From Terriglobales bacterium (lineage in GTDB: Bacteria; Acidobacteriota; Terriglobia; Terriglobales; Acidobacteriaceae): a stretch of 64,000 nucleotides of DNA. A program made the translations under genes and the position numbers. This document shows positions 1 to 64,000 of the stretch, piece after piece. The stretch is taken from contig JAOAPE010000003.1 of NCBI GenBank assembly GCA_025462725.1, positions 124,001 to 188,000 on the forward strand, in the 5' to 3' direction. The notes under the pieces were generated by a model. It had not been told where the DNA came from and ran no database searches. It was given only the letters and a program-made list of their open reading frames with translations. Within the stretch, counting starts at the first letter, position 1, and each line of letters starts with the position of its first letter.

Positions 1-1140
1 GTAGTCCGCTTCCAGTTCTTCCCAGGGAACATCCATCGGAATCCCATGCACCTTCGCCACTCGCCGCAGTTCGGTGAACAAGGCGCGATACTTCGGTTTA
101 TTCCACGGATCGATAGCGCCGCCATTCAGCGTCTTCGCTTTGTCCGGAATCACGAGATCGAGATCGAAATCAATGGTGTTCCCGAAGCCCTGGCATCGAG
201 GACACGCCCCGAATGGATTATTGAATGAGAACAACCGCGGCTCAGGGTCTTGATACTTGATCAGGCAAGTCTTGCACTCAAACTGTTGCGAGAATCGAAG
301 GCGTGCGCTCTCCTCGAGTTCCTCGCGGGGAACGGTTTCGAAAATAATCTCGCCCGTCTCCCGATACGCGATCTCAATGGCATCCACGATGCGCGCCCGC
401 ATCTCTGGCGAGACAACGATTCGATCCAACAGCACGAAGAGTGGAATCGCAAAGTTGATCTCCAGCAATGATTCCGGCGTGGAAAACTCGTATATCTGTC
501 CCGATTGGTAGAGCCGCGTGAATCCACGCCTGCGCAGGTCGAACAACTTCGCTTTCAGCGATTCAGATATCGCCGCAGCTTTCGCCTCGTCCTCAGCCTT
601 TTTTATCTTTGCGGAAACTCGCTTCTTCGGTTTCTCATCAGTCGCCGCGGGCGTCGGTGGCAAAGTGGCTTTGAGGGGGAAGAGCGCGTTGAGCCGGGTG
701 TCTGTGCCAAGTGCCAGAATTTTTTCGACCACTTCGTCCACAGTGTCGCGTTTAACTTCCGTGCCGCAGTTCAGGCAGTAAGTGGTTCCAATACGCGCGA
801 ACAGCAATCGCAAGTAGTCATAGATCTCAGTAGAAGTCGCAACCGTTGATCGCGGATTGCGCGTGGTGTTCTTTTGCCGAATCGCAATCGCCGGAGCGAT
901 CCCGTCAATCAGATCCACATCCGGCTTTTCGATGCGCTCCAGAAACTGGCGAGCATATGCCGAAAGTGATTCCACATATCGGCGCTGTCCTTCAGCGTAG
1001 ATGGTGTCGAAAGCAAGAGACGATTTGCCTGATCCGGAGACCCCGGTCACTACCGTCAGGGTGTTGTGCTGCACCTCAAAATCAATGTTCTTCAGATTAT
1101 GAACACGGGCGCCGCGAACAACTATGCTGTCATTTGACAT
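1..1140 (-). CDS. uvrA: UvrABC system protein A, N-terminal part (runs off window)
   Basis: Excinuclease subunit A, the damage-recognition ATPase of nucleotide excision repair. The minus strand translates from ATG at 1140 as MSNDSIVVRGARVHNLKNID and stays open to base 1 (380 codons). The Walker A GVSGSGKSS and the following FDTIYAEGQRRYVESLSAYA-type segment are typical of UvrA. A YCLNCG zinc half-site and a second CxxC pair near FGACPRCQG fit the UvrA zinc modules. The rest of the gene lies beyond the left edge. It is transcribed in the same direction as the oxidase genes but is separated from them by about 90 bp, so it is probably its own unit. Confidence 0.95.
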   Translation of the reverse strand, partial: MSNDSIVVRGARVHNLKNIDFEVQHNTLTVVTGVSGSGKSSLAFDTIYAEGQRRYVESLSAYARQFLERIEKPDVDLIDGIAPAIAIRQKNTTRNPRSTVATSTEIYDYLRLLFARIGTTYCLNCGTEVKRDTVDEVVEKILALGTDTRLNALFPLKATLPPTPAATDEKPKKRVSAKIKKAEDEAKAAAISESLKAKLFDLRRRGFTRLYQSGQIYEFSTPESLLEINFAIPLFVLLDRIVVSPEMRARIVDAIEIAYRETGEIIFETVPREELEESARLRFSQQFECKTCLIKYQDPEPRLFSFNNPFGACPRCQGFGNTIDFDLDLVIPDKAKTLNGGAIDPWNKPKYRALFTELRRVAKVHGIPMDVPWEELEADY

Positions 1141-1229
1141 GATGGATTCTTGTAGCTCCGCCTTACTGGTGCGCAAAAAGAGGCGAGCGGAATCCTTTAT
1201 TATACCCCGTCAAAGTAGATGGATTTTCG

Positions 1230-1469
1230 TTACAGGATGTCGTCTTCGTCAGCGTCGAAGTGATCGCGGTCCTTGTATGCCAGTGTGATTAGACCGACCA
1301 TCGCGCCTAAAGATGGAACGAGCAGAACGACAATCCCGTGTCGCAGCGAGCGCTGCGTATCAGGATGGGAAGTCGCCGCATCGCTCAGACACATGGAGCA
1401 TCCTTGCGCAAGCGCCGGGGCCCCAGAGAGCGCAAGGAACAGTGTCAGAGTTAATATTCGAGCTTTCAC
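1230..1469 (-). CDS. small membrane protein downstream of cytochrome oxidase genes
   Basis: 79 aa. It has an N-terminal signal peptide (cleavage likely after APALAQ), a GCSMC pair right after it, one hydrophobic helix (VVLLVPSLGAMVGLITLAY) and an acidic tail. It ends the ctaC-ctaD-ctaE operon and starts 8 bp after ctaE. That is the place where small subunit IV-type proteins often sit, but the sequence does not match CtaF clearly, so its role in oxidase assembly (perhaps copper handling through the CxxC) is a guess. Confidence 0.7.
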   Translation of the reverse strand: MKARILTLTLFLALSGAPALAQGCSMCLSDAATSHPDTQRSLRHGIVVLLVPSLGAMVGLITLAYKDRDHFDADEDDIL

Positions 1470-1476
1470 CGCTCAA

Positions 1477-2232
1477 CTATCTCACGAATCTTAGAAGAAT
1501 GAAGATGTAGACCCACAGCGCTCCCATCGCATGCCAATACCAGGCACTGACGTCAGTGGCGATCTGCCGGGTCTCAAGCGGGCGCGCCATGATTCCGACC
1601 GTGGCCGCCCACATCAACGCAACCATGCCGCCCGTCAGGTGGATTGCGTGTGCCCCCGTCAGCATAAAGAAAAATGAACTGCTTGGATTTGTCGCGAGGA
1701 ACACGCCACGTGAATACAGTTCCCGCCACGCGAAGACTTGTCCGATCAAAAATGCCGAGCCGAGTACCAGCGTAGTCCCAAGCCATGGAAGAGAAGCGGT
1801 GCGGGTAGGCGTTCCCATCCCCAACCATTCTTCTGTTACAAGAGGTTCGCGGAAGACTTGCCGTCGTGCGAACTCCATGGAGACGCTGCTGACGATCAGC
1901 AGAATCGTGTTCACCCAAAGAATGCCCGGCAATGTCAGCGGTTTCCAATCCACAATGTAATCGCCGGTGATCGTGTCTACGTGTCCCGTGCCCATTCGCA
2001 CTATGTACGCGCTCGTCAGCGCGATAAAGATGATGAAGATGGAAACAAGCGCCAGACCTATGCCGAGTCTGTACCGGTGCAATCTCTCTCGCGGTCCGCG
2101 ACGCCCCTGAGGACGGTTGTCCCAATCATCGCCGCCCCAACCGACAATCGGAGGGACAGAAGGGCCACGGCCGCCTAATTTCGGTTCCGCTTCTTTTGTG
2201 CCGTGCGAGATTGTGGACGAGGACTTCGACAT
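1477..2232 (-). CDS. ctaE: cytochrome c oxidase subunit III
   Basis: 251-aa membrane subunit of an aa3-type haem-copper oxidase in the cytoplasmic membrane. After a hydrophilic 45-residue N-terminus, five or more membrane helices follow. They include the subunit III hallmark around THAIHLTGGMVAL (seen as GAHAIHLTGG) and the closing WYWHAMGALWVYIFILL. It lies 5 bp after ctaD and is co-transcribed with it. Confidence 0.92.
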   Translation of the reverse strand: MSKSSSTISHGTKEAEPKLGGRGPSVPPIVGWGGDDWDNRPQGRRGPRERLHRYRLGIGLALVSIFIIFIALTSAYIVRMGTGHVDTITGDYIVDWKPLTLPGILWVNTILLIVSSVSMEFARRQVFREPLVTEEWLGMGTPTRTASLPWLGTTLVLGSAFLIGQVFAWRELYSRGVFLATNPSSSFFFMLTGAHAIHLTGGMVALMWAATVGIMARPLETRQIATDVSAWYWHAMGALWVYIFILLRFVR

Positions 2233-2237
2233 GGCGG

Positions 2238-4004
2238 CTAGGGGCGAGTATCTGATGGGTTAGATGTGAGGAACGGCGAATCGGATTGCATCACGAAATC
2301 GCGCTGCGAGCCTGAACTCTGAAAATCTCCGAACTCGTAAGGCCCGTGATTCACAACGATTTTCTGCCCCGGCTTTGGAACCGCCCATTCCAAAGTAGTG
2401 GAATCCCACGGATTCGCGCCGGAGAACTTACCTAGCCTCATACTGCGGAAGAAGTTGAATAGAAAGACGAGTTGCGCCGTTATCAACACAATCGCCCATA
2501 CAGTGATAAACGTTTGTAACGGCAAGAGTTTCTGAATGTACTCAGCGGAACCCTGGATTTGCGAGTACCGCCGCGGATGCCCTGCCATTCCCAAAAAATG
2601 CATGGGCAGAAATGTTGCATACGCGCCAATGAAGGTCATCCAGAAATGGATGCGTCCAAAGCTCTCGTTCATAAGTCGGTCAGCGAACATCTTGGGAAAC
2701 CAGAAATAAGTGGCCGCGAACAGCGCGAACACCCCCGCCATGCCCATGATCATGTGGAAGTGCGCGACGACGAAATATGTATCGTGCAGATATCTGTCCA
2801 CCTCCGGTTGCGCTAGTATCGGCCCCGTGAGCCCGCCCGTGATGAACAAGGAAATAAATCCCACGGAGAACAACAGCGGCGTGGTGAAGCGAATCCGTCC
2901 GCCCCACAGGGTTCCCAGCCAGTTGATCGTCTTCACGCCCGATGGCACCGCGATGACCAGGGTCAATGTCGAGAACGCCATCACGTAGTTAGGATTCATC
3001 CCCGCCACGAACATGTGATGTCCCCAAACCAGAAAACCAAGCACCCCGATCGAGAGCATCGAGTAGACCATCGCTCGATATGCGAAGACTCGCTTCCGCG
3101 AGAACGTCGAGATCAGGTGCGAAGTAACACCCATGCCCGGCAGAATGGCGATGTAAACCTCAGGGTGTCCGAAAAACCAGAATAGGTGCTGCCAGAGCAG
3201 GGGAGAGCCGCCAGCGTTCTTCGTCGCAATGGCGATACCATTCACCACTAACCCCGCCGGTAAATAGAAGCTCGTGCCCCAGTGTCGATCAGAGAACAAC
3301 AGCAACACCGCCGCCAACAGCACGCTGAATGACAGCAGGATCAGCATCGAGGTCACAAACCACGACCACACCGTCAGCGGCATGCGCATCAGTGACATGC
3401 CTTTTGCGCGCAGCCGCAACGTCGTCGCTAGAAAGTTAATCGCACCCATCAGCGATGCAAAACAAAAGACGGCGATGCTGACGATCCACAGGTCCATCCC
3501 CAGACCGTTACCCGGCGCTGCCGCCTCGATCGCGCTCAGCGGCGGATACTGCGTCCACCCCGATATCGGTGCGCCTCCCGTTACGAACAACGCAGCGAGC
3601 ATAACGACGAATGACACCACCGTCGTCCACAGCGATAGCATGTTCAAAACAGGGAACGCCATCTGCTTTGCGCCGATCTGCGAGGGCAGTAGCAAATTTC
3701 CAAACCCACTCTGCGGTGCCGTACTCAGGACGAAAAACACCATCAGCGTTCCATGCATTGTCATGAACGCGAGATAGGTTTCCGGCTTTATCTCCCCAAG
3801 AAGCGGGATTCGCAACTGTGGCCAGATGATATGCAGCCGCATGATCAAGGAAAGCGCCATCCCCAGCAGCACCGCTATCAGGGATAGAAAAAAATACTGC
3901 AATCCGATGGTCTTATGGTCAGTTGAAAACGATAATATCTGCCGCAGGATTCCCGGTGATGAAGGATGTGCAACTTGCGCCGGGCTGGATTTTGGCTGGG
4001 ACAT
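2238..4004 (-). CDS. ctaD: cytochrome c oxidase subunit I
   Basis: 588-aa catalytic subunit that reduces O2 and pumps protons. Key sites are visible: FFGHPEVYIAILPGMG (CuB His and the Tyr that cross-links to it), WGHHMFVAG (two further CuB His) and HDTYFVVAHFHMIMGM (haem a3 and haem a ligands). About 12 membrane helices are expected. The gene starts 2 bp after ctaC stops and precedes ctaE, the standard order. Confidence 0.97.
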   Translation of the reverse strand: MSQPKSSPAQVAHPSSPGILRQILSFSTDHKTIGLQYFFLSLIAVLLGMALSLIMRLHIIWPQLRIPLLGEIKPETYLAFMTMHGTLMVFFVLSTAPQSGFGNLLLPSQIGAKQMAFPVLNMLSLWTTVVSFVVMLAALFVTGGAPISGWTQYPPLSAIEAAAPGNGLGMDLWIVSIAVFCFASLMGAINFLATTLRLRAKGMSLMRMPLTVWSWFVTSMLILLSFSVLLAAVLLLFSDRHWGTSFYLPAGLVVNGIAIATKNAGGSPLLWQHLFWFFGHPEVYIAILPGMGVTSHLISTFSRKRVFAYRAMVYSMLSIGVLGFLVWGHHMFVAGMNPNYVMAFSTLTLVIAVPSGVKTINWLGTLWGGRIRFTTPLLFSVGFISLFITGGLTGPILAQPEVDRYLHDTYFVVAHFHMIMGMAGVFALFAATYFWFPKMFADRLMNESFGRIHFWMTFIGAYATFLPMHFLGMAGHPRRYSQIQGSAEYIQKLLPLQTFITVWAIVLITAQLVFLFNFFRSMRLGKFSGANPWDSTTLEWAVPKPGQKIVVNHGPYEFGDFQSSGSQRDFVMQSDSPFLTSNPSDTRP

Positions 4005-4006
4005 CG

Positions 4007-4798
4007 TTACTTCGGCTGCTGCTGCATCTTCTTGAATTCATCTTCACTTACAACTTTAAGTTTGGCGTTCATCCTATAGTGCCCTAAGCCACATAACTCG
4101 GCGCACGCAATGTCAAAGTCGCCCATCATGGTTGGAACAAAATGGATTCTTATCGTCTGTCCTGGGACTGCATCCTGCTTCACGCGAAACTCCGGAACAA
4201 AGAAACTGTGAATCACATCCTGCGCACGCAACGTCAGTTCAGCCTCGCGGTTCTCCGGAAGAAACATTACCGAGGTGACGACATCGTCTTTCGCAGCCGG
4301 ATCATTCCGGTCAAGTCCCAACGGATTTCCCTCTGATGCATCTTGCAGCTTCGTATCCGTCCGTCCGAATTTCCCATCAGCTCCGGGATATCGGAAATAC
4401 CATTGGAACTGCACCGCATTCACTTCCACTTGCACAGGACTCTTCGCGCTGGACTCACCCGTAATCCCCGCCTTTGCCCAAAGTGTCGCGCCGACAAAGT
4501 TCGTGCCAAGGAATAAAGCCAGCGCGATTGCCATCCACATCAGCTCCACTCTCGCACTCGGTTCAGCAATAGGACCTGAACTTGCCTTCGCATCCCGCGC
4601 CCGGAATTTCCAGACGAACAATCCCAATGCCAGTTGCGTCGCAAAGAACACGACTCCCATCACGATCAGGTCCAGTTTGAATTGATGGTCGATGTTCGCC
4701 CCGTGGGCCGAGGCAAGTGGTGGAATCCAGCTTTGGCCAAAGAAATAGGCGCTGCCCACAGTGATGAGCGAAATAATGATCAGCAGCGCTACGGCCAT
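4007..4798 (-). CDS. ctaC: cytochrome c oxidase subunit II with CuA site
   Basis: 263 aa. Two N-terminal membrane helices are followed by a periplasmic cupredoxin domain. The CuA site is complete: an upstream His in VIHSFFVPEFR, then CAELCGLGHYRM (Cys-x3-Cys-x3-His-x2-Met). No C-terminal cytochrome c domain is fused, so an external cytochrome c donor is expected. It is the first gene of the oxidase operon. Confidence 0.95.
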   Translation of the reverse strand: MAVALLIIISLITVGSAYFFGQSWIPPLASAHGANIDHQFKLDLIVMGVVFFATQLALGLFVWKFRARDAKASSGPIAEPSARVELMWMAIALALFLGTNFVGATLWAKAGITGESSAKSPVQVEVNAVQFQWYFRYPGADGKFGRTDTKLQDASEGNPLGLDRNDPAAKDDVVTSVMFLPENREAELTLRAQDVIHSFFVPEFRVKQDAVPGQTIRIHFVPTMMGDFDIACAELCGLGHYRMNAKLKVVSEDEFKKMQQQPK

Positions 4799-5008
4799 GC
4801 GGACTATTTAATCACGAAGTGGGAATCGGCAAATCAGAAGCCCTGCTTCGCTGGAAGATTTTGCTTAGCGACTACCACGTTGCGAAGATTCACGAGTTGC
4901 ACAAGCGCGACAATCAACTCTGGCCTGTTTCTTCGGGAACTTAGGTGTTCCTACGTGTCTTTGTGGTCCAAGGTTTTAGTTTTGCTGCTACCCACTAGCC
5001 ACTAACCA
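4799..5008. other. intergenic stretch upstream of oxidase operon
   Basis: About 210 bp without a gene, between the ctaC start and the end of pdxT. It must hold the promoter for the minus-strand oxidase operon. Near 4991-5017 there is a short tandem run of a CACTAACCA unit, a simple repeat. No clear operator is visible. Confidence 0.5.
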
Positions 5009-5587
5009 CTAACCACTGGCCTTCGCCTCGCGCACCATTTTCAGGAAGGCCTCATGCACGCGCTTGTCTTCTGAAAGCTCCGGATGGAAAGTTGCCGCCA
5101 TTTTGTTCTTCTGTCGAACAAGCACGGGGTCTCCGTTGTACGTAGCGAGCACCTGCACATCATCAGCCAGCTTGCTGATCTTAGGCGCGCGGATGAACAC
5201 CATCTCCAGAGGCCCGCCCGCCAGCTTCGTGTCAGCTTCAAGAATGCTGCTATCCAATTGCCGCCCGTATGCGTTTCGCGTTACGCAGATATCCATTGCA
5301 CCCAAACTCAGCTGCGAGGGATTCGCAACCTCTTTTGCAAGCAGGATCGCCCCTGCGCACGTCCCAAAGCTTGGCTTCGCACGGACAAATTCCCGTAGCT
5401 TCTCCATGAATCCGTCGCGCTCGAGGAACTTGAGCATCGTCGAAGATTCACCGCCGGGGATAACGATCGCGTCTACCTGATCCAACTGCTCTGGCTTTTT
5501 TACAAGTAGAGTCTTCGCGCCAAGCTCCTCAAGTCGAAGCTTGTGCGCGTCATAATCGCCCTGAATCGCCAGCACGCCGATTGTCAT
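5009..5587 (-). CDS. pdxT: pyridoxal 5'-phosphate synthase glutaminase subunit
   Basis: 192-aa class I glutamine amidotransferase that feeds ammonia to PdxS for DXP-independent vitamin B6 synthesis. It shows the N-terminal IGVLAIQGDYDAH, the GGESSTM motif, the nucleophile in FGTCAGAILLAKE and the His-Glu pair in TFHPELSED. It lies 72 bp downstream of pdxS on the same strand and forms a two-gene unit with it. Confidence 0.96.
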   Translation of the reverse strand: MTIGVLAIQGDYDAHKLRLEELGAKTLLVKKPEQLDQVDAIVIPGGESSTMLKFLERDGFMEKLREFVRAKPSFGTCAGAILLAKEVANPSQLSLGAMDICVTRNAYGRQLDSSILEADTKLAGGPLEMVFIRAPKISKLADDVQVLATYNGDPVLVRQKNKMAATFHPELSEDKRVHEAFLKMVREAKASG

Positions 5588-5659
5588 ATCTTCTTCTTAG
5601 ATTACAGCAGACGGAAAAAGGGGCAGGGAATTATCCCCGCCCCTCTGAATCCAAAAATC

Positions 5660-6577
5660 CTACCAGCCGCGTTTTTGCAGCATATCGGCTTCCGCCATTG
5701 CGGCTATTGCAAGACCTTTCATCGCTCCTGTGCATTCTGCGCTGGTCTCTAGCAGAACTTTGGGATCATCAAAGTGTGTCGTTGCGCGGACGATTGCCCG
5801 CGCGCGAATCTCAGCCTCTGCTGCCGGCGCAAATGTAGTCGAATCGCTCATGAAGATTCCCGACCCAACGAACACCGCCTCTGCGCCGAGTTGCCGCACA
5901 AGGGCCGCGTCTGCAGGCGTTGCGATTCCGCCCGCTGAAAAATTAGGCACCGGCAGCTTACCTGATCGTGCCACCATGCGGACCAACTCATACGGCGCGC
6001 GAAGTTCTTTGGCTTGCGCGTAGAGTTCTTCTTCGCCCATCACGGTGAGTTGACGCATGTCTTTCACGATCTGCCGCAAATGTTTCACTGCGTGGACAAC
6101 GTCTCCCGTCCCCGCCTCGCCCTTGGTGCGGATCATTGCCGCACCTTCCGCGATTCGCCGCAATGCTTCTCCCAGATCGCGCGCTCCGCAAACGAATGGG
6201 ACTTTGAATGCATGTTTGTCCACGTGATGGAGTTCATCCGCGGGAGTCAGCACTTCTGACTCATCCACATAGTCCACTCCCAGCTCCTGCAAAACTTGCG
6301 CTTCAGCAAAATGCCCTATGCGACATTTCGCCATCACCGGAATCGACACCGTCTCCATGATCTCGCGGATCTTCTTCGGCGACGCCATGCGCGCCACTCC
6401 GCCTTCAGCACGGATCTGTGCCGGCACGCGCTCCAAAGCCATTACTGCGACTGCGCCAGCTTTCTCGGCGATCTCCGCCTGCTTGGCGTCGGTGACGTCC
6501 ATAATGACGCCGCCCTTCAGCATCTCTGCCAGCCCGGTCTTCAGCCGCAATCCGTAATTCCCATTCTTCTCAGACAT
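5660..6577 (-). CDS. pdxS: pyridoxal 5'-phosphate synthase lyase subunit
   Basis: 305 aa, TIM-barrel synthase that makes PLP from ribose 5-phosphate, glyceraldehyde 3-phosphate and glutamine-derived ammonia. Family segments include [38 protein letters not shown] and [18 protein letters not shown]. An upstream in-frame ATG exists at 6589. I chose 6577 because a GGAG lies just before it and the length then fits the family. Confidence 0.95.
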
Positions 6578-6666
6578 AAAAAACTCCATACCGCAACACG
6601 ATTCGCGTGTGATTGTGAACTCTCTATTTTAGCTTGTTTCAGTAGGTTGTGCGTTGCGGTAGGGAA

Positions 6667-7155
6667 TCACCGGCGCGATGCAGCCTTCTGGTTTCCGTTC
6701 ACGTACTTCGCAAACATCTTCGAAGCATCCACCGCAATGAAGATACCCTTGCTACGCGCCAGCACTTCGCCGGCTTCGTTTCTGATCTCAGCTGCGTTGT
6801 AGTGCTTCCGTCCGCGAACCGTACTCTCATGTCCAACGGCTTTGAGTCGCTTGCCCAGCGGCACCGGCCGCAGATACTCAATGTCCATCGTCTTCGTAAG
6901 CGCGATGACTGACCGCAGCTTGTTCACTTTGCCCATCGCCTCATCGAGAATCGTTGCAATGATGCCACCGTGAGCGTGTCCTGGAGGCCCCTGGTACTTC
7001 TTCGAAAGCTGAAAATCACATACCGCCTGATTTCCTTCGAAGTGAAATTTCAATTTCATGCCTTCAGGATTATCGTTGCCACAGCCGAAGCATGTATTTT
7101 TCGGCATGGTGATCTTGTGGGTGTCGTGCCCAGAGGCGTGAGTTTTCTTTGGCAT
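6667..7155 (-). CDS. PaaI-type hotdog thioesterase
   Basis: 162 aa with the hotdog-fold acyl-CoA thioesterase pattern: GHAHGGIIATILDEAMG (catalytic region on the central helix) followed by the TMDIEYLRPVPLG strand. A CFGCGxDNPEG segment at residues 21-31 is a common N-terminal signature of this subgroup. An internal Met at residue 17 (MPKNTCFGCG) is an alternative start. Substrate unknown; no operon partner is obvious. Confidence 0.85.
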   Translation of the reverse strand: MPKKTHASGHDTHKITMPKNTCFGCGNDNPEGMKLKFHFEGNQAVCDFQLSKKYQGPPGHAHGGIIATILDEAMGKVNKLRSVIALTKTMDIEYLRPVPLGKRLKAVGHESTVRGRKHYNAAEIRNEAGEVLARSKGIFIAVDASKMFAKYVNGNQKAASRR

Positions 7156-7210
7156 TAGGAAAGTGAAAAGAGTTTAGCAGGTGTGAACTTGTACTCGCAG
7201 CAACTCCGCC

Positions 7211-7645
7211 TTACGCCGCGGTTTTTAAATTGTTCGCAGCGTTGTACTGGATACGGTGTGAACTGGCATCCGCTGCAGCATCGCGTAGCGCGATGTTGAT
7301 TCGTTCCACCGCTTCCGTTGCAACCCTGTTGGAATCCACGTCGCCCAGGCGCTGCACCGCCAGGCAAAGCGGAAAGATAGCGTTGCGCACGTGATGATTA
7401 AGCTCCGCCATCGCGGAAGCGCGCTCCGCTGAGAACTCATAATATTGCTCTTCGTGTTTAAGTTGTAACGACAGTGCTATTAGCGCGGCCACCAGACCCC
7501 CAATGACGTTGCCTATGACCAAGTGCATCATTAATTCTCGATTCCATGGGATCACCGCCCACTGCACAGCGGCGCCAGAAATACAAACTATGAGTCCCGA
7601 AAACAATGCCACCGTGATTTTTCCTGATCGCCGTTTCATCGTCAT
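7211..7645 (-). CDS. small two-TM protein with histidine-kinase-like H-box
   Basis: 144 aa: two membrane helices in the first 65 residues, then a helical segment AELNHHVRNAIFPLCLAVQRL that looks like a dimerisation/phosphoacceptor helix of a sensor kinase. No ATPase domain follows. It may be a truncated kinase or a stand-alone membrane sensor piece. The gene is followed by the thioesterase gene with a 55-bp gap. Confidence 0.6.
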   Translation of the reverse strand: MTMKRRSGKITVALFSGLIVCISGAAVQWAVIPWNRELMMHLVIGNVIGGLVAALIALSLQLKHEEQYYEFSAERASAMAELNHHVRNAIFPLCLAVQRLGDVDSNRVATEAVERINIALRDAAADASSHRIQYNAANNLKTAA

Positions 7646-7853
7646 TCATCCTTTAGCGTCGTTGAGCATTGCCCACAGTGTGCTAGTCACATTTTTTTGT
7701 AAAGCGTCATCTTACGCAGCAGACACTCACGCTTAATACGATTGGATTACGGCAGTCATTTGCACAGCAGAGAGTGCTATCCAGAGCTATCGCTGAACTG
7801 GTATAACTTTTTGACCCCTGAAAGCCATTTCTTGAAGGAGCTTTGCTCTCGTG

Positions 7854-10800
7854 ATGCGACCTCGCCTTCCGTTTTTCCTTTGCCTGATTTTTGTTTTCGC
7901 AAATCTTGCTTCATCCTTCTCTCAGACTGACAATCCTAAAAAGAATCCCAACCCCAAGGGCGATTCTGACAAGCCGAGTGCGACAGCGACCACGCCGGCA
8001 ACGAAGAAGCCAGACACCGCTGCCGCTCCTAAGAAGGACGCGCCCGCTACCGCTGGCAAGGACGAAAAGAAGTCCGACGCTGCAAAGAAGACTGAAGACG
8101 ATAACAAGCCGAAGGACCCGCTCTCCTCAGAAACATTTTCCGGATTGAAGCTTCGCTCCGTGGGCCCGGCATTCGTTTCAGGACGCATCTCATCGCTCGC
8201 CGTTGATCCCAAAAATCGCGTCCGATATTTCGTTGGCGTCGCCTCCGGTGGCGTGTGGCGCACTGAAAACAATGGCACCACCTTCACGCCGGTCTTCGAC
8301 GGTGAAGGTTCGTACTCCATCGGCGCAGTCACGATAGATCCGCGCGATTCCAACATCATCTGGGTCGGCACCGGTGAGAACAACTCGCAGCGCTCCGTCT
8401 CATACGGAGATGGCGTCTATCGCTCTGAGGACGGCGGCAAGAGCTGGAAGAACATGGGATTGAAGAAGTCCGAGCATATCGGTCGCATCCTCGTCGATCC
8501 GCGCGACAGCAATGTTGTCTTCGTTGCATCCCAAGGCCCGCTCTGGGGCCCAGGCGGCGACCGCGGTGTTTTCAAATCCACCGACGGCGGCAAGACTTGG
8601 AAGAACGTACTCGCGATCAGCGAAAACACCGGAGCCAGTGAGATCGTCATTGATCCGTCCAACCCGGACACGATGTACACCAGCGCTTATCAGCGGCGTC
8701 GCCATGTTTGGACAATGATCGATGGCGGCCCAGAGAGCGGGATTTACAAATCCACAGACGCCGGCGCCTCATGGAACAAACTTAAATCCGGATTGCCCAG
8801 CGAAGACATGGGCAAAATCGGCCTGGCAATTTCTCCCACGGACTCCAACCTCATTTACGCCACCGTCGAAGCCGCAAACAAGAAGGGCGGAGTTTTCCGT
8901 TCCCGCGATCGCGGCGCCACATGGGAAAAGCGCAATGACTTTGACGTGGGCGCAATGTACTACTCCGGCATCAGTGTCGATCCCAAAAATTCAGAGCGCA
9001 TTTACTTGATGAACACCTTCATCATGATTTCTGACGATGGCGGCAAGACTCTCCATCGGATGACAGAAAAGTTCAAGCATGTTGACAGTCACGTCATCTA
9101 TGTCGATCCCAACGACACGAACTACTACCTCGTCGGATGCGACGGGGGAGTCTACGAGAGCTATGATCGCGCTGCGACATGGCATTGGAAGAGCAACCTG
9201 CCACTTTCGCAGTTCTACGATGTTGCTGTCGATAATTCCAAGCCGTTTTATTACATCTACGGCGGCACGCAGGACAACAACTCCGTAGGCGGCCCCTCCC
9301 GCAATGCCAGCGCATCCGGCATTCTCAATACTGATTGGTTCATCACCACTGGCGGCGACGGATTCCGCTCGCAGATCGATCCTGAAGATCCCAACACCGT
9401 GTATGCAGAATCACAGTACGGTGGGCTCGTTCGCTATGACCGTCGTTCCGGAGAAAATCTCGGCATTCAGCCGCAGCCCGGAAAAGGTGAGCCGCCGCTA
9501 CGATGGAACTGGGATTCTCCCATCATCATCAGTCCGCACCAGCACACGCGCGTCTATTTCGCTGCCAACCGGCTCTTCCGCAGCGACGACCGCGGCGACA
9601 CCTGGAAACCGATCAGCCCCGACCTCACCCGTCAGATCGATCGCGACAAACTTCCCGTGATGGGCAAGATCTGGGGCCCCGATGCTGTCGCAAAAAATAC
9701 TTCCACATCCTTCTATGGAAACATTGTTGCTCTCGCTGAATCGCCGAAGAAGGAAGGCGTTCTGTATGTCGGCACGGACGACGGCCTCATCCAGATCACT
9801 GAAAACGGTGGCGGCGCGTGGCGCAAGCTGGACAAATTCCCCGGCGTTCCCGAAAACACCTACGTCAGCCGACTCGTCGCCTCCAACCACGACGATCGCA
9901 CGGTCTACGCCGCATTCGACAACCACAAGAACGCTGACTTTAAGCCCTACATTCTCAAAAGCACTGACGCCGGACAAACATGGACGTCCATCGCCGCGAA
10001 CTTGCCCGACAACGGCACCGTCTTCGCCATCGCTGAAGATTACGTCAATCCGAAGCTACTCTTTGTCGGCACGGAATTTGGACTTTGGTTCACCATCGAC
10101 GGCGGCGGCAAATGGATTCAACTCAAAGGTGGACTCCCGACCATCGCCGTTCGTGACGCGGTCATCCACAAACGCGAAGGCGATCTCATCATCGCCACCT
10201 ACGGACGCGGATTCTACGTTCTCGATGACATCACTCCTCTTCGCCAGGTAAAGGCTGAGACACTGCAACACGAAGGAGCCATCATGCCCATCAAAGACAC
10301 GCGCATGTACACCGAGAGCCGGCCACTCGGTGGAAGAGGGAAGTCGCATCTAGGCGAATCCCTTTTTGCCGCCGACAATCCGCCTTACGGCGCCATCTTC
10401 ACGTATTACCTAAAAGACAAATACAAGACGCTGAAAGAACAGCGCCAAGACGCCGAGAAAAAAGCCGCCCAGAAGAATGACGGCAACGCCTATCCTGCGT
10501 TGAAATATCCCACGATGGAAGAAATGCGCAACGAGGCAGAAGCTGAAGCCCCGTCCGTGTGGATGACCATCACCGACGCCAGCGGAAATGTTGTGCGTCG
10601 CATCTCCGCCGCAAATTCCGGCGGGATCAATCGCATTGCTTGGGACCTGCGCTACCCCGCATCTGTCCTTCGCGCTGAACAGCCCGCCGGCGAAGGCGAC
10701 GACTTCGGAGGCTTCGGTCCCGTCGGTCCGTTGGTCATGCCCGGCAAGTACTCCGTCAAACTCTCGAAGAAAGTGGATGGGAAGTGGGCCGATCTAACTC

Positions 10801-11327
10801 CCGCTCAGCCGTTCAACGTCTACGTTGATGGCTGGGACAAGATGACGCAAGACGATCGCACCGCCTTGTCTGAATTCCAGATGAAGGTTGCACGGCTCGA
10901 TCGCGCAGTCTCGGGCGCGGTTTCGGCGAGCAACGAGTTGAACAGCAAGCTCAAAGCGATCCGTCGCGCACTGCAGAACACACCCGCCGACACGACCGCT
11001 CTGCTCAACAAGACCGATGAACTCGACAAGCGCTTGCGTCAGGTCTCCATGGCAATGGTGGGCGACAACATCTCCCGGGCGCGCCAGGAAAACATCGGCC
11101 CATCCATCAACGATCGCGTCAACAACATCCTCGGCGACGAGCGCATGTCCACAGCTCGCCCCACGCAAACGCACCGTGATGACTACGCGATCGCCTCGCA
11201 GGACTTCGTCGCTGAACTGGCGAAGCTGAAAGCAATTGCCAACGACACCGCGCAATTGGAACAACAAATGGAAAAGGCCGGAGCCCCCTGGACACCCGGT
11301 CGTTTACCGGAATGGTCAGAACAGTAG
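7854..11327 (+). CDS. large exported BNR/sortilin-type beta-propeller protein
   Basis: About 1157 aa. A signal peptide (cleavage near SSFSQ) is followed by a 75-residue Lys/Ala/Pro-rich linker, then many BNR/Asp-box repeats (SxDGGxxW), for example YRSEDGGKSWK, FKSTDGGKTWK, FRSDDRGDTWK and LKSTDAGQTW. A C-terminal FnIII-like and helical region ends in PWTPGRLPEW. This architecture (VPS10/sortilin-like propeller annotated as glycosyl hydrolase) is common in Acidobacteriota; a hydrolase activity is not shown by the sequence. A GTG precedes the chosen ATG directly; AAGGAG lies about 13 bases upstream. Confidence 0.9.
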   Translation: MRPRLPFFLCLIFVFANLASSFSQTDNPKKNPNPKGDSDKPSATATTPATKKPDTAAAPKKDAPATAGKDEKKSDAAKKTEDDNKPKDPLSSETFSGLKLRSVGPAFVSGRISSLAVDPKNRVRYFVGVASGGVWRTENNGTTFTPVFDGEGSYSIGAVTIDPRDSNIIWVGTGENNSQRSVSYGDGVYRSEDGGKSWKNMGLKKSEHIGRILVDPRDSNVVFVASQGPLWGPGGDRGVFKSTDGGKTWKNVLAISENTGASEIVIDPSNPDTMYTSAYQRRRHVWTMIDGGPESGIYKSTDAGASWNKLKSGLPSEDMGKIGLAISPTDSNLIYATVEAANKKGGVFRSRDRGATWEKRNDFDVGAMYYSGISVDPKNSERIYLMNTFIMISDDGGKTLHRMTEKFKHVDSHVIYVDPNDTNYYLVGCDGGVYESYDRAATWHWKSNLPLSQFYDVAVDNSKPFYYIYGGTQDNNSVGGPSRNASASGILNTDWFITTGGDGFRSQIDPEDPNTVYAESQYGGLVRYDRRSGENLGIQPQPGKGEPPLRWNWDSPIIISPHQHTRVYFAANRLFRSDDRGDTWKPISPDLTRQIDRDKLPVMGKIWGPDAVAKNTSTSFYGNIVALAESPKKEGVLYVGTDDGLIQITENGGGAWRKLDKFPGVPENTYVSRLVASNHDDRTVYAAFDNHKNADFKPYILKSTDAGQTWTSIAANLPDNGTVFAIAEDYVNPKLLFVGTEFGLWFTIDGGGKWIQLKGGLPTIAVRDAVIHKREGDLIIATYGRGFYVLDDITPLRQVKAETLQHEGAIMPIKDTRMYTESRPLGGRGKSHLGESLFAADNPPYGAIFTYYLKDKYKTLKEQRQDAEKKAAQKNDGNAYPALKYPTMEEMRNEAEAEAPSVWMTITDASGNVVRRISAANSGGINRIAWDLRYPASVLRAEQPAGEGDDFGGFGPVGPLVMPGKYSVKLSKKVDGKWADLTPAQPFNVYVDGWDKMTQDDRTALSEFQMKVARLDRAVSGAVSASNELNSKLKAIRRALQNTPADTTALLNKTDELDKRLRQVSMAMVGDNISRARQENIGPSINDRVNNILGDERMSTARPTQTHRDDYAIASQDFVAELAKLKAIANDTAQLEQQMEKAGAPWTPGRLPEWSEQ

Positions 11328-11540
11328 AACAGACCGAGCATCGACGAGGCACCGGTTTCAGCGCCGGAGGCGCGAAAGGGAATAGCCCACCGCGCGAGCG
11401 GTGGGTTCCCGTTTGAAATTAATCGCAAGCGCCAGAGGCGCGACACGATGTGAACAGTGGCGGCGCTCCCCCTTTTTGCACAATGCCAACCGCGCGTCCC
11501 CTGTGATATTTATTGTTCATCTACTCACGTTGGGAGCCTC
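11328..11540. repeat. intergenic palindromic repeat cluster
   Basis: A 213-bp gap with host-type repeats: GCGCCGGAGGCGC at 11361-11373, a hairpin at 11386-11405 (8-bp stem CCCACCGC/GCGGTGGG with a GCGA loop) and GCGCCAGAGGCGC at 11429-11441. These look like REP-type elements, and some could act as a terminator for the upstream gene. The promoter of the STAS gene must lie in the 3' part. Confidence 0.6.
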
Positions 11541-11876
11541 ATGGTGCAGTCGGCGAACAAGTCAGGTGTAAATGTAATCGCTCTTCAAGGCCCGGTTCGC
11601 GCCGGCATCTCCGTTGATACGCTCCGCTCCAAAGTCGAGCAGGGAATCCGCGAGGGCCAATCTCGTGTAGTCGTTGATATGTCAAAGGTCACGAGCCTCG
11701 ATTCCAGCGGCATCGGCGTCTTGGTTCGCAGTCTCACTCAAGTGAAGCAACAAGGTGGCACCCTCAAACTCGTCGGACTGCCTCACGTTGTCGAGCAGAC
11801 ATTGAAGATCACCGGCGTGCTTCGCCTCTTCGAAGTTTTCCCTGAAGTAAATGCAGCCGTCAGTTCCTTCGTCTGA
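11541..11876 (+). CDS. STAS-domain anti-sigma factor antagonist
   Basis: 111 aa, SpoIIAA-like STAS fold. The phosphoacceptor region VVVDMSKVTSLDSSGIGVLVRSL is intact, including the DSSG serine. The start ATG at 11541 follows GGGAGCC. Partner kinase and sigma factor are not in the window. It ends 35 bp before miaB. Confidence 0.88.
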   Translation: MVQSANKSGVNVIALQGPVRAGISVDTLRSKVEQGIREGQSRVVVDMSKVTSLDSSGIGVLVRSLTQVKQQGGTLKLVGLPHVVEQTLKITGVLRLFEVFPEVNAAVSSFV

Positions 11877-11910
11877 GTCCCGGCCTCCCCGCTGCGATAT
11901 ACTGGCCTCA

Positions 11911-13248
11911 ATGTCCACTACAGAGCAAAAGCCGGATAAGAAATTTTATCTGGAGACCTTCGGCTGCCAGATGAACGTCCATGACTCGGAAAAAGTCATT
12001 GGTACGCTCGTTCACGAAGGCTACGCCCAGGTGGACACCGTCGAAGAAGCCGATCTCGTCCTCTACAACACCTGCTCCATCCGCGACAAAGCTGAACAAA
12101 AAGTTTTCAATCGCCTCTCTGACTACAAGAAATACAAGAAGCAGGGCAAGAAATTCGGCGTCCTCGGATGCGTCGCCCAGCAGGAAGGCGAAAAGATTTT
12201 CGAGCGTGCGCCCTACGTCTCGCTCGTCGCCGGTTCCGCTTCCTATCGCAACCTGCCGCAAATGCTCGTCCAGTTGGAAGCAGGGAACCAGCGCGTGACC
12301 GGGCTCGACGACCGCCAGACCGATCAGACCTTTGACACCGAGTTCACTGCCCGCACCAACAAGCATCGCGGATACATCACCATCATCGAAGGTTGCGACA
12401 AGTTCTGCGCCTACTGCGTGGTGCCTTACACGCGCGGCAAGGAGCGCAGCCGCACTGTGGAATCCGTGCTCTCCGAAGCCCAGCGCATGGCCGATGCCGG
12501 ATTCACTGACATTCAACTCCTCGGGCAAAACGTAAATTCCTACAAAGACCCTTCCGGCACTCTGACTTTTGCCGGATTGCTCAAAGCCGTGGCTTCGGTG
12601 CCGGGCATCCGCCGCGTCCGATTCACCACCTCGCATCCGCGCGATTTCACCCGCGACATCGTCGAAGCAATCGAATCCACGCCCACGCTCTGCGATCACG
12701 TGCATCTTCCGGTGCAGAGCGGATCGTCTAAAGTTTTGAAAGCAATGCTCCGCGAATATACTCGCGAGCAGTATCTCGAGCGCGTTGCTTGGATGCGCGC
12801 TTCCAAGCGCCACATCAGCATCAGCACGGACATCATCGTCGGATTCCCCGGAGAGACTCCGGAAGACTTCGAAGAGACCATCACCTTGCTCGAAGAGGTC
12901 CAGTTTGACGCTGTCTTTGCCTTCAAATATTCTCCGCGGCCGAACACGCCAGCCATTCGCATGCAAGACAGCATCCCAGAAGAGGAGAAGTCAAAGCGTT
13001 TGGCAGTCTTGCTCGAGCGACAGCGTCAGATTCAGAGTTCCACGTATCAGAAGCATTTAGGAGAAGTAGCTCAAGTGATGGTTGAAGGCAGGAACGAAGC
13101 CAAGGCGCAGCTCTTCGGACGCCATTCTCAGAACAAGACTGTGAACTTCACCACTTCAGCGTTGATTCATCCGGCGATCGGCAGTTATGTTGACGTGCGC
13201 ATCACCAAGGCGCTGCCTAACAGCCTCGTTGGCGAAATGATCGTTTAG
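11911..13248 (+). CDS. miaB: tRNA-2-methylthio-N6-dimethylallyladenosine synthase
   Basis: 445-aa methylthiotransferase acting on i6A37 of tRNAs. The N-terminal MTTase domain has the three Cys (FGCQMN, NTCSIRD, VLGCVAQ) for the auxiliary 4Fe-4S cluster. The radical SAM CxxxCxxC is in EGCDKFCAYCVVPYTRGKE. A C-terminal TRAM domain ends the protein. I preferred ATG at 11911 over an upstream in-frame start that overlaps the STAS gene. Confidence 0.96.
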   Translation: MSTTEQKPDKKFYLETFGCQMNVHDSEKVIGTLVHEGYAQVDTVEEADLVLYNTCSIRDKAEQKVFNRLSDYKKYKKQGKKFGVLGCVAQQEGEKIFERAPYVSLVAGSASYRNLPQMLVQLEAGNQRVTGLDDRQTDQTFDTEFTARTNKHRGYITIIEGCDKFCAYCVVPYTRGKERSRTVESVLSEAQRMADAGFTDIQLLGQNVNSYKDPSGTLTFAGLLKAVASVPGIRRVRFTTSHPRDFTRDIVEAIESTPTLCDHVHLPVQSGSSKVLKAMLREYTREQYLERVAWMRASKRHISISTDIIVGFPGETPEDFEETITLLEEVQFDAVFAFKYSPRPNTPAIRMQDSIPEEEKSKRLAVLLERQRQIQSSTYQKHLGEVAQVMVEGRNEAKAQLFGRHSQNKTVNFTTSALIHPAIGSYVDVRITKALPNSLVGEMIV

Positions 13249-13275
13249 AGAAAAGGAAACACCAGGGGGCAAACA

Positions 13276-13761
13276 ATGGAAGTCGAAATGAAGATTCGCG
13301 GTCTGATGATGGACCCAGTCACGAATATGCCCATTGTTGTCCTGAAGGACGTAGGCGGAGACGGCGTCCTGCCCATATGGGTCGGGATCTACGAGGCCAA
13401 TGCCATCGCCCTCGAGATCGAAAAAGTCACCACCCCGCGGCCGATGACTCACGACCTCATCAAGAACCTGCTCACCGGCCTCGATACCCGCATCCACAAA
13501 GTCGTCGTCAGCGAATTGCGCGACGACACCTTCTTCGCCGTGATCTGGATGGAACGCGATGGCCACATCATCAGCGTCGACGCGCGCCCGTCGGACGCCC
13601 TAGCCCTCGCTCTGCGCGTGGATTGCCCGATCTTCGTCGAGGACGGCGTCCTCAAGTCCTCAAAGCTCGCCAGCGCGATCTCTGATAAGACCTCAAGCGA
13701 AGAGATGCGCAAATGGCTAGAGAACCTGAATGACGACGACCTCGGCCGCTACAAGATGTGA
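13276..13761 (+). CDS. bifunctional nuclease (BFN/DUF151) family protein
   Basis: 161 aa. The DUF151 signature is seen in MKIRGLMMDPVTNMPIVVL, LPIWVGIYEANAIALEIE and the RPSDALALALR segment. The family is linked to nuclease activity in some organisms. It is 27 bp downstream of miaB, a pairing that suggests co-transcription. Confidence 0.9.
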   Translation: MEVEMKIRGLMMDPVTNMPIVVLKDVGGDGVLPIWVGIYEANAIALEIEKVTTPRPMTHDLIKNLLTGLDTRIHKVVVSELRDDTFFAVIWMERDGHIISVDARPSDALALALRVDCPIFVEDGVLKSSKLASAISDKTSSEEMRKWLENLNDDDLGRYKM

Positions 13762-13919
13762 TTGGTCGGCGTCTCAGGTGCCCCATTCTGAGCGAAGCGA
13801 AGGGTGCGAGCGTTTTTGACTTTACGGGAAACGTGAAACGGTTTCCCGGGTGCCTCACGTTCGCGAAGCTGACGTGGGAGTCTAGGAACTAAAAACTAGA
13901 AACTAGAAACTGCCTTTTA
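13762..13919. repeat. intergenic stretch with interspersed host repeat
   Basis: The 32-bp repeat at 13848-13879 recurs at 58574-58605 with two differences. It contains an inverted pair close to CCCACGTT/AACGTGGG around CGCGAAGCT. A short tandem of CTAGAAA units precedes the next gene (13886-13912). Confidence 0.75.
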
Positions 13920-14237
13920 ATGCCTTCACCAGAAGAAGTCCTGCAGGTACTCTACGTCGCGGGGTTCGAATTCCATACCTTTGAGCGATATCCCAACGCA
14001 GTCGGCGTCAGTCGCGGCGGCGCTATGATCCTGCTCACGCCCACACCCACCGGACTCCGCCCACTCGGCACACCCGGATGGAAGATGGGGGAACTGATCG
14101 GCGTGCTCACCACCAAAGACGGCCGCAAGGTCTTCCAGCACAAATCGGAGATCATCGAAGCCACGCCCGAAAAACTCGCCATCGTGGAAGACTTTAAATA
14201 CGACTTAGACCGGATTCTGGCAGGCAAGCCATCGTAA
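13920..14237 (+). CDS. uncharacterised 105-aa protein
   Basis: No family recognised. The protein has a mixed alpha/beta look (EVLQVLYVAGFEFHTFERYP, then a Gly-Pro-rich turn and LAIVEDFKYDLDRILAGK). It is the last host-type gene before the element junction and uses GCC/GAC-type codons like the left flank. No ribosome binding site is convincing. Confidence 0.6.
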   Translation: MPSPEEVLQVLYVAGFEFHTFERYPNAVGVSRGGAMILLTPTPTGLRPLGTPGWKMGELIGVLTTKDGRKVFQHKSEIIEATPEKLAIVEDFKYDLDRILAGKPS

Positions 14238-14259
14238 ACCGGCCGGATTTATTGGCGAG

Positions 14260-14292
14260 ATTTCGTATTGTACATAATATGTGTTATCGGAC
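14260..14292. other. left attachment site, dif-like (attL)
   Basis: A 28-bp stretch reads as an 11-bp arm ATTTCGTATTG (14260-14270), a 6-bp centre TACATA and an 11-bp arm ATATGTGTTAT (14277-14287), the layout of a XerC/XerD dif site. The 15-bp TATGTGTTATCGGAC at 14278-14292 is repeated exactly at 50065-50079. The XerD-like arm is shared by both ends, as in elements that integrate by host XerCD. Confidence 0.55.
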
Positions 14293-14918
14293 ACGGGGAG
14301 TAAGTAGGAGAGAATAAAGCGTTTTGCAGGGATGAAATTAGGTCCCTTTGCTGAAACGTAGCGTTCTGCCTACAACACGGCCGTGCCTTACTTCGTTGCT
14401 GCGTCCTGCAGCTGCGACATCCACACATACAAACTGGGCCCAGGAGTTCAGCAGCAACTTATTCCGGACGCGCCGGCAAAACAGCCCCGCGGATTCATTT
14501 CAGTTTCATAAACAAAGTTTGCAGCCGGCAGATCAGTGCGGACGGCTGCAGCTCGAGTGCCTGCAGGGTGAGATCCGCGTTGTTGCGGTTAAGGGACCTC
14601 ATCTCGCAGATCTTGCCCGCAGCGCTCGCAGTGTAAGTGTGTTCGTTCATTCCAACGAAGGGAGACTACTGGCGAAGGCATGGACAGGCGCGATCAACCA
14701 GTCCGCTTGTCCATTTTCTATTTCCGTAACACGCCAGACATCTCTGACGCCCGGAGTGCCCACGGGCACAGCAGCAATCGAAGCGATTCCAGCAGCGATG
14801 CTGCAACTCTGTTCCGAATTCGTAACATCTGAAAATATCCAGCGATTCTCGCTGACTTTGTTGCCCTCCCCCGCGTACCAGACCCTCCCCCGCAATTCAA
14901 AAAACGAGGTCCCTCACC
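14293..14918 (+). other. left end of element, no secure gene
   Basis: A long frame is open from TTG 14348 to 15445. Its first about 190 codons have element-like codons, but it then overlaps a better-looking gene in another frame (14919-15410). Either the segment is non-coding, or a gene was split by a frameshift near 14.92 kb. No ribosome binding site supports 14348. Confidence 0.3.
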
Positions 14919-15410
14919 TTGCGAACATCAGGGAGAGCTGTTGTCACCCGCATTCTTATTCGATTGGAGCGCGCGGAACTCCGCGCGATCGGCAAAGGCG
15001 CTCGCCAAGAAGCGCTCAACTATCACCTAGCCTGGCTAACAGTCAGCAATGCTTTTTACGGATCCAATCCGGATCCATTCGCTGCAGCGGAATTACAAAT
15101 CCCGATTCCCTGCCCACAGCCGGAAACGTTTCACAGCAACGTCATTCAGATGCAGCAACCTATTCCGCCACCAGCTGCGCCGGCAGTGTGGGTAGTGGAT
15201 GGACGCAACGGCCGGCAGTGGACCAAGTCTGTGATCGCGTATCTGGAATTCCGATCGGGACAAGCATGGCGCCCGTCGTCTCACAGGTTCAATCCGGAAT
15301 ACGAGATCTATGCGCGTGCCTTGTACGAGATGAACAGCGCATTCAACTCTTTGGAAAAACCCAAGCCCTACAAACCGCACTCCGCGATCGCTCTCGCGAA
15401 AGCTGCATAA
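14919..15410 (+). CDS. uncharacterised element protein
   Basis: 163 aa from a TTG start. Family not recognised. The N-terminal part is basic and helical (ILIRLERAELRAIGKGARQ), the middle Pro-rich. Codons match the element. There is no good ribosome binding site and the frame is open upstream to 14856, so the start is uncertain and the protein may be the C-terminal half of a longer frameshifted gene. Confidence 0.5.
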   Translation: MRTSGRAVVTRILIRLERAELRAIGKGARQEALNYHLAWLTVSNAFYGSNPDPFAAAELQIPIPCPQPETFHSNVIQMQQPIPPPAAPAVWVVDGRNGRQWTKSVIAYLEFRSGQAWRPSSHRFNPEYEIYARALYEMNSAFNSLEKPKPYKPHSAIALAKAA

Positions 15411-15441
15411 CCGCAACCCACAACCAGAATGGAGATCCTCG

Positions 15442-16236
15442 ATGAACGCCACAGGCACGGAACTGCGCGAAAGAGCAGCCCGGTTGCAAGACAGCAACGG
15501 GCTGCTACACCCACAAAACGTAGAAGCATTCGCATTGATGCACATTGCTGCGGAGCTGGTGGAAGCCGGCGATCGCGACAAGCGCAAGCTGGAAATTGCC
15601 GAACTTCGACTAGCGATGTCCACCGAGCAGATGGCGATCACAGTGGACATGGTTGAGCAATATCGGGAGCTGGTGACGTTGTTGCTACCTGGCGCGCCGG
15701 CTCTGAATCCGCCAGCGAACGGAGTGCTTGCAGAGACGTTCTCCGCAGTCGATGCAGTGCCAGTGACGTTCATAAAGTGCGACTGCGAAAACGGCAGTTG
15801 CGAGGAAGCGCCGAAATCAGCGCACAGAGCCGGCGGATGTACCCGCGGAGCAACTAACAAGCTCACAGCGTGGGGACATTCCGTCAAGGTGTGCGATTCC
15901 TGCGCGGATGTGTGGAAACGGACTGCAGCTCGAGATATCGAAAGCATCACTCCGCTTTTGACAGTCCAGACAGTGCCGGCAGCAGATGCGTCGGAACCTG
16001 CAGCCACCGACCAACCTCGCTGCAGCTGCGAAGCAATCCAGTGCGCGCACATCCACGGCATGAACGGATGCAGCGACGTGCCAGCTTACAAAGCAAAGGC
16101 GATCGGATATCCAGCGCAAGAGATATGCGGCACTTGTCTTGAGCGATGGGCACTGACGGGAATCATTGAGCACCAGGAGCAACTGGCGCCGGCGACGTCG
16201 GCACTGTCGCAAGCAGATGGCGCAGCGCAGGGATAG
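15442..16236 (+). CDS. Cys-rich protein with duplicated zinc-binding unit
   Basis: 264 aa. An N-terminal helical half is followed by two tandem copies of the same unit: CDCENGSC...GGC...KVCDSCADVW (about residues 112-155) and CSCEAIQC...NGC...EICGTCLERW (about 193-235). Each has CxC, Cys, Cys and CxxC spacings suited to zinc. The function is unknown. It opens the early operon; the next gene follows after 6 bp. Confidence 0.75.
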   Translation: MNATGTELRERAARLQDSNGLLHPQNVEAFALMHIAAELVEAGDRDKRKLEIAELRLAMSTEQMAITVDMVEQYRELVTLLLPGAPALNPPANGVLAETFSAVDAVPVTFIKCDCENGSCEEAPKSAHRAGGCTRGATNKLTAWGHSVKVCDSCADVWKRTAARDIESITPLLTVQTVPAADASEPAATDQPRCSCEAIQCAHIHGMNGCSDVPAYKAKAIGYPAQEICGTCLERWALTGIIEHQEQLAPATSALSQADGAAQG

Positions 16237-16242
16237 GCGGGA

Positions 16243-16479
16243 ATGCCGAATGAAAGCAACGGCAATTCCCCGCTGGATCCGAAGTTATTGGAATTGGGTG
16301 CTGCGTTCGCCAAGCAGCTGATCGAGGGCAAGGTGGATTACGAAACAGCTTTGCGGATCTTCAAGAAGCAGCTGACGGATGCAGCACTCGAGGCCCACAA
16401 CGGATGTAAGCAAGCGGCCGGCAAGGGACTAGGAATCTCCCGCAATTACGTGCGGACGCTGGCGAGGTTGAAGGAATGA
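16243..16479 (+). CDS. small Fis-type helix-turn-helix protein
   Basis: 78 aa. The C-terminal segment from about residue 48 (AALEAHNGCKQAAGKGLGIS, then RNYVRTLARLK) resembles the Fis-family DNA-binding helix-turn-helix. It could regulate the early operon. Its stop overlaps the next start (ATGA). Confidence 0.7.
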   Translation: MPNESNGNSPLDPKLLELGAAFAKQLIEGKVDYETALRIFKKQLTDAALEAHNGCKQAAGKGLGISRNYVRTLARLKE

Positions 16480-16619
16480 AGCAATTCCTGCTGCACGTTG
16501 AAGATGAGAAAGAGTTTGACCGAGAGGATTCCGAGTCGATCGCTAAAGAACTGTCGATAGTGCTCGAGAACGAGGGATACACGGTAGTCATTGCGCCGAT
16601 GGCAGAGGGAGAGGAATGA
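16476..16619 (+). CDS. 47-aa acidic protein
   Basis: Begins at ATG 16476 inside the previous stop and ends in another ATGA overlap with 16616. It is strongly acidic (MKQFLLHVEDEKEFDRED start) with a predicted beta-alpha-beta pattern. No function assigned; the coupled overlaps support it as real. Confidence 0.6.
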   Translation: MKQFLLHVEDEKEFDREDSESIAKELSIVLENEGYTVVIAPMAEGEE

Positions 16620-16954
16620 CGCAAACAAAATTCAGCATGAAAGTTGCCGACGTCACCGTGCAGATCGAAACGATCGGCGATACAGCCACGGTTTCATTCA
16701 TTGACCAGGCTGGCACGGAACGGACGATCAAGCTGGTGCAGTGGAAAGAGATGCAGCAAAAGCTGCAGGAGATCTCAGGCCAGACAGGATTCAAATTGTT
16801 GCTGCTGGTGCAGGAATTCCTGCGCAGGATCGTTGCCGGCACAGACACGGTCCAGATGCACATCTCCCCGGAGACGCTGGACCTTGTCCTGCGCGTTCAC
16901 TTCCCCGAGATATTCACGCCGGCCGAGCAAGCTGCAGCGGGAGGCAAGAAGTGA
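16616..16954 (+). CDS. uncharacterised 112-aa element protein
   Basis: The N-terminal half is beta-rich (FSMKVADVTVQIETIGDTAT), the C-terminal half helical (KEMQQKLQEISGQTGFKLLL). No family recognised. It overlaps both neighbours by 4 bp. Confidence 0.65.
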   Translation: MTQTKFSMKVADVTVQIETIGDTATVSFIDQAGTERTIKLVQWKEMQQKLQEISGQTGFKLLLLVQEFLRRIVAGTDTVQMHISPETLDLVLRVHFPEIFTPAEQAAAGGKK

Positions 16955-17217
16955 CGCCCACGCCCGAAGTCCGGATCCTTACTTACCTGCTGACAGTGTT
17001 TGTGTTCTGGCTTGCAAGTCCGCTGATCCACGCGGTCTATCAGATCGCAACCGGCGACGGAGAAAAACTGTGGTGGTGTCGCAGCTGTGCATGGTCAATG
17101 TGTCGGCTGTGGATAGGTCAGAAGTTTATGGCCTATCTGGAAAAGAAGATGAGCAAAGAGCAGTTCGAATGGTTCAAGAAATCACTGGAGGCAGGCCGTG
17201 AACAAAACAGCGACTGA
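16951..17217 (+). CDS. 88-aa membrane protein
   Basis: Starts at GTG in a GTGA overlap. One N-terminal membrane helix (ILTYLLTVFVFWLASPLIHAVY), then a WWCRSCAWSMCRLW Cys/Trp cluster and a charged helical tail. Function unknown. Confidence 0.65.
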   Translation: MTPTPEVRILTYLLTVFVFWLASPLIHAVYQIATGDGEKLWWCRSCAWSMCRLWIGQKFMAYLEKKMSKEQFEWFKKSLEAGREQNSD

Positions 17218-17539
17218 GAGTCAACCAAAGACACACGCGCCAGGGATCACGATAGATCCAACGCCCGCGGGCGAGTATCTGTCCTGCGGATGCACGGATC
17301 CCGGCGACGGCGAAGGCGCAGCGCCAGTGGAATGCGGCCAGGAAGCAGTTGCCGTCTGGAATGTCAGCTTTATGGGACAGATGATTTTTTTCAACCTGCA
17401 CGCCTGCCTGAATCACGATCTCGCGATCAAGCAAGGATTGAAGTCGCCCGACGTCCTAGTTGCGCACCGCAGTCCGTTGAAGCGCGTGGACCTGGTGCAG
17501 TCAATGCCAAAGGAATTGAGCAGCATCGTCACACCGTAG
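17198..17539 (+). CDS. Cys-containing small protein
   Basis: 113 aa. It carries LSCGCTDPGDGEG, a later Cys and an HACLNHD segment, consistent with one zinc site built like the unit in the gene at 15442. The start overlaps the preceding gene by 20 bp and follows a GGAGGCAGG sequence. Confidence 0.65.
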   Translation: MNKTATESQPKTHAPGITIDPTPAGEYLSCGCTDPGDGEGAAPVECGQEAVAVWNVSFMGQMIFFNLHACLNHDLAIKQGLKSPDVLVAHRSPLKRVDLVQSMPKELSSIVTP

Positions 17540-17545
17540 GACAGG

Positions 17546-17743
17546 ATGCGCAGACAAACAAATAACCCGACGACGAGCAGCACCAGGCCAGAGGTTATGG
17601 CGGGGACGGGAGCAAGTGCGCGCCCGTCCCCAGGCAGTGCGATCGCCGAGGACACTTGCGTGATGTGCGGATGCACTGATTCACGCGCCTGCCGTGGTGG
17701 TTGCTATTGGGTGTTGCCGGGAATATGTAGCGCGTGCGTCTAG
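17546..17743 (+). CDS. 65-aa Cys-rich protein
   Basis: The C-terminal half CVMCGCTDSRACRGGCYW and ICSACV holds seven Cys, probably a zinc knuckle. The N-terminal half is Ser/Thr/Ala-rich and looks disordered. Third member of the CGCTD-type group in this operon. Confidence 0.6.
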   Translation: MRRQTNNPTTSSTRPEVMAGTGASARPSPGSAIAEDTCVMCGCTDSRACRGGCYWVLPGICSACV

Positions 17744-17758
17744 TAAAGGGGACTGCAG

Positions 17759-17989
17759 ATGATTTTCAACGTAGTGGACAAGCACAAGCACAACGCGCCC
17801 ATCGTGCAGCAGATCGAGGCTGACTACATCCGCGAGGATGAGCTCTACCACCGAACAAAGTTTTACAAAGTAATGCCGTGGTATCGGCGGGACCGACTGG
17901 TAGGGACAGTAACAGGGATGGAATTTGCAATTGGCGCTGCAGTGCAGACGCCCGACGTGGTTGAACTCGAGCGAATGATTCGACTGTAG
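17759..17989 (+). CDS. uncharacterised 76-aa protein
   Basis: Basic middle (YKVMPWYRRDRLVG), no motif recognised. Preceded by AAGGGGACTGCAG. Part of the early operon. Confidence 0.6.
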   Translation: MIFNVVDKHKHNAPIVQQIEADYIREDELYHRTKFYKVMPWYRRDRLVGTVTGMEFAIGAAVQTPDVVELERMIRL

Positions 17990-18004
17990 GAAAGGACAGC
18001 ACAG

Positions 18005-18187
18005 ATGGCACCAACAATGGAAGAAATCAGGATCTATCGCAAAGACTGCCTGCGCAATCAGCAAGTCTGGCCCCGCGGCGTCAAGCCGGCGATATCGCCA
18101 GGACTGCGCCGGCTATTGGTTGTGATCCTAGCAGTGTATGCAGTAATCGGCTGGCAGGTGTGGCAACACTTTCACCAGGTTAAGTAG
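18005..18187 (+). CDS. 60-aa single-TM protein
   Basis: Charged N-terminal 30 residues, then a membrane helix (RLLVVILAVYAVIGWQVW). AAAGGA lies ten bases before the ATG. Function unknown. Confidence 0.6.
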   Translation: MAPTMEEIRIYRKDCLRNQQVWPRGVKPAISPGLRRLLVVILAVYAVIGWQVWQHFHQVK

Positions 18188-18198
18188 AGGGCAGCAGG

Positions 18199-18327
18199 AT
18201 GAACTGGCAAAGCAAAGTTATCTCCGGAGTAGTGGCAGCGATCGGCTTTTGGATCGCCAGCAGAGTGTTTCGCCGGCCGGTGATTGTAGTGGATCCGGTT
18301 GCGCGGATGCGGGAAAGCGGATTCTGA
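18199..18327 (+). CDS. 42-aa membrane-associated peptide
   Basis: ATG at 18199 after GCAGCAGG. A hydrophobic stretch (VISGVVAAIGFWIAS) is followed by a basic tail. Short, but in register with the tight gene packing. Confidence 0.5.
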   Translation: MNWQSKVISGVVAAIGFWIASRVFRRPVIVVDPVARMRESGF

Positions 18328-18330
18328 CGC

Positions 18331-18555
18331 ATGACCATTCAAGAGATCAAGCAAATCGACGTTAACAAGTACATCGGATGGCTGGTGCACGTGCATATGT
18401 CGGGATGGGGTTATCTGTGGGCAGAATTCGATTCCGTCATTAAGACAGTAAGGCAAGACGAAGCTGATCGCATAGTGATTGAGTTTTGCAACGGAGTCAC
18501 ATTGCACAGTGGACGCGGTTTAGAAATTACGCCGATCACGGCGCCGGTGACATAG
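18331..18555 (+). CDS. uncharacterised 74-aa protein
   Basis: Compact, beta-rich sequence (YIGWLVHVHMSGWGYLWAEF, later RIVIEFCNGVTLHSG). No family recognised. Confidence 0.6.
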   Translation: MTIQEIKQIDVNKYIGWLVHVHMSGWGYLWAEFDSVIKTVRQDEADRIVIEFCNGVTLHSGRGLEITPITAPVT

Positions 18556-18558
18556 CAA

Positions 18559-18747
18559 ATGCTGCGACTCCCGCTGAATCCTGATTGCGTGCGTTGCAGC
18601 AAAGAGATTAAAGGCGGACTGGTTTTCTTCTCCGCTGATTGTGTGGAAGTTAAAGGCGAGTTCACAACGAAGGGGACACATTGCCCGGAGTGCGCAACGC
18701 TGATCGAAGTGGCATTTCTGGAAAGACTGGCAGGAGAAAGCAACTAG
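18559..18747 (+). CDS. 62-aa zinc-ribbon-like protein
   Basis: Two CxxC pairs, CVRCSKEI and CPECATLI, 36 residues apart, form a likely treble-clef or ribbon zinc site. Start ATG is 3 bp after the preceding stop. Function unknown. Confidence 0.65.
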   Translation: MLRLPLNPDCVRCSKEIKGGLVFFSADCVEVKGEFTTKGTHCPECATLIEVAFLERLAGESN

Positions 18748-18749
18748 CA

Positions 18750-19139
18750 ATGTCGAATGTAAACACAGAACGCGAAACACTGCGCTGTAAACATTGCGAG
18801 CTGATGCAGTTCAAAACGAAAGCCGAAATCTGCCGGCGCTGTTTCAAGCCCTACCAGGATCCAGTGACAGCACAGCCGGAGCCAGTAAAACCAGCGCCAA
18901 AGTTCGACTGGGGTTTTTGTATCCGATTAGTCAGACAAGCAAAGGGAATGTCGCAACTAGACCTATCGCGCGCGCTAGGACTGACGAGTCCGCGGACCTG
19001 GATATCGAAGATTGAGCGAGGCCAGATTGAGTGTCCAACGTTGGAGAGCTTAGAGCGATTAGCCGTAGCTCTGGGCACGCGCCCAGGCGTGCTGGTCCTC
19101 ATTGCGTCAGCGGCGGGACAAACGGGGGTGCAGCAATGA
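18750..19139 (+). CDS. zinc-finger plus XRE-family regulator
   Basis: 129 aa. The N-terminal zinc unit CKHCELMQFKTKAEICRRC is followed by a Cro/C1-type HTH at about residues 58-115 (IRLVRQAKGMSQLDLSRALG, WISKIERG). It is the only clear XRE-type regulator in the element, so it is a candidate repressor, though it sits in mid-operon rather than at a divergent promoter. It overlaps the next gene by 4 bp. Confidence 0.8.
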   Translation: MSNVNTERETLRCKHCELMQFKTKAEICRRCFKPYQDPVTAQPEPVKPAPKFDWGFCIRLVRQAKGMSQLDLSRALGLTSPRTWISKIERGQIECPTLESLERLAVALGTRPGVLVLIASAAGQTGVQQ

Positions 19140-19462
19140 AACGCCAGATCATGATGATAGACGGCAACCCGATCGCAGTGCTCCGTCCGGAGAACGCGCC
19201 ACTCGCACTACGCCTGGCGAGCGAGATGGTAGGCAAAGGAACAGCGCAGGAATTTAAGGATCTTCTGCAGACACAGCCCTATGTGTTTATCGGATGGGCG
19301 ATCCCCGGCACTGACCGGCAAGCATTCGCGATCGCGGATCGGGCAGGCGAGCTGATCGACATCCTTGAGCCTGGCGATTCATTCGTTGACGGCGAAATGA
19401 TAGACGGCGCGCCGGTACTGAGAGGCAGCAAAGTTCCTGTTATCGGGAGCAAGAAAAAATGA
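19136..19462 (+). CDS. uncharacterised 108-aa protein
   Basis: Alpha/beta sequence with a GSKVPVIGSKKK basic tail. No family recognised. Starts within an ATGA overlap with the regulator gene and ends in a 4-bp overlap with 19459. Confidence 0.6.
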   Translation: MKRQIMMIDGNPIAVLRPENAPLALRLASEMVGKGTAQEFKDLLQTQPYVFIGWAIPGTDRQAFAIADRAGELIDILEPGDSFVDGEMIDGAPVLRGSKVPVIGSKKK

Positions 19463-19755
19463 AAGCAATCACTTTGAAAGCAGCACAACGATGTGAGAGC
19501 GCTTGCACGAAGCGATGCAAGTGCAGATGCGAAGGCAAAGCGCACGGCCGAGGGAAGTTGGCAGCTGACGCCAGCCGTGAGCAATACGAATCGCTGCCAA
19601 TGAACGATCCGCATAATCCGATTCGCAAGAAGCAGCGCGAGATCCGCGAGCACAACGCGCGCGTTAAAGCACGGAACTATCCACTGCAATTCCCCGCCCC
19701 GGATGAAGTGGGGGGGGGGCAAGTTAAAGGCCAAAGACGTCGCAGGACAGCTTAG
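19459..19755 (+). CDS. basic 98-aa protein with Cys cluster
   Basis: N-terminal CESACTKRCKCRCEGKAHG cluster, then a basic helical tail (RKKQREIREHNARVKARN). A run of nine G at 19710-19718 near the 3' end is a possible slippage site. The C-terminus after it is basic (GQRRRRTA). Confidence 0.55.
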   Translation: MKAITLKAAQRCESACTKRCKCRCEGKAHGRGKLAADASREQYESLPMNDPHNPIRKKQREIREHNARVKARNYPLQFPAPDEVGGGQVKGQRRRRTA

Positions 19756-19779
19756 CTCCTAACGCGGTTGGAAAACTGC

Positions 19780-20091
19780 ATGGACTTGCCGGCACAAACC
19801 GTCATGGACTTCGATGCTCCGCTACCACAGCGGTTTGACGGTGAAACATTCGATGTCGATCGGGACAGCGATCGACTGGGAACACTGCAGGACAGAGTTA
19901 AGAAATGGGTACTGAAACACAAAGGCGAATGGTTCACGCTGGCAACACTGATCGAGTGGTTAGACGTTAGGCCAGAGAGCGCAGGATCCGTCAGCGCAAG
20001 AGTGCGGGACCTGCGCAAGAAAAGATTCGGCGGATTCACAGTGGAAAGTCGATTTAAGGAAAAGGGATTGTGGGAGTACAGAGTCAGCTAG
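19780..20091 (+). CDS. winged-helix-like DNA-binding protein
   Basis: 103 aa from ATG 19780 (a TTG at 19768 is also possible). The segment WFTLATLIEWLDVRPESAGS, VSARVRDLRKKRFGG has the helix-turn-helix and wing pattern of small winged-helix proteins. Likely a regulator or replication accessory protein. Confidence 0.6.
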   Translation: MDLPAQTVMDFDAPLPQRFDGETFDVDRDSDRLGTLQDRVKKWVLKHKGEWFTLATLIEWLDVRPESAGSVSARVRDLRKKRFGGFTVESRFKEKGLWEYRVS

Positions 20092-20104
20092 AGAAAGCAC
20101 CTAA

Positions 20105-20752
20105 ATGAGATTCAAAACACGCGCGGACCTTCCCGCGACAGCAACCTGCAATTCCAAAGCCTGCGTCGGCAAAGAGAAGCCGATCTCAGAGATGGTTGTT
20201 GTTCGACATCGCAAGACGGGGGAGTTCTCACTTCGACGCCGATGCAAGGAATGTCACAACGATTCCGAGCGCGGACATCGGCGTGAATACAAAACCAAAT
20301 ACCTGCAGCGCTGGCGCCGGCACAACGCAGAGCTAAACCGCAGTTACTGGAAACAGAGCCAACAGGAAAATCGGGAAAAGATTAACGCGAATGCCCGGAG
20401 ACGTGTTCGCAAGCACCACCACGCAATTCTTATCCAGGGTAGGTTGCGCCGGCGACTGGGGATGTCCGTCACGCTCGCCGAAGCAAGACAAATGCTGCGC
20501 ACATTTGGCCCCTGCTATCCGACGCGCTTCGGGCTCACGCCTTCCGGATTGCGAGAGTGTGAACGCATCCGCGCAGCGCTGCGACGGTCAGGCTCAAAAA
20601 TGATATCCGCAATCGAGATCCGGATGATGGTCTACGCCGACCAGGAAAACTTCTTCATAAAACCTAGCGCACAGAAAATCCCTTACCAGGCTGCAGCGGA
20701 GTCACTGCGACGTTGGCAAGCCGAGCAGCGCGAAAAGAGGAAAGCAGCATGA
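20105..20752 (+). CDS. zinc-binding, very basic HNH-like protein
   Basis: 215 aa. An N-terminal Cys pair (CNSKACVGKEKP) and a later RRCKECHNDSERGHR form a zinc site like that leading many phage HNH endonucleases, but the catalytic HNH core is not clear. The middle is extremely basic. It could bind or cut nucleic acid. The stop overlaps the next start. Confidence 0.6.
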   Translation: MRFKTRADLPATATCNSKACVGKEKPISEMVVVRHRKTGEFSLRRRCKECHNDSERGHRREYKTKYLQRWRRHNAELNRSYWKQSQQENREKINANARRRVRKHHHAILIQGRLRRRLGMSVTLAEARQMLRTFGPCYPTRFGLTPSGLRECERIRAALRRSGSKMISAIEIRMMVYADQENFFIKPSAQKIPYQAAAESLRRWQAEQREKRKAA

Positions 20753-20910
20753 GCATTCTTTTTCTGATCTTGATGTTTGTTTCACGGCCGGAAGTGTCCA
20801 GGGCGCAACCAGAGTGCAAGTGCATCGGCATTGCGCCAGAGAAGCAGCCGGCACATCCGCCCGCGGTTTATTCCACCCTGGGCGATCGCGGAAAGGTCCG
20901 CGGACTGTAG
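20749..20910 (+). CDS. 53-aa exported Cys-containing peptide
   Basis: ATG 20749 within the preceding stop. A signal-peptide-like N-terminus (MSILFLILMFVSRPEVSRAQ) is followed by PECKCIGIAPEKQPAHPP. Function unknown. Confidence 0.5.
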   Translation: MSILFLILMFVSRPEVSRAQPECKCIGIAPEKQPAHPPAVYSTLGDRGKVRGL

Positions 20911-20912
20911 CA

Positions 20913-21203
20913 ATGGAGCAGCGACGTCCAAACCGAGCACAGATTGCTGACGCTGTAGCAGCGCGCGCATTGGGACTGGCGCCAGGCGATAACCGGCTGA
21001 CAAGCCGGCAGTGGGGGAAGTATCGAACTCTCTATTCGCAGGCATACATGGCGCAGCACGCGGATCCGGTACTGATCGAACCGTCATGCACTTGTCCGCA
21101 CCGGCCGTATCCGCACACTCATTCTGCAGAGGAACGCGAGCGAGAGCGCAACCGTTTCGCATGGCACTTGAAGCAAGGCAGGCAGCAAGAAAGGACATCA
21201 TGA
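20913..21203 (+). CDS. uncharacterised 96-aa protein
   Basis: Helical N-terminal half (NRAQIADAVAARALGLAPGD), a CTCPHRPYPHTH metal-type cluster and a charged C-terminus. Chosen start ATG 20913; the upstream open frame overlaps the previous gene. Confidence 0.55.
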   Translation: MEQRRPNRAQIADAVAARALGLAPGDNRLTSRQWGKYRTLYSQAYMAQHADPVLIEPSCTCPHRPYPHTHSAEERERERNRFAWHLKQGRQQERTS

Positions 21204-21427
21204 TTGTTAAACAGATTACTAACTTGGAACCAGCGTCAGTGTTTGACGGACTAAAAGCGGAATTCGAACGCCTGGAAAGAATCAGGTTCAACGCGGAAGT
21301 GCATTCCAACAATATCCGCGCATTCTGCGATCGGGTAAAACACGCCAACAAGCCCGAGGAGCTGCAGTCCATAATTCGCGACATCGACACAGCAGCAAAG
21401 GCTCTATACGAAAGCGCGCGTTACTAA
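21200..21427 (+). CDS. 75-aa helical protein
   Basis: ATG at 21200 overlaps the preceding stop. Nearly all helical (DGLKAEFERLERIRFNAEVH). It lies 12 bp before the HerA-type ATPase and could be a partner of it; this is position only. Confidence 0.6.
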   Translation: MIVKQITNLEPASVFDGLKAEFERLERIRFNAEVHSNNIRAFCDRVKHANKPEELQSIIRDIDTAAKALYESARY

Positions 21428-21439
21428 CAGAAAGAATCT

Positions 21440-23260
21440 ATGACAAAAAAACTCATTATCCCCGACTACCTGGGCACAACATCTGCCGGCGAATTCACGC
21501 TGCATGAGGATGCTGTTACCCAGGTGTTTGCGCTGCTCGCAATGAGAGGCAGCGGCAAATCGAACTGGGCTGCAGTAATGATGGAGATCTTCGCCAGCCG
21601 TGGTGATCAGTTCGTCACGCTGGATCCTCCCGGAGCGCATCACGGCATCCGCGCGCGGGCTGACAAGGACGGAATGCCGGCAGGACCGTCCGGACTGCAG
21701 GTGCTGCTGGTTGGCGGGGAGCATGGCGATATTCCGCTGGATCCCAACGGAGGCAAGGAACTAGCGCAGCTGGTAATGGAAACGAAGATCAGCTGCGTCA
21801 TAGATCTAAAGCAAGTGCGCCTGCGCGATCGCCGGACTTTCATCTGCGCTTTTGCCGAGGAACTTTACGCGCGCAACAAGACTCCGCTGCATTTGTTCCT
21901 GGAAGAAGCTGATGAGCTGATCCCGCAGCAGATCGATGATAAAGACGAGATGCCTATCCGTCGCATCCTGCGCAGCATTATCAAAGGCGGACGGAGCTCC
22001 GGACTGGGTGCAACGATTATCACGCAGCGTCCGGAGATGGTCGATAAAACTTCGCTCTATCAGATCGACAACCTCATTGCGATGTCAGTGTGGGGAAAGA
22101 AGCCGATCAAAGCGATCACTGACTGGTTTGATTCGAACGATGATGCGGATGCGCACCTTAAAGAGATCCGCGCTTCCCTTCCCAAGTTGCAGCCGGGCAG
22201 CGCATGGTTTGTCAGCCCAAAGTGGCTAAAGACAACAGTGCAGGTACAGGCCAGGCAGCGCGTCACCTTCCACGCCGGCCGGACGCCCAAACGCGGCGAG
22301 CAGGTTGTAAACGTTAAGTATGAGATCGCCCAGGTTGCGGATCTATTCAAAGCGAAGATGCAGGAACGCGGACTGCAGCAGCAGCAGGAACGCGACACGC
22401 TCGCCGACTTGCGGACGCAGGTAACACTACTGACTGACGAGCTGGCGAGCACCAGGGCTGCAGCACGGCCGAGTATGTCAACCGGCGAGATCAACAACCT
22501 AGTCGATGCAGCAACAACCCCACTGAAAGACACGATTGATGCGCTGCTCGAGGACGGACGTTCGATCATCGCACGCACAGAGCTGATCGGCGACATAGTC
22601 CAGGGAATGCACGAAAAGGCCGGCAGAGGATGGAAAGCAGCGGACGACAAAAAGGCGCTGCTATTACTCCCGTCTCTTTCCGATCGGCGTGACGTCCCAC
22701 GGATTGCAACGCCCATCAATGACATCCACAACGCTGCGCATTCCACCGTCCGCAAGCACATGCCGAACGGATCTGCGGACGCCGGCGACGTCAAGCTGCC
22801 ATCCGGCGCCGTGCGGATCCTGCAGGTGCTGGCGCAATGGCAGGGGAAGTGGATCACTGGCGGACAACTCCGCGCACAAGCGGGACTAAAGAAGTCCGGA
22901 ACTTATGACGAATATCTGCGCCGGCTAAAAGCTGTGCAATTCATTGAGCAGTCCGGCAATCAGTTCCGCGCCACTGCAGCCGGCGTGCAGTTCCTGGGCG
23001 CTGACATCCCGCGCGCGCCACGCACAACGCGCGAAGTGCTGGACCTATGGGAACCGAAGATTCCAACCGGCGCCCGCAAGATATTGCGCATTCTGGTGGA
23101 CCGCCCCCGCGAGTACAGCCCTAACGAGCTGGCGGAAGCAGCGGGATTTTCCGGCAACAGTGGCACGTTTGGCGAATACACGAGACGCCTGGTGTCAGCA
23201 GGGCTGGTGGTAAAGCACGGCAGCGCACTCGCTGCTAATCGGGAGACGCTGTTTCTATGA
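21440..23260 (+). CDS. HerA/FtsK-superfamily ATPase with tandem C-terminal winged helices
   Basis: 606 aa. Walker A AMRGSGKSN at residues 34-42, Walker B LHLFLEEADE at 150-159 and a sensor-like ITQRP follow the order of HerA-type pumps. A coiled segment spans about 310-350. The C-terminus has two repeated wHTH-like units, one with WITGGQLRAQAGLKKSGTYD and one with YSPNELAEAAGFSGNSGTFG. No membrane helix is seen. In tailless dsDNA viruses HerA/FtsK ATPases package DNA; in other elements they drive replication or transfer. Its place in the early operon leaves both open. Confidence 0.85.
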   Translation: MTKKLIIPDYLGTTSAGEFTLHEDAVTQVFALLAMRGSGKSNWAAVMMEIFASRGDQFVTLDPPGAHHGIRARADKDGMPAGPSGLQVLLVGGEHGDIPLDPNGGKELAQLVMETKISCVIDLKQVRLRDRRTFICAFAEELYARNKTPLHLFLEEADELIPQQIDDKDEMPIRRILRSIIKGGRSSGLGATIITQRPEMVDKTSLYQIDNLIAMSVWGKKPIKAITDWFDSNDDADAHLKEIRASLPKLQPGSAWFVSPKWLKTTVQVQARQRVTFHAGRTPKRGEQVVNVKYEIAQVADLFKAKMQERGLQQQQERDTLADLRTQVTLLTDELASTRAAARPSMSTGEINNLVDAATTPLKDTIDALLEDGRSIIARTELIGDIVQGMHEKAGRGWKAADDKKALLLLPSLSDRRDVPRIATPINDIHNAAHSTVRKHMPNGSADAGDVKLPSGAVRILQVLAQWQGKWITGGQLRAQAGLKKSGTYDEYLRRLKAVQFIEQSGNQFRATAAGVQFLGADIPRAPRTTREVLDLWEPKIPTGARKILRILVDRPREYSPNELAEAAGFSGNSGTFGEYTRRLVSAGLVVKHGSALAANRETLFL

Positions 23261-23427
23261 AGCACATACGCGTATGGATTGTTTCAGCGATGTGGGTTGC
23301 GGGTGCTGGCATAGCGATGGCTGTGTCTCACAAGGAAGGCAGCACGCATTCATGGGATGCGTTTATCGGACTCTGGATTGGAATCATGTGCTGCGCAATT
23401 AGCAATGCAATCCTAGACGCCAAATGA
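23257..23427 (+). CDS. 56-aa two-TM protein
   Basis: ATG 23257 overlaps the ATPase stop. Two hydrophobic helices (WIVSAMWVAGAGIAMAV and AFIGLWIGIMCCAISNAIL). It may anchor a partner to the membrane; function unknown. Confidence 0.55.
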   Translation: MKHIRVWIVSAMWVAGAGIAMAVSHKEGSTHSWDAFIGLWIGIMCCAISNAILDAK

Positions 23428-23696
23428 CAGAGCGATGGCACATAACAGAGAGATCTTGCAACTACGGACGGCGTCAACTCGATTGGGGTGCATTCGATTA
23501 TTTCTGGCAAGCAGCCGAGCAGGTTCGCAAGTTCATTGCGGAAGGATCCCCAGGCGGATGCCGATGTCACCGCGGATGGCAGATCCTTCCCTGCTCGAAA
23601 CTGCAGAACGGACACGGAGGCGGATTCATCCGCGGAAGTGACTGCGAGGACTTTAAGGAGTCCGGCAACTGGTGGCAGGACGAGATTTGGAATTAA
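23424..23696 (+). CDS. uncharacterised 90-aa protein
   Basis: Trp-rich, with CRCHRGWQ and two further Cys. No family recognised. Overlaps the previous gene by 4 bp. Confidence 0.55.
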   Translation: MTERWHITERSCNYGRRQLDWGAFDYFWQAAEQVRKFIAEGSPGGCRCHRGWQILPCSKLQNGHGGGFIRGSDCEDFKESGNWWQDEIWN

Positions 23697-23711
23697 GAAG
23701 AGGAAAACAGC

Positions 23712-24146
23712 ATGAGTCATGATTGTCCAAAATGTGGACGCCCTTGGATCTGCGGAGTGCTCCACTGTGACCAGCCCACAGCAGCAATATGTCAGCACTG
23801 CTGGCAAGCGCCCGCGCCAGCAATCGCGCAGCCGGCAACGGAGTCATTCTCAGAGATCCGCGCGCTTGAGCAGATCCAGCCCCAGGGCAAACTCACCATG
23901 CTGGACGCGCTGAAATACATCCACAGCGATCCGCGATTTATGGCACGGCCGAAGGATTCCATTGTCTTTGCGATCGCATGGGATGAGCGAGGCACATGGA
24001 TGATGCACTTTCACGTTGAAGGCACTGACTACCGCGGGACACCCCACATTTTCAAGCCGAGCACGTTGTTTGCTGAATGGGAGATTGTCCGGCCGGATCA
24101 GGTGTCAAGCAATCTGCACGTCGCGGAGGTCCGCGCCGATGTCTAG
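23712..24146 (+). CDS. 144-aa protein with N-terminal zinc ribbon
   Basis: The N-terminus CPKCGRPWICGVLHC and CQHCW gives a two-CxxC zinc site. The C-terminal half (about residues 75-144) is a separate alpha/beta domain. GAGGAAAACAGC precedes the ATG. Function unknown. Confidence 0.65.
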   Translation: MSHDCPKCGRPWICGVLHCDQPTAAICQHCWQAPAPAIAQPATESFSEIRALEQIQPQGKLTMLDALKYIHSDPRFMARPKDSIVFAIAWDERGTWMMHFHVEGTDYRGTPHIFKPSTLFAEWEIVRPDQVSSNLHVAEVRADV

Positions 24147-24303
24147 GTTTGTACCTAACTCAACAGGACAGTTCACCAGCAACATCTGCATGAATGTGAA
24201 TTGTCAGCGCGATCGACGCGAACACATTGACGGCGAGTGCCCGACGTCGCCGGCAGCAGTGCAACCTGAGTCCCAGGAAAAGGCAGCAGCAAAAGCAAAA
24301 TGA
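24139..24303 (+). CDS. 54-aa Cys/His peptide
   Basis: Contains SNICMNVNCQRDRREHIDGE followed by Cys, a possible CCHC-type metal site, and an Ala/Lys tail. Overlaps its neighbours by 8 and 4 bp. Confidence 0.5.
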   Translation: MSRFVPNSTGQFTSNICMNVNCQRDRREHIDGECPTSPAAVQPESQEKAAAKAK

Positions 24304-25190
24304 AACCAGCGACGCAGCTTGTCAGAATCGAGCAGCAGTCACAATGCGCGCCGATCCGCGTCTTTGTGGCACGGACGCAGTGGACGCCGGATGATGCTAT
24401 GGCTTTTGTAGGACATCCCCCACTGATTCGCCCAGGCACGCCCGACACGCCCGTTCTGATCAGCGTCACGTTTACCTGGCACAAGCGCCGTGCCGAGTTG
24501 CTTCGACAGGAATGGGCTGATCACTACAAGTCAGTGTCGATCGGCGGTCCAGCTTACGACGGAGGCAGAGGCGGAGAATTCACCCCTGGCCTATTTCTAA
24601 AGACGGGCTGCACGATTACCAGCAGAGGCTGCATTAAGGAATGCGGCTGGTGCGTGGAACGCAACAACCCGCTGCAGGAGTTGTCCATAAAGCCCGGCTG
24701 GATTATTCAAGATTCCAACCTGCTCGCCTGCTCTGAGAAGCATATTCGCGCAGTGTTTGAAATGCTGCGAGAGCAGAAGCGAAACATCTTCTTTAACGGC
24801 GGACTGGATAAGCATTTCTTGAAAGAGTGGCACCGTCCGCTGTTCGACTCCATTCCGATCGGAGAGCTCTGGTTTGCGTGCGATCGCGCGGTAGATCTTC
24901 CCTGGCTAGAGCGCGCAGCAAAAATCCTGGACGGAATTCCCCTGAGAAAGCGCCGTTGTTACACCATGATCGGATACGACGAGGAAACTCCCTTAGAAGC
25001 TGAAAAGAGAATTGAGCGAGTTTTCGAACTTGGCTTTATGCCCTTTTGCCAGCTGTATCAGCCCGACGAAACAAAGGTCTATCCGGACGAATGGCGCAAG
25101 GTTCGCAGGAAGTGGTCCAGGCCGGCTGCATATATGTCTGCCGGCGAGATAGTCAACCAAAACCCACACCAAGTAGCGATGCAGTTTTAG
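24300..25190 (+). CDS. element-encoded radical SAM protein
   Basis: 296 aa. The radical SAM cluster motif CIKECGWC sits at residues 111-118 (Cys111, Cys115, Cys118) after SRG. Downstream come NIFFNGGLDKHFL and RRCYTMIGYDEETPLEAEKR, in line with a TIM-barrel core. The first 100 residues are an extra domain. No additional Cys-rich SPASM-type domain is visible. Substrate unknown; a nucleotide, DNA or peptide modification is possible. It starts in an ATGA overlap. Confidence 0.8.
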   Translation: MKPATQLVRIEQQSQCAPIRVFVARTQWTPDDAMAFVGHPPLIRPGTPDTPVLISVTFTWHKRRAELLRQEWADHYKSVSIGGPAYDGGRGGEFTPGLFLKTGCTITSRGCIKECGWCVERNNPLQELSIKPGWIIQDSNLLACSEKHIRAVFEMLREQKRNIFFNGGLDKHFLKEWHRPLFDSIPIGELWFACDRAVDLPWLERAAKILDGIPLRKRRCYTMIGYDEETPLEAEKRIERVFELGFMPFCQLYQPDETKVYPDEWRKVRRKWSRPAAYMSAGEIVNQNPHQVAMQF

Positions 25191-25206
25191 GAGCGATGTT
25201 GAACCA

Positions 25207-25704
25207 ATGAACAACTGGCAGATCTACCGATACAACAAGACGAGCGGAAAAACACGACAGCATCGCATCATGGCGACGAACCTCACGGAATCCGACGCAA
25301 GGAGATTCGCAGAAGACGCCAGCAAAGGATCAAATCAGTGGGCTTACAGAATAGAGCCGATGAGCCAACTTGAGCGTTACTACGACACTTACAAGGATGG
25401 CACCCAGTCCCTGAAATGGGGATCCCCTCTGGACGTTGGACATCTGATCGTTCAACTTCAGACGCTTGACCCGAAGATGAAAGTCAGTTCTGTGACGTTC
25501 ATTGAGTTGGAGGGAAAGACTAGGGCAAGGGCCTATGGGCTCAGTATGTCCAGGGAACGTTGGAATCAAGCCGGCTGGCTGGATTACAAACTCGACGTTC
25601 CGGAATCCCTGGCAATTTGGGCAAGCGAACCACGCGAAGAATTAGAACGCGCCTTAACTGTGCAACAAACTCCGTCCCCGCAATCTGGAGCAACGGACAA
25701 ATAA
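25207..25704 (+). CDS. uncharacterised 165-aa protein
   Basis: No family recognised. The N-terminal part (WQIYRYNKTSGKTRQHRIMA) looks like a small beta-hairpin domain. It ends 2 bp before the Rep-like gene. Confidence 0.6.
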   Translation: MNNWQIYRYNKTSGKTRQHRIMATNLTESDARRFAEDASKGSNQWAYRIEPMSQLERYYDTYKDGTQSLKWGSPLDVGHLIVQLQTLDPKMKVSSVTFIELEGKTRARAYGLSMSRERWNQAGWLDYKLDVPESLAIWASEPREELERALTVQQTPSPQSGATDK

Positions 25705-25706
25705 AA

Positions 25707-26822
25707 ATGCTTAAAACACCGGAACACTTACAAAAACAATTCGGGATCCCGGCAGCAGCGGGACAAGGCAGAGCGATTCCCCGCGTGCTGCTCGCATATT
25801 CAGGTCCGCGCAAAAAGCAGTTCCTGGCAACAGCGATGTCGATGATTGTTGCCGGCGCACTGCCAGAGCACGGACAGAACAACAAACAATTCCGGCTGGT
25901 ATCGCAAGAGGACCTTGCCGGCATGTGCGATGTGTCGCGCAGCACGTTCACCAGGCGCGTCAGCTTGTTTGCGGATCCTGATAGCGGATGGAGCGATGCC
26001 GAGCGCGAGAAGCAGTCCGAGCGGCAGAAGGCGATCGCGAGGATCCAGGGGAAGCAGGTACACAACCGTCCGCGGCGAAGCAACGGCCATGCGGGACACC
26101 TGGTCAATCGCCGGCGCCGGTTTGCCGAGCCCAATCGTTACAGTTTGCGACTGCCCACTGCAGAGGATCCAAAGAAACTCAATCGCTACATTCCGGGCAC
26201 GCTGCGCGACATCAAAGAGGATGCAGGAGTCAGCCATCTATTCAATGAGGGCGCCGTTGGCTTCAAGAGTTGGGACAGCTTCAAAGATGTGCCCCGATGG
26301 GTGTGGGATCACCGGCTACCGCTGTCAGACTCCGCGCGCCTGGTATTCAGCTACTACGTGATGTGCGGACTGCTGGACAAGGACGGCAAGGGACACGTCC
26401 GCGGGGAGGTTCACCCCAAGCAGAGCACCGTCGCACTTGCCCTGGGCATGACTAAGCGCACAGTGTATGCAGCCAACCGGCAGCTGGAAAAATTAAGCCT
26501 GATCCGCGTTGCGCATCCCAAGCCGATCGTCACGGCCGGACAATACGTCCGCGGTCCAGCAAAGATCATTTATCTTCCCGTCCGCCAACTCAGCCATGAG
26601 GAAGCGACGGCCGAGAGGGAGCGATACAGCAAGGCGCTGGCGTCGCTACGTGACTCCGGGCACGATCTGCTCGCAGCGAAGGTGCATCGCGAGCTGCTGG
26701 ACGCCTGGGAGGGCAAAGAGCACTGCCTGGGCGCATTCTGGAATGAACTGCGCCGGCGATTAGCGGATGCCGGCGTGGATCGCCAGTCGATCAACGGACT
26801 GGTTCCCCGTCCACCTGAATAA
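25707..26822 (+). CDS. Rep-like protein with two helix-turn-helix domains
   Basis: 371 aa from ATG 25707. The first HTH is at about 65-88 (VSQEDLAGMCDVSRSTFTRR), the second at about 232-268 (HPKQSTVALALGMTKRTVYA). A basic spacer lies between. Two winged-helix units plus three iterons directly downstream fit a theta-type replication initiator. No polymerase or relaxase motif is seen. It is the last gene of the early operon and is followed by a GACAAC palindrome and a terminator. The alternative is a transcription regulator. Confidence 0.65.
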   Translation: MLKTPEHLQKQFGIPAAAGQGRAIPRVLLAYSGPRKKQFLATAMSMIVAGALPEHGQNNKQFRLVSQEDLAGMCDVSRSTFTRRVSLFADPDSGWSDAEREKQSERQKAIARIQGKQVHNRPRRSNGHAGHLVNRRRRFAEPNRYSLRLPTAEDPKKLNRYIPGTLRDIKEDAGVSHLFNEGAVGFKSWDSFKDVPRWVWDHRLPLSDSARLVFSYYVMCGLLDKDGKGHVRGEVHPKQSTVALALGMTKRTVYAANRQLEKLSLIRVAHPKPIVTAGQYVRGPAKIIYLPVRQLSHEEATAERERYSKALASLRDSGHDLLAAKVHRELLDAWEGKEHCLGAFWNELRRRLADAGVDRQSINGLVPRPPE

Positions 26823-26843
26823 CTGACAACAGCCGTTGTCAGT
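26822..26843. promoter_or_regulatory. perfect palindrome containing iteron core
   Basis: ACTGACAAC and GTTGTCAGT form a 9-bp inverted repeat with a 4-base loop. The GACAAC core is the same hexamer that begins each iteron at 27012, 27033 and 27054, so this may be a Rep dimer site. Confidence 0.5.
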
Positions 26844-26864
26844 CAGCACCAAAACAACAAATAG

Positions 26865-26896
26865 CGCGATGGGAGAAGTGTGCCCATCGCGTTTTT
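26865..26896 (+). terminator. Rho-independent terminator of early operon
   Basis: A 9-bp stem CGCGATGGG/CCCATCGCG with a 9-base loop is followed by five T. It lies 43 bp after the Rep-like gene. Confidence 0.85.
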
Positions 26897-27011
26897 CCGT
26901 TCCGCGTTGGGAGTATTGGAGTTGCGTCCGGAGCGCGAAATTTTCGATCCGCAGCTAGTAACTAAGTAGTTAGTAGTCAGCATCGGCGCGTATTACCATC
27001 AATTCAACAGC

Positions 27012-27074
27012 GACAACAACTGTGTGCACTGTGACAACAATCGTGCGCACTGCGACAACGGATGTGTGCACTGC
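27012..27074. repeat. three 21-bp iterons
   Basis: Three head-to-tail units start with GACAAC at 27012, 27033 and 27054 and each contains GTGYGCACTG (27022, 27043, 27064). A degenerate fourth unit begins at 27075. The spacing of two helical turns is typical of Rep-binding iterons. Confidence 0.8.
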
Positions 27075-27104
27075 GATTTCCACCTGTGGAGATCTGTCGA
27101 AACA

Positions 27105-27142
27105 AAGTGCTGATTTTGCCGGACAAGAAGTGCTGATTTTGC
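27105..27142. repeat. direct repeat pair next to iterons
   Basis: AAGTGCTGATTTTGC occurs at 27105-27119 and 27128-27142, 23 bp apart. The AT-rich character suits an unwinding element, but this is inference. Confidence 0.55.
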
Positions 27143-27495
27143 ATGGCCGTTGTGCGAGTTTTGTTTTGCCTGCGTGCGCATATTGCCGAATCCGAGACTG
27201 TTCTTAGATGTAAAGCACCTTAGAGTAGTAGCAGTAGATTACAACTGTGGACGCTGTGGATTAAATCGGATGCGCACCGCTGCGCGGTCCGCGACGGGCT
27301 TCGCCCTTTATCAAAAAGCAAAACCAGTCGCACAAGTGGAATGTGCAATCCAGTTGCCAAACGTGTGGTCAAAACCGTAAGCATCGGCATAGAACTCAGG
27401 AAACAAAAACAAGGGCAACAGCAACACCAAAAACAGAGTGGATCTAAAACTACGATCCGCAACGAAACAAATCAGGGTTAAGGAACCACACTGAG

Positions 27496-27795
27496 CTACG
27501 CCGGCGACTTTGAATCTTGCTCTGGGACCGCGATCCCGGCCGTGATGTGATAGTGGCACGCGCCAGGCTGCAGGATCGACGGCAGGATTGTTAGCGGGTC
27601 GATACTGACAAGCTTCCACGTCGGAGCGCATATTCTGCAGATCTTGCCACAGAACGGGCAACCGAGAAGGATTCCAGGCTGTCCGGATTCATCGGCATTG
27701 TAAACATAATATTCGCCAGGCTTCTGCGGATAATCCCGCACCTGTTTCATCGGCGTCGGTTTATGCAGTGTCATTTGTCCGATCACAGCCATCAC
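27496..27795 (-). CDS. DUF6527-like zinc-binding protein
   Basis: 99 aa. The pattern LGCPFCGKICRICAP, a Trp-containing strand, ILPSIL and ACHYHITAG resembles the small DUF6527 family (CxxC, PSI, CxxH). Role unknown. Last gene of the minus-strand operon; its start overlaps the preceding stop. Confidence 0.6.
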   Translation of the reverse strand: MMAVIGQMTLHKPTPMKQVRDYPQKPGEYYVYNADESGQPGILLGCPFCGKICRICAPTWKLVSIDPLTILPSILQPGACHYHITAGIAVPEQDSKSPA

Positions 27796-27974
27796 AGATC
27801 ATTACTCCGTTCAAAAGCGCGATGCTTTACGTCCAACCACCACCAGTGCAATCGAGTCAGCCAGTTCGCAGCATCCCGCTGCTGGCGCTCCAACTTCGCC
27901 AGGCGTGCCGACTGGTACGGTTTGCGGCGACGCATTAAATTACGTCGATGACGATTCTTAGACCAGTAACTCAC
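27792..27974 (-). CDS. 60-aa basic protein
   Basis: Arg-rich and helical (KNRHRRNLMRRRKPYQSARL). ATGA overlaps on both sides place it in the same operon as its neighbours. Confidence 0.6.
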   Translation of the reverse strand: MSYWSKNRHRRNLMRRRKPYQSARLAKLERQQRDAANWLTRLHWWWLDVKHRAFERSNDL

Positions 27975-29470
27975 GCCGGCTTATTACCAGGACTAAGATC
28001 TGTTTTCTCTGCTGTCACCAGCGTTGGTCCAGGCACTTCATCCGGACCGTCCCCATCCGGCTCGCCTTCGGGATCCTTCATGCGCGCAATGAATTCTTCC
28101 ATGTACTCATTGAATCCAGGCTCGGGGACAATCGGTGCCAGGATCAGATCATTCGTTGCGAACTGCAGCACGCCGGCGAGATCCGCAAAGAATGGCTGCA
28201 GGGGTTGTACCAGCTCGGGATAACTGCGAATCACAGTCAACGCTGCTAAATCGCCATCATCGCCGGCATCGAAGCAGCGGACGATCATCTGTTTAATGCG
28301 ATCAATATTCGCAAGCACTTCCTCTTGTGTCGGCTGGACCTGCGCCGGCTGTGCAGCGATCGACTGGACAGCAACACCGTTAGGCTGTTGCTGCTGGACA
28401 ATGTGCGCAGCAGGAATTGTTTGCGGTTGACGCTGGACATTCGCCGGCAGCACAGCGCGCGCGGGTTGTGGCACTCCCCCGCGGAGCATGGCGATCTGCA
28501 CTTGCTGCTGAATGATGTCTTTCACGCCCTGGATGATTACCGGCAGGTGATCAACCAGTTTCAGCCCGGCATTGGATAATGTTTCTTTCCACACGTCGCG
28601 CGTGCCACCACCACCCTCGCCAGTGAGTCCGCGTTTCACCAGGTCCATCAGGTTTTCCCCGCCGAACAGATCTTTCAGGATTCCCAATTCGCCAGCGGGA
28701 TTGCTTCTCTCTTCGCGATCATCCTTGCCGTCCATCTTGCGGATCTGCGCAAGTAATTCGAGGGCTTCTTTCAAACTGTTTTTTTCTGGCGGAGGCGTTG
28801 CCATCCGTTCCAGCATCGCAGTCATAAGTTTGTCCATGATGGGATTGCCCGTCATAGATCCGGACTCTTTCATAATCCCTTGCTTCATAATTTCAATGCC
28901 GGCCGTGCTGCCCTGCTTTACTAGGTCCAGCGCGTTGCGCATGGCAGCTTCTGCACCACCGCTGTCTTTTGATTGGAGCGCGCCCAGGACTTCGCGCAGA
29001 ACGGATGCGAGTTCAGTTTGTGGCGCCGGCGCAGCTGCAGGCACAGTGCCCGCGGGCAGTATCTCTGGACTGTTTAATTTCTGCCCTGCTTTGAATTTAG
29101 GTTCACCTTCAATGTCGAAGAAGTATTCCTGTAGCAGCTTCCCTTCCGTTTTGTTTTTGAAGATGATTTTGTAACCGCCACCGCCGTGCTGCTCTTTGAC
29201 GTCAGACTCATCGAACTTGCGCGAGTAGAGATCGATGTAATTGTGGCGCGTGGAATTTGTCACCAACGGCCGGACGCGATACAGATAGCAGAGATGGTGA
29301 TCCCAATCAGCCTCAGTCAGCGCAGCGATGCGGTCAAAGAACTGGACAGCTGGCGGAGTTGCCGGCGCCGGATCAGTTCCGTCGTTTGGCTTGCGTGACT
29401 CTTGCGATTCCGCGTCGGCTGGATCTGCGGTAGAAAGATTGCGACGGCTGCGGCTCACTCTTGGTGGCAT
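27971..29470 (-). CDS. 499-aa element protein, possible scaffold or assembly factor
   Basis: The start ATG 29470 is preceded by GGAG at 8 bases. A compact N-terminal domain (about 45-130) contains FDESDVKEQHGGGGYKIIFK, a glycine-turn strand I have seen leading other mobile-element proteins. The middle is helical and charged (150-300) and is followed by a Gln/Pro/Ala-rich linker with QQQQ (340-390) and a C-terminal helical part. No catalytic motif. The size and composition suit a scaffolding or coat-associated role, unproven. Confidence 0.65.
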   Translation of the reverse strand: MPPRVSRSRRNLSTADPADAESQESRKPNDGTDPAPATPPAVQFFDRIAALTEADWDHHLCYLYRVRPLVTNSTRHNYIDLYSRKFDESDVKEQHGGGGYKIIFKNKTEGKLLQEYFFDIEGEPKFKAGQKLNSPEILPAGTVPAAAPAPQTELASVLREVLGALQSKDSGGAEAAMRNALDLVKQGSTAGIEIMKQGIMKESGSMTGNPIMDKLMTAMLERMATPPPEKNSLKEALELLAQIRKMDGKDDREERSNPAGELGILKDLFGGENLMDLVKRGLTGEGGGGTRDVWKETLSNAGLKLVDHLPVIIQGVKDIIQQQVQIAMLRGGVPQPARAVLPANVQRQPQTIPAAHIVQQQQPNGVAVQSIAAQPAQVQPTQEEVLANIDRIKQMIVRCFDAGDDGDLAALTVIRSYPELVQPLQPFFADLAGVLQFATNDLILAPIVPEPGFNEYMEEFIARMKDPEGEPDGDGPDEVPGPTLVTAEKTDLSPGNKPA

Positions 29471-29882
29471 TGGTTTGTTCTCCGGTTATTTTTATTGGTT
29501 GGATCTGCTGCGGAAGCAGCGGGAAATCTTCAACATCGAAACTCATTAACTTTCCGTCAGTGAAATTGCCGATCACTGCGCAACGGACGCAAGGCGCGTC
29601 AATGTGCTGCAGGTGAGTGACAATGCGGGCGACGGCGCGCCCGATCATATCTGCGCGCACTTCATCGCTTTCTTTGCAGATCGGCATTGCTCCAGGCGGA
29701 TCCGCAAGATTGTTAGCGTTGTTGCTGAAAGTAGCTTGACGGGTGATCGTTGTGGTGAGCTGTCCGGCACCGTGGACACCACTGGTGGGCTTCCAGACCA
29801 GATCTACACGCACACGGCCGTAAAATCTCGCTTGCGCAGCAGTGAGCAGCGCTTTGGTCAGCGTTTCGCGCGAAATCTGCAA
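29373..29882 (-). CDS. uncharacterised 169-aa protein heading the minus operon
   Basis: Starts at a TTG. Beta-rich middle with CVRCAVIGNFTDGKL and a basic Arg/Ser tail. The last 98 bp overlap the start of the 499-aa gene in another frame. It could be a small tail-completion-like or accessory protein; I do not recognise the family. Confidence 0.55.
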   Translation of the reverse strand: MQISRETLTKALLTAAQARFYGRVRVDLVWKPTSGVHGAGQLTTTITRQATFSNNANNLADPPGAMPICKESDEVRADMIGRAVARIVTHLQHIDAPCVRCAVIGNFTDGKLMSFDVEDFPLLPQQIQPIKITGEQTNATKSEPQPSQSFYRRSSRRGIARVTQAKRRN

Positions 29883-30213
29883 TTAAAACGGCGTTACTGG
29901 CGTGGTTACACGCAGGTATTACGCAGTATTGCACTGGTAACTGTCTGCGGAACTACCGTAGTGTAGCTTATGTACGCTAGACCAGCGCGCCGATGGGTAA
30001 TAGTTAGTAAACAGTTATTTTCTGTTTTGAGTTGCGCGCTGTGGGATGTGTGCCAAGATAAAAGCTAGAACGAGAGCGGGTCAGGTTGGCGCTTCGAGGG
30101 TCGTGCCGGCCGGATCCGCACTCCAAAAACTCTGCCCCGATGCCGACAGTCCGTTTTCTATGGGGATAGAGTTTCGGTTTTGTCTGCATCGGGACAAGGT
30201 TTAAGCGAGCCTG
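29883..30213. other. divergent promoter region between minus operon and late operon
   Basis: About 330 bp, richer in A+T around 29990-30070. It must drive the minus operon leftwards and the structural operon rightwards. I could not fix -35/-10 pairs. A short minus-strand frame here has no support. Confidence 0.5.
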
Positions 30214-31032
30214 ATGGCGGATTCACTAAAAGTTTTACAGTTTCCGAATGCTGCACAGCGCGCTGCCGGCGCTACTTCGCAGTCCTCTGCGCAGCCGATG
30301 CGTGCTGTTAGTTATCCGTTGCAGGATGGGGATGCCGGGGTTGCCCGCACCGTCCGCTATATGCGCGCATTTGTTGAAGGCAACGAAGGATCGCGCAACG
30401 CCCAGGTGATCCAGCTGGCAACGCAGATCACTGCGAATGTCGCCAATCGCGACGCTGCCGGCGAACGCAACGCGATTTACAACTGGGTAAAACAAAACAT
30501 CAAATTTCGCAACGAAGCAGACGAGCGGCTGCAATCTCCCCTGGTGACTCTGCGCCTGCGCGCCGGCGACTGCGACGATCACGCATCTCTGATCGCAGCG
30601 CTGTTGCGGGTGCTCGGGCATAGAGTCGCATTCAGGACTCTGGCGATCGGCGGGCCTGATTTCTCTCACGTCGAATGTATTGCGTTCGATAAGCGCAGCG
30701 GACAATGGGTCCCGTTGGACACTACCGTTGCGCAAGCTGTCCCCGGATGGCAGGCGCCGAATCCGCAGCGCGTGCGTGACTGGCAAGCAATGGGCGATGC
30801 AACAGACATCGTGAATTCGATTGTGCAGGGATCCGCGCCACTGATCCAGGCTGTGGGCAGCAGGATCGCGCACGGACAAACACCAGGCGTCGGCTTCGAT
30901 GTCACAGGCAATTTCAACAGCAATGGAGTTGGCATCGGCACAACAGGGATCTCAACTGGCGCGCTCGCAATGGTTGGCCTGGGCGTCGCAGTGTTTGCTT
31001 TTGCAGTCGGACGTGGTGGTGGGCGCAGATGA
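30214..31032 (+). CDS. transglutaminase-fold (papain-like) protein with C-terminal TM
   Basis: 272 aa. The transglutaminase-like core has Cys120 in RAGDCDDHASLIAALLRVLG, His152 in PDFSHVECIAF and Asp169 in WVPLDTT, a complete Cys-His-Asp triad. A membrane helix (ALAMVGLGVAVFAFAV) and basic GRGGGRR end the protein. It opens the structural operon. Family members act as proteases, amidases or cross-linkers; here a maturation protease or virion cross-linker is an attractive inference. Confidence 0.8.
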   Translation: MADSLKVLQFPNAAQRAAGATSQSSAQPMRAVSYPLQDGDAGVARTVRYMRAFVEGNEGSRNAQVIQLATQITANVANRDAAGERNAIYNWVKQNIKFRNEADERLQSPLVTLRLRAGDCDDHASLIAALLRVLGHRVAFRTLAIGGPDFSHVECIAFDKRSGQWVPLDTTVAQAVPGWQAPNPQRVRDWQAMGDATDIVNSIVQGSAPLIQAVGSRIAHGQTPGVGFDVTGNFNSNGVGIGTTGISTGALAMVGLGVAVFAFAVGRGGGRR

Positions 31033-31433
31033 GAGTAGCCATCACAGCGCGCGGACCTAACTATCGCATCGCGCCAGCTCGCCGGCGTCGCGGACTTGGT
31101 TGCGTAGGTTGCGCAGGCTGCAAAGGAATGTGCAGCCTGCGTGCAGGCATGAGCGGCTGGACTGACATCCTTAGCGCGGGGTTGACCAGTGCCGGCAACA
31201 TCATAACTTCGATCAACAGTGGCGGATCATCGCAGCAAAGCGCAGCGTCGATTCAGGCAGCGATTCTAAAAGCGCAAGCGGATCAGCGAGCTGCGGACCA
31301 AGCAGCTGTAGCAGCTGCAGCAGCTGCCACTCCCGCGAGCGCGACAAGCATTTTCTCTGGCGTCACGCCGGCAATGTGGGCGATCTGCGCAGCAAGTGGA
31401 ATGGCATTGATTGTTGCCGTGGTGAAAAATTGA
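31029..31433 (+). CDS. small structural-type membrane protein 1
   Basis: 134 aa. Basic leader with RRRRGLGCVGCAGCKGMC (four Cys), an Ala/Gln-rich helical middle and a C-terminal membrane helix from GVTPAMWAICAAS. Same plan as the next five genes. Starts in an ATGA overlap. Confidence 0.65.
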   Translation: MRVAITARGPNYRIAPARRRRGLGCVGCAGCKGMCSLRAGMSGWTDILSAGLTSAGNIITSINSGGSSQQSAASIQAAILKAQADQRAADQAAVAAAAAATPASATSIFSGVTPAMWAICAASGMALIVAVVKN

Positions 31434-31960
31434 GCTACATCACTTTAGCCCGCAAGCGCAGTGCAGTTCCCGTCCGGCGTCGCACGCTCGCAGATTCGTG
31501 CGTTATCGATCCACGCACTGGCGGACGCGTTTGCACCGGCGATCAGAATCTTGGACCGGCGCCGTCACCACTTCCCTTACAGATTATTATTTCGTCCGCG
31601 CTGAATCAGCCGGCCGGATCTCCGGCGCAGTCAAGCCTGGACTATTACCTGCAGACCACGTCGGCAGCGGAACAAGCGAGGCAGAACGCGATTCTTAATA
31701 TGGCGCGCCCCGGACGTCCAAGCCGTGATTATTCGAACACGCCTGCTGCGATCATTGCGAACGCAGCTGCAGCGCAGGCAGCAGCCACCACTGCAGCAGC
31801 ACCGGCAACGTCCGCAGTGTCAGCGATCACATCATTGCTTCCCGCGGGGATCGCGGACCAGCTGACGGCGAGCACATGGATCAGTGGAGTTCCCAACTGG
31901 GGAGTGCTGATCGGGGCCGGCGCAGTGTTCTATATGTTTTCCAAAAAGAGGCGCCGTTAA
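31430..31960 (+). CDS. small structural-type membrane protein 2
   Basis: 176 aa from a TTG start overlapping the preceding stop (GGTG upstream). Basic leader (ARKRSAVPVRRRTLADS), an Ala/Thr-rich linker and a C-terminal GVPNW membrane helix followed by KKRRR. Confidence 0.6.
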   Translation: MSYITLARKRSAVPVRRRTLADSCVIDPRTGGRVCTGDQNLGPAPSPLPLQIIISSALNQPAGSPAQSSLDYYLQTTSAAEQARQNAILNMARPGRPSRDYSNTPAAIIANAAAAQAAATTAAAPATSAVSAITSLLPAGIADQLTASTWISGVPNWGVLIGAGAVFYMFSKKRRR

Positions 31961-32400
31961 TGTACATGCCGGCCACAAAGCGCAGACAGGTATCGATCAC
32001 GCGCAGTGGCGCGCGTCGTGCAGGAGTACGAGGGTTAGGAAGTGCACGCCCGTCCCGCATAGAGCCAGAGTGCGAGCACGCAGCACCGCCCGAGGGATAT
32101 CGCTGGTCAGCACCGACAGCCGATGCGCCATGCGGCAAGTTAGAGCAGATTGCGTCCACGCCGGTTGCACTTCCGCCCGCGATAGCGCCTGTACCTGGTC
32201 CACCACCGGCGCCGAATGTTCTGTACGCATACGATCCGATCATTCTCGATCGCAGCCGTGATGCAGCAACGCCAAATTCGAATTACGTCGCAACGCCGGC
32301 TGCGACTGCAACAACAGCTGCGCCGGCGAGCACTGGGATCCCAACGTGGGGATGGATAGTCGCAGGACTTGTAGGTTGGGCGTGGTGGACCAGCAAATGA
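31960..32400 (+). CDS. small structural-type membrane protein 3
   Basis: 146 aa. MY start, basic leader ending in VRGLGSARPS, a Pro/Ala-rich linker and a C-terminal membrane helix introduced by GIPTWGWIVAGLVGWAWW. The start overlaps the preceding stop by one base. Confidence 0.7.
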   Translation: MYMPATKRRQVSITRSGARRAGVRGLGSARPSRIEPECEHAAPPEGYRWSAPTADAPCGKLEQIASTPVALPPAIAPVPGPPPAPNVLYAYDPIILDRSRDAATPNSNYVATPAATATTAAPASTGIPTWGWIVAGLVGWAWWTSK

Positions 32401-32401
32401 A

Positions 32402-32914
32402 ATGTATCTCCGCAAACAAAAACGGCGCCGGCTTGGGAACGCTGCTAGTCCTTACGAGGAAGGGATGCGGATCTATGGCGAGCTCTTTGGCGTCAGCCCT
32501 AATCCGAGCGGGGACGGCGGAGGAGGCGGAGGTTTTAATAGTGGATTCTATGACTCCGTCATTGGCCCGAATGGTGCAGCAACTCGATATACAAACCAGT
32601 TCGGCTACGGAGAATTCCCGAACCTCAAAGTGGACGGCATCACAACTGCGAATCCGGCGAACACAGCTGCAAAGGATTCTGATCTGTCGAAGTACGGCTA
32701 TACGCCGGCGAGTCAGCAATTTCCTACTGGCGGTTTCCTGGTGGATCCAGCAACGATCGCAGCGAGCTGGACCGGAGTTGGCACCGGCATAAATGCCACG
32801 GCGAACGCGAATGCAACTGCGAGGCCGGCAGCAGCAGCAACCGCGGGAATCCCGCAGTGGATGTGGTGGGCTCTGGGAGCATCAGTTTTAGCAGTAGTGA
32901 TCAGTGGAGACTAG
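32402..32914 (+). CDS. small structural-type membrane protein 4
   Basis: 170 aa. MYLRKQKRRRLGNAASP leader, a run of Gly (about residues 38-43), an aromatic middle and a C-terminal GIPQWMWWALGASVLAVV helix. Confidence 0.7.
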   Translation: MYLRKQKRRRLGNAASPYEEGMRIYGELFGVSPNPSGDGGGGGGFNSGFYDSVIGPNGAATRYTNQFGYGEFPNLKVDGITTANPANTAAKDSDLSKYGYTPASQQFPTGGFLVDPATIAASWTGVGTGINATANANATARPAAAATAGIPQWMWWALGASVLAVVISGD

Positions 32915-32916
32915 CG

Positions 32917-33456
32917 ATGTACCTGGTAAAAAAATCACGGCGCAGTAAAACTTTAAGCGGATACGTCCGCGCATCGACAGCGCCCCGCCAGAATACATTT
33001 CTCCGCGGATACGTGCCGAGCTCGAGCGCGCCACGCCAGAATACTTTCCTGCGCGGGATCGGAGACACCGTAGTAACAGCCGATGGCGTCACACGCGAAG
33101 TGATCAACGTCAACCAGGACGACATCGGATTGCAACCAGGCGGATATTCGTCTGGCAACGTTGCAGCGCAGATCTTCGCAGCGATAAACAATATCGCGCC
33201 GAACATCATTCCGATCTTAGCGCCCAATCGCAGCAACAATGCCGTGCTGACTACAGCGATCACGCCGGCGCCGGTCACTGTTGCCGGACCTAACATCCTG
33301 GACCAGTTCGCATCTTGGCTGAAAACTCCGCTAGTGATCGGCGCGACTACCAAGAATGGCGTTACCACAGGCGGCACCAGTATCAACAAGGGCGTGCTAC
33401 TGGGCGGAAGCGGACTGCTTCTAGTGCTGGCGACAGTCAAAGGACGGAAGAAATAA
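32917..33456 (+). CDS. small structural-type membrane protein 5 with QNT repeats
   Basis: 179 aa. MYLVKKSRRSK leader, then two copies of APRQNTFLRG (about residues 22-31 and 38-47), the second ending in IGDTV. The middle has hydrophobic segments and the C-terminus a membrane helix with KGRKK. Confidence 0.7.
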   Translation: MYLVKKSRRSKTLSGYVRASTAPRQNTFLRGYVPSSSAPRQNTFLRGIGDTVVTADGVTREVINVNQDDIGLQPGGYSSGNVAAQIFAAINNIAPNIIPILAPNRSNNAVLTTAITPAPVTVAGPNILDQFASWLKTPLVIGATTKNGVTTGGTSINKGVLLGGSGLLLVLATVKGRKK

Positions 33457-33836
33457 TGTACGTGCAATCACAAACCGTCCCACACCAAAACACATCGCTG
33501 ACGCCAGTGCGATCGTCTATGTCCGGTTATGTAACTGCAGCGCCGGCGCAGAATACATCGCTGACGCCGGTCCGAAGCTTCGCCGGACTCGGGGACACGG
33601 CGTCAACATTTGGGATCAATGCGCCTGCAACAAACAACCTGCTGCTGCTCGCAGGGTTGCTGATCGGCGGAGCAGCACTTTTGTATTTCGCGGGACCGGA
33701 ATCAGCGAGCGCGCCGATCAAGCGTCGCCGGCGACGTCCGAAGCCAACAGGCGGATCCGTGCCAGTGTTGGTCACAGCGTTGCTGGTTGCTGGCGGAATC
33801 TATGCGGGACAGCAGCTAGGAAAGAATCTGGCGTAA
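33456..33836 (+). CDS. small structural-type membrane protein 6 with QNT repeats
   Basis: 126 aa. Two QNTSLTPVRS copies (about 11-20 and 32-41), the second followed by FAGLGDTAS, then two membrane helices separated by a basic RRRRRPK loop. Clearly related in plan to the previous gene. Confidence 0.7.
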   Translation: MYVQSQTVPHQNTSLTPVRSSMSGYVTAAPAQNTSLTPVRSFAGLGDTASTFGINAPATNNLLLLAGLLIGGAALLYFAGPESASAPIKRRRRRPKPTGGSVPVLVTALLVAGGIYAGQQLGKNLA

Positions 33837-34054
33837 TGAACCCATTATCACAACCCGCAGGCGCATCGCAGGCCGTAAACCTGCAGAACACTATTGTGAT
33901 CGGGATAGCTACGGCCGTTGGCATAGCCCTTTATCAGAACGTTGTGGTTGATGGAAGTCGCAACGAAGAAAAAGGAAACTCTATGCTATTAGGCTTGGCG
34001 ATCGCTGCAACGTCAGCGTTCGCAAGTAGTTTTGTGAGGACGGGACAGCAATGA
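33836..34054 (+). CDS. 72-aa membrane protein
   Basis: One or two hydrophobic helices (TIVIGIATAVGIALYQNVVV and LLGLAIAATSAFAS). Starts in a one-base overlap and ends in ATGA. Confidence 0.6.
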   Translation: MNPLSQPAGASQAVNLQNTIVIGIATAVGIALYQNVVVDGSRNEEKGNSMLLGLAIAATSAFASSFVRTGQQ

Positions 34055-34845
34055 AAAAGATCCTACAATTCGCAATCGTGATGCTGATCATAGGGACGTG
34101 CGCAGCGCAGTTATCTGTGCGCATGGCTAATAAGCCAGATCAGAAAAAGGGCTACGCCGACAGCCCCGAGAAATTCACGGAAGGAACGCTGATTATCACC
34201 CCTGCGCCGGCGACGCGGAACATCGTCATCGTCCTGGATAACGGTTGTGTGGCGAATAATTTTCTTACCCATAGATTACTGCCCTCTGCAGTGCTCAATA
34301 CACTTCCAGCCGGAGATCGTTACGGTAACGGAATTAGGAGTGCCCATTTGCTCCGCTGGACCTTTGACGCCGAAGTAAGCCATACCAGCACTCGTGAGCG
34401 TGGATCCGGTAGTGGGAGACTCCCGATCGTCACGAAGCACCAGAATCTGCTTAGTTTCGGACTCCGGAATAACACACTCGGAAGTAGCAGCAGTGACCGA
34501 TCGCTGCGCGCAGGGCAAAAAAGTGAAACCAGCGCTGCCTGCAGGAACCATCCCGTTGTAGATCGCGTGGCTGACGGGAAGCGTACTCGCGACTTGAATG
34601 CGCACTCTGTCGCCGTGAGTAAAAGTGAAGGGCATCCGAACGTCGCCCGCGCTAAGGACGTAAGTCGTTGGGGGATCGGTTTGCCAACCCATGACCGGAG
34701 CACGGGCGCAGCCCAGCCCTACCAGGGCAGCGATAAAGAGCGCAGCGATTCCCTGCGCATAGTAGTTACGGCCAATCATTTGAATCCGGAAAGTCTCTGC
34801 TTCCCTGGATTCTTTGTCAAGCGGGGGGACTATGTACGCAGTTAG
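34051..34845 (+). CDS. exported protein whose 3' half runs antisense to a lipoprotein gene
   Basis: The frame is 264 codons. The first about 75 residues look genuine: Sec signal peptide MKKILQFAIVMLIIGTCAAQ, then a charged segment. The rest is Ser/Arg-rich and lies opposite the minus-strand gene 34276-34779. It also overlaps the next plus-strand start. The protein is probably a short one truncated or extended when that gene arrived. Confidence 0.4.
   Translation: MKKILQFAIVMLIIGTCAAQLSVRMANKPDQKKGYADSPEKFTEGTLIITPAPATRNIVIVLDNGCVANNFLTHRLLPSAVLNTLPAGDRYGNGIRSAHLLRWTFDAEVSHTSTRERGSGSGRLPIVTKHQNLLSFGLRNNTLGSSSSDRSLRAGQKSETSAACRNHPVVDRVADGKRTRDLNAHSVAVSKSEGHPNVARAKDVSRWGIGLPTHDRSTGAAQPYQGSDKERSDSLRIVVTANHLNPESLCFPGFFVKRGDYVRS
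34276..34779 (-). CDS. lipoprotein encoded against the late operon
   Basis: 167 aa. Lipobox LVGLGC at residues 19-24 after a membrane-type N-terminus, followed by beta-rich sequence. It is the only minus-strand gene inside the structural operon, which suits a separately expressed moron (for example a superinfection-exclusion lipoprotein). No homolog recognised. Confidence 0.65.
   Translation of the reverse strand: MIGRNYYAQGIAALFIAALVGLGCARAPVMGWQTDPPTTYVLSAGDVRMPFTFTHGDRVRIQVASTLPVSHAIYNGMVPAGSAGFTFLPCAQRSVTAATSECVIPESETKQILVLRDDRESPTTGSTLTSAGMAYFGVKGPAEQMGTPNSVTVTISGWKCIEHCRGQ
34780..34820 (-). promoter_or_regulatory. candidate promoter of the antisense lipoprotein
   Basis: A perfect TTGACA (-35) is read on the minus strand at 34820-34815. 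A -10 at normal spacing is weak, so the call is tentative. Confidence 0.3.
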
Positions 34846-35236
34846 AGGTCAGCCCCGAATGGTCCGCCGACGTCGTGCAATGGGTGACACCCTCACCTTT
34901 GACGACATCATGATGGCTGCGGGCATGAATCCAGTTACAGCGGTCCCCGCATTGATATGGGAGAAAGTAAAAGAAATTCCAGAGGCTGTGAGCAACACTG
35001 CGCAGCGTGCGATCACTGGCAACATGACGCAAGCAGATGTCAATGATGCGTATGCGGAATGTCGCGCTAACAATGTGCGCGCGAAAGGAACGCCCGCGGA
35101 TCTGCAGAAATGTTTCGACGATGTAAACAAGTCCGTCAACATGAGCGGAGGCATCGGCGACGCTCCGGGCGCGCTGACAACTTGGGTAGTCCTGGGATCG
35201 TTTGCAGTAGCTGGTTTTATGATCGCGACACAGTAG
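34832..35236 (+). CDS. small structural-type membrane protein 7
   Basis: 134 aa from ATG 34832, preceded by GGGGGG. MYAVRGQPRMVRRRRAMGDT leader, a helical middle with two Cys and a C-terminal membrane helix (ALTTWVVLGSFAVAGFMIA). Same leader plan as genes 31960-33456. Confidence 0.7.
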   Translation: MYAVRGQPRMVRRRRAMGDTLTFDDIMMAAGMNPVTAVPALIWEKVKEIPEAVSNTAQRAITGNMTQADVNDAYAECRANNVRAKGTPADLQKCFDDVNKSVNMSGGIGDAPGALTTWVVLGSFAVAGFMIATQ

Positions 35237-35246
35237 GGGAGCTGGA

Positions 35247-35438
35247 TTGGCTTACATTCAATTAGGTGATGCAGCAACCAGCAGCAAGAACATCGTCGGC
35301 TATAAAGTGACGTGGATTGAGCGGGGACAGCAACGCATGAGAGTGTTCAAGATCGAGCGACGGGCAACTACCTTTAAGGCAAACCGTCCATTCGGCAGCA
35401 ACGCTGTCACTGTCCCGATCGTTAAGGCGAGCAAATGA
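35247..35438 (+). CDS. 63-aa basic protein
   Basis: TTG start after AGGGGAGC. Beta-rich and basic (IERGQQRMRVFKIERRATTF). Ends in an ATGA overlap. Confidence 0.6.
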   Translation: MAYIQLGDAATSSKNIVGYKVTWIERGQQRMRVFKIERRATTFKANRPFGSNAVTVPIVKASK

Positions 35439-36721
35439 AGCGCAGACGCAAATCCAATTCGACTGCCCGTCCGATCCGCAAGGGTCCGCGCGCCAGGCGT
35501 AAAAACGCAGGCTTCGGGGATCTGTTTGAATTCCACGGATCCTACAACAAGAAGTCTGACGCAGTTGTGAAGGAAGCAGCGACAGCCGGATCCTTTATCA
35601 AATTCACGCCGGCCAATGGCGGGAAGTTTTTAGTATTGACTCGCAGAAAGAAGAACATCGAATTCGGCGAGTTCGAAAAGGGAGTGTTTCACCCCTGGAC
35701 CATGCGGCCGATCACGTCACAAAAGCCGGCGAAGCTAGGCAAGCGCAAGAGCCCAAGCCGTCGCCCGTTCAAAACTAGTCGCAAGACAAACGGGCTATTC
35801 GGCAAGGCACTACGCGCTGCCGGTAAGTTAGGAATGAAAGGCGCGAAAGCAACACTGCGCGCCATGAAACAGGATGCGCGCGTTGGACGGGCAAAGATAT
35901 CGAATGACGATCCCACGCCTGGATCCAAAGCCTGGTACGAGAAAACGCGCAAACAGCTGCCAACAAAACGCGCTGCCGGCGCGAAACATCCAATGACGAA
36001 ATCGGAATTCGATGTTTTCTACGAGAACGCCCGTGGGCGCGGATGGAATCCACGGAAGAAGAACGCAAATTCCGCGCGCAAACACTGTGAAATGTGCGGA
36101 AGCACGAATGCTGTAAAGCCTGGCACTGGGATTCGCGGTCAACAGTTGAACATGTGCCGACTATGTCGCGCTGGCGTGAAAGCGTACCTCGCAGATAAAG
36201 GCGTAAAGAAGAATCCCGCAGGCAGTAAGCGCAAGCGCAACGGATCCCTGCAGGACGCTGCCAAACTCTATGAAGATTTTCACGGCAAGACGGCAACGAA
36301 GATCACGGAGTACCTGGGCGCGATCGTTGGAGAAAACAACTTTGCCCAACTTGGACAGCTGGTGAAGCTGATCATTGATTCGCAGTATGAGATCGAGTTC
36401 CCCGAGCGCGGACGCGACAAGGTTATCCTGGCGTCGAACCCGAAGGGCGATCAGCTGTACATCATTGGCGGGGACCAGAATGTGGATTCGCTTTTGAAAC
36501 CAGGCGAAGCAAAGAGCGATAAGTTAGTGGACCTGGGCGAGCTCACAAACATCGAATATTTCACGCGCAAGAAGTTTGACAGCTTCCAGCCGGTGACATA
36601 CGTGCATGAACTGGGCGAAGAAACCGGAGTGCGTCCGCGGTTGAAATACGATCCGATAAACAAGCAGCTGCACATCGCTGGCGGAGCGTACAAAGTAAAA
36701 CCCGAAGGGATCGTTAACTAA
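35435..36721 (+). CDS. 428-aa basic protein with zinc site and C-terminal alpha/beta domain
   Basis: N-terminal very basic leader ending in NAGFGDLFEF, a second basic helical block (about 95-170), a CEMCGSTNAV...CRLC zinc site (about 212-240) and a C-terminal domain from LYEDFHGKTATKI to LHIAGGAYKVKPEGIV. The ends of this domain resemble a module seen in other virus and mobile-element proteins that I cannot name. Probably a virion DNA-binding or core protein. Confidence 0.65.
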   Translation: MKRRRKSNSTARPIRKGPRARRKNAGFGDLFEFHGSYNKKSDAVVKEAATAGSFIKFTPANGGKFLVLTRRKKNIEFGEFEKGVFHPWTMRPITSQKPAKLGKRKSPSRRPFKTSRKTNGLFGKALRAAGKLGMKGAKATLRAMKQDARVGRAKISNDDPTPGSKAWYEKTRKQLPTKRAAGAKHPMTKSEFDVFYENARGRGWNPRKKNANSARKHCEMCGSTNAVKPGTGIRGQQLNMCRLCRAGVKAYLADKGVKKNPAGSKRKRNGSLQDAAKLYEDFHGKTATKITEYLGAIVGENNFAQLGQLVKLIIDSQYEIEFPERGRDKVILASNPKGDQLYIIGGDQNVDSLLKPGEAKSDKLVDLGELTNIEYFTRKKFDSFQPVTYVHELGEETGVRPRLKYDPINKQLHIAGGAYKVKPEGIVN

Positions 36722-37590
36722 TGGGCTCAACAGCAACAGCACGACGCAGGACGACGCAACGACGCAGACCGGAAGTTGCGATCGCGGGCACATCCACGCA
36801 ACTGCGCGATTTCCTTAATGCCCTGGATAGCAGCGTGCGCACCGGACGGTACGAGATCCTGGGCAGAGTGGCAGTCATGCAGACTGATCGAGGAAGTATC
36901 GAATATCGCGGGACCGGTCCCATGCTGGCAAAACAGCTTGACGACGATGGCAACGCCACCGGCCAGCTGCTCTGCTTGAATGAATGGCCTGGCGCGCTGC
37001 CAGATCTGCGCGATTCGATCGGCAAGCCCTGCAGCTCGTGCCTGGCGACGTGTGACGAATGCGAAGCAGGAAAGCGTCCCTGCATTAACTGTGGCGGAAA
37101 CGGCAAAACGTTTATCAAGCGGATCGAGTGCCCAGACTGCGCAGCAAAGATTGGGCGCTTTGATATCAACTGCGAAACCTGCAGGGGATCTGGCGCAGTG
37201 GTGGATCCACAGGACTGCAAAGCCTGCGAAGGATCCGGCAAGATCGCCTGCACACTTTGCCTGGGAACCGGCAAGATGAGCACCGGCAAAAAAGATGGCA
37301 GCACGGAGCGAGGCGCCACCGAATGCGAAGCGTGCGAAGGCAATAAACGGGAAGCGACAATGAAGCCACAACCCTTCATTAATTTTCTGCACGGCCGGCT
37401 AGAGAACATGCCGGCGTTGGGCCCCATCCGGAAGATGGTTTTGCAGAATGCTACGCCGGATCCGGACAAGCTGATGCTGGTGATCGACGTGATGCCCGAC
37501 GTGGAAGGCAATCTGACGGTGATGCTGCTGAAAGATGTAAAGGCAGGATCGCCCATGTATCTGTACGGCGGACGCGTTCAAGTAGCGTAG
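36721..37590 (+). CDS. protein with DnaJ-type CxxCxGxG zinc repeats
   Basis: 289 aa. Residues about 100-212 hold at least six CxxC motifs in DnaJ style (CINCGGNGKT, CETCRGSGAV, CKACEGSGKI, CTLCLGTGKM). No J domain is present. Flanking N- and C-terminal parts are unrecognised. A chaperone-like role in assembly is possible. It starts on the base where the previous gene stops. Confidence 0.7.
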   Translation: MGSTATARRRTTQRRRPEVAIAGTSTQLRDFLNALDSSVRTGRYEILGRVAVMQTDRGSIEYRGTGPMLAKQLDDDGNATGQLLCLNEWPGALPDLRDSIGKPCSSCLATCDECEAGKRPCINCGGNGKTFIKRIECPDCAAKIGRFDINCETCRGSGAVVDPQDCKACEGSGKIACTLCLGTGKMSTGKKDGSTERGATECEACEGNKREATMKPQPFINFLHGRLENMPALGPIRKMVLQNATPDPDKLMLVIDVMPDVEGNLTVMLLKDVKAGSPMYLYGGRVQVA

Positions 37591-37620
37591 CGTCCGCAAG
37601 TAGCCGAAGTTAAAAACTCT

Positions 37621-37668
37621 ATCCCTGCAGTGAGCGCTGAAACGCGCAACTGGCAGGGATTTTGTTTT
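37621..37668 (+). terminator. hairpin with T-rich tail in late operon
   Basis: ATCCCTGC (37621-37628) pairs with GCAGGGAT (37653-37660), followed by TTTGTTTT. It would end or attenuate transcription before the 258-aa gene. The ribosome binding site GGAGG follows directly. Confidence 0.6.
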
Positions 37669-37682
37669 GGAGGAAGAAAGCA

Positions 37683-38459
37683 ATGCCGATCATCCGAAGG
37701 TTGCGAGTGGTGAATCCCCGCAAAAAGAAGTCGCGCAAGTCGCGCGCAAGAGTTTCTGTTCGCAGAGTTGCGAGCAAACGGCGTCCCGCGGTCAAGCGGC
37801 GCCGGCACAGATCAAATCCAATCGGAGAGGGGGTGCTAACACTTATGAGTAATCCGCGCAAGAAGCGCCGGAATGGACGACGTCGCAAGAAGAGTAATCC
37901 TGTTGCGTTCGTTCCCAAACGCCGGCGCAACAGTAGCAAATCGACGCGGTCCTTCCGACGCAGTAGCAGACGGCGCAATCCGTCTGTAGGCGGAATGGAC
38001 ATCACCATGCTGGCTAAATTGGCAGCAGGCGCGTTCATCGGCGGAATCGCAACCCGTGGACTCACGCAGCAGGTACTTGGAGACAAGAACACCGGCTACA
38101 TGGGCTACGGCGCCAACGCGATCGCAGCAATCCTGTTGGGATACGGAGCAAACAAGTTGGGCGCTCCCCCGGCAGTAGCTTCGGGCGTAGTGGCAGGCGG
38201 TTTCTCTGCTCTGATCCAGCGCATCTGGTCCGAGAAGGTCAGTCAAACATCCCCGGCAGCAATGGCGGGACTGGGCGACATCGACTATTCCGCAAACGGC
38301 CTGGGCGATTACGTAGCGAGTGGGTTCCCGCTTCCGAGCGTCAGTCAGCAACAGGGCAACTATCAAGTTGTCCCGGTTGGTGGCGGTTCGATTCCAACGG
38401 GCACCGATATCACACCCGCTGCGGGCGCCAACAGTCGCTTTGCCAATCGCTACGCTTAA
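37683..38459 (+). CDS. very basic protein with Gly/Ala-rich membrane segment
   Basis: 258 aa from ATG 37683. The first 100 residues are strongly basic, with repeated NPRKK and RRRNP-type units. The middle is a Gly/Ala-rich hydrophobic stretch (LAAGAFIGGIATRG and ANAIAAILLGYGANKLG). The C-terminal part includes AGLGDIDYSANGLGDYVAS. It could link genome and inner membrane. No family name. Confidence 0.65.
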   Translation: MPIIRRLRVVNPRKKKSRKSRARVSVRRVASKRRPAVKRRRHRSNPIGEGVLTLMSNPRKKRRNGRRRKKSNPVAFVPKRRRNSSKSTRSFRRSSRRRNPSVGGMDITMLAKLAAGAFIGGIATRGLTQQVLGDKNTGYMGYGANAIAAILLGYGANKLGAPPAVASGVVAGGFSALIQRIWSEKVSQTSPAAMAGLGDIDYSANGLGDYVASGFPLPSVSQQQGNYQVVPVGGGSIPTGTDITPAAGANSRFANRYA

Positions 38460-38497
38460 AAAGCGGGCGACGGACTGAAACGAGTTTTCTTTTAACA

Positions 38498-38532
38498 GCC
38501 TGCCGGATTGAAGGCAATTGTCGCCGGCAGGC
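38498..38532. promoter_or_regulatory. intergenic hairpin before capsid candidate
   Basis: GCCTGCCGG and CCGGCAGGC form a perfect 9-bp stem with a 17-base loop. A second inverted pair CTCACC/GGTGAG (38541-38558) covers the strong GGGGGTGAG ribosome site. Possible processing or translational control. Confidence 0.55.
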
Positions 38533-38564
38533 ATAGCAGCCTCACCAAAAGGGGGTGAGTTGAT

Positions 38565-39266
38565 ATGAGGAACAAAATTGTTGCACCCGATGTCGAACGG
38601 TTTAACCCGGCAGTCATCAACGGTGCAATGAAGAACGCGAAACGCCTCGGCTTTAACAGTTACGGCCGTGGTTTCAAGAACCCGATCATTGCGAACATCC
38701 AGGACGTCCTGAACCAGCCGGTTTATGACTCCTTCACTGTCGCAGCGAACACGGCCTTCCCAAAGACCACGCTGTTCCAAAGCCCGATCAGCGGCACGCG
38801 CACTTTGGCACAAACCAACATGCAGCTCGCCGGTCAATTACCGGCTCCGCAGCGCTTGGTTGTAAGAGCGATCAAACTGATCGTTGCCAATAACACGACA
38901 CTCACGGATCTGGTGAACATCCTGGAAAACGTGAGCGTGGTTTTCACCGTGGGCAAAAAGCCATGGTTCGAAGGCCCCGCGATCCTACTTACGGCAGGAT
39001 GTGGCGCGCAGATGGTTTCCGCTGCCCAGGTGGGCACGGCACCAGCTGGCACGGCAGTCGCGTTCTCGACCAGCAACGGATCTGTCGATCAGCGTGCAGC
39101 ATTCACGCTTTCACAGCCCGTTGTCATCGAAGCAGGCGAAACGTTCTCTGTGACGCTACAAGCTGAAACCGGCTTTAGCACCCAGGCGAACACAACCAAC
39201 CCGCCCGGCGTCGGCACAACCGTCCGCGTTGTATTGGATGGCGAGCTGTATCGAGGCGTGCAGTAA
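38565..39266 (+). CDS. candidate major capsid protein (jelly-roll-like)
   Basis: 233 aa, almost all beta after residue 45, with no membrane helix. It carries TNMQLAGQLPAPQRLVVRAI, an FTVGKKPWFEGP turn and a long closing set of strands. The very strong ribosome site (AAAGGGGGTGAG) and isolated position between hairpins suggest high expression. The size and beta content suit a single jelly-roll capsid protein of a tailless virus. I recognise no HK97 features. Structure prediction would decide. Confidence 0.5.
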   Translation: MRNKIVAPDVERFNPAVINGAMKNAKRLGFNSYGRGFKNPIIANIQDVLNQPVYDSFTVAANTAFPKTTLFQSPISGTRTLAQTNMQLAGQLPAPQRLVVRAIKLIVANNTTLTDLVNILENVSVVFTVGKKPWFEGPAILLTAGCGAQMVSAAQVGTAPAGTAVAFSTSNGSVDQRAAFTLSQPVVIEAGETFSVTLQAETGFSTQANTTNPPGVGTTVRVVLDGELYRGVQ

Positions 39267-39281
39267 AAAGCGGGCATTATG

Positions 39282-39301
39282 GCGCGCCCGCAAGGGCGCG
39301 C
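39282..39301. promoter_or_regulatory. strong GC hairpin after capsid candidate
   Basis: GCGCGCCC/GGGCGCGC with a GCAA tetraloop. There is no T tract, so it probably stabilises a 3' end rather than terminating. Confidence 0.5.
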
Positions 39302-39383
39302 TGCCCACTTAGTAACCAGGCTCCAAAACTCATCCCCAAGAAATTGCGCGGAGATCCCGCGAGGAAAAGTGGGGAAACCCTGA

Positions 39384-39830
39384 ATGCAACAGTCATGCAG
39401 CATGTGCGGTGGAAACAAAGCAGTCCAGGTGGGCAGCTCGTTGCAAAAGTGCCCAGTGTGCGAAGGCACCGGCAAAGAGATCCAGCCCGGACTCTATTAC
39501 TGCTACGGCATCGACATTGTGCTGACGGCACTGCAGGCACTGTCTAACCAGTCCGTTCAGATCCTGGACAAGCCCTTTAAGTGGATGTGGGCTGTCGCGC
39601 AAAGCACTGGCACGTTCACTTCGCAAGTGGTGGACGGCAATGCCAAGCGCCCGTTCTCAAATCAGCAGATCCACAGCGCGAATGCTTGGGGTACGGCGCA
39701 GAATCCGTTTCCCCTGGTGCAGCCGTATGTGTTCGGCGTCCGCGGGCAGATCCAGGTGAACATCACGGATCTCAGCAATGCCAACAATACGGTGCGATTG
39801 ACGTTCATCGGAGTTGAGCTCGACGCATAA
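39384..39830 (+). CDS. zinc-finger plus beta-barrel structural protein
   Basis: 148 aa. Residues 5-29 form a DnaJ-like zinc unit (CSMCGG...CPVCEGTGKE). The remaining beta-rich domain aligns with the whole C-terminal half of the gene at 41221: QQIHS/HQLHS, NPF/RPF, PYVFG/TYLFQ, DLSNA/NLSQA and a closing G-x-x-L. Likely minor capsid or vertex proteins. Confidence 0.55.
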   Translation: MQQSCSMCGGNKAVQVGSSLQKCPVCEGTGKEIQPGLYYCYGIDIVLTALQALSNQSVQILDKPFKWMWAVAQSTGTFTSQVVDGNAKRPFSNQQIHSANAWGTAQNPFPLVQPYVFGVRGQIQVNITDLSNANNTVRLTFIGVELDA

Positions 39831-39853
39831 GCGTTAGCTCCCCCGGTGCATAG

Positions 39854-39877
39854 GCCGGCAGTTAAACGACTGCCGGC
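39854..39877. promoter_or_regulatory. GCCGGCAGT hairpin
   Basis: GCCGGCAGT and ACTGCCGGC with a 6-base loop. The same stem core recurs at 41183. It separates structural genes. Confidence 0.55.
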
Positions 39878-39904
39878 AGCTATTTCGATTGTGGAAGGTG
39901 AACG

Positions 39905-40324
39905 ATGACAGCAACGCAGATCCTATATGTGGCGTTTGTCCTGGGCAGCTTGCTATTCAGCATTGTCCTGGCAAACAAGGTGCTAGGACAAAAGCGCTTT
40001 CCATCGCTAGGCGCGTATGTCAGGTTTTATGGCATCGCGCTGCTCTGTCGATTTGCATTCGAACTGATCGGCTATTCCGTCCTGCTGTCCTACCCGCAAG
40101 CAGTGCCGAGCGTACTTGCGTGGATCGGTATCAGCTTCCCGACAGACTTCTTTCTGGATCCGCGCATTGCGTTCATCGTCGGATTCATCGCAGATGTGGT
40201 CCTGGGCAAACTGCTATCGCTTGCCCCTGACAAATGGAAGTGGTTGACCAAATGGATCCCTGAATCCCCCGCGGGCGAGCCTGACGAAAACGCGCAGGCA
40301 GCTGCAGCGGGATCCGGGAAATAG
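39905..40324 (+). CDS. 139-aa polytopic membrane protein
   Basis: Three or four hydrophobic helices (ILYVAFVLGSLLFSIVLA, YGIALLCRFAFELIGYSVLL, AFIVGFIADVVLG) and an Ala/Gly-rich tail. Possible virion membrane or holin-like protein. Confidence 0.65.
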   Translation: MTATQILYVAFVLGSLLFSIVLANKVLGQKRFPSLGAYVRFYGIALLCRFAFELIGYSVLLSYPQAVPSVLAWIGISFPTDFFLDPRIAFIVGFIADVVLGKLLSLAPDKWKWLTKWIPESPAGEPDENAQAAAAGSGK

Positions 40325-40334
40325 AAAGGAACAA

Positions 40335-40730
40335 ATGAAACACAAAAACTCATTCCGCTTTGTCGCAGTCCTGATCATGCTGGCAGCGTTGGTTGCCGGC
40401 TGCTCTGATTTTGAGCGCAGCGCGTTCAAGACAATATCTGCAGCAAAATCTGTGATCGACACAGCCAGCGAGGATTACAACGCCGGCCGAATCGAAAAGA
40501 GCAAGGCCAACTTTGACCTGCTGACGAAAGCGCAGCACGTAAAGGACACAGCAGCGCAAGCCCTGCTCGCCTACCACGATGCCAAAGTAAGCGCCGATGC
40601 CGAATTAAAGGCTGGCGTCTATGCGCCCACTACACAGCAGAAGGTAAGCGCAACGCTGGCAGCAGCACAGGCGGCGCTGGCGGATGTATCGCCACTCGTG
40701 GCACAGCTGCGCAAACTCAGTAAAAAGTGA
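40335..40730 (+). CDS. 131-aa lipoprotein
   Basis: Signal peptide with lipobox LVAGC (Cys23), then a fully helical coiled domain. It resembles small periplasmic lipoproteins in plan only. A spanin-type or envelope-anchored assembly role is possible. Confidence 0.7.
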   Translation: MKHKNSFRFVAVLIMLAALVAGCSDFERSAFKTISAAKSVIDTASEDYNAGRIEKSKANFDLLTKAQHVKDTAAQALLAYHDAKVSADAELKAGVYAPTTQQKVSATLAAAQAALADVSPLVAQLRKLSKK

Positions 40731-40794
40731 ATTCCGGCCGAGTATCAAGTACCAAACCGCTACGGCGGATATCGCGATCGCGAAAGGAAACAAG

Positions 40795-41172
40795 ATGGCA
40801 CCAGTTCACACAGGACAAGGCGTTAACGAAGACGCAGTAGAAGCAGCAGCCACTGACAGCGCGCTAGAGAGCGCGAAGGCAGCAGCTGCAGATGCGCCTG
40901 GACCAGCGCAGCCGGAAGCAGGAACGCGCATTATCAGTTCCGTTGACAGCGGAACCAAGCACGTCAAAGTGATCATTGAGGACGCAGCTGCGATCGGCGA
41001 GCTCGTAGCCGGCGCCACCGGACACGAGGAACTGGCGAAGGCGATCGAGCTGATCGCAAAGTATGCCGGCGCAGCGATGCAGGGCGCAGAAGATGCAAGC
41101 GTGATCGTGATCGATCGCAACAGCATCCTTGCGTTGCTTAAGAACGTGAAACTGGATCCGCCAACCAGCTAA
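40795..41172 (+). CDS. uncharacterised 125-aa protein
   Basis: ATG 40795 after GAAAGGAAACAAG. Ala-rich acidic N-terminus, then a helical domain (KVIIEDAAAIGELVAGATGH). No family recognised. Confidence 0.6.
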   Translation: MAPVHTGQGVNEDAVEAAATDSALESAKAAAADAPGPAQPEAGTRIISSVDSGTKHVKVIIEDAAAIGELVAGATGHEELAKAIELIAKYAGAAMQGAEDASVIVIDRNSILALLKNVKLDPPTS

Positions 41173-41182
41173 GAGGAGATAC

Positions 41183-41208
41183 GCCGGCAGCAACTGATCG
41201 CTGCCGGC
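41183..41208. promoter_or_regulatory. GCCGGCAGC hairpin
   Basis: GCCGGCAGC/GCTGCCGGC with an 8-base loop, 12 bp before the next start. Same core as 39854-39877. Confidence 0.55.
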
Positions 41209-41220
41209 TATTTAACAACT

Positions 41221-41667
41221 ATGGATCCACAGACAACGCCATTCATGCCCAATCGCAAGACGCTGACGAGTTTCTTTCGTCCGCGCCCAGTGCAGCTCCC
41301 CCCAGGAGTACCACGGATGATTGTATTTCCGTTCCTGGCATTGACTGCGCTGCAGACAGACGAAGTCTCATGGCCGTTTGATGGCGACTTTGTTTTGTGG
41401 GCTATCACTGGCAACTACGTCAACGCCAGTGACAACCTGGGATTCAAAGTGCAGCTGACGCACACACATCAGGGCAAGACGCGGCCCATGTTCAACAAGC
41501 ACCAGCTGCATTCAAATGTCCTGGGCAGCGGCCAGCGTCCGTTTTTGATGCGCGAAACCTACCTGTTTCAGCAGGGCGACAGCCTGTTAGTAGAAGTAAA
41601 AAACCTTTCGCAAGCAGCAACGACGTCGCGCTGCGAAGTTGTTTTGTGCGGTACGCAGTTGGAGTAG
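41221..41667 (+). CDS. beta-barrel structural protein, paralog of 39384
   Basis: 148 aa, beta-rich, with no Cys finger. FVLWAITGNYVNASDNLGFK, HQLHSNVLGSGQRPF and NLSQAATTSRCEVVLCGTQL define the domain shared with the protein at 39384. A Pro-rich N-terminal arm (VQLPPGVPRM) could tie subunits together. Confidence 0.55.
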   Translation: MDPQTTPFMPNRKTLTSFFRPRPVQLPPGVPRMIVFPFLALTALQTDEVSWPFDGDFVLWAITGNYVNASDNLGFKVQLTHTHQGKTRPMFNKHQLHSNVLGSGQRPFLMRETYLFQQGDSLLVEVKNLSQAATTSRCEVVLCGTQLE

Positions 41668-41682
41668 GTCCGGAGACTCAGG

Positions 41683-42063
41683 ATGTTTGCACTCAAAAAC
41701 GGAGTGAAAGACGAGGGCGTTCATCGCGAGATCTGGTACGCGATCGGCATTGCCGAAGCTGTTTATGCAGAATTCGGCGCGATGCTGGTGGTGACTTCGC
41801 TGACAGACGGGACTCACAAAAATGGCAGCTTGCATCCGTCCGGCAGAGCAGTGGATTTTCGCGTTAAGAATTTGAGCGACAAAGAGCGCATGGACGCGTT
41901 CGAACGGATCAAAGCCAAACTTGAACCTTTAGGTTTTGACGTTGTGCCCGAGGGTGGAGTTGCGGGAGCAGCAGACGCAAACACTGCTTTGACCACCGGC
42001 GCGCACATCCACGTTGAGCACGATCCAAAGCAAGGCGAATCGTTTATCAATTTCACAGCGTAA
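41683..42063 (+). CDS. M15-type peptidoglycan peptidase (endolysin or entry enzyme)
   Basis: 126 aa. The M15 zinc motif SxHxxGxAxD is complete in SLHPSGRAVDF (His51, Asp58), and HIHVEHD (His108 or His110, Glu112) supplies the third ligand and base. No signal peptide. It would cleave peptide cross-bridges in the cell wall for lysis or entry. Confidence 0.85.
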   Translation: MFALKNGVKDEGVHREIWYAIGIAEAVYAEFGAMLVVTSLTDGTHKNGSLHPSGRAVDFRVKNLSDKERMDAFERIKAKLEPLGFDVVPEGGVAGAADANTALTTGAHIHVEHDPKQGESFINFTA

Positions 42064-42067
42064 CCTT

Positions 42068-42556
42068 ATGGACAAATTTCAAGCAGCAATTCTCAACAAG
42101 AAGCAACAGCAGCTGGCGCGATACACGTCGCCGGCGTGGACGGAGCTGAATGGATCTCTCCCGCCGACGTCAGGCCGGCCATTCATTGTGACGCCTGCTC
42201 CCTTCCCTGCTTATCCCGCGCCCGGAGCTGCAGCAATCACAGTTATTTCCTACACCGTCCCGCGCGGAATGAATGCAGTGATCGCGTTCCTGGCGATCGT
42301 GCACGTTGGAGGCGGATTCGTTGACGGCACCGGCAACGTGATCTGGCGGGTGCTGGTGAACGGCGCCGGCGTCAAAGGACTCGAGGCGCTGCAGAGTCAG
42401 GTTGGAGCCTACAACAACCCCAATGTGGTGCAGCTTGTCCTGCAGGAAAACGATGTGATCGTTGTTACGGCCGAAGTGCCGGCAGCGATGGCTCCGATGG
42501 TTGGCACTACAGCAGCGCGATTCCACGGATTCACCGTCCCCGTAGTGAGGAACTGA
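42068..42556 (+). CDS. beta-sandwich structural protein
   Basis: 162 aa from ATG 42068. After a short helical N-terminus the protein is beta-rich: VPRGMNAVIAFLAIVHVGGG, IWRVLVNGAGVKG, VVQLVLQENDVIVVTAEVPA. Plan and size suit a capsid, penton or spike-base domain. No direct similarity to the paralogs is obvious. Confidence 0.55.
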   Translation: MDKFQAAILNKKQQQLARYTSPAWTELNGSLPPTSGRPFIVTPAPFPAYPAPGAAAITVISYTVPRGMNAVIAFLAIVHVGGGFVDGTGNVIWRVLVNGAGVKGLEALQSQVGAYNNPNVVQLVLQENDVIVVTAEVPAAMAPMVGTTAARFHGFTVPVVRN

Positions 42557-42557
42557 A

Positions 42558-43376
42558 ATGAAGAAGATCCTTTTACTGATTACGATCGTAATGATGTTCT
42601 GCAGCGCAGGCACTGCGCAGAGCGTGAGCATCGCCAGCACCTATAACGCTGTCGCATTTACAAATCAGGCAACGGCAGCGCCAACATTGGCGTTTCGAAA
42701 CATCAGCCAAAGCAGCCATTGGCTGACGTATTGCCCGAATGCAAACACCACAGCACTCGCGATCGAGTTGGAAGCTAGCCAGGACAATACGACATGGTAC
42801 GCGATCACTGCCCAGGGCGTGATTCCAGGACCGGGCTGCACTACGTTGCAAGCTGGCGGATATTATCCTTACGTCCGCGCGAATCTGATCAGCATCAGCG
42901 GCGCGAGCGCAGCAGTGTCAGCATATTACGGCGCCAGTATTTTTCCGATCGCAGCGGGAGGCGTAGGATCTCTCGGGCTGTCATCCGTTCCAGTCACTTA
43001 CGTTGGCACGGCGACAGGCGGAGTAGGCATAGCGTGCACGCAGGCATCGATTTTCAGCGGCCCGCTGGTTTTATACAACCTGATTGTGGACAATCCGTCG
43101 AACGCGACCATCTATGTCCTGATTGCTGATTCAGGAAATGGCAAGACTATTGCGCAATTTTCCGTTCCGACTGACAAGTTCCAACAGATTCAATTGCCGG
43201 CAATTGGCGTCCAAGTCACCGGAGACATCATCGCGGAAGCGTGCACTACTCGGGGACACTCCGGAGTGCCAAGCGCAGCGCCCTATTTAGCAGTGCAGTA
43301 CAAAGTAAATCCCCTGATCTCTAGCCAGGTGAGCAATGCCGGCACTGTCACCGGCACCACGCCTGGACGTCAATAA
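42558..43376 (+). CDS. Sec-exported beta-rich protein
   Basis: 272 aa. Signal peptide MKKILLLITIVMMFCSAGTAQ, then a Ser/Thr/Ala-rich beta protein with two apparent domains (about 40-130 and 145-250). Possible spike or adhesin component. It starts one base after the previous stop. Confidence 0.7.
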   Translation: MKKILLLITIVMMFCSAGTAQSVSIASTYNAVAFTNQATAAPTLAFRNISQSSHWLTYCPNANTTALAIELEASQDNTTWYAITAQGVIPGPGCTTLQAGGYYPYVRANLISISGASAAVSAYYGASIFPIAAGGVGSLGLSSVPVTYVGTATGGVGIACTQASIFSGPLVLYNLIVDNPSNATIYVLIADSGNGKTIAQFSVPTDKFQQIQLPAIGVQVTGDIIAEACTTRGHSGVPSAAPYLAVQYKVNPLISSQVSNAGTVTGTTPGRQ

Positions 43377-43392
43377 CGAAGGAACGATCACC

Positions 43393-43680
43393 ATGAACGC
43401 AGGCACAGCCAGAGCATTAGAGCCAGAGAACAAGGAGCAATCCTCAGACCTAATGGCAATGCTGCGCTCGATCGGTAAGAACCTGATCGCTGCTGCAGTC
43501 ATTGCCGGCTTTACTTGGTTCGTTGCGGTGAATCGCGTGTCTGCTGTCCAGGACAACAGGATTACTGCAGTAGAAAAAGCCCTAGAAACGAAAGCGTCAA
43601 AAGAGTCCGTCGATTCGATCAAAGAGCAGCTGAACAAAATGGACAACAAGATCGACAAGCTGCTGGACCAAAGAAAATAG
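43393..43680 (+). CDS. holin-like protein with TM and coiled coil
   Basis: 95 aa from ATG 43393. One membrane helix (LIAAAVIAGFTWFVAV) followed by a coiled coil (ITAVEKALETKASKESVDSI). The order is reversed relative to XhlA-type proteins. Holin or spanin-partner function is inferred from size and place. Confidence 0.5.
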   Translation: MNAGTARALEPENKEQSSDLMAMLRSIGKNLIAAAVIAGFTWFVAVNRVSAVQDNRITAVEKALETKASKESVDSIKEQLNKMDNKIDKLLDQRK

Positions 43681-43736
43681 CATTCGCAAAAACTCCGTCC
43701 CCAACGTAGTTCCTGCCAAACAAAAAGGTGGAGTGT

Positions 43737-46700
43737 ATGCGCAAGCAATTCATTGCCGGCGTTCTGATCGTGCTGGCATCTCTCTGCGCTTCGGCGCAGC
43801 AACCTATATCGACATCTCAGCTGCAGTTGCCCCTGGCAGATCCGCCACAAATGGTGCAAAGCGGATCCGCGCAGCGCATTGGCAATCCCGGCAATGCGAC
43901 TTACTTCTATTGGATTGTGTCCAAGTACACGATCGGCAACAGTTCGCCCGCGGGACCGTTCGCAGTCAGCAGCGTCGCTACCACTCTGAGCAGCAGCAAT
44001 TATGTGCAGATCTCATGGCAACCGCCGACAACGGGACTCACCTTTGACGTCCTGCGCACCACTTCCCCTGCAGCTCCAACCGGCGCCTGCGCTTGCGCAG
44101 TGGCAACGGCCGTAAGCGGAACTAGCACCAACGACCAGTCGAACTCTCTGAGCGCCTATACCGTATCCAGTCTGGATCCCGCAAGCCTGGTGGTGACACA
44201 GACAAATGAATCATCTGCAACCGGCATCGGCGAGCTGACATTTCGCGCAAACCTGGCAAAGATGTTCGGGATCCGGACGGACGGAGCTACGCGGATCCGC
44301 GGAGTGCTGTACACATGGCCGGCGTCGCAGGCAGCGGGAACAAGAATTTTGCAGAACGATGGCGCAGGCAATTTGTCCTGGGCGACTGGCGGAGGCGGAG
44401 GCACGCCGTCAGTCCCCTTTACTTCGGTCCAGTTCAATGATGCCGGCACGTTCTTAGGCGATGCAGGTTTCACGTTCAACAAGACATCCAAAAACCTGTC
44501 GATCGTAAGCATGGAAGCAATACGCTTCGCCGATCAGTTTACGGCCGGATCCGTTGGAGCGCAGATCGATGCAGCTTGCGCAGATCTCGCCGGCGCGCAA
44601 GGAACCGTCGTTATTCCTTCAACCATGGGAGCAGGATGGTCCCTGCTAGGAATTGTTAGTAACTGCAACATAGTGGACTGGCGAGGCATCGGAGGATCCA
44701 CGCAGACAGCCTATGCGCGCGGAGTGGACTATTACGGCCGTTACACATCAGTTGGCCCTGGGCTGCAGATTGTCAGCCCCATGCTGATTGAGTGGGACGC
44801 GTATTCGGGCGGAGTCAATGACATCCTCTCTACAAAAACACAATGGCAAGGAATCCGTATCCAGGGAATCGGCAGGACCATCGGCGAGCGCAAAGGGTTG
44901 CAGTCATTCTTATTCGCATACGGCAAAGGCGATGCAATCGGATTGATGGGCACCTGCTACAACTCTGGCGGATACGGTACCGGAGGCGACGAAGGTTGCG
45001 AAGGTGTCCGAGGCGGAGCGATTCAAGGCAACGGCAATGCAGATGGCGGATTCCCTCGAGGTACGGTGTCAGCTGTAGCCGGCAACCTAGTTACAGGATC
45101 CTGGACTGCAGGAACAAATGCGGGATTGGGTGAGCAGCGCCCACTCATAAACACCAGCCGAGGCGTTTACAGCACTGGCACAATCGCATCAGCAACAACA
45201 ACGACGCCCTGCACCATAACTGGCACGGGAACAGCATGGCTTGCCGGGCTCGGGGGAGCTGGCGCCAAGAGTGACCTATTCCTAAATATCACCGCCAACG
45301 ACAATGGGACCGTGAAATGGGTAGTGCCTATCACGTCCGTCACTGACGATACTCACCTAGTTATTGAGTACAACGAAAACGAGATTGGAGCCAGCTGTAT
45401 CGGCAGCGGTCTGACTACTTCAGGTGCCTATAACGTTTACAAGGGCGGAAACGTCGCAAGCCTTGCTGCTCCACCATCGGGCAGCCTGAGTGCCACTGCA
45501 GTGAACTTGACAGCAGGAGGGACTAATTTTGTGGCGGGCGACACGATCCAACAGCCACTTGGATACAACCACGCCGGATATGCGCTCTACGGCGAGGTTA
45601 ACAAGCTAGTCGGCGGGGCCAATGGAGCAGGAGTGAGGATCGCAAACACTGGATCAATAGCAGCAGGGGACGCTTTTTACTCGACAGGAGCATTCGGGAA
45701 TGGCGTCCGCATTGGAGGCGCTACTACGGGATCCATAGTTGAAGCGTCCACCACATATGGGAAGCTGATCTCAGCGTTCGACCAATCTGCAGTTGTGCAA
45801 AGAATCCTGCATCTGCTATCCACCGGTGGATCCTATCGAGGCTTTGACTTTGATCGCCCGAATGACAACTTCATCTGGAGTGGAGGCCAATATTTCAGCG
45901 GTGGCGATCAAAGGTTCGGCATTGGCACAATGCCACAAGCGAACATCCTGGGATACCTGTATTGGAATAACTCTGCATGGACCGGAGTGGCGATCGAGCC
46001 TGCAGTTGCAGCCAACGCAGGCTTGCCATATTTCAGAGTCAGAAAGGCGGGAGCAACACAATTCGACGTCGAAGAATTGCTAGTGAATTTTGCGAGTTCC
46101 ACAGTTGCAAAATTCTATTCTGACGATCGCGTTACTCAGACCGCGTCGATCTCAGCAGCAACCGGAGCATCGACGTTCGGCAGCGTGACCAGCACAACTA
46201 CAAATCCCGCCAGCGCCGGCTTTGAGCGCCTGGCAAAGACTGACGCCATCAACATCCGCAACAATGGAAATACCGCGGACGTCAACGCGATCAGTCTTAA
46301 TGCGAGCGACCAGGTTGTAGTAGGAGGATCTGCCGGCGTGGTGCTAGGATCTGGCGCGTCGCCTGGGATCCTCAACATTCCTACAGGCGCATGTCCCGCG
46401 GGCACTGCCGGCACAGCCGGGATCTGCTCTGCAGTGGGAGACATCCTTTCCTACCGGCAAGGCGTTGGATCTCCGCTTCCGATCGGCGTCACAACGCAAC
46501 GCATCGATCAGAACAATGCAGCAACCACGTCAGCGCAGTTCCTAAGCGTGATCAGCGACGAATCTGGCACAGGCGTTGTCATGGGAAACAACACGCCCAC
46601 GATTCTGACACCCGCGATCGCGAGCATGGTAAACGCCAATCACAACCACCAGACGGCAGCAGGCGGCGGAACACTTGACGCTGCAGCGATCGCAGCCGGC

Positions 46701-47309
46701 ACACTGGGCGTTGCCCGCGGAGGCACCGGCACAGCAACAAACACAGTGCATGGCGTACTGGTTGGCAATGCTGCCAGCGCGATCAATGCTACGTCTGCCG
46801 GCACAGTCGGACAAGTGCTGAACTCCAATGGCGCCAGCGCAGATCCTACATTCGGCGACGGCATCTACATCGACTGGCAGAAAGCAACGAGCGCGATCAC
46901 CGGCACCGGTGCAGATGCGACCGTGTACAGCGTCACCATTCCCTACATTCCGGCCGGCCGGTGCGTAGTCAGTCACTTTGATTTCAATTTCTCAACCGCC
47001 ACTGCAGTCAACAAGAACATAAAAATTAAAGTTGGTACGCAGGCAGCGATCGCCTCGGGCGCCGTCACCACCACGAGCAACAGCAATTCCTACATTGAAG
47101 CGCAGATCTGCAACGATCCAGGAGTGCAGAATGCGAGGACCATCACCTTAGGCGCTCTATTCATCGCCACAGGATTCCAGAACTCTGCAGTCATAAGCAC
47201 TGCCAATACCGATGATTCCAGCGCGCCAATAACGCTGCTCTGGATTTTTAACGCAGCCGGCACCGAAGCCATTACCGGAAGGGGATCTCTGACGCGATGG
47301 GTAAAGTAG
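43737..47309 (+). CDS. giant Sec-exported fibre/spike protein
   Basis: 1190 aa. Signal peptide ending near SLCASAQ. N-terminal immunoglobulin-like part (TFDVLRTTSP), a long Gly/Asn/Thr-rich middle (about 230-830) with beta-helix character, a fibre-like GTLGVARGGTGTATNTVHGV near 1000 and a C-terminal beta-sandwich head (about 1045-1190). It looks like a receptor-binding fibre, but the signal peptide is unusual for a virion protein. The ribosome site AAAGGTGGAG precedes the ATG. Confidence 0.75.
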   Translation: MRKQFIAGVLIVLASLCASAQQPISTSQLQLPLADPPQMVQSGSAQRIGNPGNATYFYWIVSKYTIGNSSPAGPFAVSSVATTLSSSNYVQISWQPPTTGLTFDVLRTTSPAAPTGACACAVATAVSGTSTNDQSNSLSAYTVSSLDPASLVVTQTNESSATGIGELTFRANLAKMFGIRTDGATRIRGVLYTWPASQAAGTRILQNDGAGNLSWATGGGGGTPSVPFTSVQFNDAGTFLGDAGFTFNKTSKNLSIVSMEAIRFADQFTAGSVGAQIDAACADLAGAQGTVVIPSTMGAGWSLLGIVSNCNIVDWRGIGGSTQTAYARGVDYYGRYTSVGPGLQIVSPMLIEWDAYSGGVNDILSTKTQWQGIRIQGIGRTIGERKGLQSFLFAYGKGDAIGLMGTCYNSGGYGTGGDEGCEGVRGGAIQGNGNADGGFPRGTVSAVAGNLVTGSWTAGTNAGLGEQRPLINTSRGVYSTGTIASATTTTPCTITGTGTAWLAGLGGAGAKSDLFLNITANDNGTVKWVVPITSVTDDTHLVIEYNENEIGASCIGSGLTTSGAYNVYKGGNVASLAAPPSGSLSATAVNLTAGGTNFVAGDTIQQPLGYNHAGYALYGEVNKLVGGANGAGVRIANTGSIAAGDAFYSTGAFGNGVRIGGATTGSIVEASTTYGKLISAFDQSAVVQRILHLLSTGGSYRGFDFDRPNDNFIWSGGQYFSGGDQRFGIGTMPQANILGYLYWNNSAWTGVAIEPAVAANAGLPYFRVRKAGATQFDVEELLVNFASSTVAKFYSDDRVTQTASISAATGASTFGSVTSTTTNPASAGFERLAKTDAINIRNNGNTADVNAISLNASDQVVVGGSAGVVLGSGASPGILNIPTGACPAGTAGTAGICSAVGDILSYRQGVGSPLPIGVTTQRIDQNNAATTSAQFLSVISDESGTGVVMGNNTPTILTPAIASMVNANHNHQTAAGGGTLDAAAIAAGTLGVARGGTGTATNTVHGVLVGNAASAINATSAGTVGQVLNSNGASADPTFGDGIYIDWQKATSAITGTGADATVYSVTIPYIPAGRCVVSHFDFNFSTATAVNKNIKIKVGTQAAIASGAVTTTSNSNSYIEAQICNDPGVQNARTITLGALFIATGFQNSAVISTANTDDSSAPITLLWIFNAAGTEAITGRGSLTRWVK

Positions 47310-49381
47310 CAGCATTCATCCTGCTACTGACCTCATCTGTGTTCGCACAGATCTCAGTCAGTGGCGCAGTCAAGACAAGTGGCGGAGCGATCACCACTTC
47401 AAACACGATTGCCGGCACAGCAATATCCAGCTGCCAGAATCTCGCCGTGGCCGGTACGTACTATCTGACGCAAGACATCAGCTCTGCCGGCAGCTGTATT
47501 GGACTGCGCGTCTCCGGGATCACCCTCAACTTAAACGGGCACACGATCACCTACGGCACCAGCTCCGCGGGCTGGACCTATAGCGTGACTGCGGAGCCAG
47601 TTGTCCGGAGCGCAAGCACAGACGGGAACGGCAACGGCATTGACACGCTTTCCCGCGGAGGGCGCGGATCCCAAAGCCGAGCAATCAGTATCACCAAGAT
47701 CAGCAACACGAACGGCGGACCTGCAGACTATGTTTCCGGGCTGGATTATGCCAATACGCAGCAAAGCGTTAACTGCGGATGGAGCGCGACAACAGTTACC
47801 TGGTGCGTAGGGCATGGCGGAACCAAGCCCGTCCTGGCAGCGACGTACTATGTCGATTACACGTACCAGGAACCCATCTGCGGGATCTGCTCTGTCGCCA
47901 CATTCGACACCGTGACAGCCGGCGATCTCAGTATGCTGCGCTTCTCCAACACGCTCAACACTACGTCGATCTGCTGCGGCACGATCACGGAAACGGCCGG
48001 CGCCCCGCCCTATTCTGATCCAATCCGCATAGGGCAGCAGAACAACACCATTTTCAGCGGACTAAATATCATCGCCAACATGACGCTGAATTTCGCCAGC
48101 GTCTCCGGAGCGGGCTTCTATGGGAATGGAGTCAACAATTTCATTTACTACAACAACACCATCAACAATACCGGCACCCTGATCTACAACCGATCGGCAG
48201 AGGAAGCGTTCGGAGTGTTTCAGTCCGGCGCCACCGGCAACGCTGGACCAAGCACTGCAGCCTACAACACCATCAATGGCGGACCGCAAGGCGGAATCCG
48301 CATCGATCAGAACTATTCGAAGATGCACCACAACACCATCAGCCTTACAGCTACGTTCACCAACAGTCCGGCACTCTATCCCTACAGCAACAATTCCGAG
48401 GTTTATAGCAACACGGTGAATTGCCACACCGGAAGCAATCATTGCCGAGGCATCATTAGCCAGGGCGACGGATCCCACGGCGACAGCAACGTGATCCATG
48501 ACAACGTAGTGCACGCGCGGGACAACAACCAAAATTACGAATACGGGACCGGATTCAATCCGGGCACGCCAGGGTGCGAGTTATTCGGCGCCTATGGGAT
48601 CCAGTTCGACACCACTACAAATGCGACAGCTTACAGCAACACTGTCACCGGCGAAGCGGACGTCTGCGACGGCCGTGCAATGCGGATAACCGGCACCGTC
48701 GCCGGCAGCAACAATGTGACTCACGATAATAGTTTCAGCGGAGTTCGCCAGGGCAGCAGCGTAAAGCGGGCAGTGGGATTGTCAGTGGACTGCGCAGCAA
48801 ACTACACGTCCACCAGCGACACGTTTATTGGGGACACCTATCCCATCCTGATGGATATCGACGGCGCCAAAAATATCCTCCTGATCAGTCCCACGATTCA
48901 GAAAGGCACCAACCCCGATAACGCCAACTTCAAAACCGTTTATATCGAGGACAAGGGATTTTGTTCTGGATTCTCTGCAGCCGGAGATCTCACCATTCGA
49001 GATGCGACATTCGGCGCCGGCACGTCCGTCACTGACTATTTTGTTCTGCCCACAAACTCAGGCGGGATCCCGTTCAATTTCTTTGCGCAGTGGACCTATA
49101 CGCCGACGTACACCAGCGGAGGACTTCCCCTCTCCGGAGCAACTGTCACCATCACAAACGCACTAAGCGCCGTCGTTTATACCGGCACAACGGACGTCAA
49201 CGGGCAGATCCCCGCGCAGGCACTCAACCAGTTCCGCGGATTCAATACAACCACCACGCAATCGCAAGAAAACCAAACCCCGCACTCGATCGCAGTGACG
49301 AAGGGCGGATGCACCACTTTGAATTACAGCGTTTCAATGACAGCGCCACTGACAGAGAGTCGCGCAGTATCGTGCCCGTAG
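47297..49381 (+). CDS. Sec-exported right-handed beta-helix protein
   Basis: 694 aa. Signal peptide MGKVAAFILLLTSSVFAQ. Core of parallel beta-helix repeats rich in Asn (ITLNLNGHTITYG, NNFIYYNNTINNTGT, SEVYSNTVNCHTG), NosD/pectate-lyase-like. A C-terminal FnIII-like domain (PLSGATVTITNALSAVVYTG) closes the protein. It could degrade or bind host surface polysaccharide. It overlaps the fibre gene by 13 bp. Confidence 0.75.
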   Translation: MGKVAAFILLLTSSVFAQISVSGAVKTSGGAITTSNTIAGTAISSCQNLAVAGTYYLTQDISSAGSCIGLRVSGITLNLNGHTITYGTSSAGWTYSVTAEPVVRSASTDGNGNGIDTLSRGGRGSQSRAISITKISNTNGGPADYVSGLDYANTQQSVNCGWSATTVTWCVGHGGTKPVLAATYYVDYTYQEPICGICSVATFDTVTAGDLSMLRFSNTLNTTSICCGTITETAGAPPYSDPIRIGQQNNTIFSGLNIIANMTLNFASVSGAGFYGNGVNNFIYYNNTINNTGTLIYNRSAEEAFGVFQSGATGNAGPSTAAYNTINGGPQGGIRIDQNYSKMHHNTISLTATFTNSPALYPYSNNSEVYSNTVNCHTGSNHCRGIISQGDGSHGDSNVIHDNVVHARDNNQNYEYGTGFNPGTPGCELFGAYGIQFDTTTNATAYSNTVTGEADVCDGRAMRITGTVAGSNNVTHDNSFSGVRQGSSVKRAVGLSVDCAANYTSTSDTFIGDTYPILMDIDGAKNILLISPTIQKGTNPDNANFKTVYIEDKGFCSGFSAAGDLTIRDATFGAGTSVTDYFVLPTNSGGIPFNFFAQWTYTPTYTSGGLPLSGATVTITNALSAVVYTGTTDVNGQIPAQALNQFRGFNTTTTQSQENQTPHSIAVTKGGCTTLNYSVSMTAPLTESRAVSCP

Positions 49382-49384
49382 ATT

Positions 49385-49930
49385 ATGGCTATTGACGTCC
49401 GATCGTTGATTGTCGCGGAAGCACAACGCCAGGGAGTGGATCCAGGCATTGCAGTTGCTGTAGCGTCCCGCGAAAGCGGGATCTGCCAATGGGAAGGCTG
49501 CATCACTGACGGCGCAGTGAAACGCGGAGGCAGCGGCGAGGTGGGTTTGTTCCAACTCATGCCGGCAACGGCTGCAGCTTTAGGCGTGGATCCCTTTGAC
49601 CTGTACGGCAACATCACAGGCGGGATCGCTTACCTGCGTCAGATGTATCAACAATTCGGAAATTGGCCTGACGCAGTTGCAGCTTATAACTGCGGACCAG
49701 GGTGCGTCGCCCAGGCCAAAGCCGGAACACGCACGCTGCCGGCAAGCACTGTCGTTTATGCGAACTGGGTGCTCGCAGTTGGAGGCAAGGGGTCGCAGGC
49801 TTTCAATTTGAGCACTACTGCAGCAACGCCGGCAGCGAGCTCGCCGGCGAGTTCGAACGTCAGCAGTTCCCTGTATCCAGTGCTCGCGATCGGCTTTGTG
49901 GGACTGGCGATTGTGATTTACGAATGGTAA
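49385..49930 (+). CDS. lytic transglycosylase with C-terminal membrane anchor
   Basis: 181 aa. SLT-type fold: catalytic Glu30 in ASRESG, GEVGLFQLMPATA and AYNCGPG. An Ala/Ser linker leads to a C-terminal membrane helix (LYPVLAIGFVGLAIVIYEW). Membrane-bound transglycosylases are part of tailless membrane phages such as PRD1 (protein P7), so virion entry function is plausible. Last gene of the element. Confidence 0.85.
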   Translation: MAIDVRSLIVAEAQRQGVDPGIAVAVASRESGICQWEGCITDGAVKRGGSGEVGLFQLMPATAAALGVDPFDLYGNITGGIAYLRQMYQQFGNWPDAVAAYNCGPGCVAQAKAGTRTLPASTVVYANWVLAVGGKGSQAFNLSTTAATPAASSPASSNVSSSLYPVLAIGFVGLAIVIYEW

Positions 49931-50046
49931 TTGGAACCATACTGATAATTAGCTTAGAAAAATAGTTGTTGACATCGGAAATGCGACGGGCGTAAAGTCC
50001 GCGCATCCTGAATTAAGTACCGCAACACCCTGCAAGACGACAATTC

Positions 50047-50079
50047 CTTCCTGTTAAACCCATGTATGTGTTATCGGAC
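50047..50079. other. right attachment site (attR)
   Basis: TATGTGTTATCGGAC at 50065-50079 repeats 14278-14292. Upstream, CTTCCTGTTAA (50047-50057) and a 6-bp ACCCAT centre keep the dif spacing, with a weaker XerC-like arm. The repeat overlaps an in-frame ATG of the next gene. Confidence 0.5.
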
Positions 50080-50127
50080 GTTACGCGGGAGTGCGCGATG
50101 GGAGCTAAGAGAGGTACCATCCGGAAA

Positions 50128-51090
50128 ATGAGCGCCGCCTTCATGCGTAATCAGTTGAATATGAGTTCAGTCCAGACCACTCTATTATTAGCGGTTCTGG
50201 CCGTGCTTCTGTCTTGTGATTCACGTCCAATTTGTTACTACGTGAGCGGAGTTCAAGTCAGCCGCGACGGACAGATTTCCCCGGTTGGGTCCCGCTTGTT
50301 AGTTAAACCAAATTCAGGATCTTACTATTTCTTTTTCCACGCAGCGGCACTGACTGCGATAACCCACATGGAGAGAAGTCCTGCAAATCCCGAGGAACAC
50401 CGATCGTTGTACCTGGAAACCAAGCCCGATGGGAGACTCGATAGGACGGTCAAGTCTGACGTGATCTTAGTGGGGGATTTTGGCACTATCTCTGCCCAGA
50501 GAACATGTTTTTATAACCGGCCAGTCCAAAGTAACTATAGCTCTGTGACGATAAGTTTCAACTCCAACGGCTATCCTTCGGCGTTTGAGATTCCCACGGT
50601 GCTCCCTCGCGCTACAGAGGTCATACCGCCTCTCACCTCTGTCAGTCTCATCAGAGTGATTCGAAATGGAGCAGATTACACACTCATTTCCGCTGACTAC
50701 GAGTCTACTGGCGAACTTAGAGGCCTTCACGTCGTTAGTGCGAATGCCGGAAATACTTCCCCGGCGAAAGATGTGTTCGCGCTTCGTTTAGGTTCCAAAG
50801 ACCCACGCCTAGAAAAGTATGGCGTTTCGTCCGAATTCGACATACACAGGTATTTATCTTTGCATCGTTTGCATTTGCCCTTCATTTCCGCGCCTGAACA
50901 TTCAGTTTGGCTGATCCAGTGGTATGACTTCGGCAAACTAATACAGCAGCAGCAACTGCAAGCAGGCGTGCCGATCTCCACTCGCTGGCTTCAACCTTCG
51001 ACTACGCAACAGGAGCAAACAATCGGCCCAGAATGCGATTCGCGGTTCCGTCAACAGCGCTCAATGGGTTTGCCAACTACCGGATATTAG
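50128..51090 (+). CDS. lipoprotein-like protein of unknown function next to the junction
   Basis: About 320 aa. A hydrophobic N-terminus ends in a lipobox-like VLLSC. The rest is a beta-rich globular domain without recognised motifs. The frame is open back to an ATG at 50062 inside the attachment repeat; I chose 50128 after AGAGAGG, but 50161 is also possible. It is visibly AT-richer than both element and host neighbours. Confidence 0.55.
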   Translation: MSAAFMRNQLNMSSVQTTLLLAVLAVLLSCDSRPICYYVSGVQVSRDGQISPVGSRLLVKPNSGSYYFFFHAAALTAITHMERSPANPEEHRSLYLETKPDGRLDRTVKSDVILVGDFGTISAQRTCFYNRPVQSNYSSVTISFNSNGYPSAFEIPTVLPRATEVIPPLTSVSLIRVIRNGADYTLISADYESTGELRGLHVVSANAGNTSPAKDVFALRLGSKDPRLEKYGVSSEFDIHRYLSLHRLHLPFISAPEHSVWLIQWYDFGKLIQQQQLQAGVPISTRWLQPSTTQQEQTIGPECDSRFRQQRSMGLPTTGY

Positions 51091-51128
51091 AGCGAGACAC
51101 AGAGCACATACGCCCTGAATTCAAAGCT

Positions 51129-52025
51129 TCACTCCCCCACCAACACAATCTTCGGCTGAAATAACGTCCCCGCTACCCGGCTTGCGACAGCCACCAGTTC
51201 CCCTTGTCCGCGAAATACTTTTATCAATTTTGACTGGCCGAGGTCCGCCAGATTCACGGCGTTACCGTGTCGGATCTTCGCCATCTGGTCTTCAGTAGCG
51301 GTAACAGACGGAATCTCCGGCAACAATTGCCGCGGATGCAACAAGCATTCCGGGAGCGTCCCATTCGCCGCCCGGTCCGCCAAAGCGTCCAGTCCATGCG
51401 CCTCGACGACGCCGAACTCGCCCACCTGCGTCCGCCTGAGCGATTGCAAATGCGCACCTGTTCCTAACTGCTCTCCCAAGTCATGCGCCAATGATCGGAC
51501 ATACGTCCCCGAACTCACCTGCGCTGCGAATTTCGCGAACCCCAGCCCAGCCTCGTCCGTCCGGAAATCTGAAACCTCGAACTCCTTCACTGTCACCCGC
51601 ACCGACTTCAGCTCGACATCCTCTTTCTTCCGCGCCAACTTGTATGCCGGCACCCCCTTGATCTTCTTCGCCGAAAATGGCGGAGGCATCTGCTCGATCT
51701 CTCCGCGGAATCCGGCCAAAGCCGCATCCAAGTCCTCTTGGCCGAATCCAACGCGCTTTATTTCGCCGATCCGCTCTCCCTCTGCATCGTACGTGTCCGT
51801 CGCAAATCCGAAACAGATCGTCCCTTCGTAGCGCTTCTCAGTATGCAAATAAAACTGCGCCAGCCTCGTCATCTTGCCCAGCACGAGCGGCAATACTCCG
51901 GTCGCCATCGGATCCAAAGTCCCCAAATGCCCAACCGCGCGCTCCTGCGCGATCCGTCGGACACGATTCACCACATCGTGTGACGTCATCCCACTCGGCT
52001 TATCAATTATTAGAACGCCGTTCAT
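51129..52025 (-). CDS. truB: tRNA pseudouridine-55 synthase
   Basis: 298 aa. It makes pseudouridine 55 in the T loop. GVLIIDKPSGMTSHDVV opens the protein and AVGHLGTLDPMATGVLPL holds the catalytic Asp. KKIKGVPAYKLAR and SSGTYVRSLAHDLG are typical. I set the start at ATG 52025 because the N-terminus then matches the family; the frame continues upstream to 52085. Confidence 0.95.
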   Translation of the reverse strand: MNGVLIIDKPSGMTSHDVVNRVRRIAQERAVGHLGTLDPMATGVLPLVLGKMTRLAQFYLHTEKRYEGTICFGFATDTYDAEGERIGEIKRVGFGQEDLDAALAGFRGEIEQMPPPFSAKKIKGVPAYKLARKKEDVELKSVRVTVKEFEVSDFRTDEAGLGFAKFAAQVSSGTYVRSLAHDLGEQLGTGAHLQSLRRTQVGEFGVVEAHGLDALADRAANGTLPECLLHPRQLLPEIPSVTATEDQMAKIRHGNAVNLADLGQSKLIKVFRGQGELVAVASRVAGTLFQPKIVLVGE

Positions 52026-52128
52026 GCTCTCGCTTCTGTTATCTTCATGTGTTTGGATTTCCCGATCGCGAAAAAACTGTGCCACGAAAAGTGGCTGGTT
52101 GCATCAGATAAAAAGCAAGCCTGACTCC

Positions 52129-52821
52129 ATGATTCCTATCCGTGATGACGCTCCCAGAACGACTACGCCATTCATCACGTACTTTCTTGTTGCCATGAAC
52201 ACCGTTGTTTTCCTGTTTGAGGTCTCGCTATCGCCAGACGTGCGCGCGGGATTCGTCTATCAATTCGGAGTAGTACCCACTGCTTTCGGCCAAGCCCTTC
52301 ACAATGGCGCGTTCTTGCAGTCGTCCATTGTGCCCGTGTTTACCTCAATGTTCCTGCATGCTTCCTGGCTTCATCTCATCGCCAATATGTGGGCGCTCTG
52401 GATCTTTGGCGACAACATTGAAGACTATCTCGGCCATTCTAAATATCTTTTGCTGTATCTGGTCAGCGGGGCAGCGGCTTCCCTGCTGCACATCTTGTTC
52501 AATCAAGGCTCGCAATTGCCCAGCGTCGGAGCCAGTGGCGCGATAGCGGGCGTTATGGGCGCTTATTTCCTGCTCTTCCCTTCCGCTCGCGTGCTTACCG
52601 TGGTGCCATTCATCTTCTTTTTCGTCTGGCTGCCCGCGTGGGTCGTTCTCGGATACTGGTTCCTTGCGCAATTCCTCAGCGGAGCGGCAACATCAATAGC
52701 TTCCGCCAGCAGCACCACTGGTGGAGTCGCATTCTGGGCCCACGTCGGCGGATTCATCGCCGGCATCACGTTGATCAAACTTTTTCCCGCCCGGCCTCAC
52801 CGATACTCCTTCGACAACTAA
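52129..52821 (+). CDS. rhomboid-family intramembrane serine protease
   Basis: 230 aa, about six membrane helices. The catalytic Ser is in SVGASGAIAGVMGAY and the His in FWAHVGGFIAG. The WLHLIANMWALWIFG segment is the conserved helix 2 region. Start ATG 52129. Convergent overlap of 4 bp with the next gene on the minus strand. Confidence 0.9.
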   Translation: MIPIRDDAPRTTTPFITYFLVAMNTVVFLFEVSLSPDVRAGFVYQFGVVPTAFGQALHNGAFLQSSIVPVFTSMFLHASWLHLIANMWALWIFGDNIEDYLGHSKYLLLYLVSGAAASLLHILFNQGSQLPSVGASGAIAGVMGAYFLLFPSARVLTVVPFIFFFVWLPAWVVLGYWFLAQFLSGAATSIASASSTTGGVAFWAHVGGFIAGITLIKLFPARPHRYSFDN

Positions 52822-53417
52822 TCCTGCGCTTCTGCGTCAGCGCGCAGCATCACCGCCAACAGCGTCAGCGAACTTACCAGCAGCGGAAACCATACTTGCG
52901 ATATCCATGGCTCAGGGATGAGGAACAGCACGTCCCATGACAGAAGTGAGACCGGCCAACGGATCGTCGCCCACAATCCCGCGTAGTAAGTAATGTCCCA
53001 GATCGCAAAGACCCAAAGGAATGCTGCGAACGTCTCGCGCCGCGTCCTTCCAACCAAAACTGCGACCGACGCCAGCATTAAGATCGTTGCCGCTTCGCGA
53101 AACACTTCCACTGACACCAGGCTGCGCGGCAGTTCATTGATCTTGGGATCGAATTTTGGCTGTTCCTGCGAATGCTGAATAACATCAGCAAGCGTTCCTT
53201 GATACCCCGGCAGCAGCCCGCTCGCCGCGCGCAGATACACCACTACGGAAGCCTCGACGAATCCGAAAGCCGCTGCAAAAATCGCCGCCAATGCAAGCTG
53301 TCGAAACGTGACCGCCAGCAGTCGCTTGCGCCAACTCCAAAAACAAATGAACGGAACCAGCAGCAGCAGGTTCACCCACCACGGACTTGCAAACAAATGG
53401 AAGTCTTTCAAAGACAT
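52818..53417 (-). CDS. uncharacterised polytopic membrane protein
   Basis: 199 aa with five or six membrane helices and a periplasmic or cytoplasmic loop around residues 70-105. The segment FVEASVVVYLRAASGL near helix 2 is charged inside the membrane region. No family name. Its ATG overlaps the folE stop by one base, so the two are likely co-transcribed. Confidence 0.7.
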   Translation of the reverse strand: MSLKDFHLFASPWWVNLLLLVPFICFWSWRKRLLAVTFRQLALAAIFAAAFGFVEASVVVYLRAASGLLPGYQGTLADVIQHSQEQPKFDPKINELPRSLVSVEVFREAATILMLASVAVLVGRTRRETFAAFLWVFAIWDITYYAGLWATIRWPVSLLSWDVLFLIPEPWISQVWFPLLVSSLTLLAVMLRADAEAQD

Positions 53418-54019
53418 CAGTACCCGTTATTGTTACGGGCACGGATCAGCGCAAGGAATTCTTCCCGGGTCTCATGCTCATTGCGGAAAGCGCCAAGCAT
53501 GGACGAAGTCACTGCCGACGAATGTTGCTTCTCCACTCCGCGCATCATCATGCAAAGGTGGCGCGCCTCGATCACCACACCAACACCCAGCGGATTGATC
53601 GCATGTTGGATCGTCTCCGCGATCTGCGTCGTCAATCGCTCCTGCACCTGCAGTCTGCGCGCGAAGATGTCCACCAAACGCGGGATCTTGCTCAAGCCGA
53701 TAACTTTCCCTTGCGGCAAATACGCCACGTGAACTTTTCCAAAGAACGGCAGCATGTGATGTTCACAAAGACTGAACATCTCAATGTCTTTCACGATGAC
53801 CATCTCGTCATAGGTCACGTCAAACATTGCGTCCTGAAGAATTTTCTCCGGATTCTCCTGATATCCACGCGTCAGAAAGTGCAGTGAGCGGTCCACACGC
53901 TCCGGCGTCCGTTGCAGCCCATCGCGATTGGGATCTTCGCCAATGCGCACCAGCACCTCGCGCATAAGATCTTCAAGGCTCGCGCTCGTCAATGTAAGTG
54001 GTTCGGTTGTCTGTTTCAT
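53417..54019 (-). CDS. folE: GTP cyclohydrolase I
   Basis: 200 aa. It converts GTP to 7,8-dihydroneopterin triphosphate. Signature [19 protein letters not shown] (zinc Cys-His) and [20 protein letters not shown] with a second zinc Cys lost in this stretch (QERLTTQ). The start is set at 54019 (MKQTTEPL), which clears the upstream gene. Together with two PTPS-like genes it forms a pterin or queuosine-precursor operon. Confidence 0.93.
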
Positions 54020-54050
54020 TTCAATGCCCTTGCTTTCACGCCGGACTTCC

Positions 54051-54455
54051 TCAGCCCGAGTACTCAAATGAGTTCTTACTCGTCTCTTCGATACGGATCT
54101 TTTCAACCTTCGCCCGCGTGAATCCTCTTTTGAAGATGTCGTAAATTTCTATGCACAGGTTCTCCGTGCTCGGAACCTTCTCCGCGAATGCCGGAAGACA
54201 ATTCAGGTTCGCATGGTCGAAGGTGTCGATCACATTTACCCGCGCGAACTGGTCAAGATCAGCCAGGTTGCAGACCATCCCCGTCTTCGCATCCACCTGC
54301 CCGCTCACCGTCACTTCCACAGCATAGTTGTGGCCATGCCCGTGCGGATTATTGCATTTGCCGTAAACGTCTCGGTTTTCCGCATCGCTCATCTCGTCGC
54401 GATGCAACCGATGCGACGCCGGAAACTGATATCGCCTTGTGAGATGCGCCTTCAA
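54051..54455 (-). CDS. 6-pyruvoyl-tetrahydropterin synthase / QueD family, copy 2
   Basis: 134 aa. Zinc His in FPASHRL and GHGHNY, catalytic Cys in [14 protein letters not shown], and the closing IRIEET. Second gene of the FolE operon. Substrate may be dihydroneopterin triphosphate. The copies share the active-site Cys and GHGHNY but differ elsewhere, so they may not be redundant. Confidence 0.88.
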
Positions 54456-54458
54456 CGC

Positions 54459-54869
54459 TTACTCCTCACCATAGAAATCCGCAAACAGATCCGGAGACTC
54501 ATACACCCGTACTCGATGCAGCTTCGCCACTTTCAGCCGGGGCTGCAATCGCTGCCAGCACACAATCGCCAGGTTCTCCGTCGTCGGAATCGCCTTCGCG
54601 AACTCCGGCACCTCTTTATTCAAGTGCCGATGGTCCATCGCATCCACCACTTCGCGGTTCATCACATCCTTCAGCTCTTTCAAATCCACAACAAAACCGG
54701 TTTGCGGATTCACCTCGCCCTTTACTGTGACCTCAAGCGTGTAATTGTGGCCGTGTCCATTCAGGTTGCTGCACTTGCCGAAGACGCGTTGGTTCTCCTC
54801 CGGCGTGAATTCCGGATTGTGATAATAGTGTGACGCAGCGAACTCGGCTTTGCGGGTCAGATAAATCAT
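54459..54869 (-). CDS. 6-pyruvoyl-tetrahydropterin synthase / QueD family, copy 1
   Basis: 136 aa. FAASHYY, FGKCSNLNGHGHNY and DAMDHRHLN carry the zinc and catalytic residues. First gene of the operon, 3 bp before its paralog. One copy may serve queuosine (QueD) and the other biopterin-type synthesis; sequence alone does not settle which. Confidence 0.88.
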   Translation of the reverse strand: MIYLTRKAEFAASHYYHNPEFTPEENQRVFGKCSNLNGHGHNYTLEVTVKGEVNPQTGFVVDLKELKDVMNREVVDAMDHRHLNKEVPEFAKAIPTTENLAIVCWQRLQPRLKVAKLHRVRVYESPDLFADFYGEE

Positions 54870-54998
54870 GCGGTATGAATGTGCTCTCTCGATTTGACTT
54901 CGTTGGAGTACTTACCTCGCAGAACTCGCAGCAATAACAAGCCCTCAACCAATGGATTCGCCAACTAGATTGGGAGTTACAGCTATTATAGGTGGAGG

Positions 54999-55493
54999 AT
55001 GTTTCGAGTCAGGCAATTTCCGACATTACTGCTCATTGCGATTGCACTTCTAGCCGGCTGTGACCGCGGCGCCCACCCGCAGATGGTCGGCAGTCCCGCG
55101 CCGGATTTCACCGTGCACGACTCCGACCGCACTGTCGCGCTGCATGATTTTCGCGGGAAAGTCGTCGTTCTTAATTTCTGGGCTACTTGGTGTCCGCCAT
55201 GCGTTGAGGAAACCCCCGCTCTGGTTGCCTTGCACTCGCAGATGAAAGACCGCATCACGATCCTCGCCGTCAGCCTCGACCAGGATCAGAACGCCTACAA
55301 CAAATTCATCAAGGACCACGGCATCCAATTCCTCACCGTGCGCGACGCTGAATTTAAAAGCAGCACTCTGTACGGTACCTTCGGGTACCCTGAGACCTAC
55401 ATCATCGACTCCAAAGGCATTCTCCGCCGCAAATTCATCGGCCCAGTCGATTGGACCAAGCCTGAGATCATCGAGTACTTATCCAATCTTTGA
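54999..55493 (+). CDS. TlpA/ResA-like thioredoxin lipoprotein
   Basis: 164 aa. Lipobox LLAGC, then an AhpC/TSA-type thioredoxin fold with the redox motif WATWCPPCVEE and a cis-Pro region (YGTFGYPETYIID). Membrane-anchored periplasmic thiol-disulfide oxidoreductase, often for cytochrome c or copper-site maturation. It lies divergently from the PTPS operon. Confidence 0.9.
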   Translation: MFRVRQFPTLLLIAIALLAGCDRGAHPQMVGSPAPDFTVHDSDRTVALHDFRGKVVVLNFWATWCPPCVEETPALVALHSQMKDRITILAVSLDQDQNAYNKFIKDHGIQFLTVRDAEFKSSTLYGTFGYPETYIIDSKGILRRKFIGPVDWTKPEIIEYLSNL

Positions 55494-55607
55494 CCTCGCG
55501 CCCTTCGTGCAACCCTCACGGCCTTCGCGTGAAAGCTTTCAGGTCACGCTCAATCTTGACTGTTCACTGCTCTTGCTTTGAGAGGGCGCGGCTTCAGCCG
55601 CTGAGGT
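55494..55607. repeat. short intergenic repeat-like segment
   Basis: The stretch GCGCGGCTTCAGCCGCTGAG (55586-55605) holds an imperfect inverted repeat like the ones at 60188 and 60232. It could end both converging genes. Confidence 0.45.
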
Positions 55608-58121
55608 TCACAACCGCACTCGCCTCAACCGCAACGCATTTGCAATCACCGAAACCGAACTCAAGCTCATCGCTGCCGCTGCGAGCATCGGACTCAACAA
55701 CACTCCAAAAAATGGATACAACACTCCCGCCGCCACCGGCACTCCCAGCGCGTTATAAATAAATGCAAAAAACAGATTCTGCCGGATATTGCTCATCGTC
55801 GCCTTGCTCAACCTGCGCGCGCGCAATATGCCCCGCAGGTCACCTTTCACCAGCGTGATCCCCGCCGACTGCATCGCAACATCCGTGCCTGTGCCCATCG
55901 CGATTCCAACATCGGCTTGCGCCAGTGCCGGAGCATCGTTGATGCCGTCTCCAGCCATAGCAACCAGTCCGAATTCTTTCTGCAATCGCTGAACGGTTTT
56001 CAACTTCTGCTCAGGTAAGACTTCCGCTTCGAACTCATCAATACCAAGCTGTTTGGCGACAGCCTGCGCCGTACTTCGCGCGTCTCCGGTGAGCATGACA
56101 AGGCGCAATCCTTCAGCGCGCAATTCGCGAACCGCTTCCGTCGCAGTCGCCTTCACGGGATCAGCAATTCCGAAAAATCCTGCGTCCCTCCCCTCCACAG
56201 TCACATACACGATCGAGTTCGCCTGCGACCGAATCTCCGCTTCCTTCGCCGCCATCGTCGAATCGCTAATGCTGGATGCACCGCCCAGTGTCGGCTTGCC
56301 TACCGTGACCAGTCGTCCATTCACTCGGGCACTCACGCCTTCTCCGGTGATGGATTTGAAATCCGTTGCGGGCCGCAGTTGCAATCCACGCTCCTCCGCA
56401 GACTTCACGATCGCCGACGCCAGCGGATGTTCGCTATTCCGCTCGACACTCGCAGCGATTGTCAGTAGCTCAGCTTCGTCAACTCCCGTTGCCGGAACAA
56501 TCGAAATTACGCGCGGCTTCCCCTCCGTCAACGTTCCCGTCTTGTCGACAACGAGGACGCTCACCTTCTCAAAAGTCTCCAGAGCTTCCGCGTTCTTTAT
56601 CAAAACGCCCGCGGCTGCGCCACGGCCTGTGCCCACCATGATCGCCATCGGAGTCGCCAACCCCAACGCGCACGGACACGCAATGATCAACACCGCCACG
56701 GCGTTCACCACCGCGTATGAAAGTCGCGGCTCCGGCCCCAGCAAGTACCAAGCGATAAACGTGACCACAGCAATCGCGATGACTGCCGGAACAAAGTAGC
56801 CAGCGACCTTGTCCGCCAATCTTTGAATTGCAGCCCGGCTGCGTTGTGCATCTGAAACCATCTGCACGATGTGCGCCAGCAGCGTGTCACTTCCCACCTT
56901 TTCAGCGCGTATGAGCAGTGAGCCGGTTCCATTTACTGTCGCGCCAAACACCCGAGCGTCTTTTGATTTCTCAATCGGCATGGATTCGCCCGTCAGCATG
57001 GATTCGTCCACTGCGCTCGCGCCTTCAATCACGGTTCCGTCAACAGGCATGCTTCCACCTGGCAACACTCGCAGCACATCGCCTGGCTGGACTAGCTCAA
57101 GCGGCACTTCCTCTTCGCTTCCATCAGGACGGACCCGCCTCGCCTTCTTCGGCGCAAGATTCAACAGCGCACGGATTGCCGCTCCCGTTCGCCTTCGCGC
57201 GCGCAATTCCAGTACCTGCCCCATCAGCACTAGCGTCACAATCACTGCGGCTGGTTCAAAATAAAGCGAGGGATATCCATTCTTCATTCGCGCAGCCGCC
57301 GGAAACATCTCCGGTGCAATCAGCGCGACGATGCTGTACACATAAGCCGCGCCCGTGCCTAGCGCGATCAGGCTGAACATGTTCAGTCGCCGGCTGACGA
57401 ACGAAGTCCACCCGCGCTGAAAGAAAGGCCATCCGCCCCACAGCACCACAACGGACGCTAGCGCCGCCTGCAGCCAGACGAAAACGATTCCGCCAAACCA
57501 AGCCGGGCCTATGCCCATCATCTCCGCCATTGATCCGGCAAAGATCGGCAGCGTCAGCATTATGCTTATCCAAAAGCGCCTACTCATGTCGCGGAGTTCA
57601 GAATCATCTTCCGGAGCCGCCGTGATCACCCGCGGCTCAAGCGCCATTCCACAGATGGGACACGCTCCCGGCTTATCCGACACAATTTCCGGATGCATCG
57701 GACACGTATACTCAACGCGATTGATCGAAACAGGACTCGCCGGCTCCAGTGCCATCCCGCATATCGGACAAGGCCCCTGCTTCGATTCCCTCACCTCGGG
57801 ATCCATCGGACAGACGTATTCCGCCCCAGCCGTTGGCTTCGCGACATTCGATCCCACAATGTGCATCGCTGCTGTAGAAGCGGGCTTCGCCGAGCCAAGC
57901 TGCACCAGTCCTTGTCCAGAACCCATATTCGCCAGACTAGGCTTTGCGTTCAGGTACTTCTCGGGATTGGCACTGAACTTCTGCACGCAGCCCTTGCTGC
58001 AAAAGTAGTACGTCTTCCCGGCATGCACGAGGCTCCCCGCGTTCTTCTCCGTCGACACCTTCATCCCGCACACCGGGTCAACAACCGTCGCCGGCTTTTC
58101 CTGTGAGACTTTTTCTTCCAT
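55608..58121 (-). CDS. copper-type P1B ATPase with YHS and two metal-binding domains
   Basis: 837 aa. N-terminal YHS domain ([18 protein letters not shown]), then two heavy-metal-binding domains of the CPMxPE...[10 protein letters not shown] type, then a P1B ATPase core: [10 protein letters not shown] in the membrane, [17 protein letters not shown] and [10 protein letters not shown]. It exports Cu+ (or a similar ion) from the cytoplasm. The usual N-terminal CxxC HMA domain is absent. Confidence 0.93.
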
Positions 58122-58282
58122 AACCTTTGGTGTAGATGGCTCGCTTCAGACTGAGCTTTTCCTTTGCGTTCCTTTGCGTCCTTTGCGGTTCAAGGGGTTG
58201 GTTCTGCGTCCAATTCTAAGCTCTCGGCAAACCTGCAACTTTGCTTTATATTTAGAGCAACTAGAATTTCTAAGGATTCTTC

Positions 58283-58510
58283 ATGACCGCAGTCGATGTC
58301 TGCTTCAAGTACGGCATACCACCTGGAGAGCTCGAAGCACGCGCCCTGAACAGCGCCCGCGAGGTTTATGGCATCCGCAAGATCACGTTCGATGAGATGG
58401 AAAAGGTAGTCCGCGTCGAGTACGACGCCACTCGCCTGACCGAGACCGCCGTCGCGAACCTACTCCGCCGCGCAGGTCTGGATTTGAGAGAAAAAGTTCA
58501 GCTAGTCTGA
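58283..58510 (+). CDS. HMA-like small protein without CxxC
   Basis: 75 aa with the beta-alpha-beta pattern of heavy-metal-associated domains (REVYGIRKITFDEMEKVVRV, AVANLLRRAGLDL) but lacking the metal-binding CxxC at the expected place. It is divergent from the copper ATPase. It may be a degenerate or non-metal ferredoxin-like fold. Confidence 0.55.
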   Translation: MTAVDVCFKYGIPPGELEARALNSAREVYGIRKITFDEMEKVVRVEYDATRLTETAVANLLRRAGLDLREKVQLV

Positions 58511-58964
58511 ATCAGGTGGGAAAAGCGGAGAACGCGCCTTTTGCGGCCTTTGAAACTTGAAACTACTTTTCTCGGGTGCCCCACGTTCGCGAAGCTAACG
58601 TGGGATTAAAAGGTGGGCTGCGACTTTTCGGAAGCGCCTCATCGAGTGGTCACTGAATGCTGGGTTGCTGCTTCTCAAAAATGCAACGGGGCGTTCCGGG
58701 AGAACCTCTGGCCGAAATTCTTCTCCGTACCGCCCCAATGCTGCGCCACTTCGTCTGCCTTTACTAATTGCAACCACCTAGCCAAACTTCCGCCATTGAA
58801 AACACTCGACTTACTTCAAGCCCCACTCACAATCCCCATGAAGACTTTTCCCAAGCGCGTAAGATTTGCACCTTAGGAACTCGGCGCCGCCCGCAGCTTG
58901 TGAATCCCCTGCTGCTGATGTATATTTTTTAAAGAAGTTCCTTTCGCACCAATCCCACAACAGT
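58511..58964. other. intergenic region with host repeat
   Basis: About 450 bp with no credible gene. Bases 58574-58605 carry the same 32-bp palindromic repeat as 13848-13879. The segment 58900-58960 is AT-rich and probably holds the tRNA promoter. Confidence 0.6.
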
Positions 58965-59040
58965 GCGCCCGTAGCTCAATGGATAGAGCATCAGACTACG
59001 AATCTGAGGGTTGTAGGTTCGACTCCTGCCGGGCGCACCA
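58965..59040 (+). tRNA. tRNA-Arg (anticodon ACG)
   Basis: Acceptor stem GCGCCCG/CGGGCGC, D-arm with AGCTCAATGGATAGAGC, anticodon loop CTACGAA with ACG, T-loop GGTTCGACTCC and an encoded CCA. All arms pair. Not used as an integration site here. Confidence 0.95.
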
Positions 59041-59070
59041 TATTCCTGTCCAGCTCCAGCTTCCCCTCCC

Positions 59071-60126
59071 ATGAACTCCCCTCTCGTCACTCTCTGGCGC
59101 TTCCGCGACCTCTCTGAAGCTCAACTCGCCAAAGGCAAACTCGAGGCCTCCGGGATCGAATGTCATCTCGCGGACGAAAACATGGTCAGCATGTACTGGC
59201 TTTATTCCAACGTCATCGGAGGTGTCCGCCTTCAGGTCCCGCAGCACCAGGCGGAACGGGCCCTCGAACTCCTGCAAGAACCTATTCCTGAAACGCTCAA
59301 CACCGGCGACTCCGGCCTGACCTACATCCAACCCCGCTGCCCGAACTGCAACTCGCTCGATGTCTCCTGCGAAGGCTCTGACAACTTCGTCACCTACGGT
59401 GCCTCCGCATTCGGATTCCCGATTCGCGTCGCAAGCAACAACTGGCATTGCGCCAAGTGCTCGCACGATTGGGAGACAATATCCGAGCCTGACCCTTTGC
59501 ACCCCGCGGTCGCCGCCGAAACCATGACGCGCATCTTCGTAGCCACTTCGAACAAAGGAAAACTGAAGGACTTCGCCGCCGCAGCCCGCACGCTCGACAT
59601 TGATATCGCTGCGCTCCCCGGCTTTGACAACATCCCCGAAGTGATCGAAGACGGTGACACCTTCGAGGCCAATGCCCGCAAGAAAGCGGAAGTTTACAGC
59701 TCACACCTGCCCAACGAACTCGTCATTGCCGACGACTCCGGCCTGGAAGTTGACGCCCTCGGTGGCGCTCCCGGAGTTCACTCCGCCCGTTTCGCCGCCT
59801 CCGCCCAAGGCAAGAAGCCTAGCGACTCAGACAACAACTACAAACTCATCAACGAACTCTCTTTGCGTCCCGGATGCGAGCGCACCGCGCGCTTCGTCTG
59901 CGTAATCGCTCTCGCGCGCAATGGAGAACTGGTCGCAACATTTCGCGGCGAAGCCTACGGTGAGATTCTGCAAATGCCCATCGGACGCCACGGCTTCGGA
60001 TACGATCCGCTCTTTTATGTTCCTGAATTAAACAAGACGTTCGCCGAGATGAACGCAGAAGAAAGAGCCGCGTACAGCCATCGCGGTGCAGCTTTCAAGA
60101 AATTGTTGGATTGGCTAAAGAGATGA
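59071..60126 (+). CDS. fusion of DUF2007-like/zinc-ribbon domain with RdgB/HAM1 pyrophosphatase
   Basis: 351 aa. Residues 1-70 resemble a DUF2007-type domain (LSEAQLAKGKLEASGIECHL). About 88-133 is a zinc ribbon (CPNCNSLDVSC, CAKCSHDW). From 151 on, MTRIFVATSNKGKLKDF begins a complete XTP/dITP diphosphatase (DDSGLEVDAL, GFGYDPLF, SHRGAAFKKL). RdgB removes non-canonical purine triphosphates. There is no stop between the parts; an internal ATG at 59524 could also start RdgB alone. Confidence 0.88.
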   Translation: MNSPLVTLWRFRDLSEAQLAKGKLEASGIECHLADENMVSMYWLYSNVIGGVRLQVPQHQAERALELLQEPIPETLNTGDSGLTYIQPRCPNCNSLDVSCEGSDNFVTYGASAFGFPIRVASNNWHCAKCSHDWETISEPDPLHPAVAAETMTRIFVATSNKGKLKDFAAAARTLDIDIAALPGFDNIPEVIEDGDTFEANARKKAEVYSSHLPNELVIADDSGLEVDALGGAPGVHSARFAASAQGKKPSDSDNNYKLINELSLRPGCERTARFVCVIALARNGELVATFRGEAYGEILQMPIGRHGFGYDPLFYVPELNKTFAEMNAEERAAYSHRGAAFKKLLDWLKR

Positions 60127-60262
60127 CGTTCAGCGTTGCTGAAAGCCGCGGTCTAAGGAATTCTGATTTAGGCGCGTTTTGAGGGGGACGGCCTTTAGGC
60201 CGTCAGTAAATGCCTCGAATCATAGAGCGGCTTTAGCCCCTGAGGTAAATCTCCATCGCAAA
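60127..60262. repeat. intergenic palindromic repeats
   Basis: ACGGCCT/AGGCCGT around two bases at 60188-60203 and a related GCGGCTTTAGCCCCTGAGG at 60226-60244. Host-type repeat between converging genes, possibly a terminator for both. Confidence 0.55.
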
Positions 60263-61648
60263 CTAAATCTCGTACTTCTTCAACAAATGCCTGAACGACC
60301 GATACGAAACCTTCAGCAAGTCCGCCGCCCGAGTCTGCACACCATTGGAATGTTGCAGCGCGGATTGAATCAGTGACCGTTCAATGTTTGCAACGTATCG
60401 CTCTAGATCCAAGCCATCATGCGGAAACGCAGCGTCCACACTGCCAGCAGCGGCTGCGGCGGCCTTGGCTCTTTGCCGCTCGACCGGCAACTCAACATGC
60501 AATTCTTCTGACGTTGCCAGCGCCACTGCTCGTTCTATCGTATTTTCCAACTGCCTGACGTTGCCAGGCCAGTCGTATGACGACAACTCCGCCAATACAG
60601 CTTTCGATATCGAATTGATGCTCTTGCCCGCCGCCGGTGCGTATCGCTTCAGAAAGGAATTCGCCAGCAGCGGAATATCATCCCGACGCTCCCGCAGCGG
60701 CGGAACATGGATCGGGATCACGCTGATGCGGTAATACAGATCTTCACGGAAGGCGTTCTCGGCAACCATCTGTGACAGGTCTTTATTCGTCGCCGCGATC
60801 ACGCGCACGTCGATCGGAATCTCCGAATTCCCGCCGATAGGACGCACGCAACGTTCTTGCAGCACGCGCAGCAGTTTCACCTGCATTGCGACGCTCATCT
60901 CGCTGATCTCGTCCAGGAAGATGGTGCCACCGCTCGCCACTTCGAAGAGTCCGCGTTTGTTCTGTGTCGCGCCTGTAAACGCGCCTTTCATGTACCCAAA
61001 CAGTTCGCTCTCGAGCAACGTCTCGGGAAAAGCGCCGCAGTTGATGGAAACAAATTGCTCCGCCGCTCTCGGCGAACACACGTGGACAGCCCTTGCCACC
61101 AGCTCTTTTCCCGTGCCACTCTCACCGTTGATGACGATCGTGCTCGCCGTCGGAGACACAGTTCGGATGGTGTGTTTCAGTTTCTCCATCGCCGGGCTGC
61201 ATCCAATAATCTGGTCGAGGGAATTCCGTCCCGCGGCATCGCGCTTCAAAGCAAAATTCTGTCTGCGCAGATTCACCGTCTCCAGCGCCCGTGCTATCGC
61301 CACTTTTATCTCTTCGTTGATCCGCCCTGGCTGTTTAACGATGTACTCAAACGCACCAGCTTTCACGGCTTGGATCGCAGTCTCAAGTTCGGCGAGCGCC
61401 GTCATCAGGATCACCGCGGAATCAGGCGAGACCCTCCGCGCATGCGCCAGCACTTCCATCCCATCGTCCGTATTGGGCATCCGGATATCAGTAACGATCA
61501 CATCGAACAACGCTGAATCGATTTTTCGCTTCGCGTCTTCACGGTTGTTCACCGTCTCGACTTTGTAGCCTTCCTTTCGCAAGTCGATTTCCAGCAGCTG
61601 GCACAAAGAACGTTCGTCGTCGCAAACAAGCACACTAGCCACCCGCAC
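60263..61648 (-). CDS. NtrC-family sigma-54 response regulator (PilR-like)
   Basis: 461 aa. Receiver domain with phosphoacceptor in DVIVTDIRMPN, AAA+ domain with GESGTGKELVA, ELFGYMKGAFTGATQ (sigma-54 contact loop) and a Fis-type HTH at the C-terminus (YVANIERSLIQSALQHSNGV). It activates sigma-54 promoters. Its start overlaps the sensor kinase stop by 14 bp, and pilC lies upstream, which favours a PilR role. Confidence 0.93.
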   Translation of the reverse strand: MRVASVLVCDDERSLCQLLEIDLRKEGYKVETVNNREDAKRKIDSALFDVIVTDIRMPNTDDGMEVLAHARRVSPDSAVILMTALAELETAIQAVKAGAFEYIVKQPGRINEEIKVAIARALETVNLRRQNFALKRDAAGRNSLDQIIGCSPAMEKLKHTIRTVSPTASTIVINGESGTGKELVARAVHVCSPRAAEQFVSINCGAFPETLLESELFGYMKGAFTGATQNKRGLFEVASGGTIFLDEISEMSVAMQVKLLRVLQERCVRPIGGNSEIPIDVRVIAATNKDLSQMVAENAFREDLYYRISVIPIHVPPLRERRDDIPLLANSFLKRYAPAAGKSINSISKAVLAELSSYDWPGNVRQLENTIERAVALATSEELHVELPVERQRAKAAAAAAGSVDAAFPHDGLDLERYVANIERSLIQSALQHSNGVQTRAADLLKVSYRSFRHLLKKYEI

Positions 61649-63299
61649 CTCCCGCGATCGCTGCCTGTTCGTGGCGCGTCTCTGAATGTTGCGCCATCTT
61701 GCGGACGCGGATCACAAACTCTGCGCCACGTCCCGGCTTCGAATGGACAGCGATCTTGGCTCCGTGCGCATGAAGTATTTGGTAAACGATAGCCAGCCCC
61801 AATCCCGTGCCTACTCCAAAGCCCGATTGAAACGGCTCGAATATCTTTTCAAGATGGATCTGGTCAATGCCGTTTCCGGTGTCGGCAAACGTGATGCGCC
61901 AATCTTTGTCTTCGCCTTCAAGCGTTACTGTCAGTTTCCCGCCTTTGTTTGACATCGCGCGTAGCGCATTTTCTGAAAGGTTCCAGAAGACCTGCTTCAT
62001 GCGGTCGCCGTCCACCAGCGCCATCGCTTGTGTCACCGCATACTTCTTTGAGATTTCCACTCGCGTGGCCGCCTCGCTTTGCTGCGGATGGTTCTTCAGC
62101 AGCGTCAGCGTGTCATCCAGAAGCGCATTCAGGTCCACCTGCGTGATCTTCATCTGCTTCTCGCGCGAATAGATCAGGAAGTCAGAGATGATGTGGTTCA
62201 GCCGTTCTGACTCCCTTGTGACTATGTCTACCAGCGTCCGCTGCTCCTCATTGAGGTCAGATATTTTCGACAACACTTGCACTGATCCCGCGATCGACGA
62301 CAACGGATTACGGATCTCATGCGCGATTCCGGCCGCCATGCGCCCTACTGCCGACAGCCGGTCCCGCATTCTTACTTCGCGCTCCAGTCGGCGGATGTCA
62401 GTCAAATCGTCGAACGTGTATACGTAACCGATCGCTGTCCGGTCAGGTTGCGTCAGCGGGCTCACGGTAATTCCAAATGTTTTCTCGGTCCCATCCGGCG
62501 TGCGTGAGCGCGCTTCTCCGGTCAACGAATACGAATCCACATTCGGAAGCCGATCGAGAAATATTTCGTCCACCTGCTTCCCAATCAACTCATGCGAATC
62601 TCGCTCCAGCAAAATCTTCCCCGGAGTATTGATCAGCGTAATTCGGCCATCCAGCCCAGTCGTGATCAACCCGCCGCGTAGCGAATGGATAATGTTTTCG
62701 TGCCGCACTTGCAGATGTTCCAGCGCGCCGCTCTTGTCTTGTAGCTGGACGTCAACTTGCCGCAATTTCTGGCTGAGGTTGCTTGAAAGATACGCAATCG
62801 CTAAATATGCAAACAGATTTATTAGGATGATTGCCTGCAGTGACTTGATATCCGGACGCGTGATCGAGTACGAGCGGATCACTTCAAAGTAAGACAACTC
62901 CAGCACCGCGCCGAATCCGATGAACGATAGGGACGCCGCAAAATATGCCCACCATCTTGGCAACAGGATGCTGGCAACAATGATGACCAGCGGATACAGA
63001 AAGTTGAACGAAGTATCGATGCCGCCGGTCACGTAGATCAGCACCGTGCACATCGCCAGGTCCGTCAGCACCTGGATGCGCGCCTGGATCTTCGCGTCCT
63101 GCACCAGCGTGTACAGCACCAGGAAGAAAACGGCCAGCGTGTACCACAGCAGGATCACGCTTACGAACAGCGGTTGTTCAATGTTTGTGCGGGTAAGGCG
63201 GACTATGACCAGTCCAATGCCTAGCAGGAAAGTAATGATGATGATGCGTACTTTTACCAGCCATGCCAGCCATGCACGCTCATCAAATTCTGCTGCCAT
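61635..63299 (-). CDS. membrane sensor histidine kinase (PilS-like)
   Basis: 554 aa. Six N-terminal membrane helices (about 15-185), a coiled linker, a PAS domain (about 205-310), HisKA with GIAHEIRNPLSSIAGSVQVL and an ATPase domain (NLSENALRAM, DTGNGI, GTGLGLAI). It phosphorylates the adjacent sigma-54 regulator. The 6-TM plus PAS plan is that of PilS. Confidence 0.93.
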   Translation of the reverse strand: MAAEFDERAWLAWLVKVRIIIITFLLGIGLVIVRLTRTNIEQPLFVSVILLWYTLAVFFLVLYTLVQDAKIQARIQVLTDLAMCTVLIYVTGGIDTSFNFLYPLVIIVASILLPRWWAYFAASLSFIGFGAVLELSYFEVIRSYSITRPDIKSLQAIILINLFAYLAIAYLSSNLSQKLRQVDVQLQDKSGALEHLQVRHENIIHSLRGGLITTGLDGRITLINTPGKILLERDSHELIGKQVDEIFLDRLPNVDSYSLTGEARSRTPDGTEKTFGITVSPLTQPDRTAIGYVYTFDDLTDIRRLEREVRMRDRLSAVGRMAAGIAHEIRNPLSSIAGSVQVLSKISDLNEEQRTLVDIVTRESERLNHIISDFLIYSREKQMKITQVDLNALLDDTLTLLKNHPQQSEAATRVEISKKYAVTQAMALVDGDRMKQVFWNLSENALRAMSNKGGKLTVTLEGEDKDWRITFADTGNGIDQIHLEKIFEPFQSGFGVGTGLGLAIVYQILHAHGAKIAVHSKPGRGAEFVIRVRKMAQHSETRHEQAAIAGGAGG

Positions 63300-63361
63300 G
63301 TGCCCTGCGTTTCATCCTTAAACCGGAGTGGGTAGGAAGACTTTCTGTTTGGAGTCAAATC

Positions 63362-63388
63362 GTGCCATGCGGTTTTTCCGCATGGCAC
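63362..63388 (-). terminator. perfect hairpin after pilC
   Basis: An 11-bp stem GTGCCATGCGG/CCGCATGGCAC with a five-T loop (five A when read on the minus strand). It lies 18 bp past the pilC stop, and no T run follows on the minus strand. Confidence 0.6.
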
Positions 63389-63406
63389 TTCAAAGATGGG
63401 GAAAAT

Positions 63407-64000
63407 TTAGCCTGCGAGTTTTCCGATCATCGCAAATAGCGGCATGTAGAGCGAGATGACAATACCGCCGACTGACACGCCCAGGAACCCGATCAACAGC
63501 GGCTCGAGCAGTGTCAACATGTCCTTAGTCGCCGTGTCCACTTCGTCTTCGTAGAAGTCAGCGATCTTTGAGAGCATGCTGTCCATCGCGCCGGTGGCTT
63601 CACCAACGCCGATCATCTGCGTCACCATGTTCGGGAACACGCCGGACTCCCGCAGCGGATCAACGATCGTGCGCCCTTCTTCAATCGCTTTGCGGACTTT
63701 CATCAGCGCTTCTTCCAGCACTGCATTGCCGGATGTGCGCGCCGTGATGGTCAAACCTTCAATGATCGGCACGCCGGAAGTGATAAGTGTGCCCAGCGTA
63801 CGCGTGAATCTTGCGACCGCGATCTTGCGCAACACCATTCCCAGCACGGGAAGGTTCAACATGAACTTATCAAGAGCGTAACGGCCCTTAGGATTCGCGC
63901 GAACTTGCTTGATGAGCCAGACACCGCCGAATCCGCCAGCGAACACTACCCACCAATATTTACCTACCACCGCGCTCAGTCCCATGACGATACGGGTTGG
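63407..64000 (-). CDS. pilC: type IV pilus inner membrane platform protein, C-terminal part (runs off window)
   Basis: At least 197 codons of the C-terminal half of a GspF/PilC protein. LPVLGMVLRKIAVARFTRTL, GTLITSGVPIIEGL and FPNMVTQMIGVGEATGAMDS are the T2SF-domain signatures, and the closing membrane helix LLIGFLGVSVGGIVISLYMPLF is present. The frame is open to base 64000. PilC anchors the pilus motors. Confidence 0.93.
   Translation of the reverse strand, partial: PTRIVMGLSAVVGKYWWVVFAGGFGGVWLIKQVRANPKGRYALDKFMLNLPVLGMVLRKIAVARFTRTLGTLITSGVPIIEGLTITARTSGNAVLEEALMKVRKAIEEGRTIVDPLRESGVFPNMVTQMIGVGEATGAMDSMLSKIADFYEDEVDTATKDMLTLLEPLLIGFLGVSVGGIVISLYMPLFAMIGKLAG

Follow-up and report, generated by a model that had tools for sequence, protein, structure and literature searches.

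The 35.8-kb element integrated in the window (the whole stretch of 64,000 nucleotides analyzed here) is, in our judgment, very likely a provirus. The virus behind it would be an icosahedral dsDNA virus that lacks a tail, probably contains an internal membrane and builds its shell from single jelly-roll proteins; it would belong, as one branch, to a set of related temperate viruses or phage-plasmids. No virion, induction or excision has been shown. This reading, which supports an initial annotation that had pointed to tailless membrane viruses, is based on the predicted fold of a capsid candidate, the relation of a transglutaminase-like protein to gp34 of phage SSIP-1, a shared late gene order, and nine circular relatives in which terminase, portal and HK97 capsid went unmatched.

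An element within a split dif site

The element is bounded by two exact 15-bp direct repeats (TATGTGTTATCGGAC) at 14278-14292 and 50065-50079, and its length with one repeat copy is 35,787 bp. Its features are listed below with the strand in brackets.

14278-14292: attL, 15-bp direct repeat within the split dif site (TTGTACATAA-TATGTG-TTATCGGAC)
15442-25704 (+): early operon of small genes, including a radical-SAM-like gene at 24300-25190
21440-23260 (+): HerA/DUF87-like ATPase, 606 aa, early gene
25704-26822 (+): Rep-like protein with HTH regions, frame open from 25560
27007-27076: iterons, three direct repeats with 21-bp spacing
27971-29470 (-): divergent gene, 499 aa, just upstream of the late operon
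30214-49930 (+): late operon
30214-31032 (+): transglutaminase-like protein with a C-terminal TM-like stretch (PF01841, 9.3e-11)
31029-35236 (+): small late proteins; at the threshold applied, six of nine have a TM-like stretch
35435-36721 (+): protein with a conserved C-terminal QLYxVGGDQ domain (19 of 22 sequences)
37683-38459 (+): basic (RRRNP-like) protein with a glycine-rich hydrophobic region, directly preceding the capsid gene (cluster c6, 18 of 22)
38565-39266 (+): major capsid protein candidate, predicted single jelly roll, 233 aa (22 of 22 sequences, 25 of 25 loci)
39384-39830 (+): second jelly-roll-like protein, penton or minor capsid candidate (model pLDDT 82.6)
41221-41667 (+): related jelly-roll-like protein (same clusters, c2/c5)
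41683-42063 (+): M15-like peptidase, weak (Peptidase_M15_3, 0.048)
42074-42556 (+): conserved late protein (cluster c4, 17 of 22)
43728-47309 (+): putative fibre or spike, 1193 aa (size and position only)
47297-49381 (+): putative fibre or spike, 694 aa (size and position only)
49385-49930 (+): SLT transglycosylase (PF01464, 7.3e-19), C-terminal TM-like stretch at residue 160
50065-50079: attR, second repeat copy, followed by the host half of dif

The early small-gene operon, the Rep gene with iterons and the structural operon named in the initial annotation were all found again. Together with the Rep-like gene, the early run of small genes on the + strand spans 15442-26822. The Rep-like protein matches HTH_Crp_2 (2.4e-7) and HTH_36 (1.7e-4) in Pfam and is 29% identical to its counterpart in the G143 element, which lies at the same dif place in another genus and encodes proteins 28-38% identical to those of the window. 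The divergent gene is conserved upstream of the late operon in 15 of 25 loci and has no match in Pfam or PHROG. Both flanks have a negative GC skew; inside the element the skew is mostly positive but near zero or negative at about 27-29 kb and 42-50 kb.

The dif site is the chromosomal place where sister chromosomes get separated, and the element splits that of its host. Both in the window and in G143, the repeat begins at the 6-bp dif centre. Of 120 family genomes, 63 have the joined (unsplit) site, G143's own attL being among these cases, and 62 have it as a single copy; a reversed-sequence control in the 120 genomes gave 0 matches. Two genomes from the window's own genus carry the site unbroken, GC skew falls across it in four of four genomes, and a pattern that we take to be that of Firmicutes dif matched the same place, once each, in three of the four genomes with an intact site.

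No integrase or resolvase was found among the 51 scanned window proteins. The host genome contains 12 Phage_integrase matches, two of them on the contig of the element, about 194 kb beyond it. Insertion exactly at dif without a detectable recombinase of its own is a feature of Xer-exploiting elements, and the integrase is presumably missing because host XerCD probably performs the integration; here the site structure is observed, and the enzyme and its catalysis are inferred. TTAT(C/G)(G/A)GAC motifs in the contigs were rejected as attP sites in general, since the 10 observed, including the four known ends of the window and G143 elements, compare with 8.0 expected from base composition. Only contig V558 is suggestive of a putative attP, with a centre and arm in which 19 nt are identical to several host dif sites.

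The capsid candidate, late operon and relatives

The initial annotation had proposed structure prediction with fold search for the late proteins; applied to the capsid candidate and the protein at 39384-39830, this yielded models with a jelly-roll and a jelly-roll-like fold, respectively. The AlphaFold model of the capsid candidate is of middling confidence (pLDDT 69.6, pTM 0.65). Its sole PDB match below 1e-3 in Foldseek is the capsid protein of Sulfolobus polyhedral virus 1 (SPV1; 6.7e-4), on which it superposes loosely (TM 0.36-0.45, rmsd 8.8). SPV1 is also the best solved match by VIA (Z 9.1 over 133 residues, a Z near 9 being moderate), followed by the capsid proteins of P23-77, HHIV-2, SH1 and HCIV-1 (Z 7.0-7.3). 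The enzyme PHM (6.9-7.3) and a plant satellite virus (7.5) lie in the same range. As to the double jelly-roll capsid proteins of PRD1/PM2-type viruses (Varidnaviria), the 233-aa candidate matches vaccinia D13 partially (6.1-6.3), and its matches cover one jelly roll. The model of the protein at 39384-39830 gave Z 9.6 to HHIV-2 chain b, level with PHM, and 8.2 to SPV1. We regard the capsid protein as a single jelly-roll candidate as far as such a model allows; at this middling confidence its fold fits that of the vertical single jelly-roll proteins of Singelaviria/Helvetiavirae, and its orientation in the shell cannot be derived from the model. In BFVD, the model matched proteins of 211 and 256 aa, lengths fitting SSIP-1 gp46 and gp47, both annotated as structural.

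Sequence searches added little. A profile of the capsid family found no credible match among PDB sequences (Afp2 at 0.017, then beta-galactosidases) and a second profile none, and neither the window capsid nor the QLYxVGGDQ domain found a relative in single-protein viral scans. Against 50,697 phage records, the window capsid gave a chance-level match only (E 4) and the capsids of three relatives none; two capsids had no match in 72,556 plasmids. When the protein at 39384-39830 was compared with 396 genomes, it matched the window and G143, plus three genomes over its zinc-ribbon part only. At 1e-3, neither the window capsid nor the transglutaminase matches any PHROG family; another 17 capsid sequences gave a single match, at 0.009. 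Profile-based finders may therefore overlook such viruses.

A Kyte-Doolittle scan detected TM-like stretches in 16 of the 28 proteins starting after 30000 vs 2 of 24 early ones; the 28 include an ORF beyond attR (50062-51090), and several stretches are N-terminal and signal-like. Of the two wall hydrolases suggested earlier, the SLT protein is solid and the M15-like one remains weak. The suggested fibre proteins exist as two large ORFs, but their identity is only inferred from size and place, neither having a Pfam match at 1e-3.

The transglutaminase-like protein provides the link to an isolated virus. Its residues Cys120, His152 and Asp169 are kept in 20 of 20 sequences. SSIP-1 gp34, annotated as structural, matches the profile of the group at 5.2e-35 and scores 92 bits vs at most 36.9 for other transglutaminases of five host genomes. 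For the window protein, gp34 is the best phage match (1e-7), almost equalled by a pleomorphic archaeal virus (8e-7). By sequence, the element therefore shares with SSIP-1-like viruses a related transglutaminase-like structural protein. No significant match connects the capsid family to SSIP-1 gp45-gp47, nor the capsid candidate, QLYxVGGDQ and RRRNP proteins to any of the 27 of 57 SSIP-1 proteins compared, and a viral scan with gp46 returned only SSIP-1 itself.

A search of related loci for the same gene order, also proposed initially, found 21 of 25 loci with the complete late order (transglutaminase, followed by QLYxVGGDQ protein, RRRNP protein, capsid and jelly-roll protein) and the remaining four with part of it. 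The frequency of the QLYxVGGDQ gene is inflated because this gene served as bait for most relatives. The near-duplicate pairs V564/G102 and V554/V555 are counted twice in the 22 sequences and 25 loci, and V554, with a capsid identical to that of V555, was left out of the tree. Members of the group occur in Acidobacteriota and in IMG/VR, which holds at least 17 contigs. Nine relatives read as complete circular genomes of 33-50 kb; the whole records of L094, L095 and L099 were left out of the reading for end repeats, and L052 is a fragment. Next to these sizes and the 43.8 kb of SSIP-1, the 36 kb of the element, initially thought large for such a virus, is not. SSIP-1 thereby gains relatives, both as nine circular genomes and as integrated copies in bacterial chromosomes.

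A plasmid-like element spread by vesicles or a non-virion particle, with the jelly-roll proteins as surface proteins, would also fit the nine circular genomes and the Rep gene and iterons that the window carries. Motif searches found no convincing P-loop ATPase in V561, V563 or the G143 element, and for a marine circular element that encodes jelly-roll proteins, the accessible part of the source considers both a vesicle-borne and a capsid-forming state (PMC12324425). We nevertheless consider this explanation improbable in view of the wall hydrolases of several kinds across window and relatives (SLT, GH25, M23), the homologue among the structural proteins of SSIP-1, and a capsid fold of the SPV1/P23-77 type.

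Tailed-phage hallmarks and the HerA-like ATPase

A terminase/portal/HK97 set would have refuted the initial annotation. Pfam and PHROG profile scans of the 51 window proteins (10 singly, 41 via alignment, one of the latter being the ORF beyond attR) found no portal or HK97 capsid, and the single terminase label (phrog_2666 "terminase large subunit", 3.1e-11) lies on the HerA-like ATPase. The SLT protein carries the PHROG labels "lytic tail fiber" (best 1.3e-17), "internal virion protein" and "tape measure" (0.24), and all tail labels in the window fall on its transglycosylase domain. By Pfam, terminase, portal and HK97 capsid were likewise absent from 102 proteins (≥90 aa) of three circular relatives and, among the 25 of 28 families listed, from 139 proteins (≥165 aa) of six; shorter proteins and genes crossing stretch borders were left out. 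The hallmark profile PF03237 matched 0 of 14 viral records, and PF04860 and PF05065 each matched 0 of 15. Together with the repeats and the related loci, the window scan confirms a large integrated element with virus-like modules and no tailed-phage hallmark, and the element does not meet the criteria for Caudoviricetes (large terminase, portal, HK97-fold capsid).

Some apparent exceptions were dismissed. Two whole MAGs did give terminase and capsid matches, but on contigs (31,932 and 74,762 bp) other than those that carry the elements (30,584 and 34,655 bp). Where relatives drew "minor head" and "tape measure" labels, the labelled region is an M23 peptidase domain. The "lytic tail" labels in relatives were not traced to one protein; the same families match the window's SLT protein.

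The ATPase matches DUF87 at 2.5e-4, just under the Pfam cut-off, and its best phage relative is a podovirus protein (39% identity over 269 aa). The gene occurs in only one of 15 related records (V565). Another P-loop family is present in six of nine circular relatives, HerA-like only by eye and without a Pfam match at 0.01. The HerA/FtsK candidate of the initial annotation thus exists as a gene, but its packaging role does not follow: it is an early gene, it is not conserved, and its podovirus homologue stands beside that phage's own terminase. It is probably not a conserved packaging motor, its role is unassigned, and a conserved packaging ATPase across the group is not supported.

These data also bear on another reading, in which the element is a tailed phage or satellite, its terminase, portal and capsid have diverged beyond recognition, and its jelly-roll proteins are head decorations or fibres. 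The terminase label on the ATPase, the podovirus homologue, the tail labels on the SLT protein and the occurrence of jelly rolls in tail fibres and cement proteins would be compatible with it. We find it even less credible, because the podovirus has its own terminase, portal and capsid beside the HerA-like gene, the nine circular relatives gave no match to a terminase, portal or HK97 capsid, and the specific match of the transglutaminase profile is a structural protein of the tailless phage SSIP-1. The weakest alternative, a decayed provirus or genes kept for the host's own use, could invoke the missing integrase and the single capsid gene copy in the host genome but is contradicted by open core ORFs of normal length, exact att repeats, the G143 element at the same place in another genus and the existence of circular relatives.

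For a tailless provirus, we propose a cycle in which host XerCD would recombine the circular element into dif, with the enzyme inferred, and the Rep-like protein and iterons would drive replication. The late operon may then provide the jelly-roll and TM proteins of a membrane-associated shell; the transglutaminase-like protein would be part of the virion, by inference from SSIP-1 gp34, and the wall hydrolases would putatively act in entry or exit. The route of DNA into the particle is left undetermined.

Comparison with known viruses

Beyond the single element, we see about an even chance that the group is a lineage of bacterial viruses not described so far, of family or order rank, whose shell is of the single jelly-roll kind and which connects the orphan phage SSIP-1 with the SPV1/P23-77 capsid line. 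Such a lineage would live in Acidobacteriota, could integrate at dif with host XerCD, and would have the transglutaminase-like virion protein as hallmark and a packaging ATPase as an option. If so, it would be the bacterial counterpart of a proposed ATPase-free ancestral state, since the ATPase is optional. Single jelly-roll viruses have been proposed, in the available part of PMC8812541, to have begun without a packaging ATPase, and a bacterial group with patchy ATPases makes this proposal testable. Arctic tundra soils are rich in Acidobacteriota; a recent study obtained five isolates, every one of them tailed, as far as the accessible text of PMC11924767 states.

SSIP-1 is the closest isolated relative found here, rather than PRD1, PM2 or P23-77, the types initially named as models. 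NCBI taxonomy lists it as an unclassified phage. Like the element, it has circular dsDNA of similar size (43,788 bp), and its gp34 gene lies upstream of those for the structural proteins gp45-gp47 (210, 211 and 256 aa), two of which share the lengths of the BFVD fold matches. It contains a membrane and two capsid protein types, according to the portions available of PMC6356626 and PMC6260650. Unlike the element, SSIP-1 has an AAA_25 ATPase (gp40) annotated as structural, a tyrosine integrase and an extreme-salinity host.

P23-77, SH1, HHIV-2 and HCIV-1, all of the realm Singelaviria, share with the element the single jelly-roll capsid fold, as far as its capsid model allows, and more than one jelly-roll gene in a row. 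Helvetiaviruses differ in encoding an FtsK-HerA packaging ATPase, as described in the part of PMC8812541 at hand, which is not conserved in our group. Genome sizes given in partially available sources are 16-19 kb for Simuloviridae and about 30 kb for Sphaerolipoviridae. SPV1 (Portogloboviridae) offers the best solved capsid fold match, has circular dsDNA and, in the same incomplete source, lacks a packaging ATPase (PMC8812541). It differs in its archaeal host, its genome of about 20 kb and a presumably nonlytic cycle, and a transglutaminase is not mentioned (PMC8459092). Because size and bacterial host differ, the criteria for Portogloboviridae are not met.

With respect to integration, the element resembles filamentous phages, which enter dif without an integrase of their own, and is unlike the tailless vibrio prophages, some of them at dif, which have 12-15 kb and double jelly-roll capsids and, when at dif, regularly carry integrases (both from the accessible sections of PMC11630473).

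Insertion site of the element

The repeat TATGTGTTATCGGAC is present at both ends of the element (14278-14292 and 50065-50079), which is flanked by the following genes:

13276, bifunctional-nuclease gene, left flank
13920, small gene, left flank
51129-52085, minus strand, truB (PF01509, 1.8e-46), right flank

In another genus of the same family, the acidobacterial genome G143 carries a related element of 27 kb that sits between homologues of gene 13920 and truB, with an 18-bp repeat (TATACGTTATCAGACGTT) at its ends. In both elements, the repeat starts with the 6-bp centre, followed by an arm. Rejoining the host halves yields TACATAATATNNGTTATCNGACGTTA. Allowing up to three mismatches, this joined site was found in 63 of 120 family genomes (a count that takes in the attL of G143), once in 62 of them and twice in one, while the reversed control gave no match in the same 120 genomes. 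The 13920 homologue lies beside the joined site in 13 of 20 short-flank loci and truB in eight, and the site is unbroken in two genomes from the genus of the window. In four genomes, oriented GC skew was positive in all 20 stretches upstream of the site; of the 20 downstream stretches, 13 were negative, and the downstream mean was the lower one in each genome. A shortened Firmicutes-type dif pattern matched this exact site, and no other, in three of four intact-site genomes and missed the fourth. In the window's own genome, with its split site, the pattern had no match and its reversed control one. An earlier study reports prediction of acidobacterial dif using the Firmicutes profile (PMC3025954). 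We conclude that the element's insertion site is most likely dif.

Pfam identified no tyrosine or serine recombinase in the element, and we infer that it uses the host XerCD for integration. Genes judged by eye to be tyrosine-integrase-like and primase-like adjoin the relative near 4.85 Mb of another acidobacterial genome, G153 (stretches L015 and L016). Because of this integrase-like gene, the group may not always depend on host enzymes. SSIP-1, an isolated membrane phage from a highly saline habitat, encodes an integrase, too. At the right end, a 342-aa ORF without Pfam match (50062-51090) begins at the attR repeat and occupies the gap up to truB; it may belong to the host or be cargo, and integration may have created its start.

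Relatives and their late genes

With the capsid candidate (38565-39266) as query, four of 200 genomes of the class matched besides the window's own. A profile run on 396 genomes from across the phylum added two with weak matches, in which adjacent ORFs are similar by eye and the transglutaminase is present. In G370 and G356, from another acidobacterial family (stretches L036-L041), the capsid and transglutaminase genes are kept and their neighbours have diverged. Scanning IMG/VR with the domain of the QLYxVGGDQ late protein yielded 14 and then three more contigs (17 in total); two contigs, each from a Terriglobia MAG, came from a pattern scan across the genome collection. One of the latter (34,655 bp) is the contig of G102, whose 19,582-base stretch it matches without a difference. 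G102 and the window's genome fall in one class, which by inference places the host in Terriglobia.

In eight of 13 IMG/VR records examined at full length, the two ends overlap directly by 97-127 bp, and those of the G102 contig by 169 bp. Since these overlaps resemble assembler k-mers, we read the nine genomes as circles rather than as terminally repeated molecules. After trimming they span 33.1-49.6 kb, which removes the initial annotation's reservation that 36 kb would be large for such a virus. A repeated VWALLGA(H/Q) peptide opens several ORFs of the G102 contig (stretches L021/L022), so that one DNA motif seems to recur ahead of several of its genes. The viral record V561 contains ALARALAL-type repeat proteins (stretch L083, 17404-18555), with a partial duplication close to the contig end.

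The capsid candidate is present in all 22 sequences and the transglutaminase in 20, followed by jelly-roll proteins (19), the QLYxVGGDQ protein (19, a frequency affected by its use as search bait), the RRRNP cluster c6 (18) and the c4 protein (17). The transglutaminase gene lies upstream of the capsid gene on the same strand in 24 of 25 loci, the exception being a fragment. QLYxVGGDQ and RRRNP genes are found upstream of the capsid gene in 22 loci, jelly-roll genes downstream in 22, and a gene resembling the divergent gene 27971 in 15, in opposite orientation. The order transglutaminase, QLYxVGGDQ, RRRNP, capsid, jelly-roll, looked for in acidobacterial genomes and viral contigs much as initially suggested, is complete in 21 of 25 loci. 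The capsid tree (24 rows) contains several well-supported clades, with the window as a lone branch without firm placement. The viral record V557 has two capsid-like genes, 12.5 kb apart (stretches L069/L070).

Candidate virion proteins, possible packaging ATPases and tailed-phage families

A jelly-roll capsid, for which the initial annotation saw candidates, is supported by two models, that of the main candidate being of middling confidence. For 38565-39266 (18 sequences; pLDDT 69.6, pTM 0.65), the only Foldseek match in the PDB below 1e-3 was the capsid protein of Sulfolobus polyhedral virus 1, SPV1 (6.7e-4, TM 0.36-0.45), which was also closest by VIA (Z 9.1, 133 residues, rmsd 3.0). Next came satellite panicum mosaic virus (Z 7.5), the P23-77 VP16-VP17 entry (7.3), HHIV-2 (7.3), SH1 (7.2) and HCIV-1 (7.1); PHM, an enzyme and not a viral protein, scored 6.9-7.3. 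The model of 39384-39830 (pLDDT 82.6) is likewise a jelly roll; its VIA match to HHIV-2 chain b (Z 9.6) is on par with PHM, and its top Foldseek rows range over spore pili, birnavirus VP2 and PHM.

Few of the 51 scanned window proteins were recognised by Pfam and PHROGs: the HerA-like ATPase, a radical-SAM-like protein, HTH domains of the Rep-like protein, the transglutaminase core, the SLT transglycosylase and, weakly, a zinc-ribbon part and an M15-like part. Of the two wall hydrolases proposed initially, the transglycosylase is recognised and the M15-like one only weakly. Wall enzymes differ among the circular relatives (GH25 in V561, stretch L083, 13022-13690; M23 in the viral record V563, stretch L085, 3980-4513), as if the hydrolase were freely swapped. 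The radical-SAM-like phage protein belongs to the early operon (24300-25190; phrog_9298, 4.5e-14), and DUF5131 occurs in four proteins from six circular relatives.

The reported lack of tailed-phage hallmarks was confirmed: Pfam and PHROGs detected no portal, HK97 capsid or integrase among the 51 proteins, the sole terminase label sits on the HerA-like ATPase, and tail labels sit on the SLT protein. A set of terminase, portal and HK97 capsid would have refuted a tailless virus, and none appeared among the matches listed for the nine circular genomes either. The 102 proteins of V557, V561 and V563 gave 18 Pfam families without terminase, portal or capsid families; the 139 proteins of the six others gave 28, with none of these among the matches listed (25 of 28 families). 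PF03237 matched none of 14 viral records, and PF04860 and PF05065 each none of 15. Two whole MAGs had one tailed-phage family match each, on contigs of other sizes than those of the elements, and these were discarded.

A P-loop family (c12), HerA-like by eye, occurs in six of the nine circular genomes; its G102 member has no Pfam match at 0.01. V565 additionally carries a relative of the window's ATPase, and V556 other ATPases and helicases (both viral records). A six-frame motif search, which divergent enzymes can escape, found no convincing P-loop ATPase in V561, V563 or the G143 element. The HerA-like ATPase of the window, for which a packaging role is unsupported, is nearest to an enzyme of a podovirus with its own terminase, portal and capsid. 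SPV1 is described as lacking a packaging ATPase (PMC8812541).

Relationship to SSIP-1

The window's transglutaminase found SSIP-1 gp34 as its best match among 50,697 phage records (1e-7), with a pleomorphic archaeal virus close behind (8e-7). Conversely, the transglutaminase profile matched gp34 at 5.2e-35. In a control, the profile gave 92 bits for gp34 and 202-227 bits for the elements in three host genomes, compared to 36.9 bits for the best other transglutaminase of five acidobacterial genomes. The catalytic residues Cys-His-Asp are conserved in 20 of 20 members. Two matches were weak and uncorrected for ten profiles, gp47 with the jelly-roll profile (0.006) and gp33 with the 27971-type profile (0.005); the remaining shared-family profiles gave nothing significant in the 27 of 57 SSIP-1 proteins on which they were run, and profile-profile comparison no further match.

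Five BFVD matches to the capsid candidate fell below 1e-3. The top one (643 aa, without a name) comes from an uncultured virus. The second (211 aa, 3.4e-4) exceeds all other matches listed in TM normalised by the model's length, and a 256-aa protein with the adjacent accession follows at 6.2e-3. BFVD names neither, but because their lengths equal those of SSIP-1 gp46 and gp47, we infer that they are these proteins.

We conclude that a tailless virus with a single jelly-roll capsid, integrated at dif as a provirus, best explains the element. For the tailless membrane virus proposed initially, the sequence relations, gene order, circular relatives and split dif site are established, whereas virion form, membrane, the use of XerCD and the roles of single genes are inferred. 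Among the titles and abstract openings listed for open-licence papers on tailless or jelly-roll viruses of Acidobacteria, SSIP-1 and acidobacterial dif elements, none describes this group. SSIP-1 is reported to contain a membrane and capsid proteins of two types (PMC6356626), and is listed with ∼44 kb of circular DNA, T=49 and a queried "single jelly roll?" (PMC6260650). Its structural ATPase is of the AAA_25 kind, unlike the HerA-like one of the window. The element belongs to a new group, whose nearest known isolate is SSIP-1.
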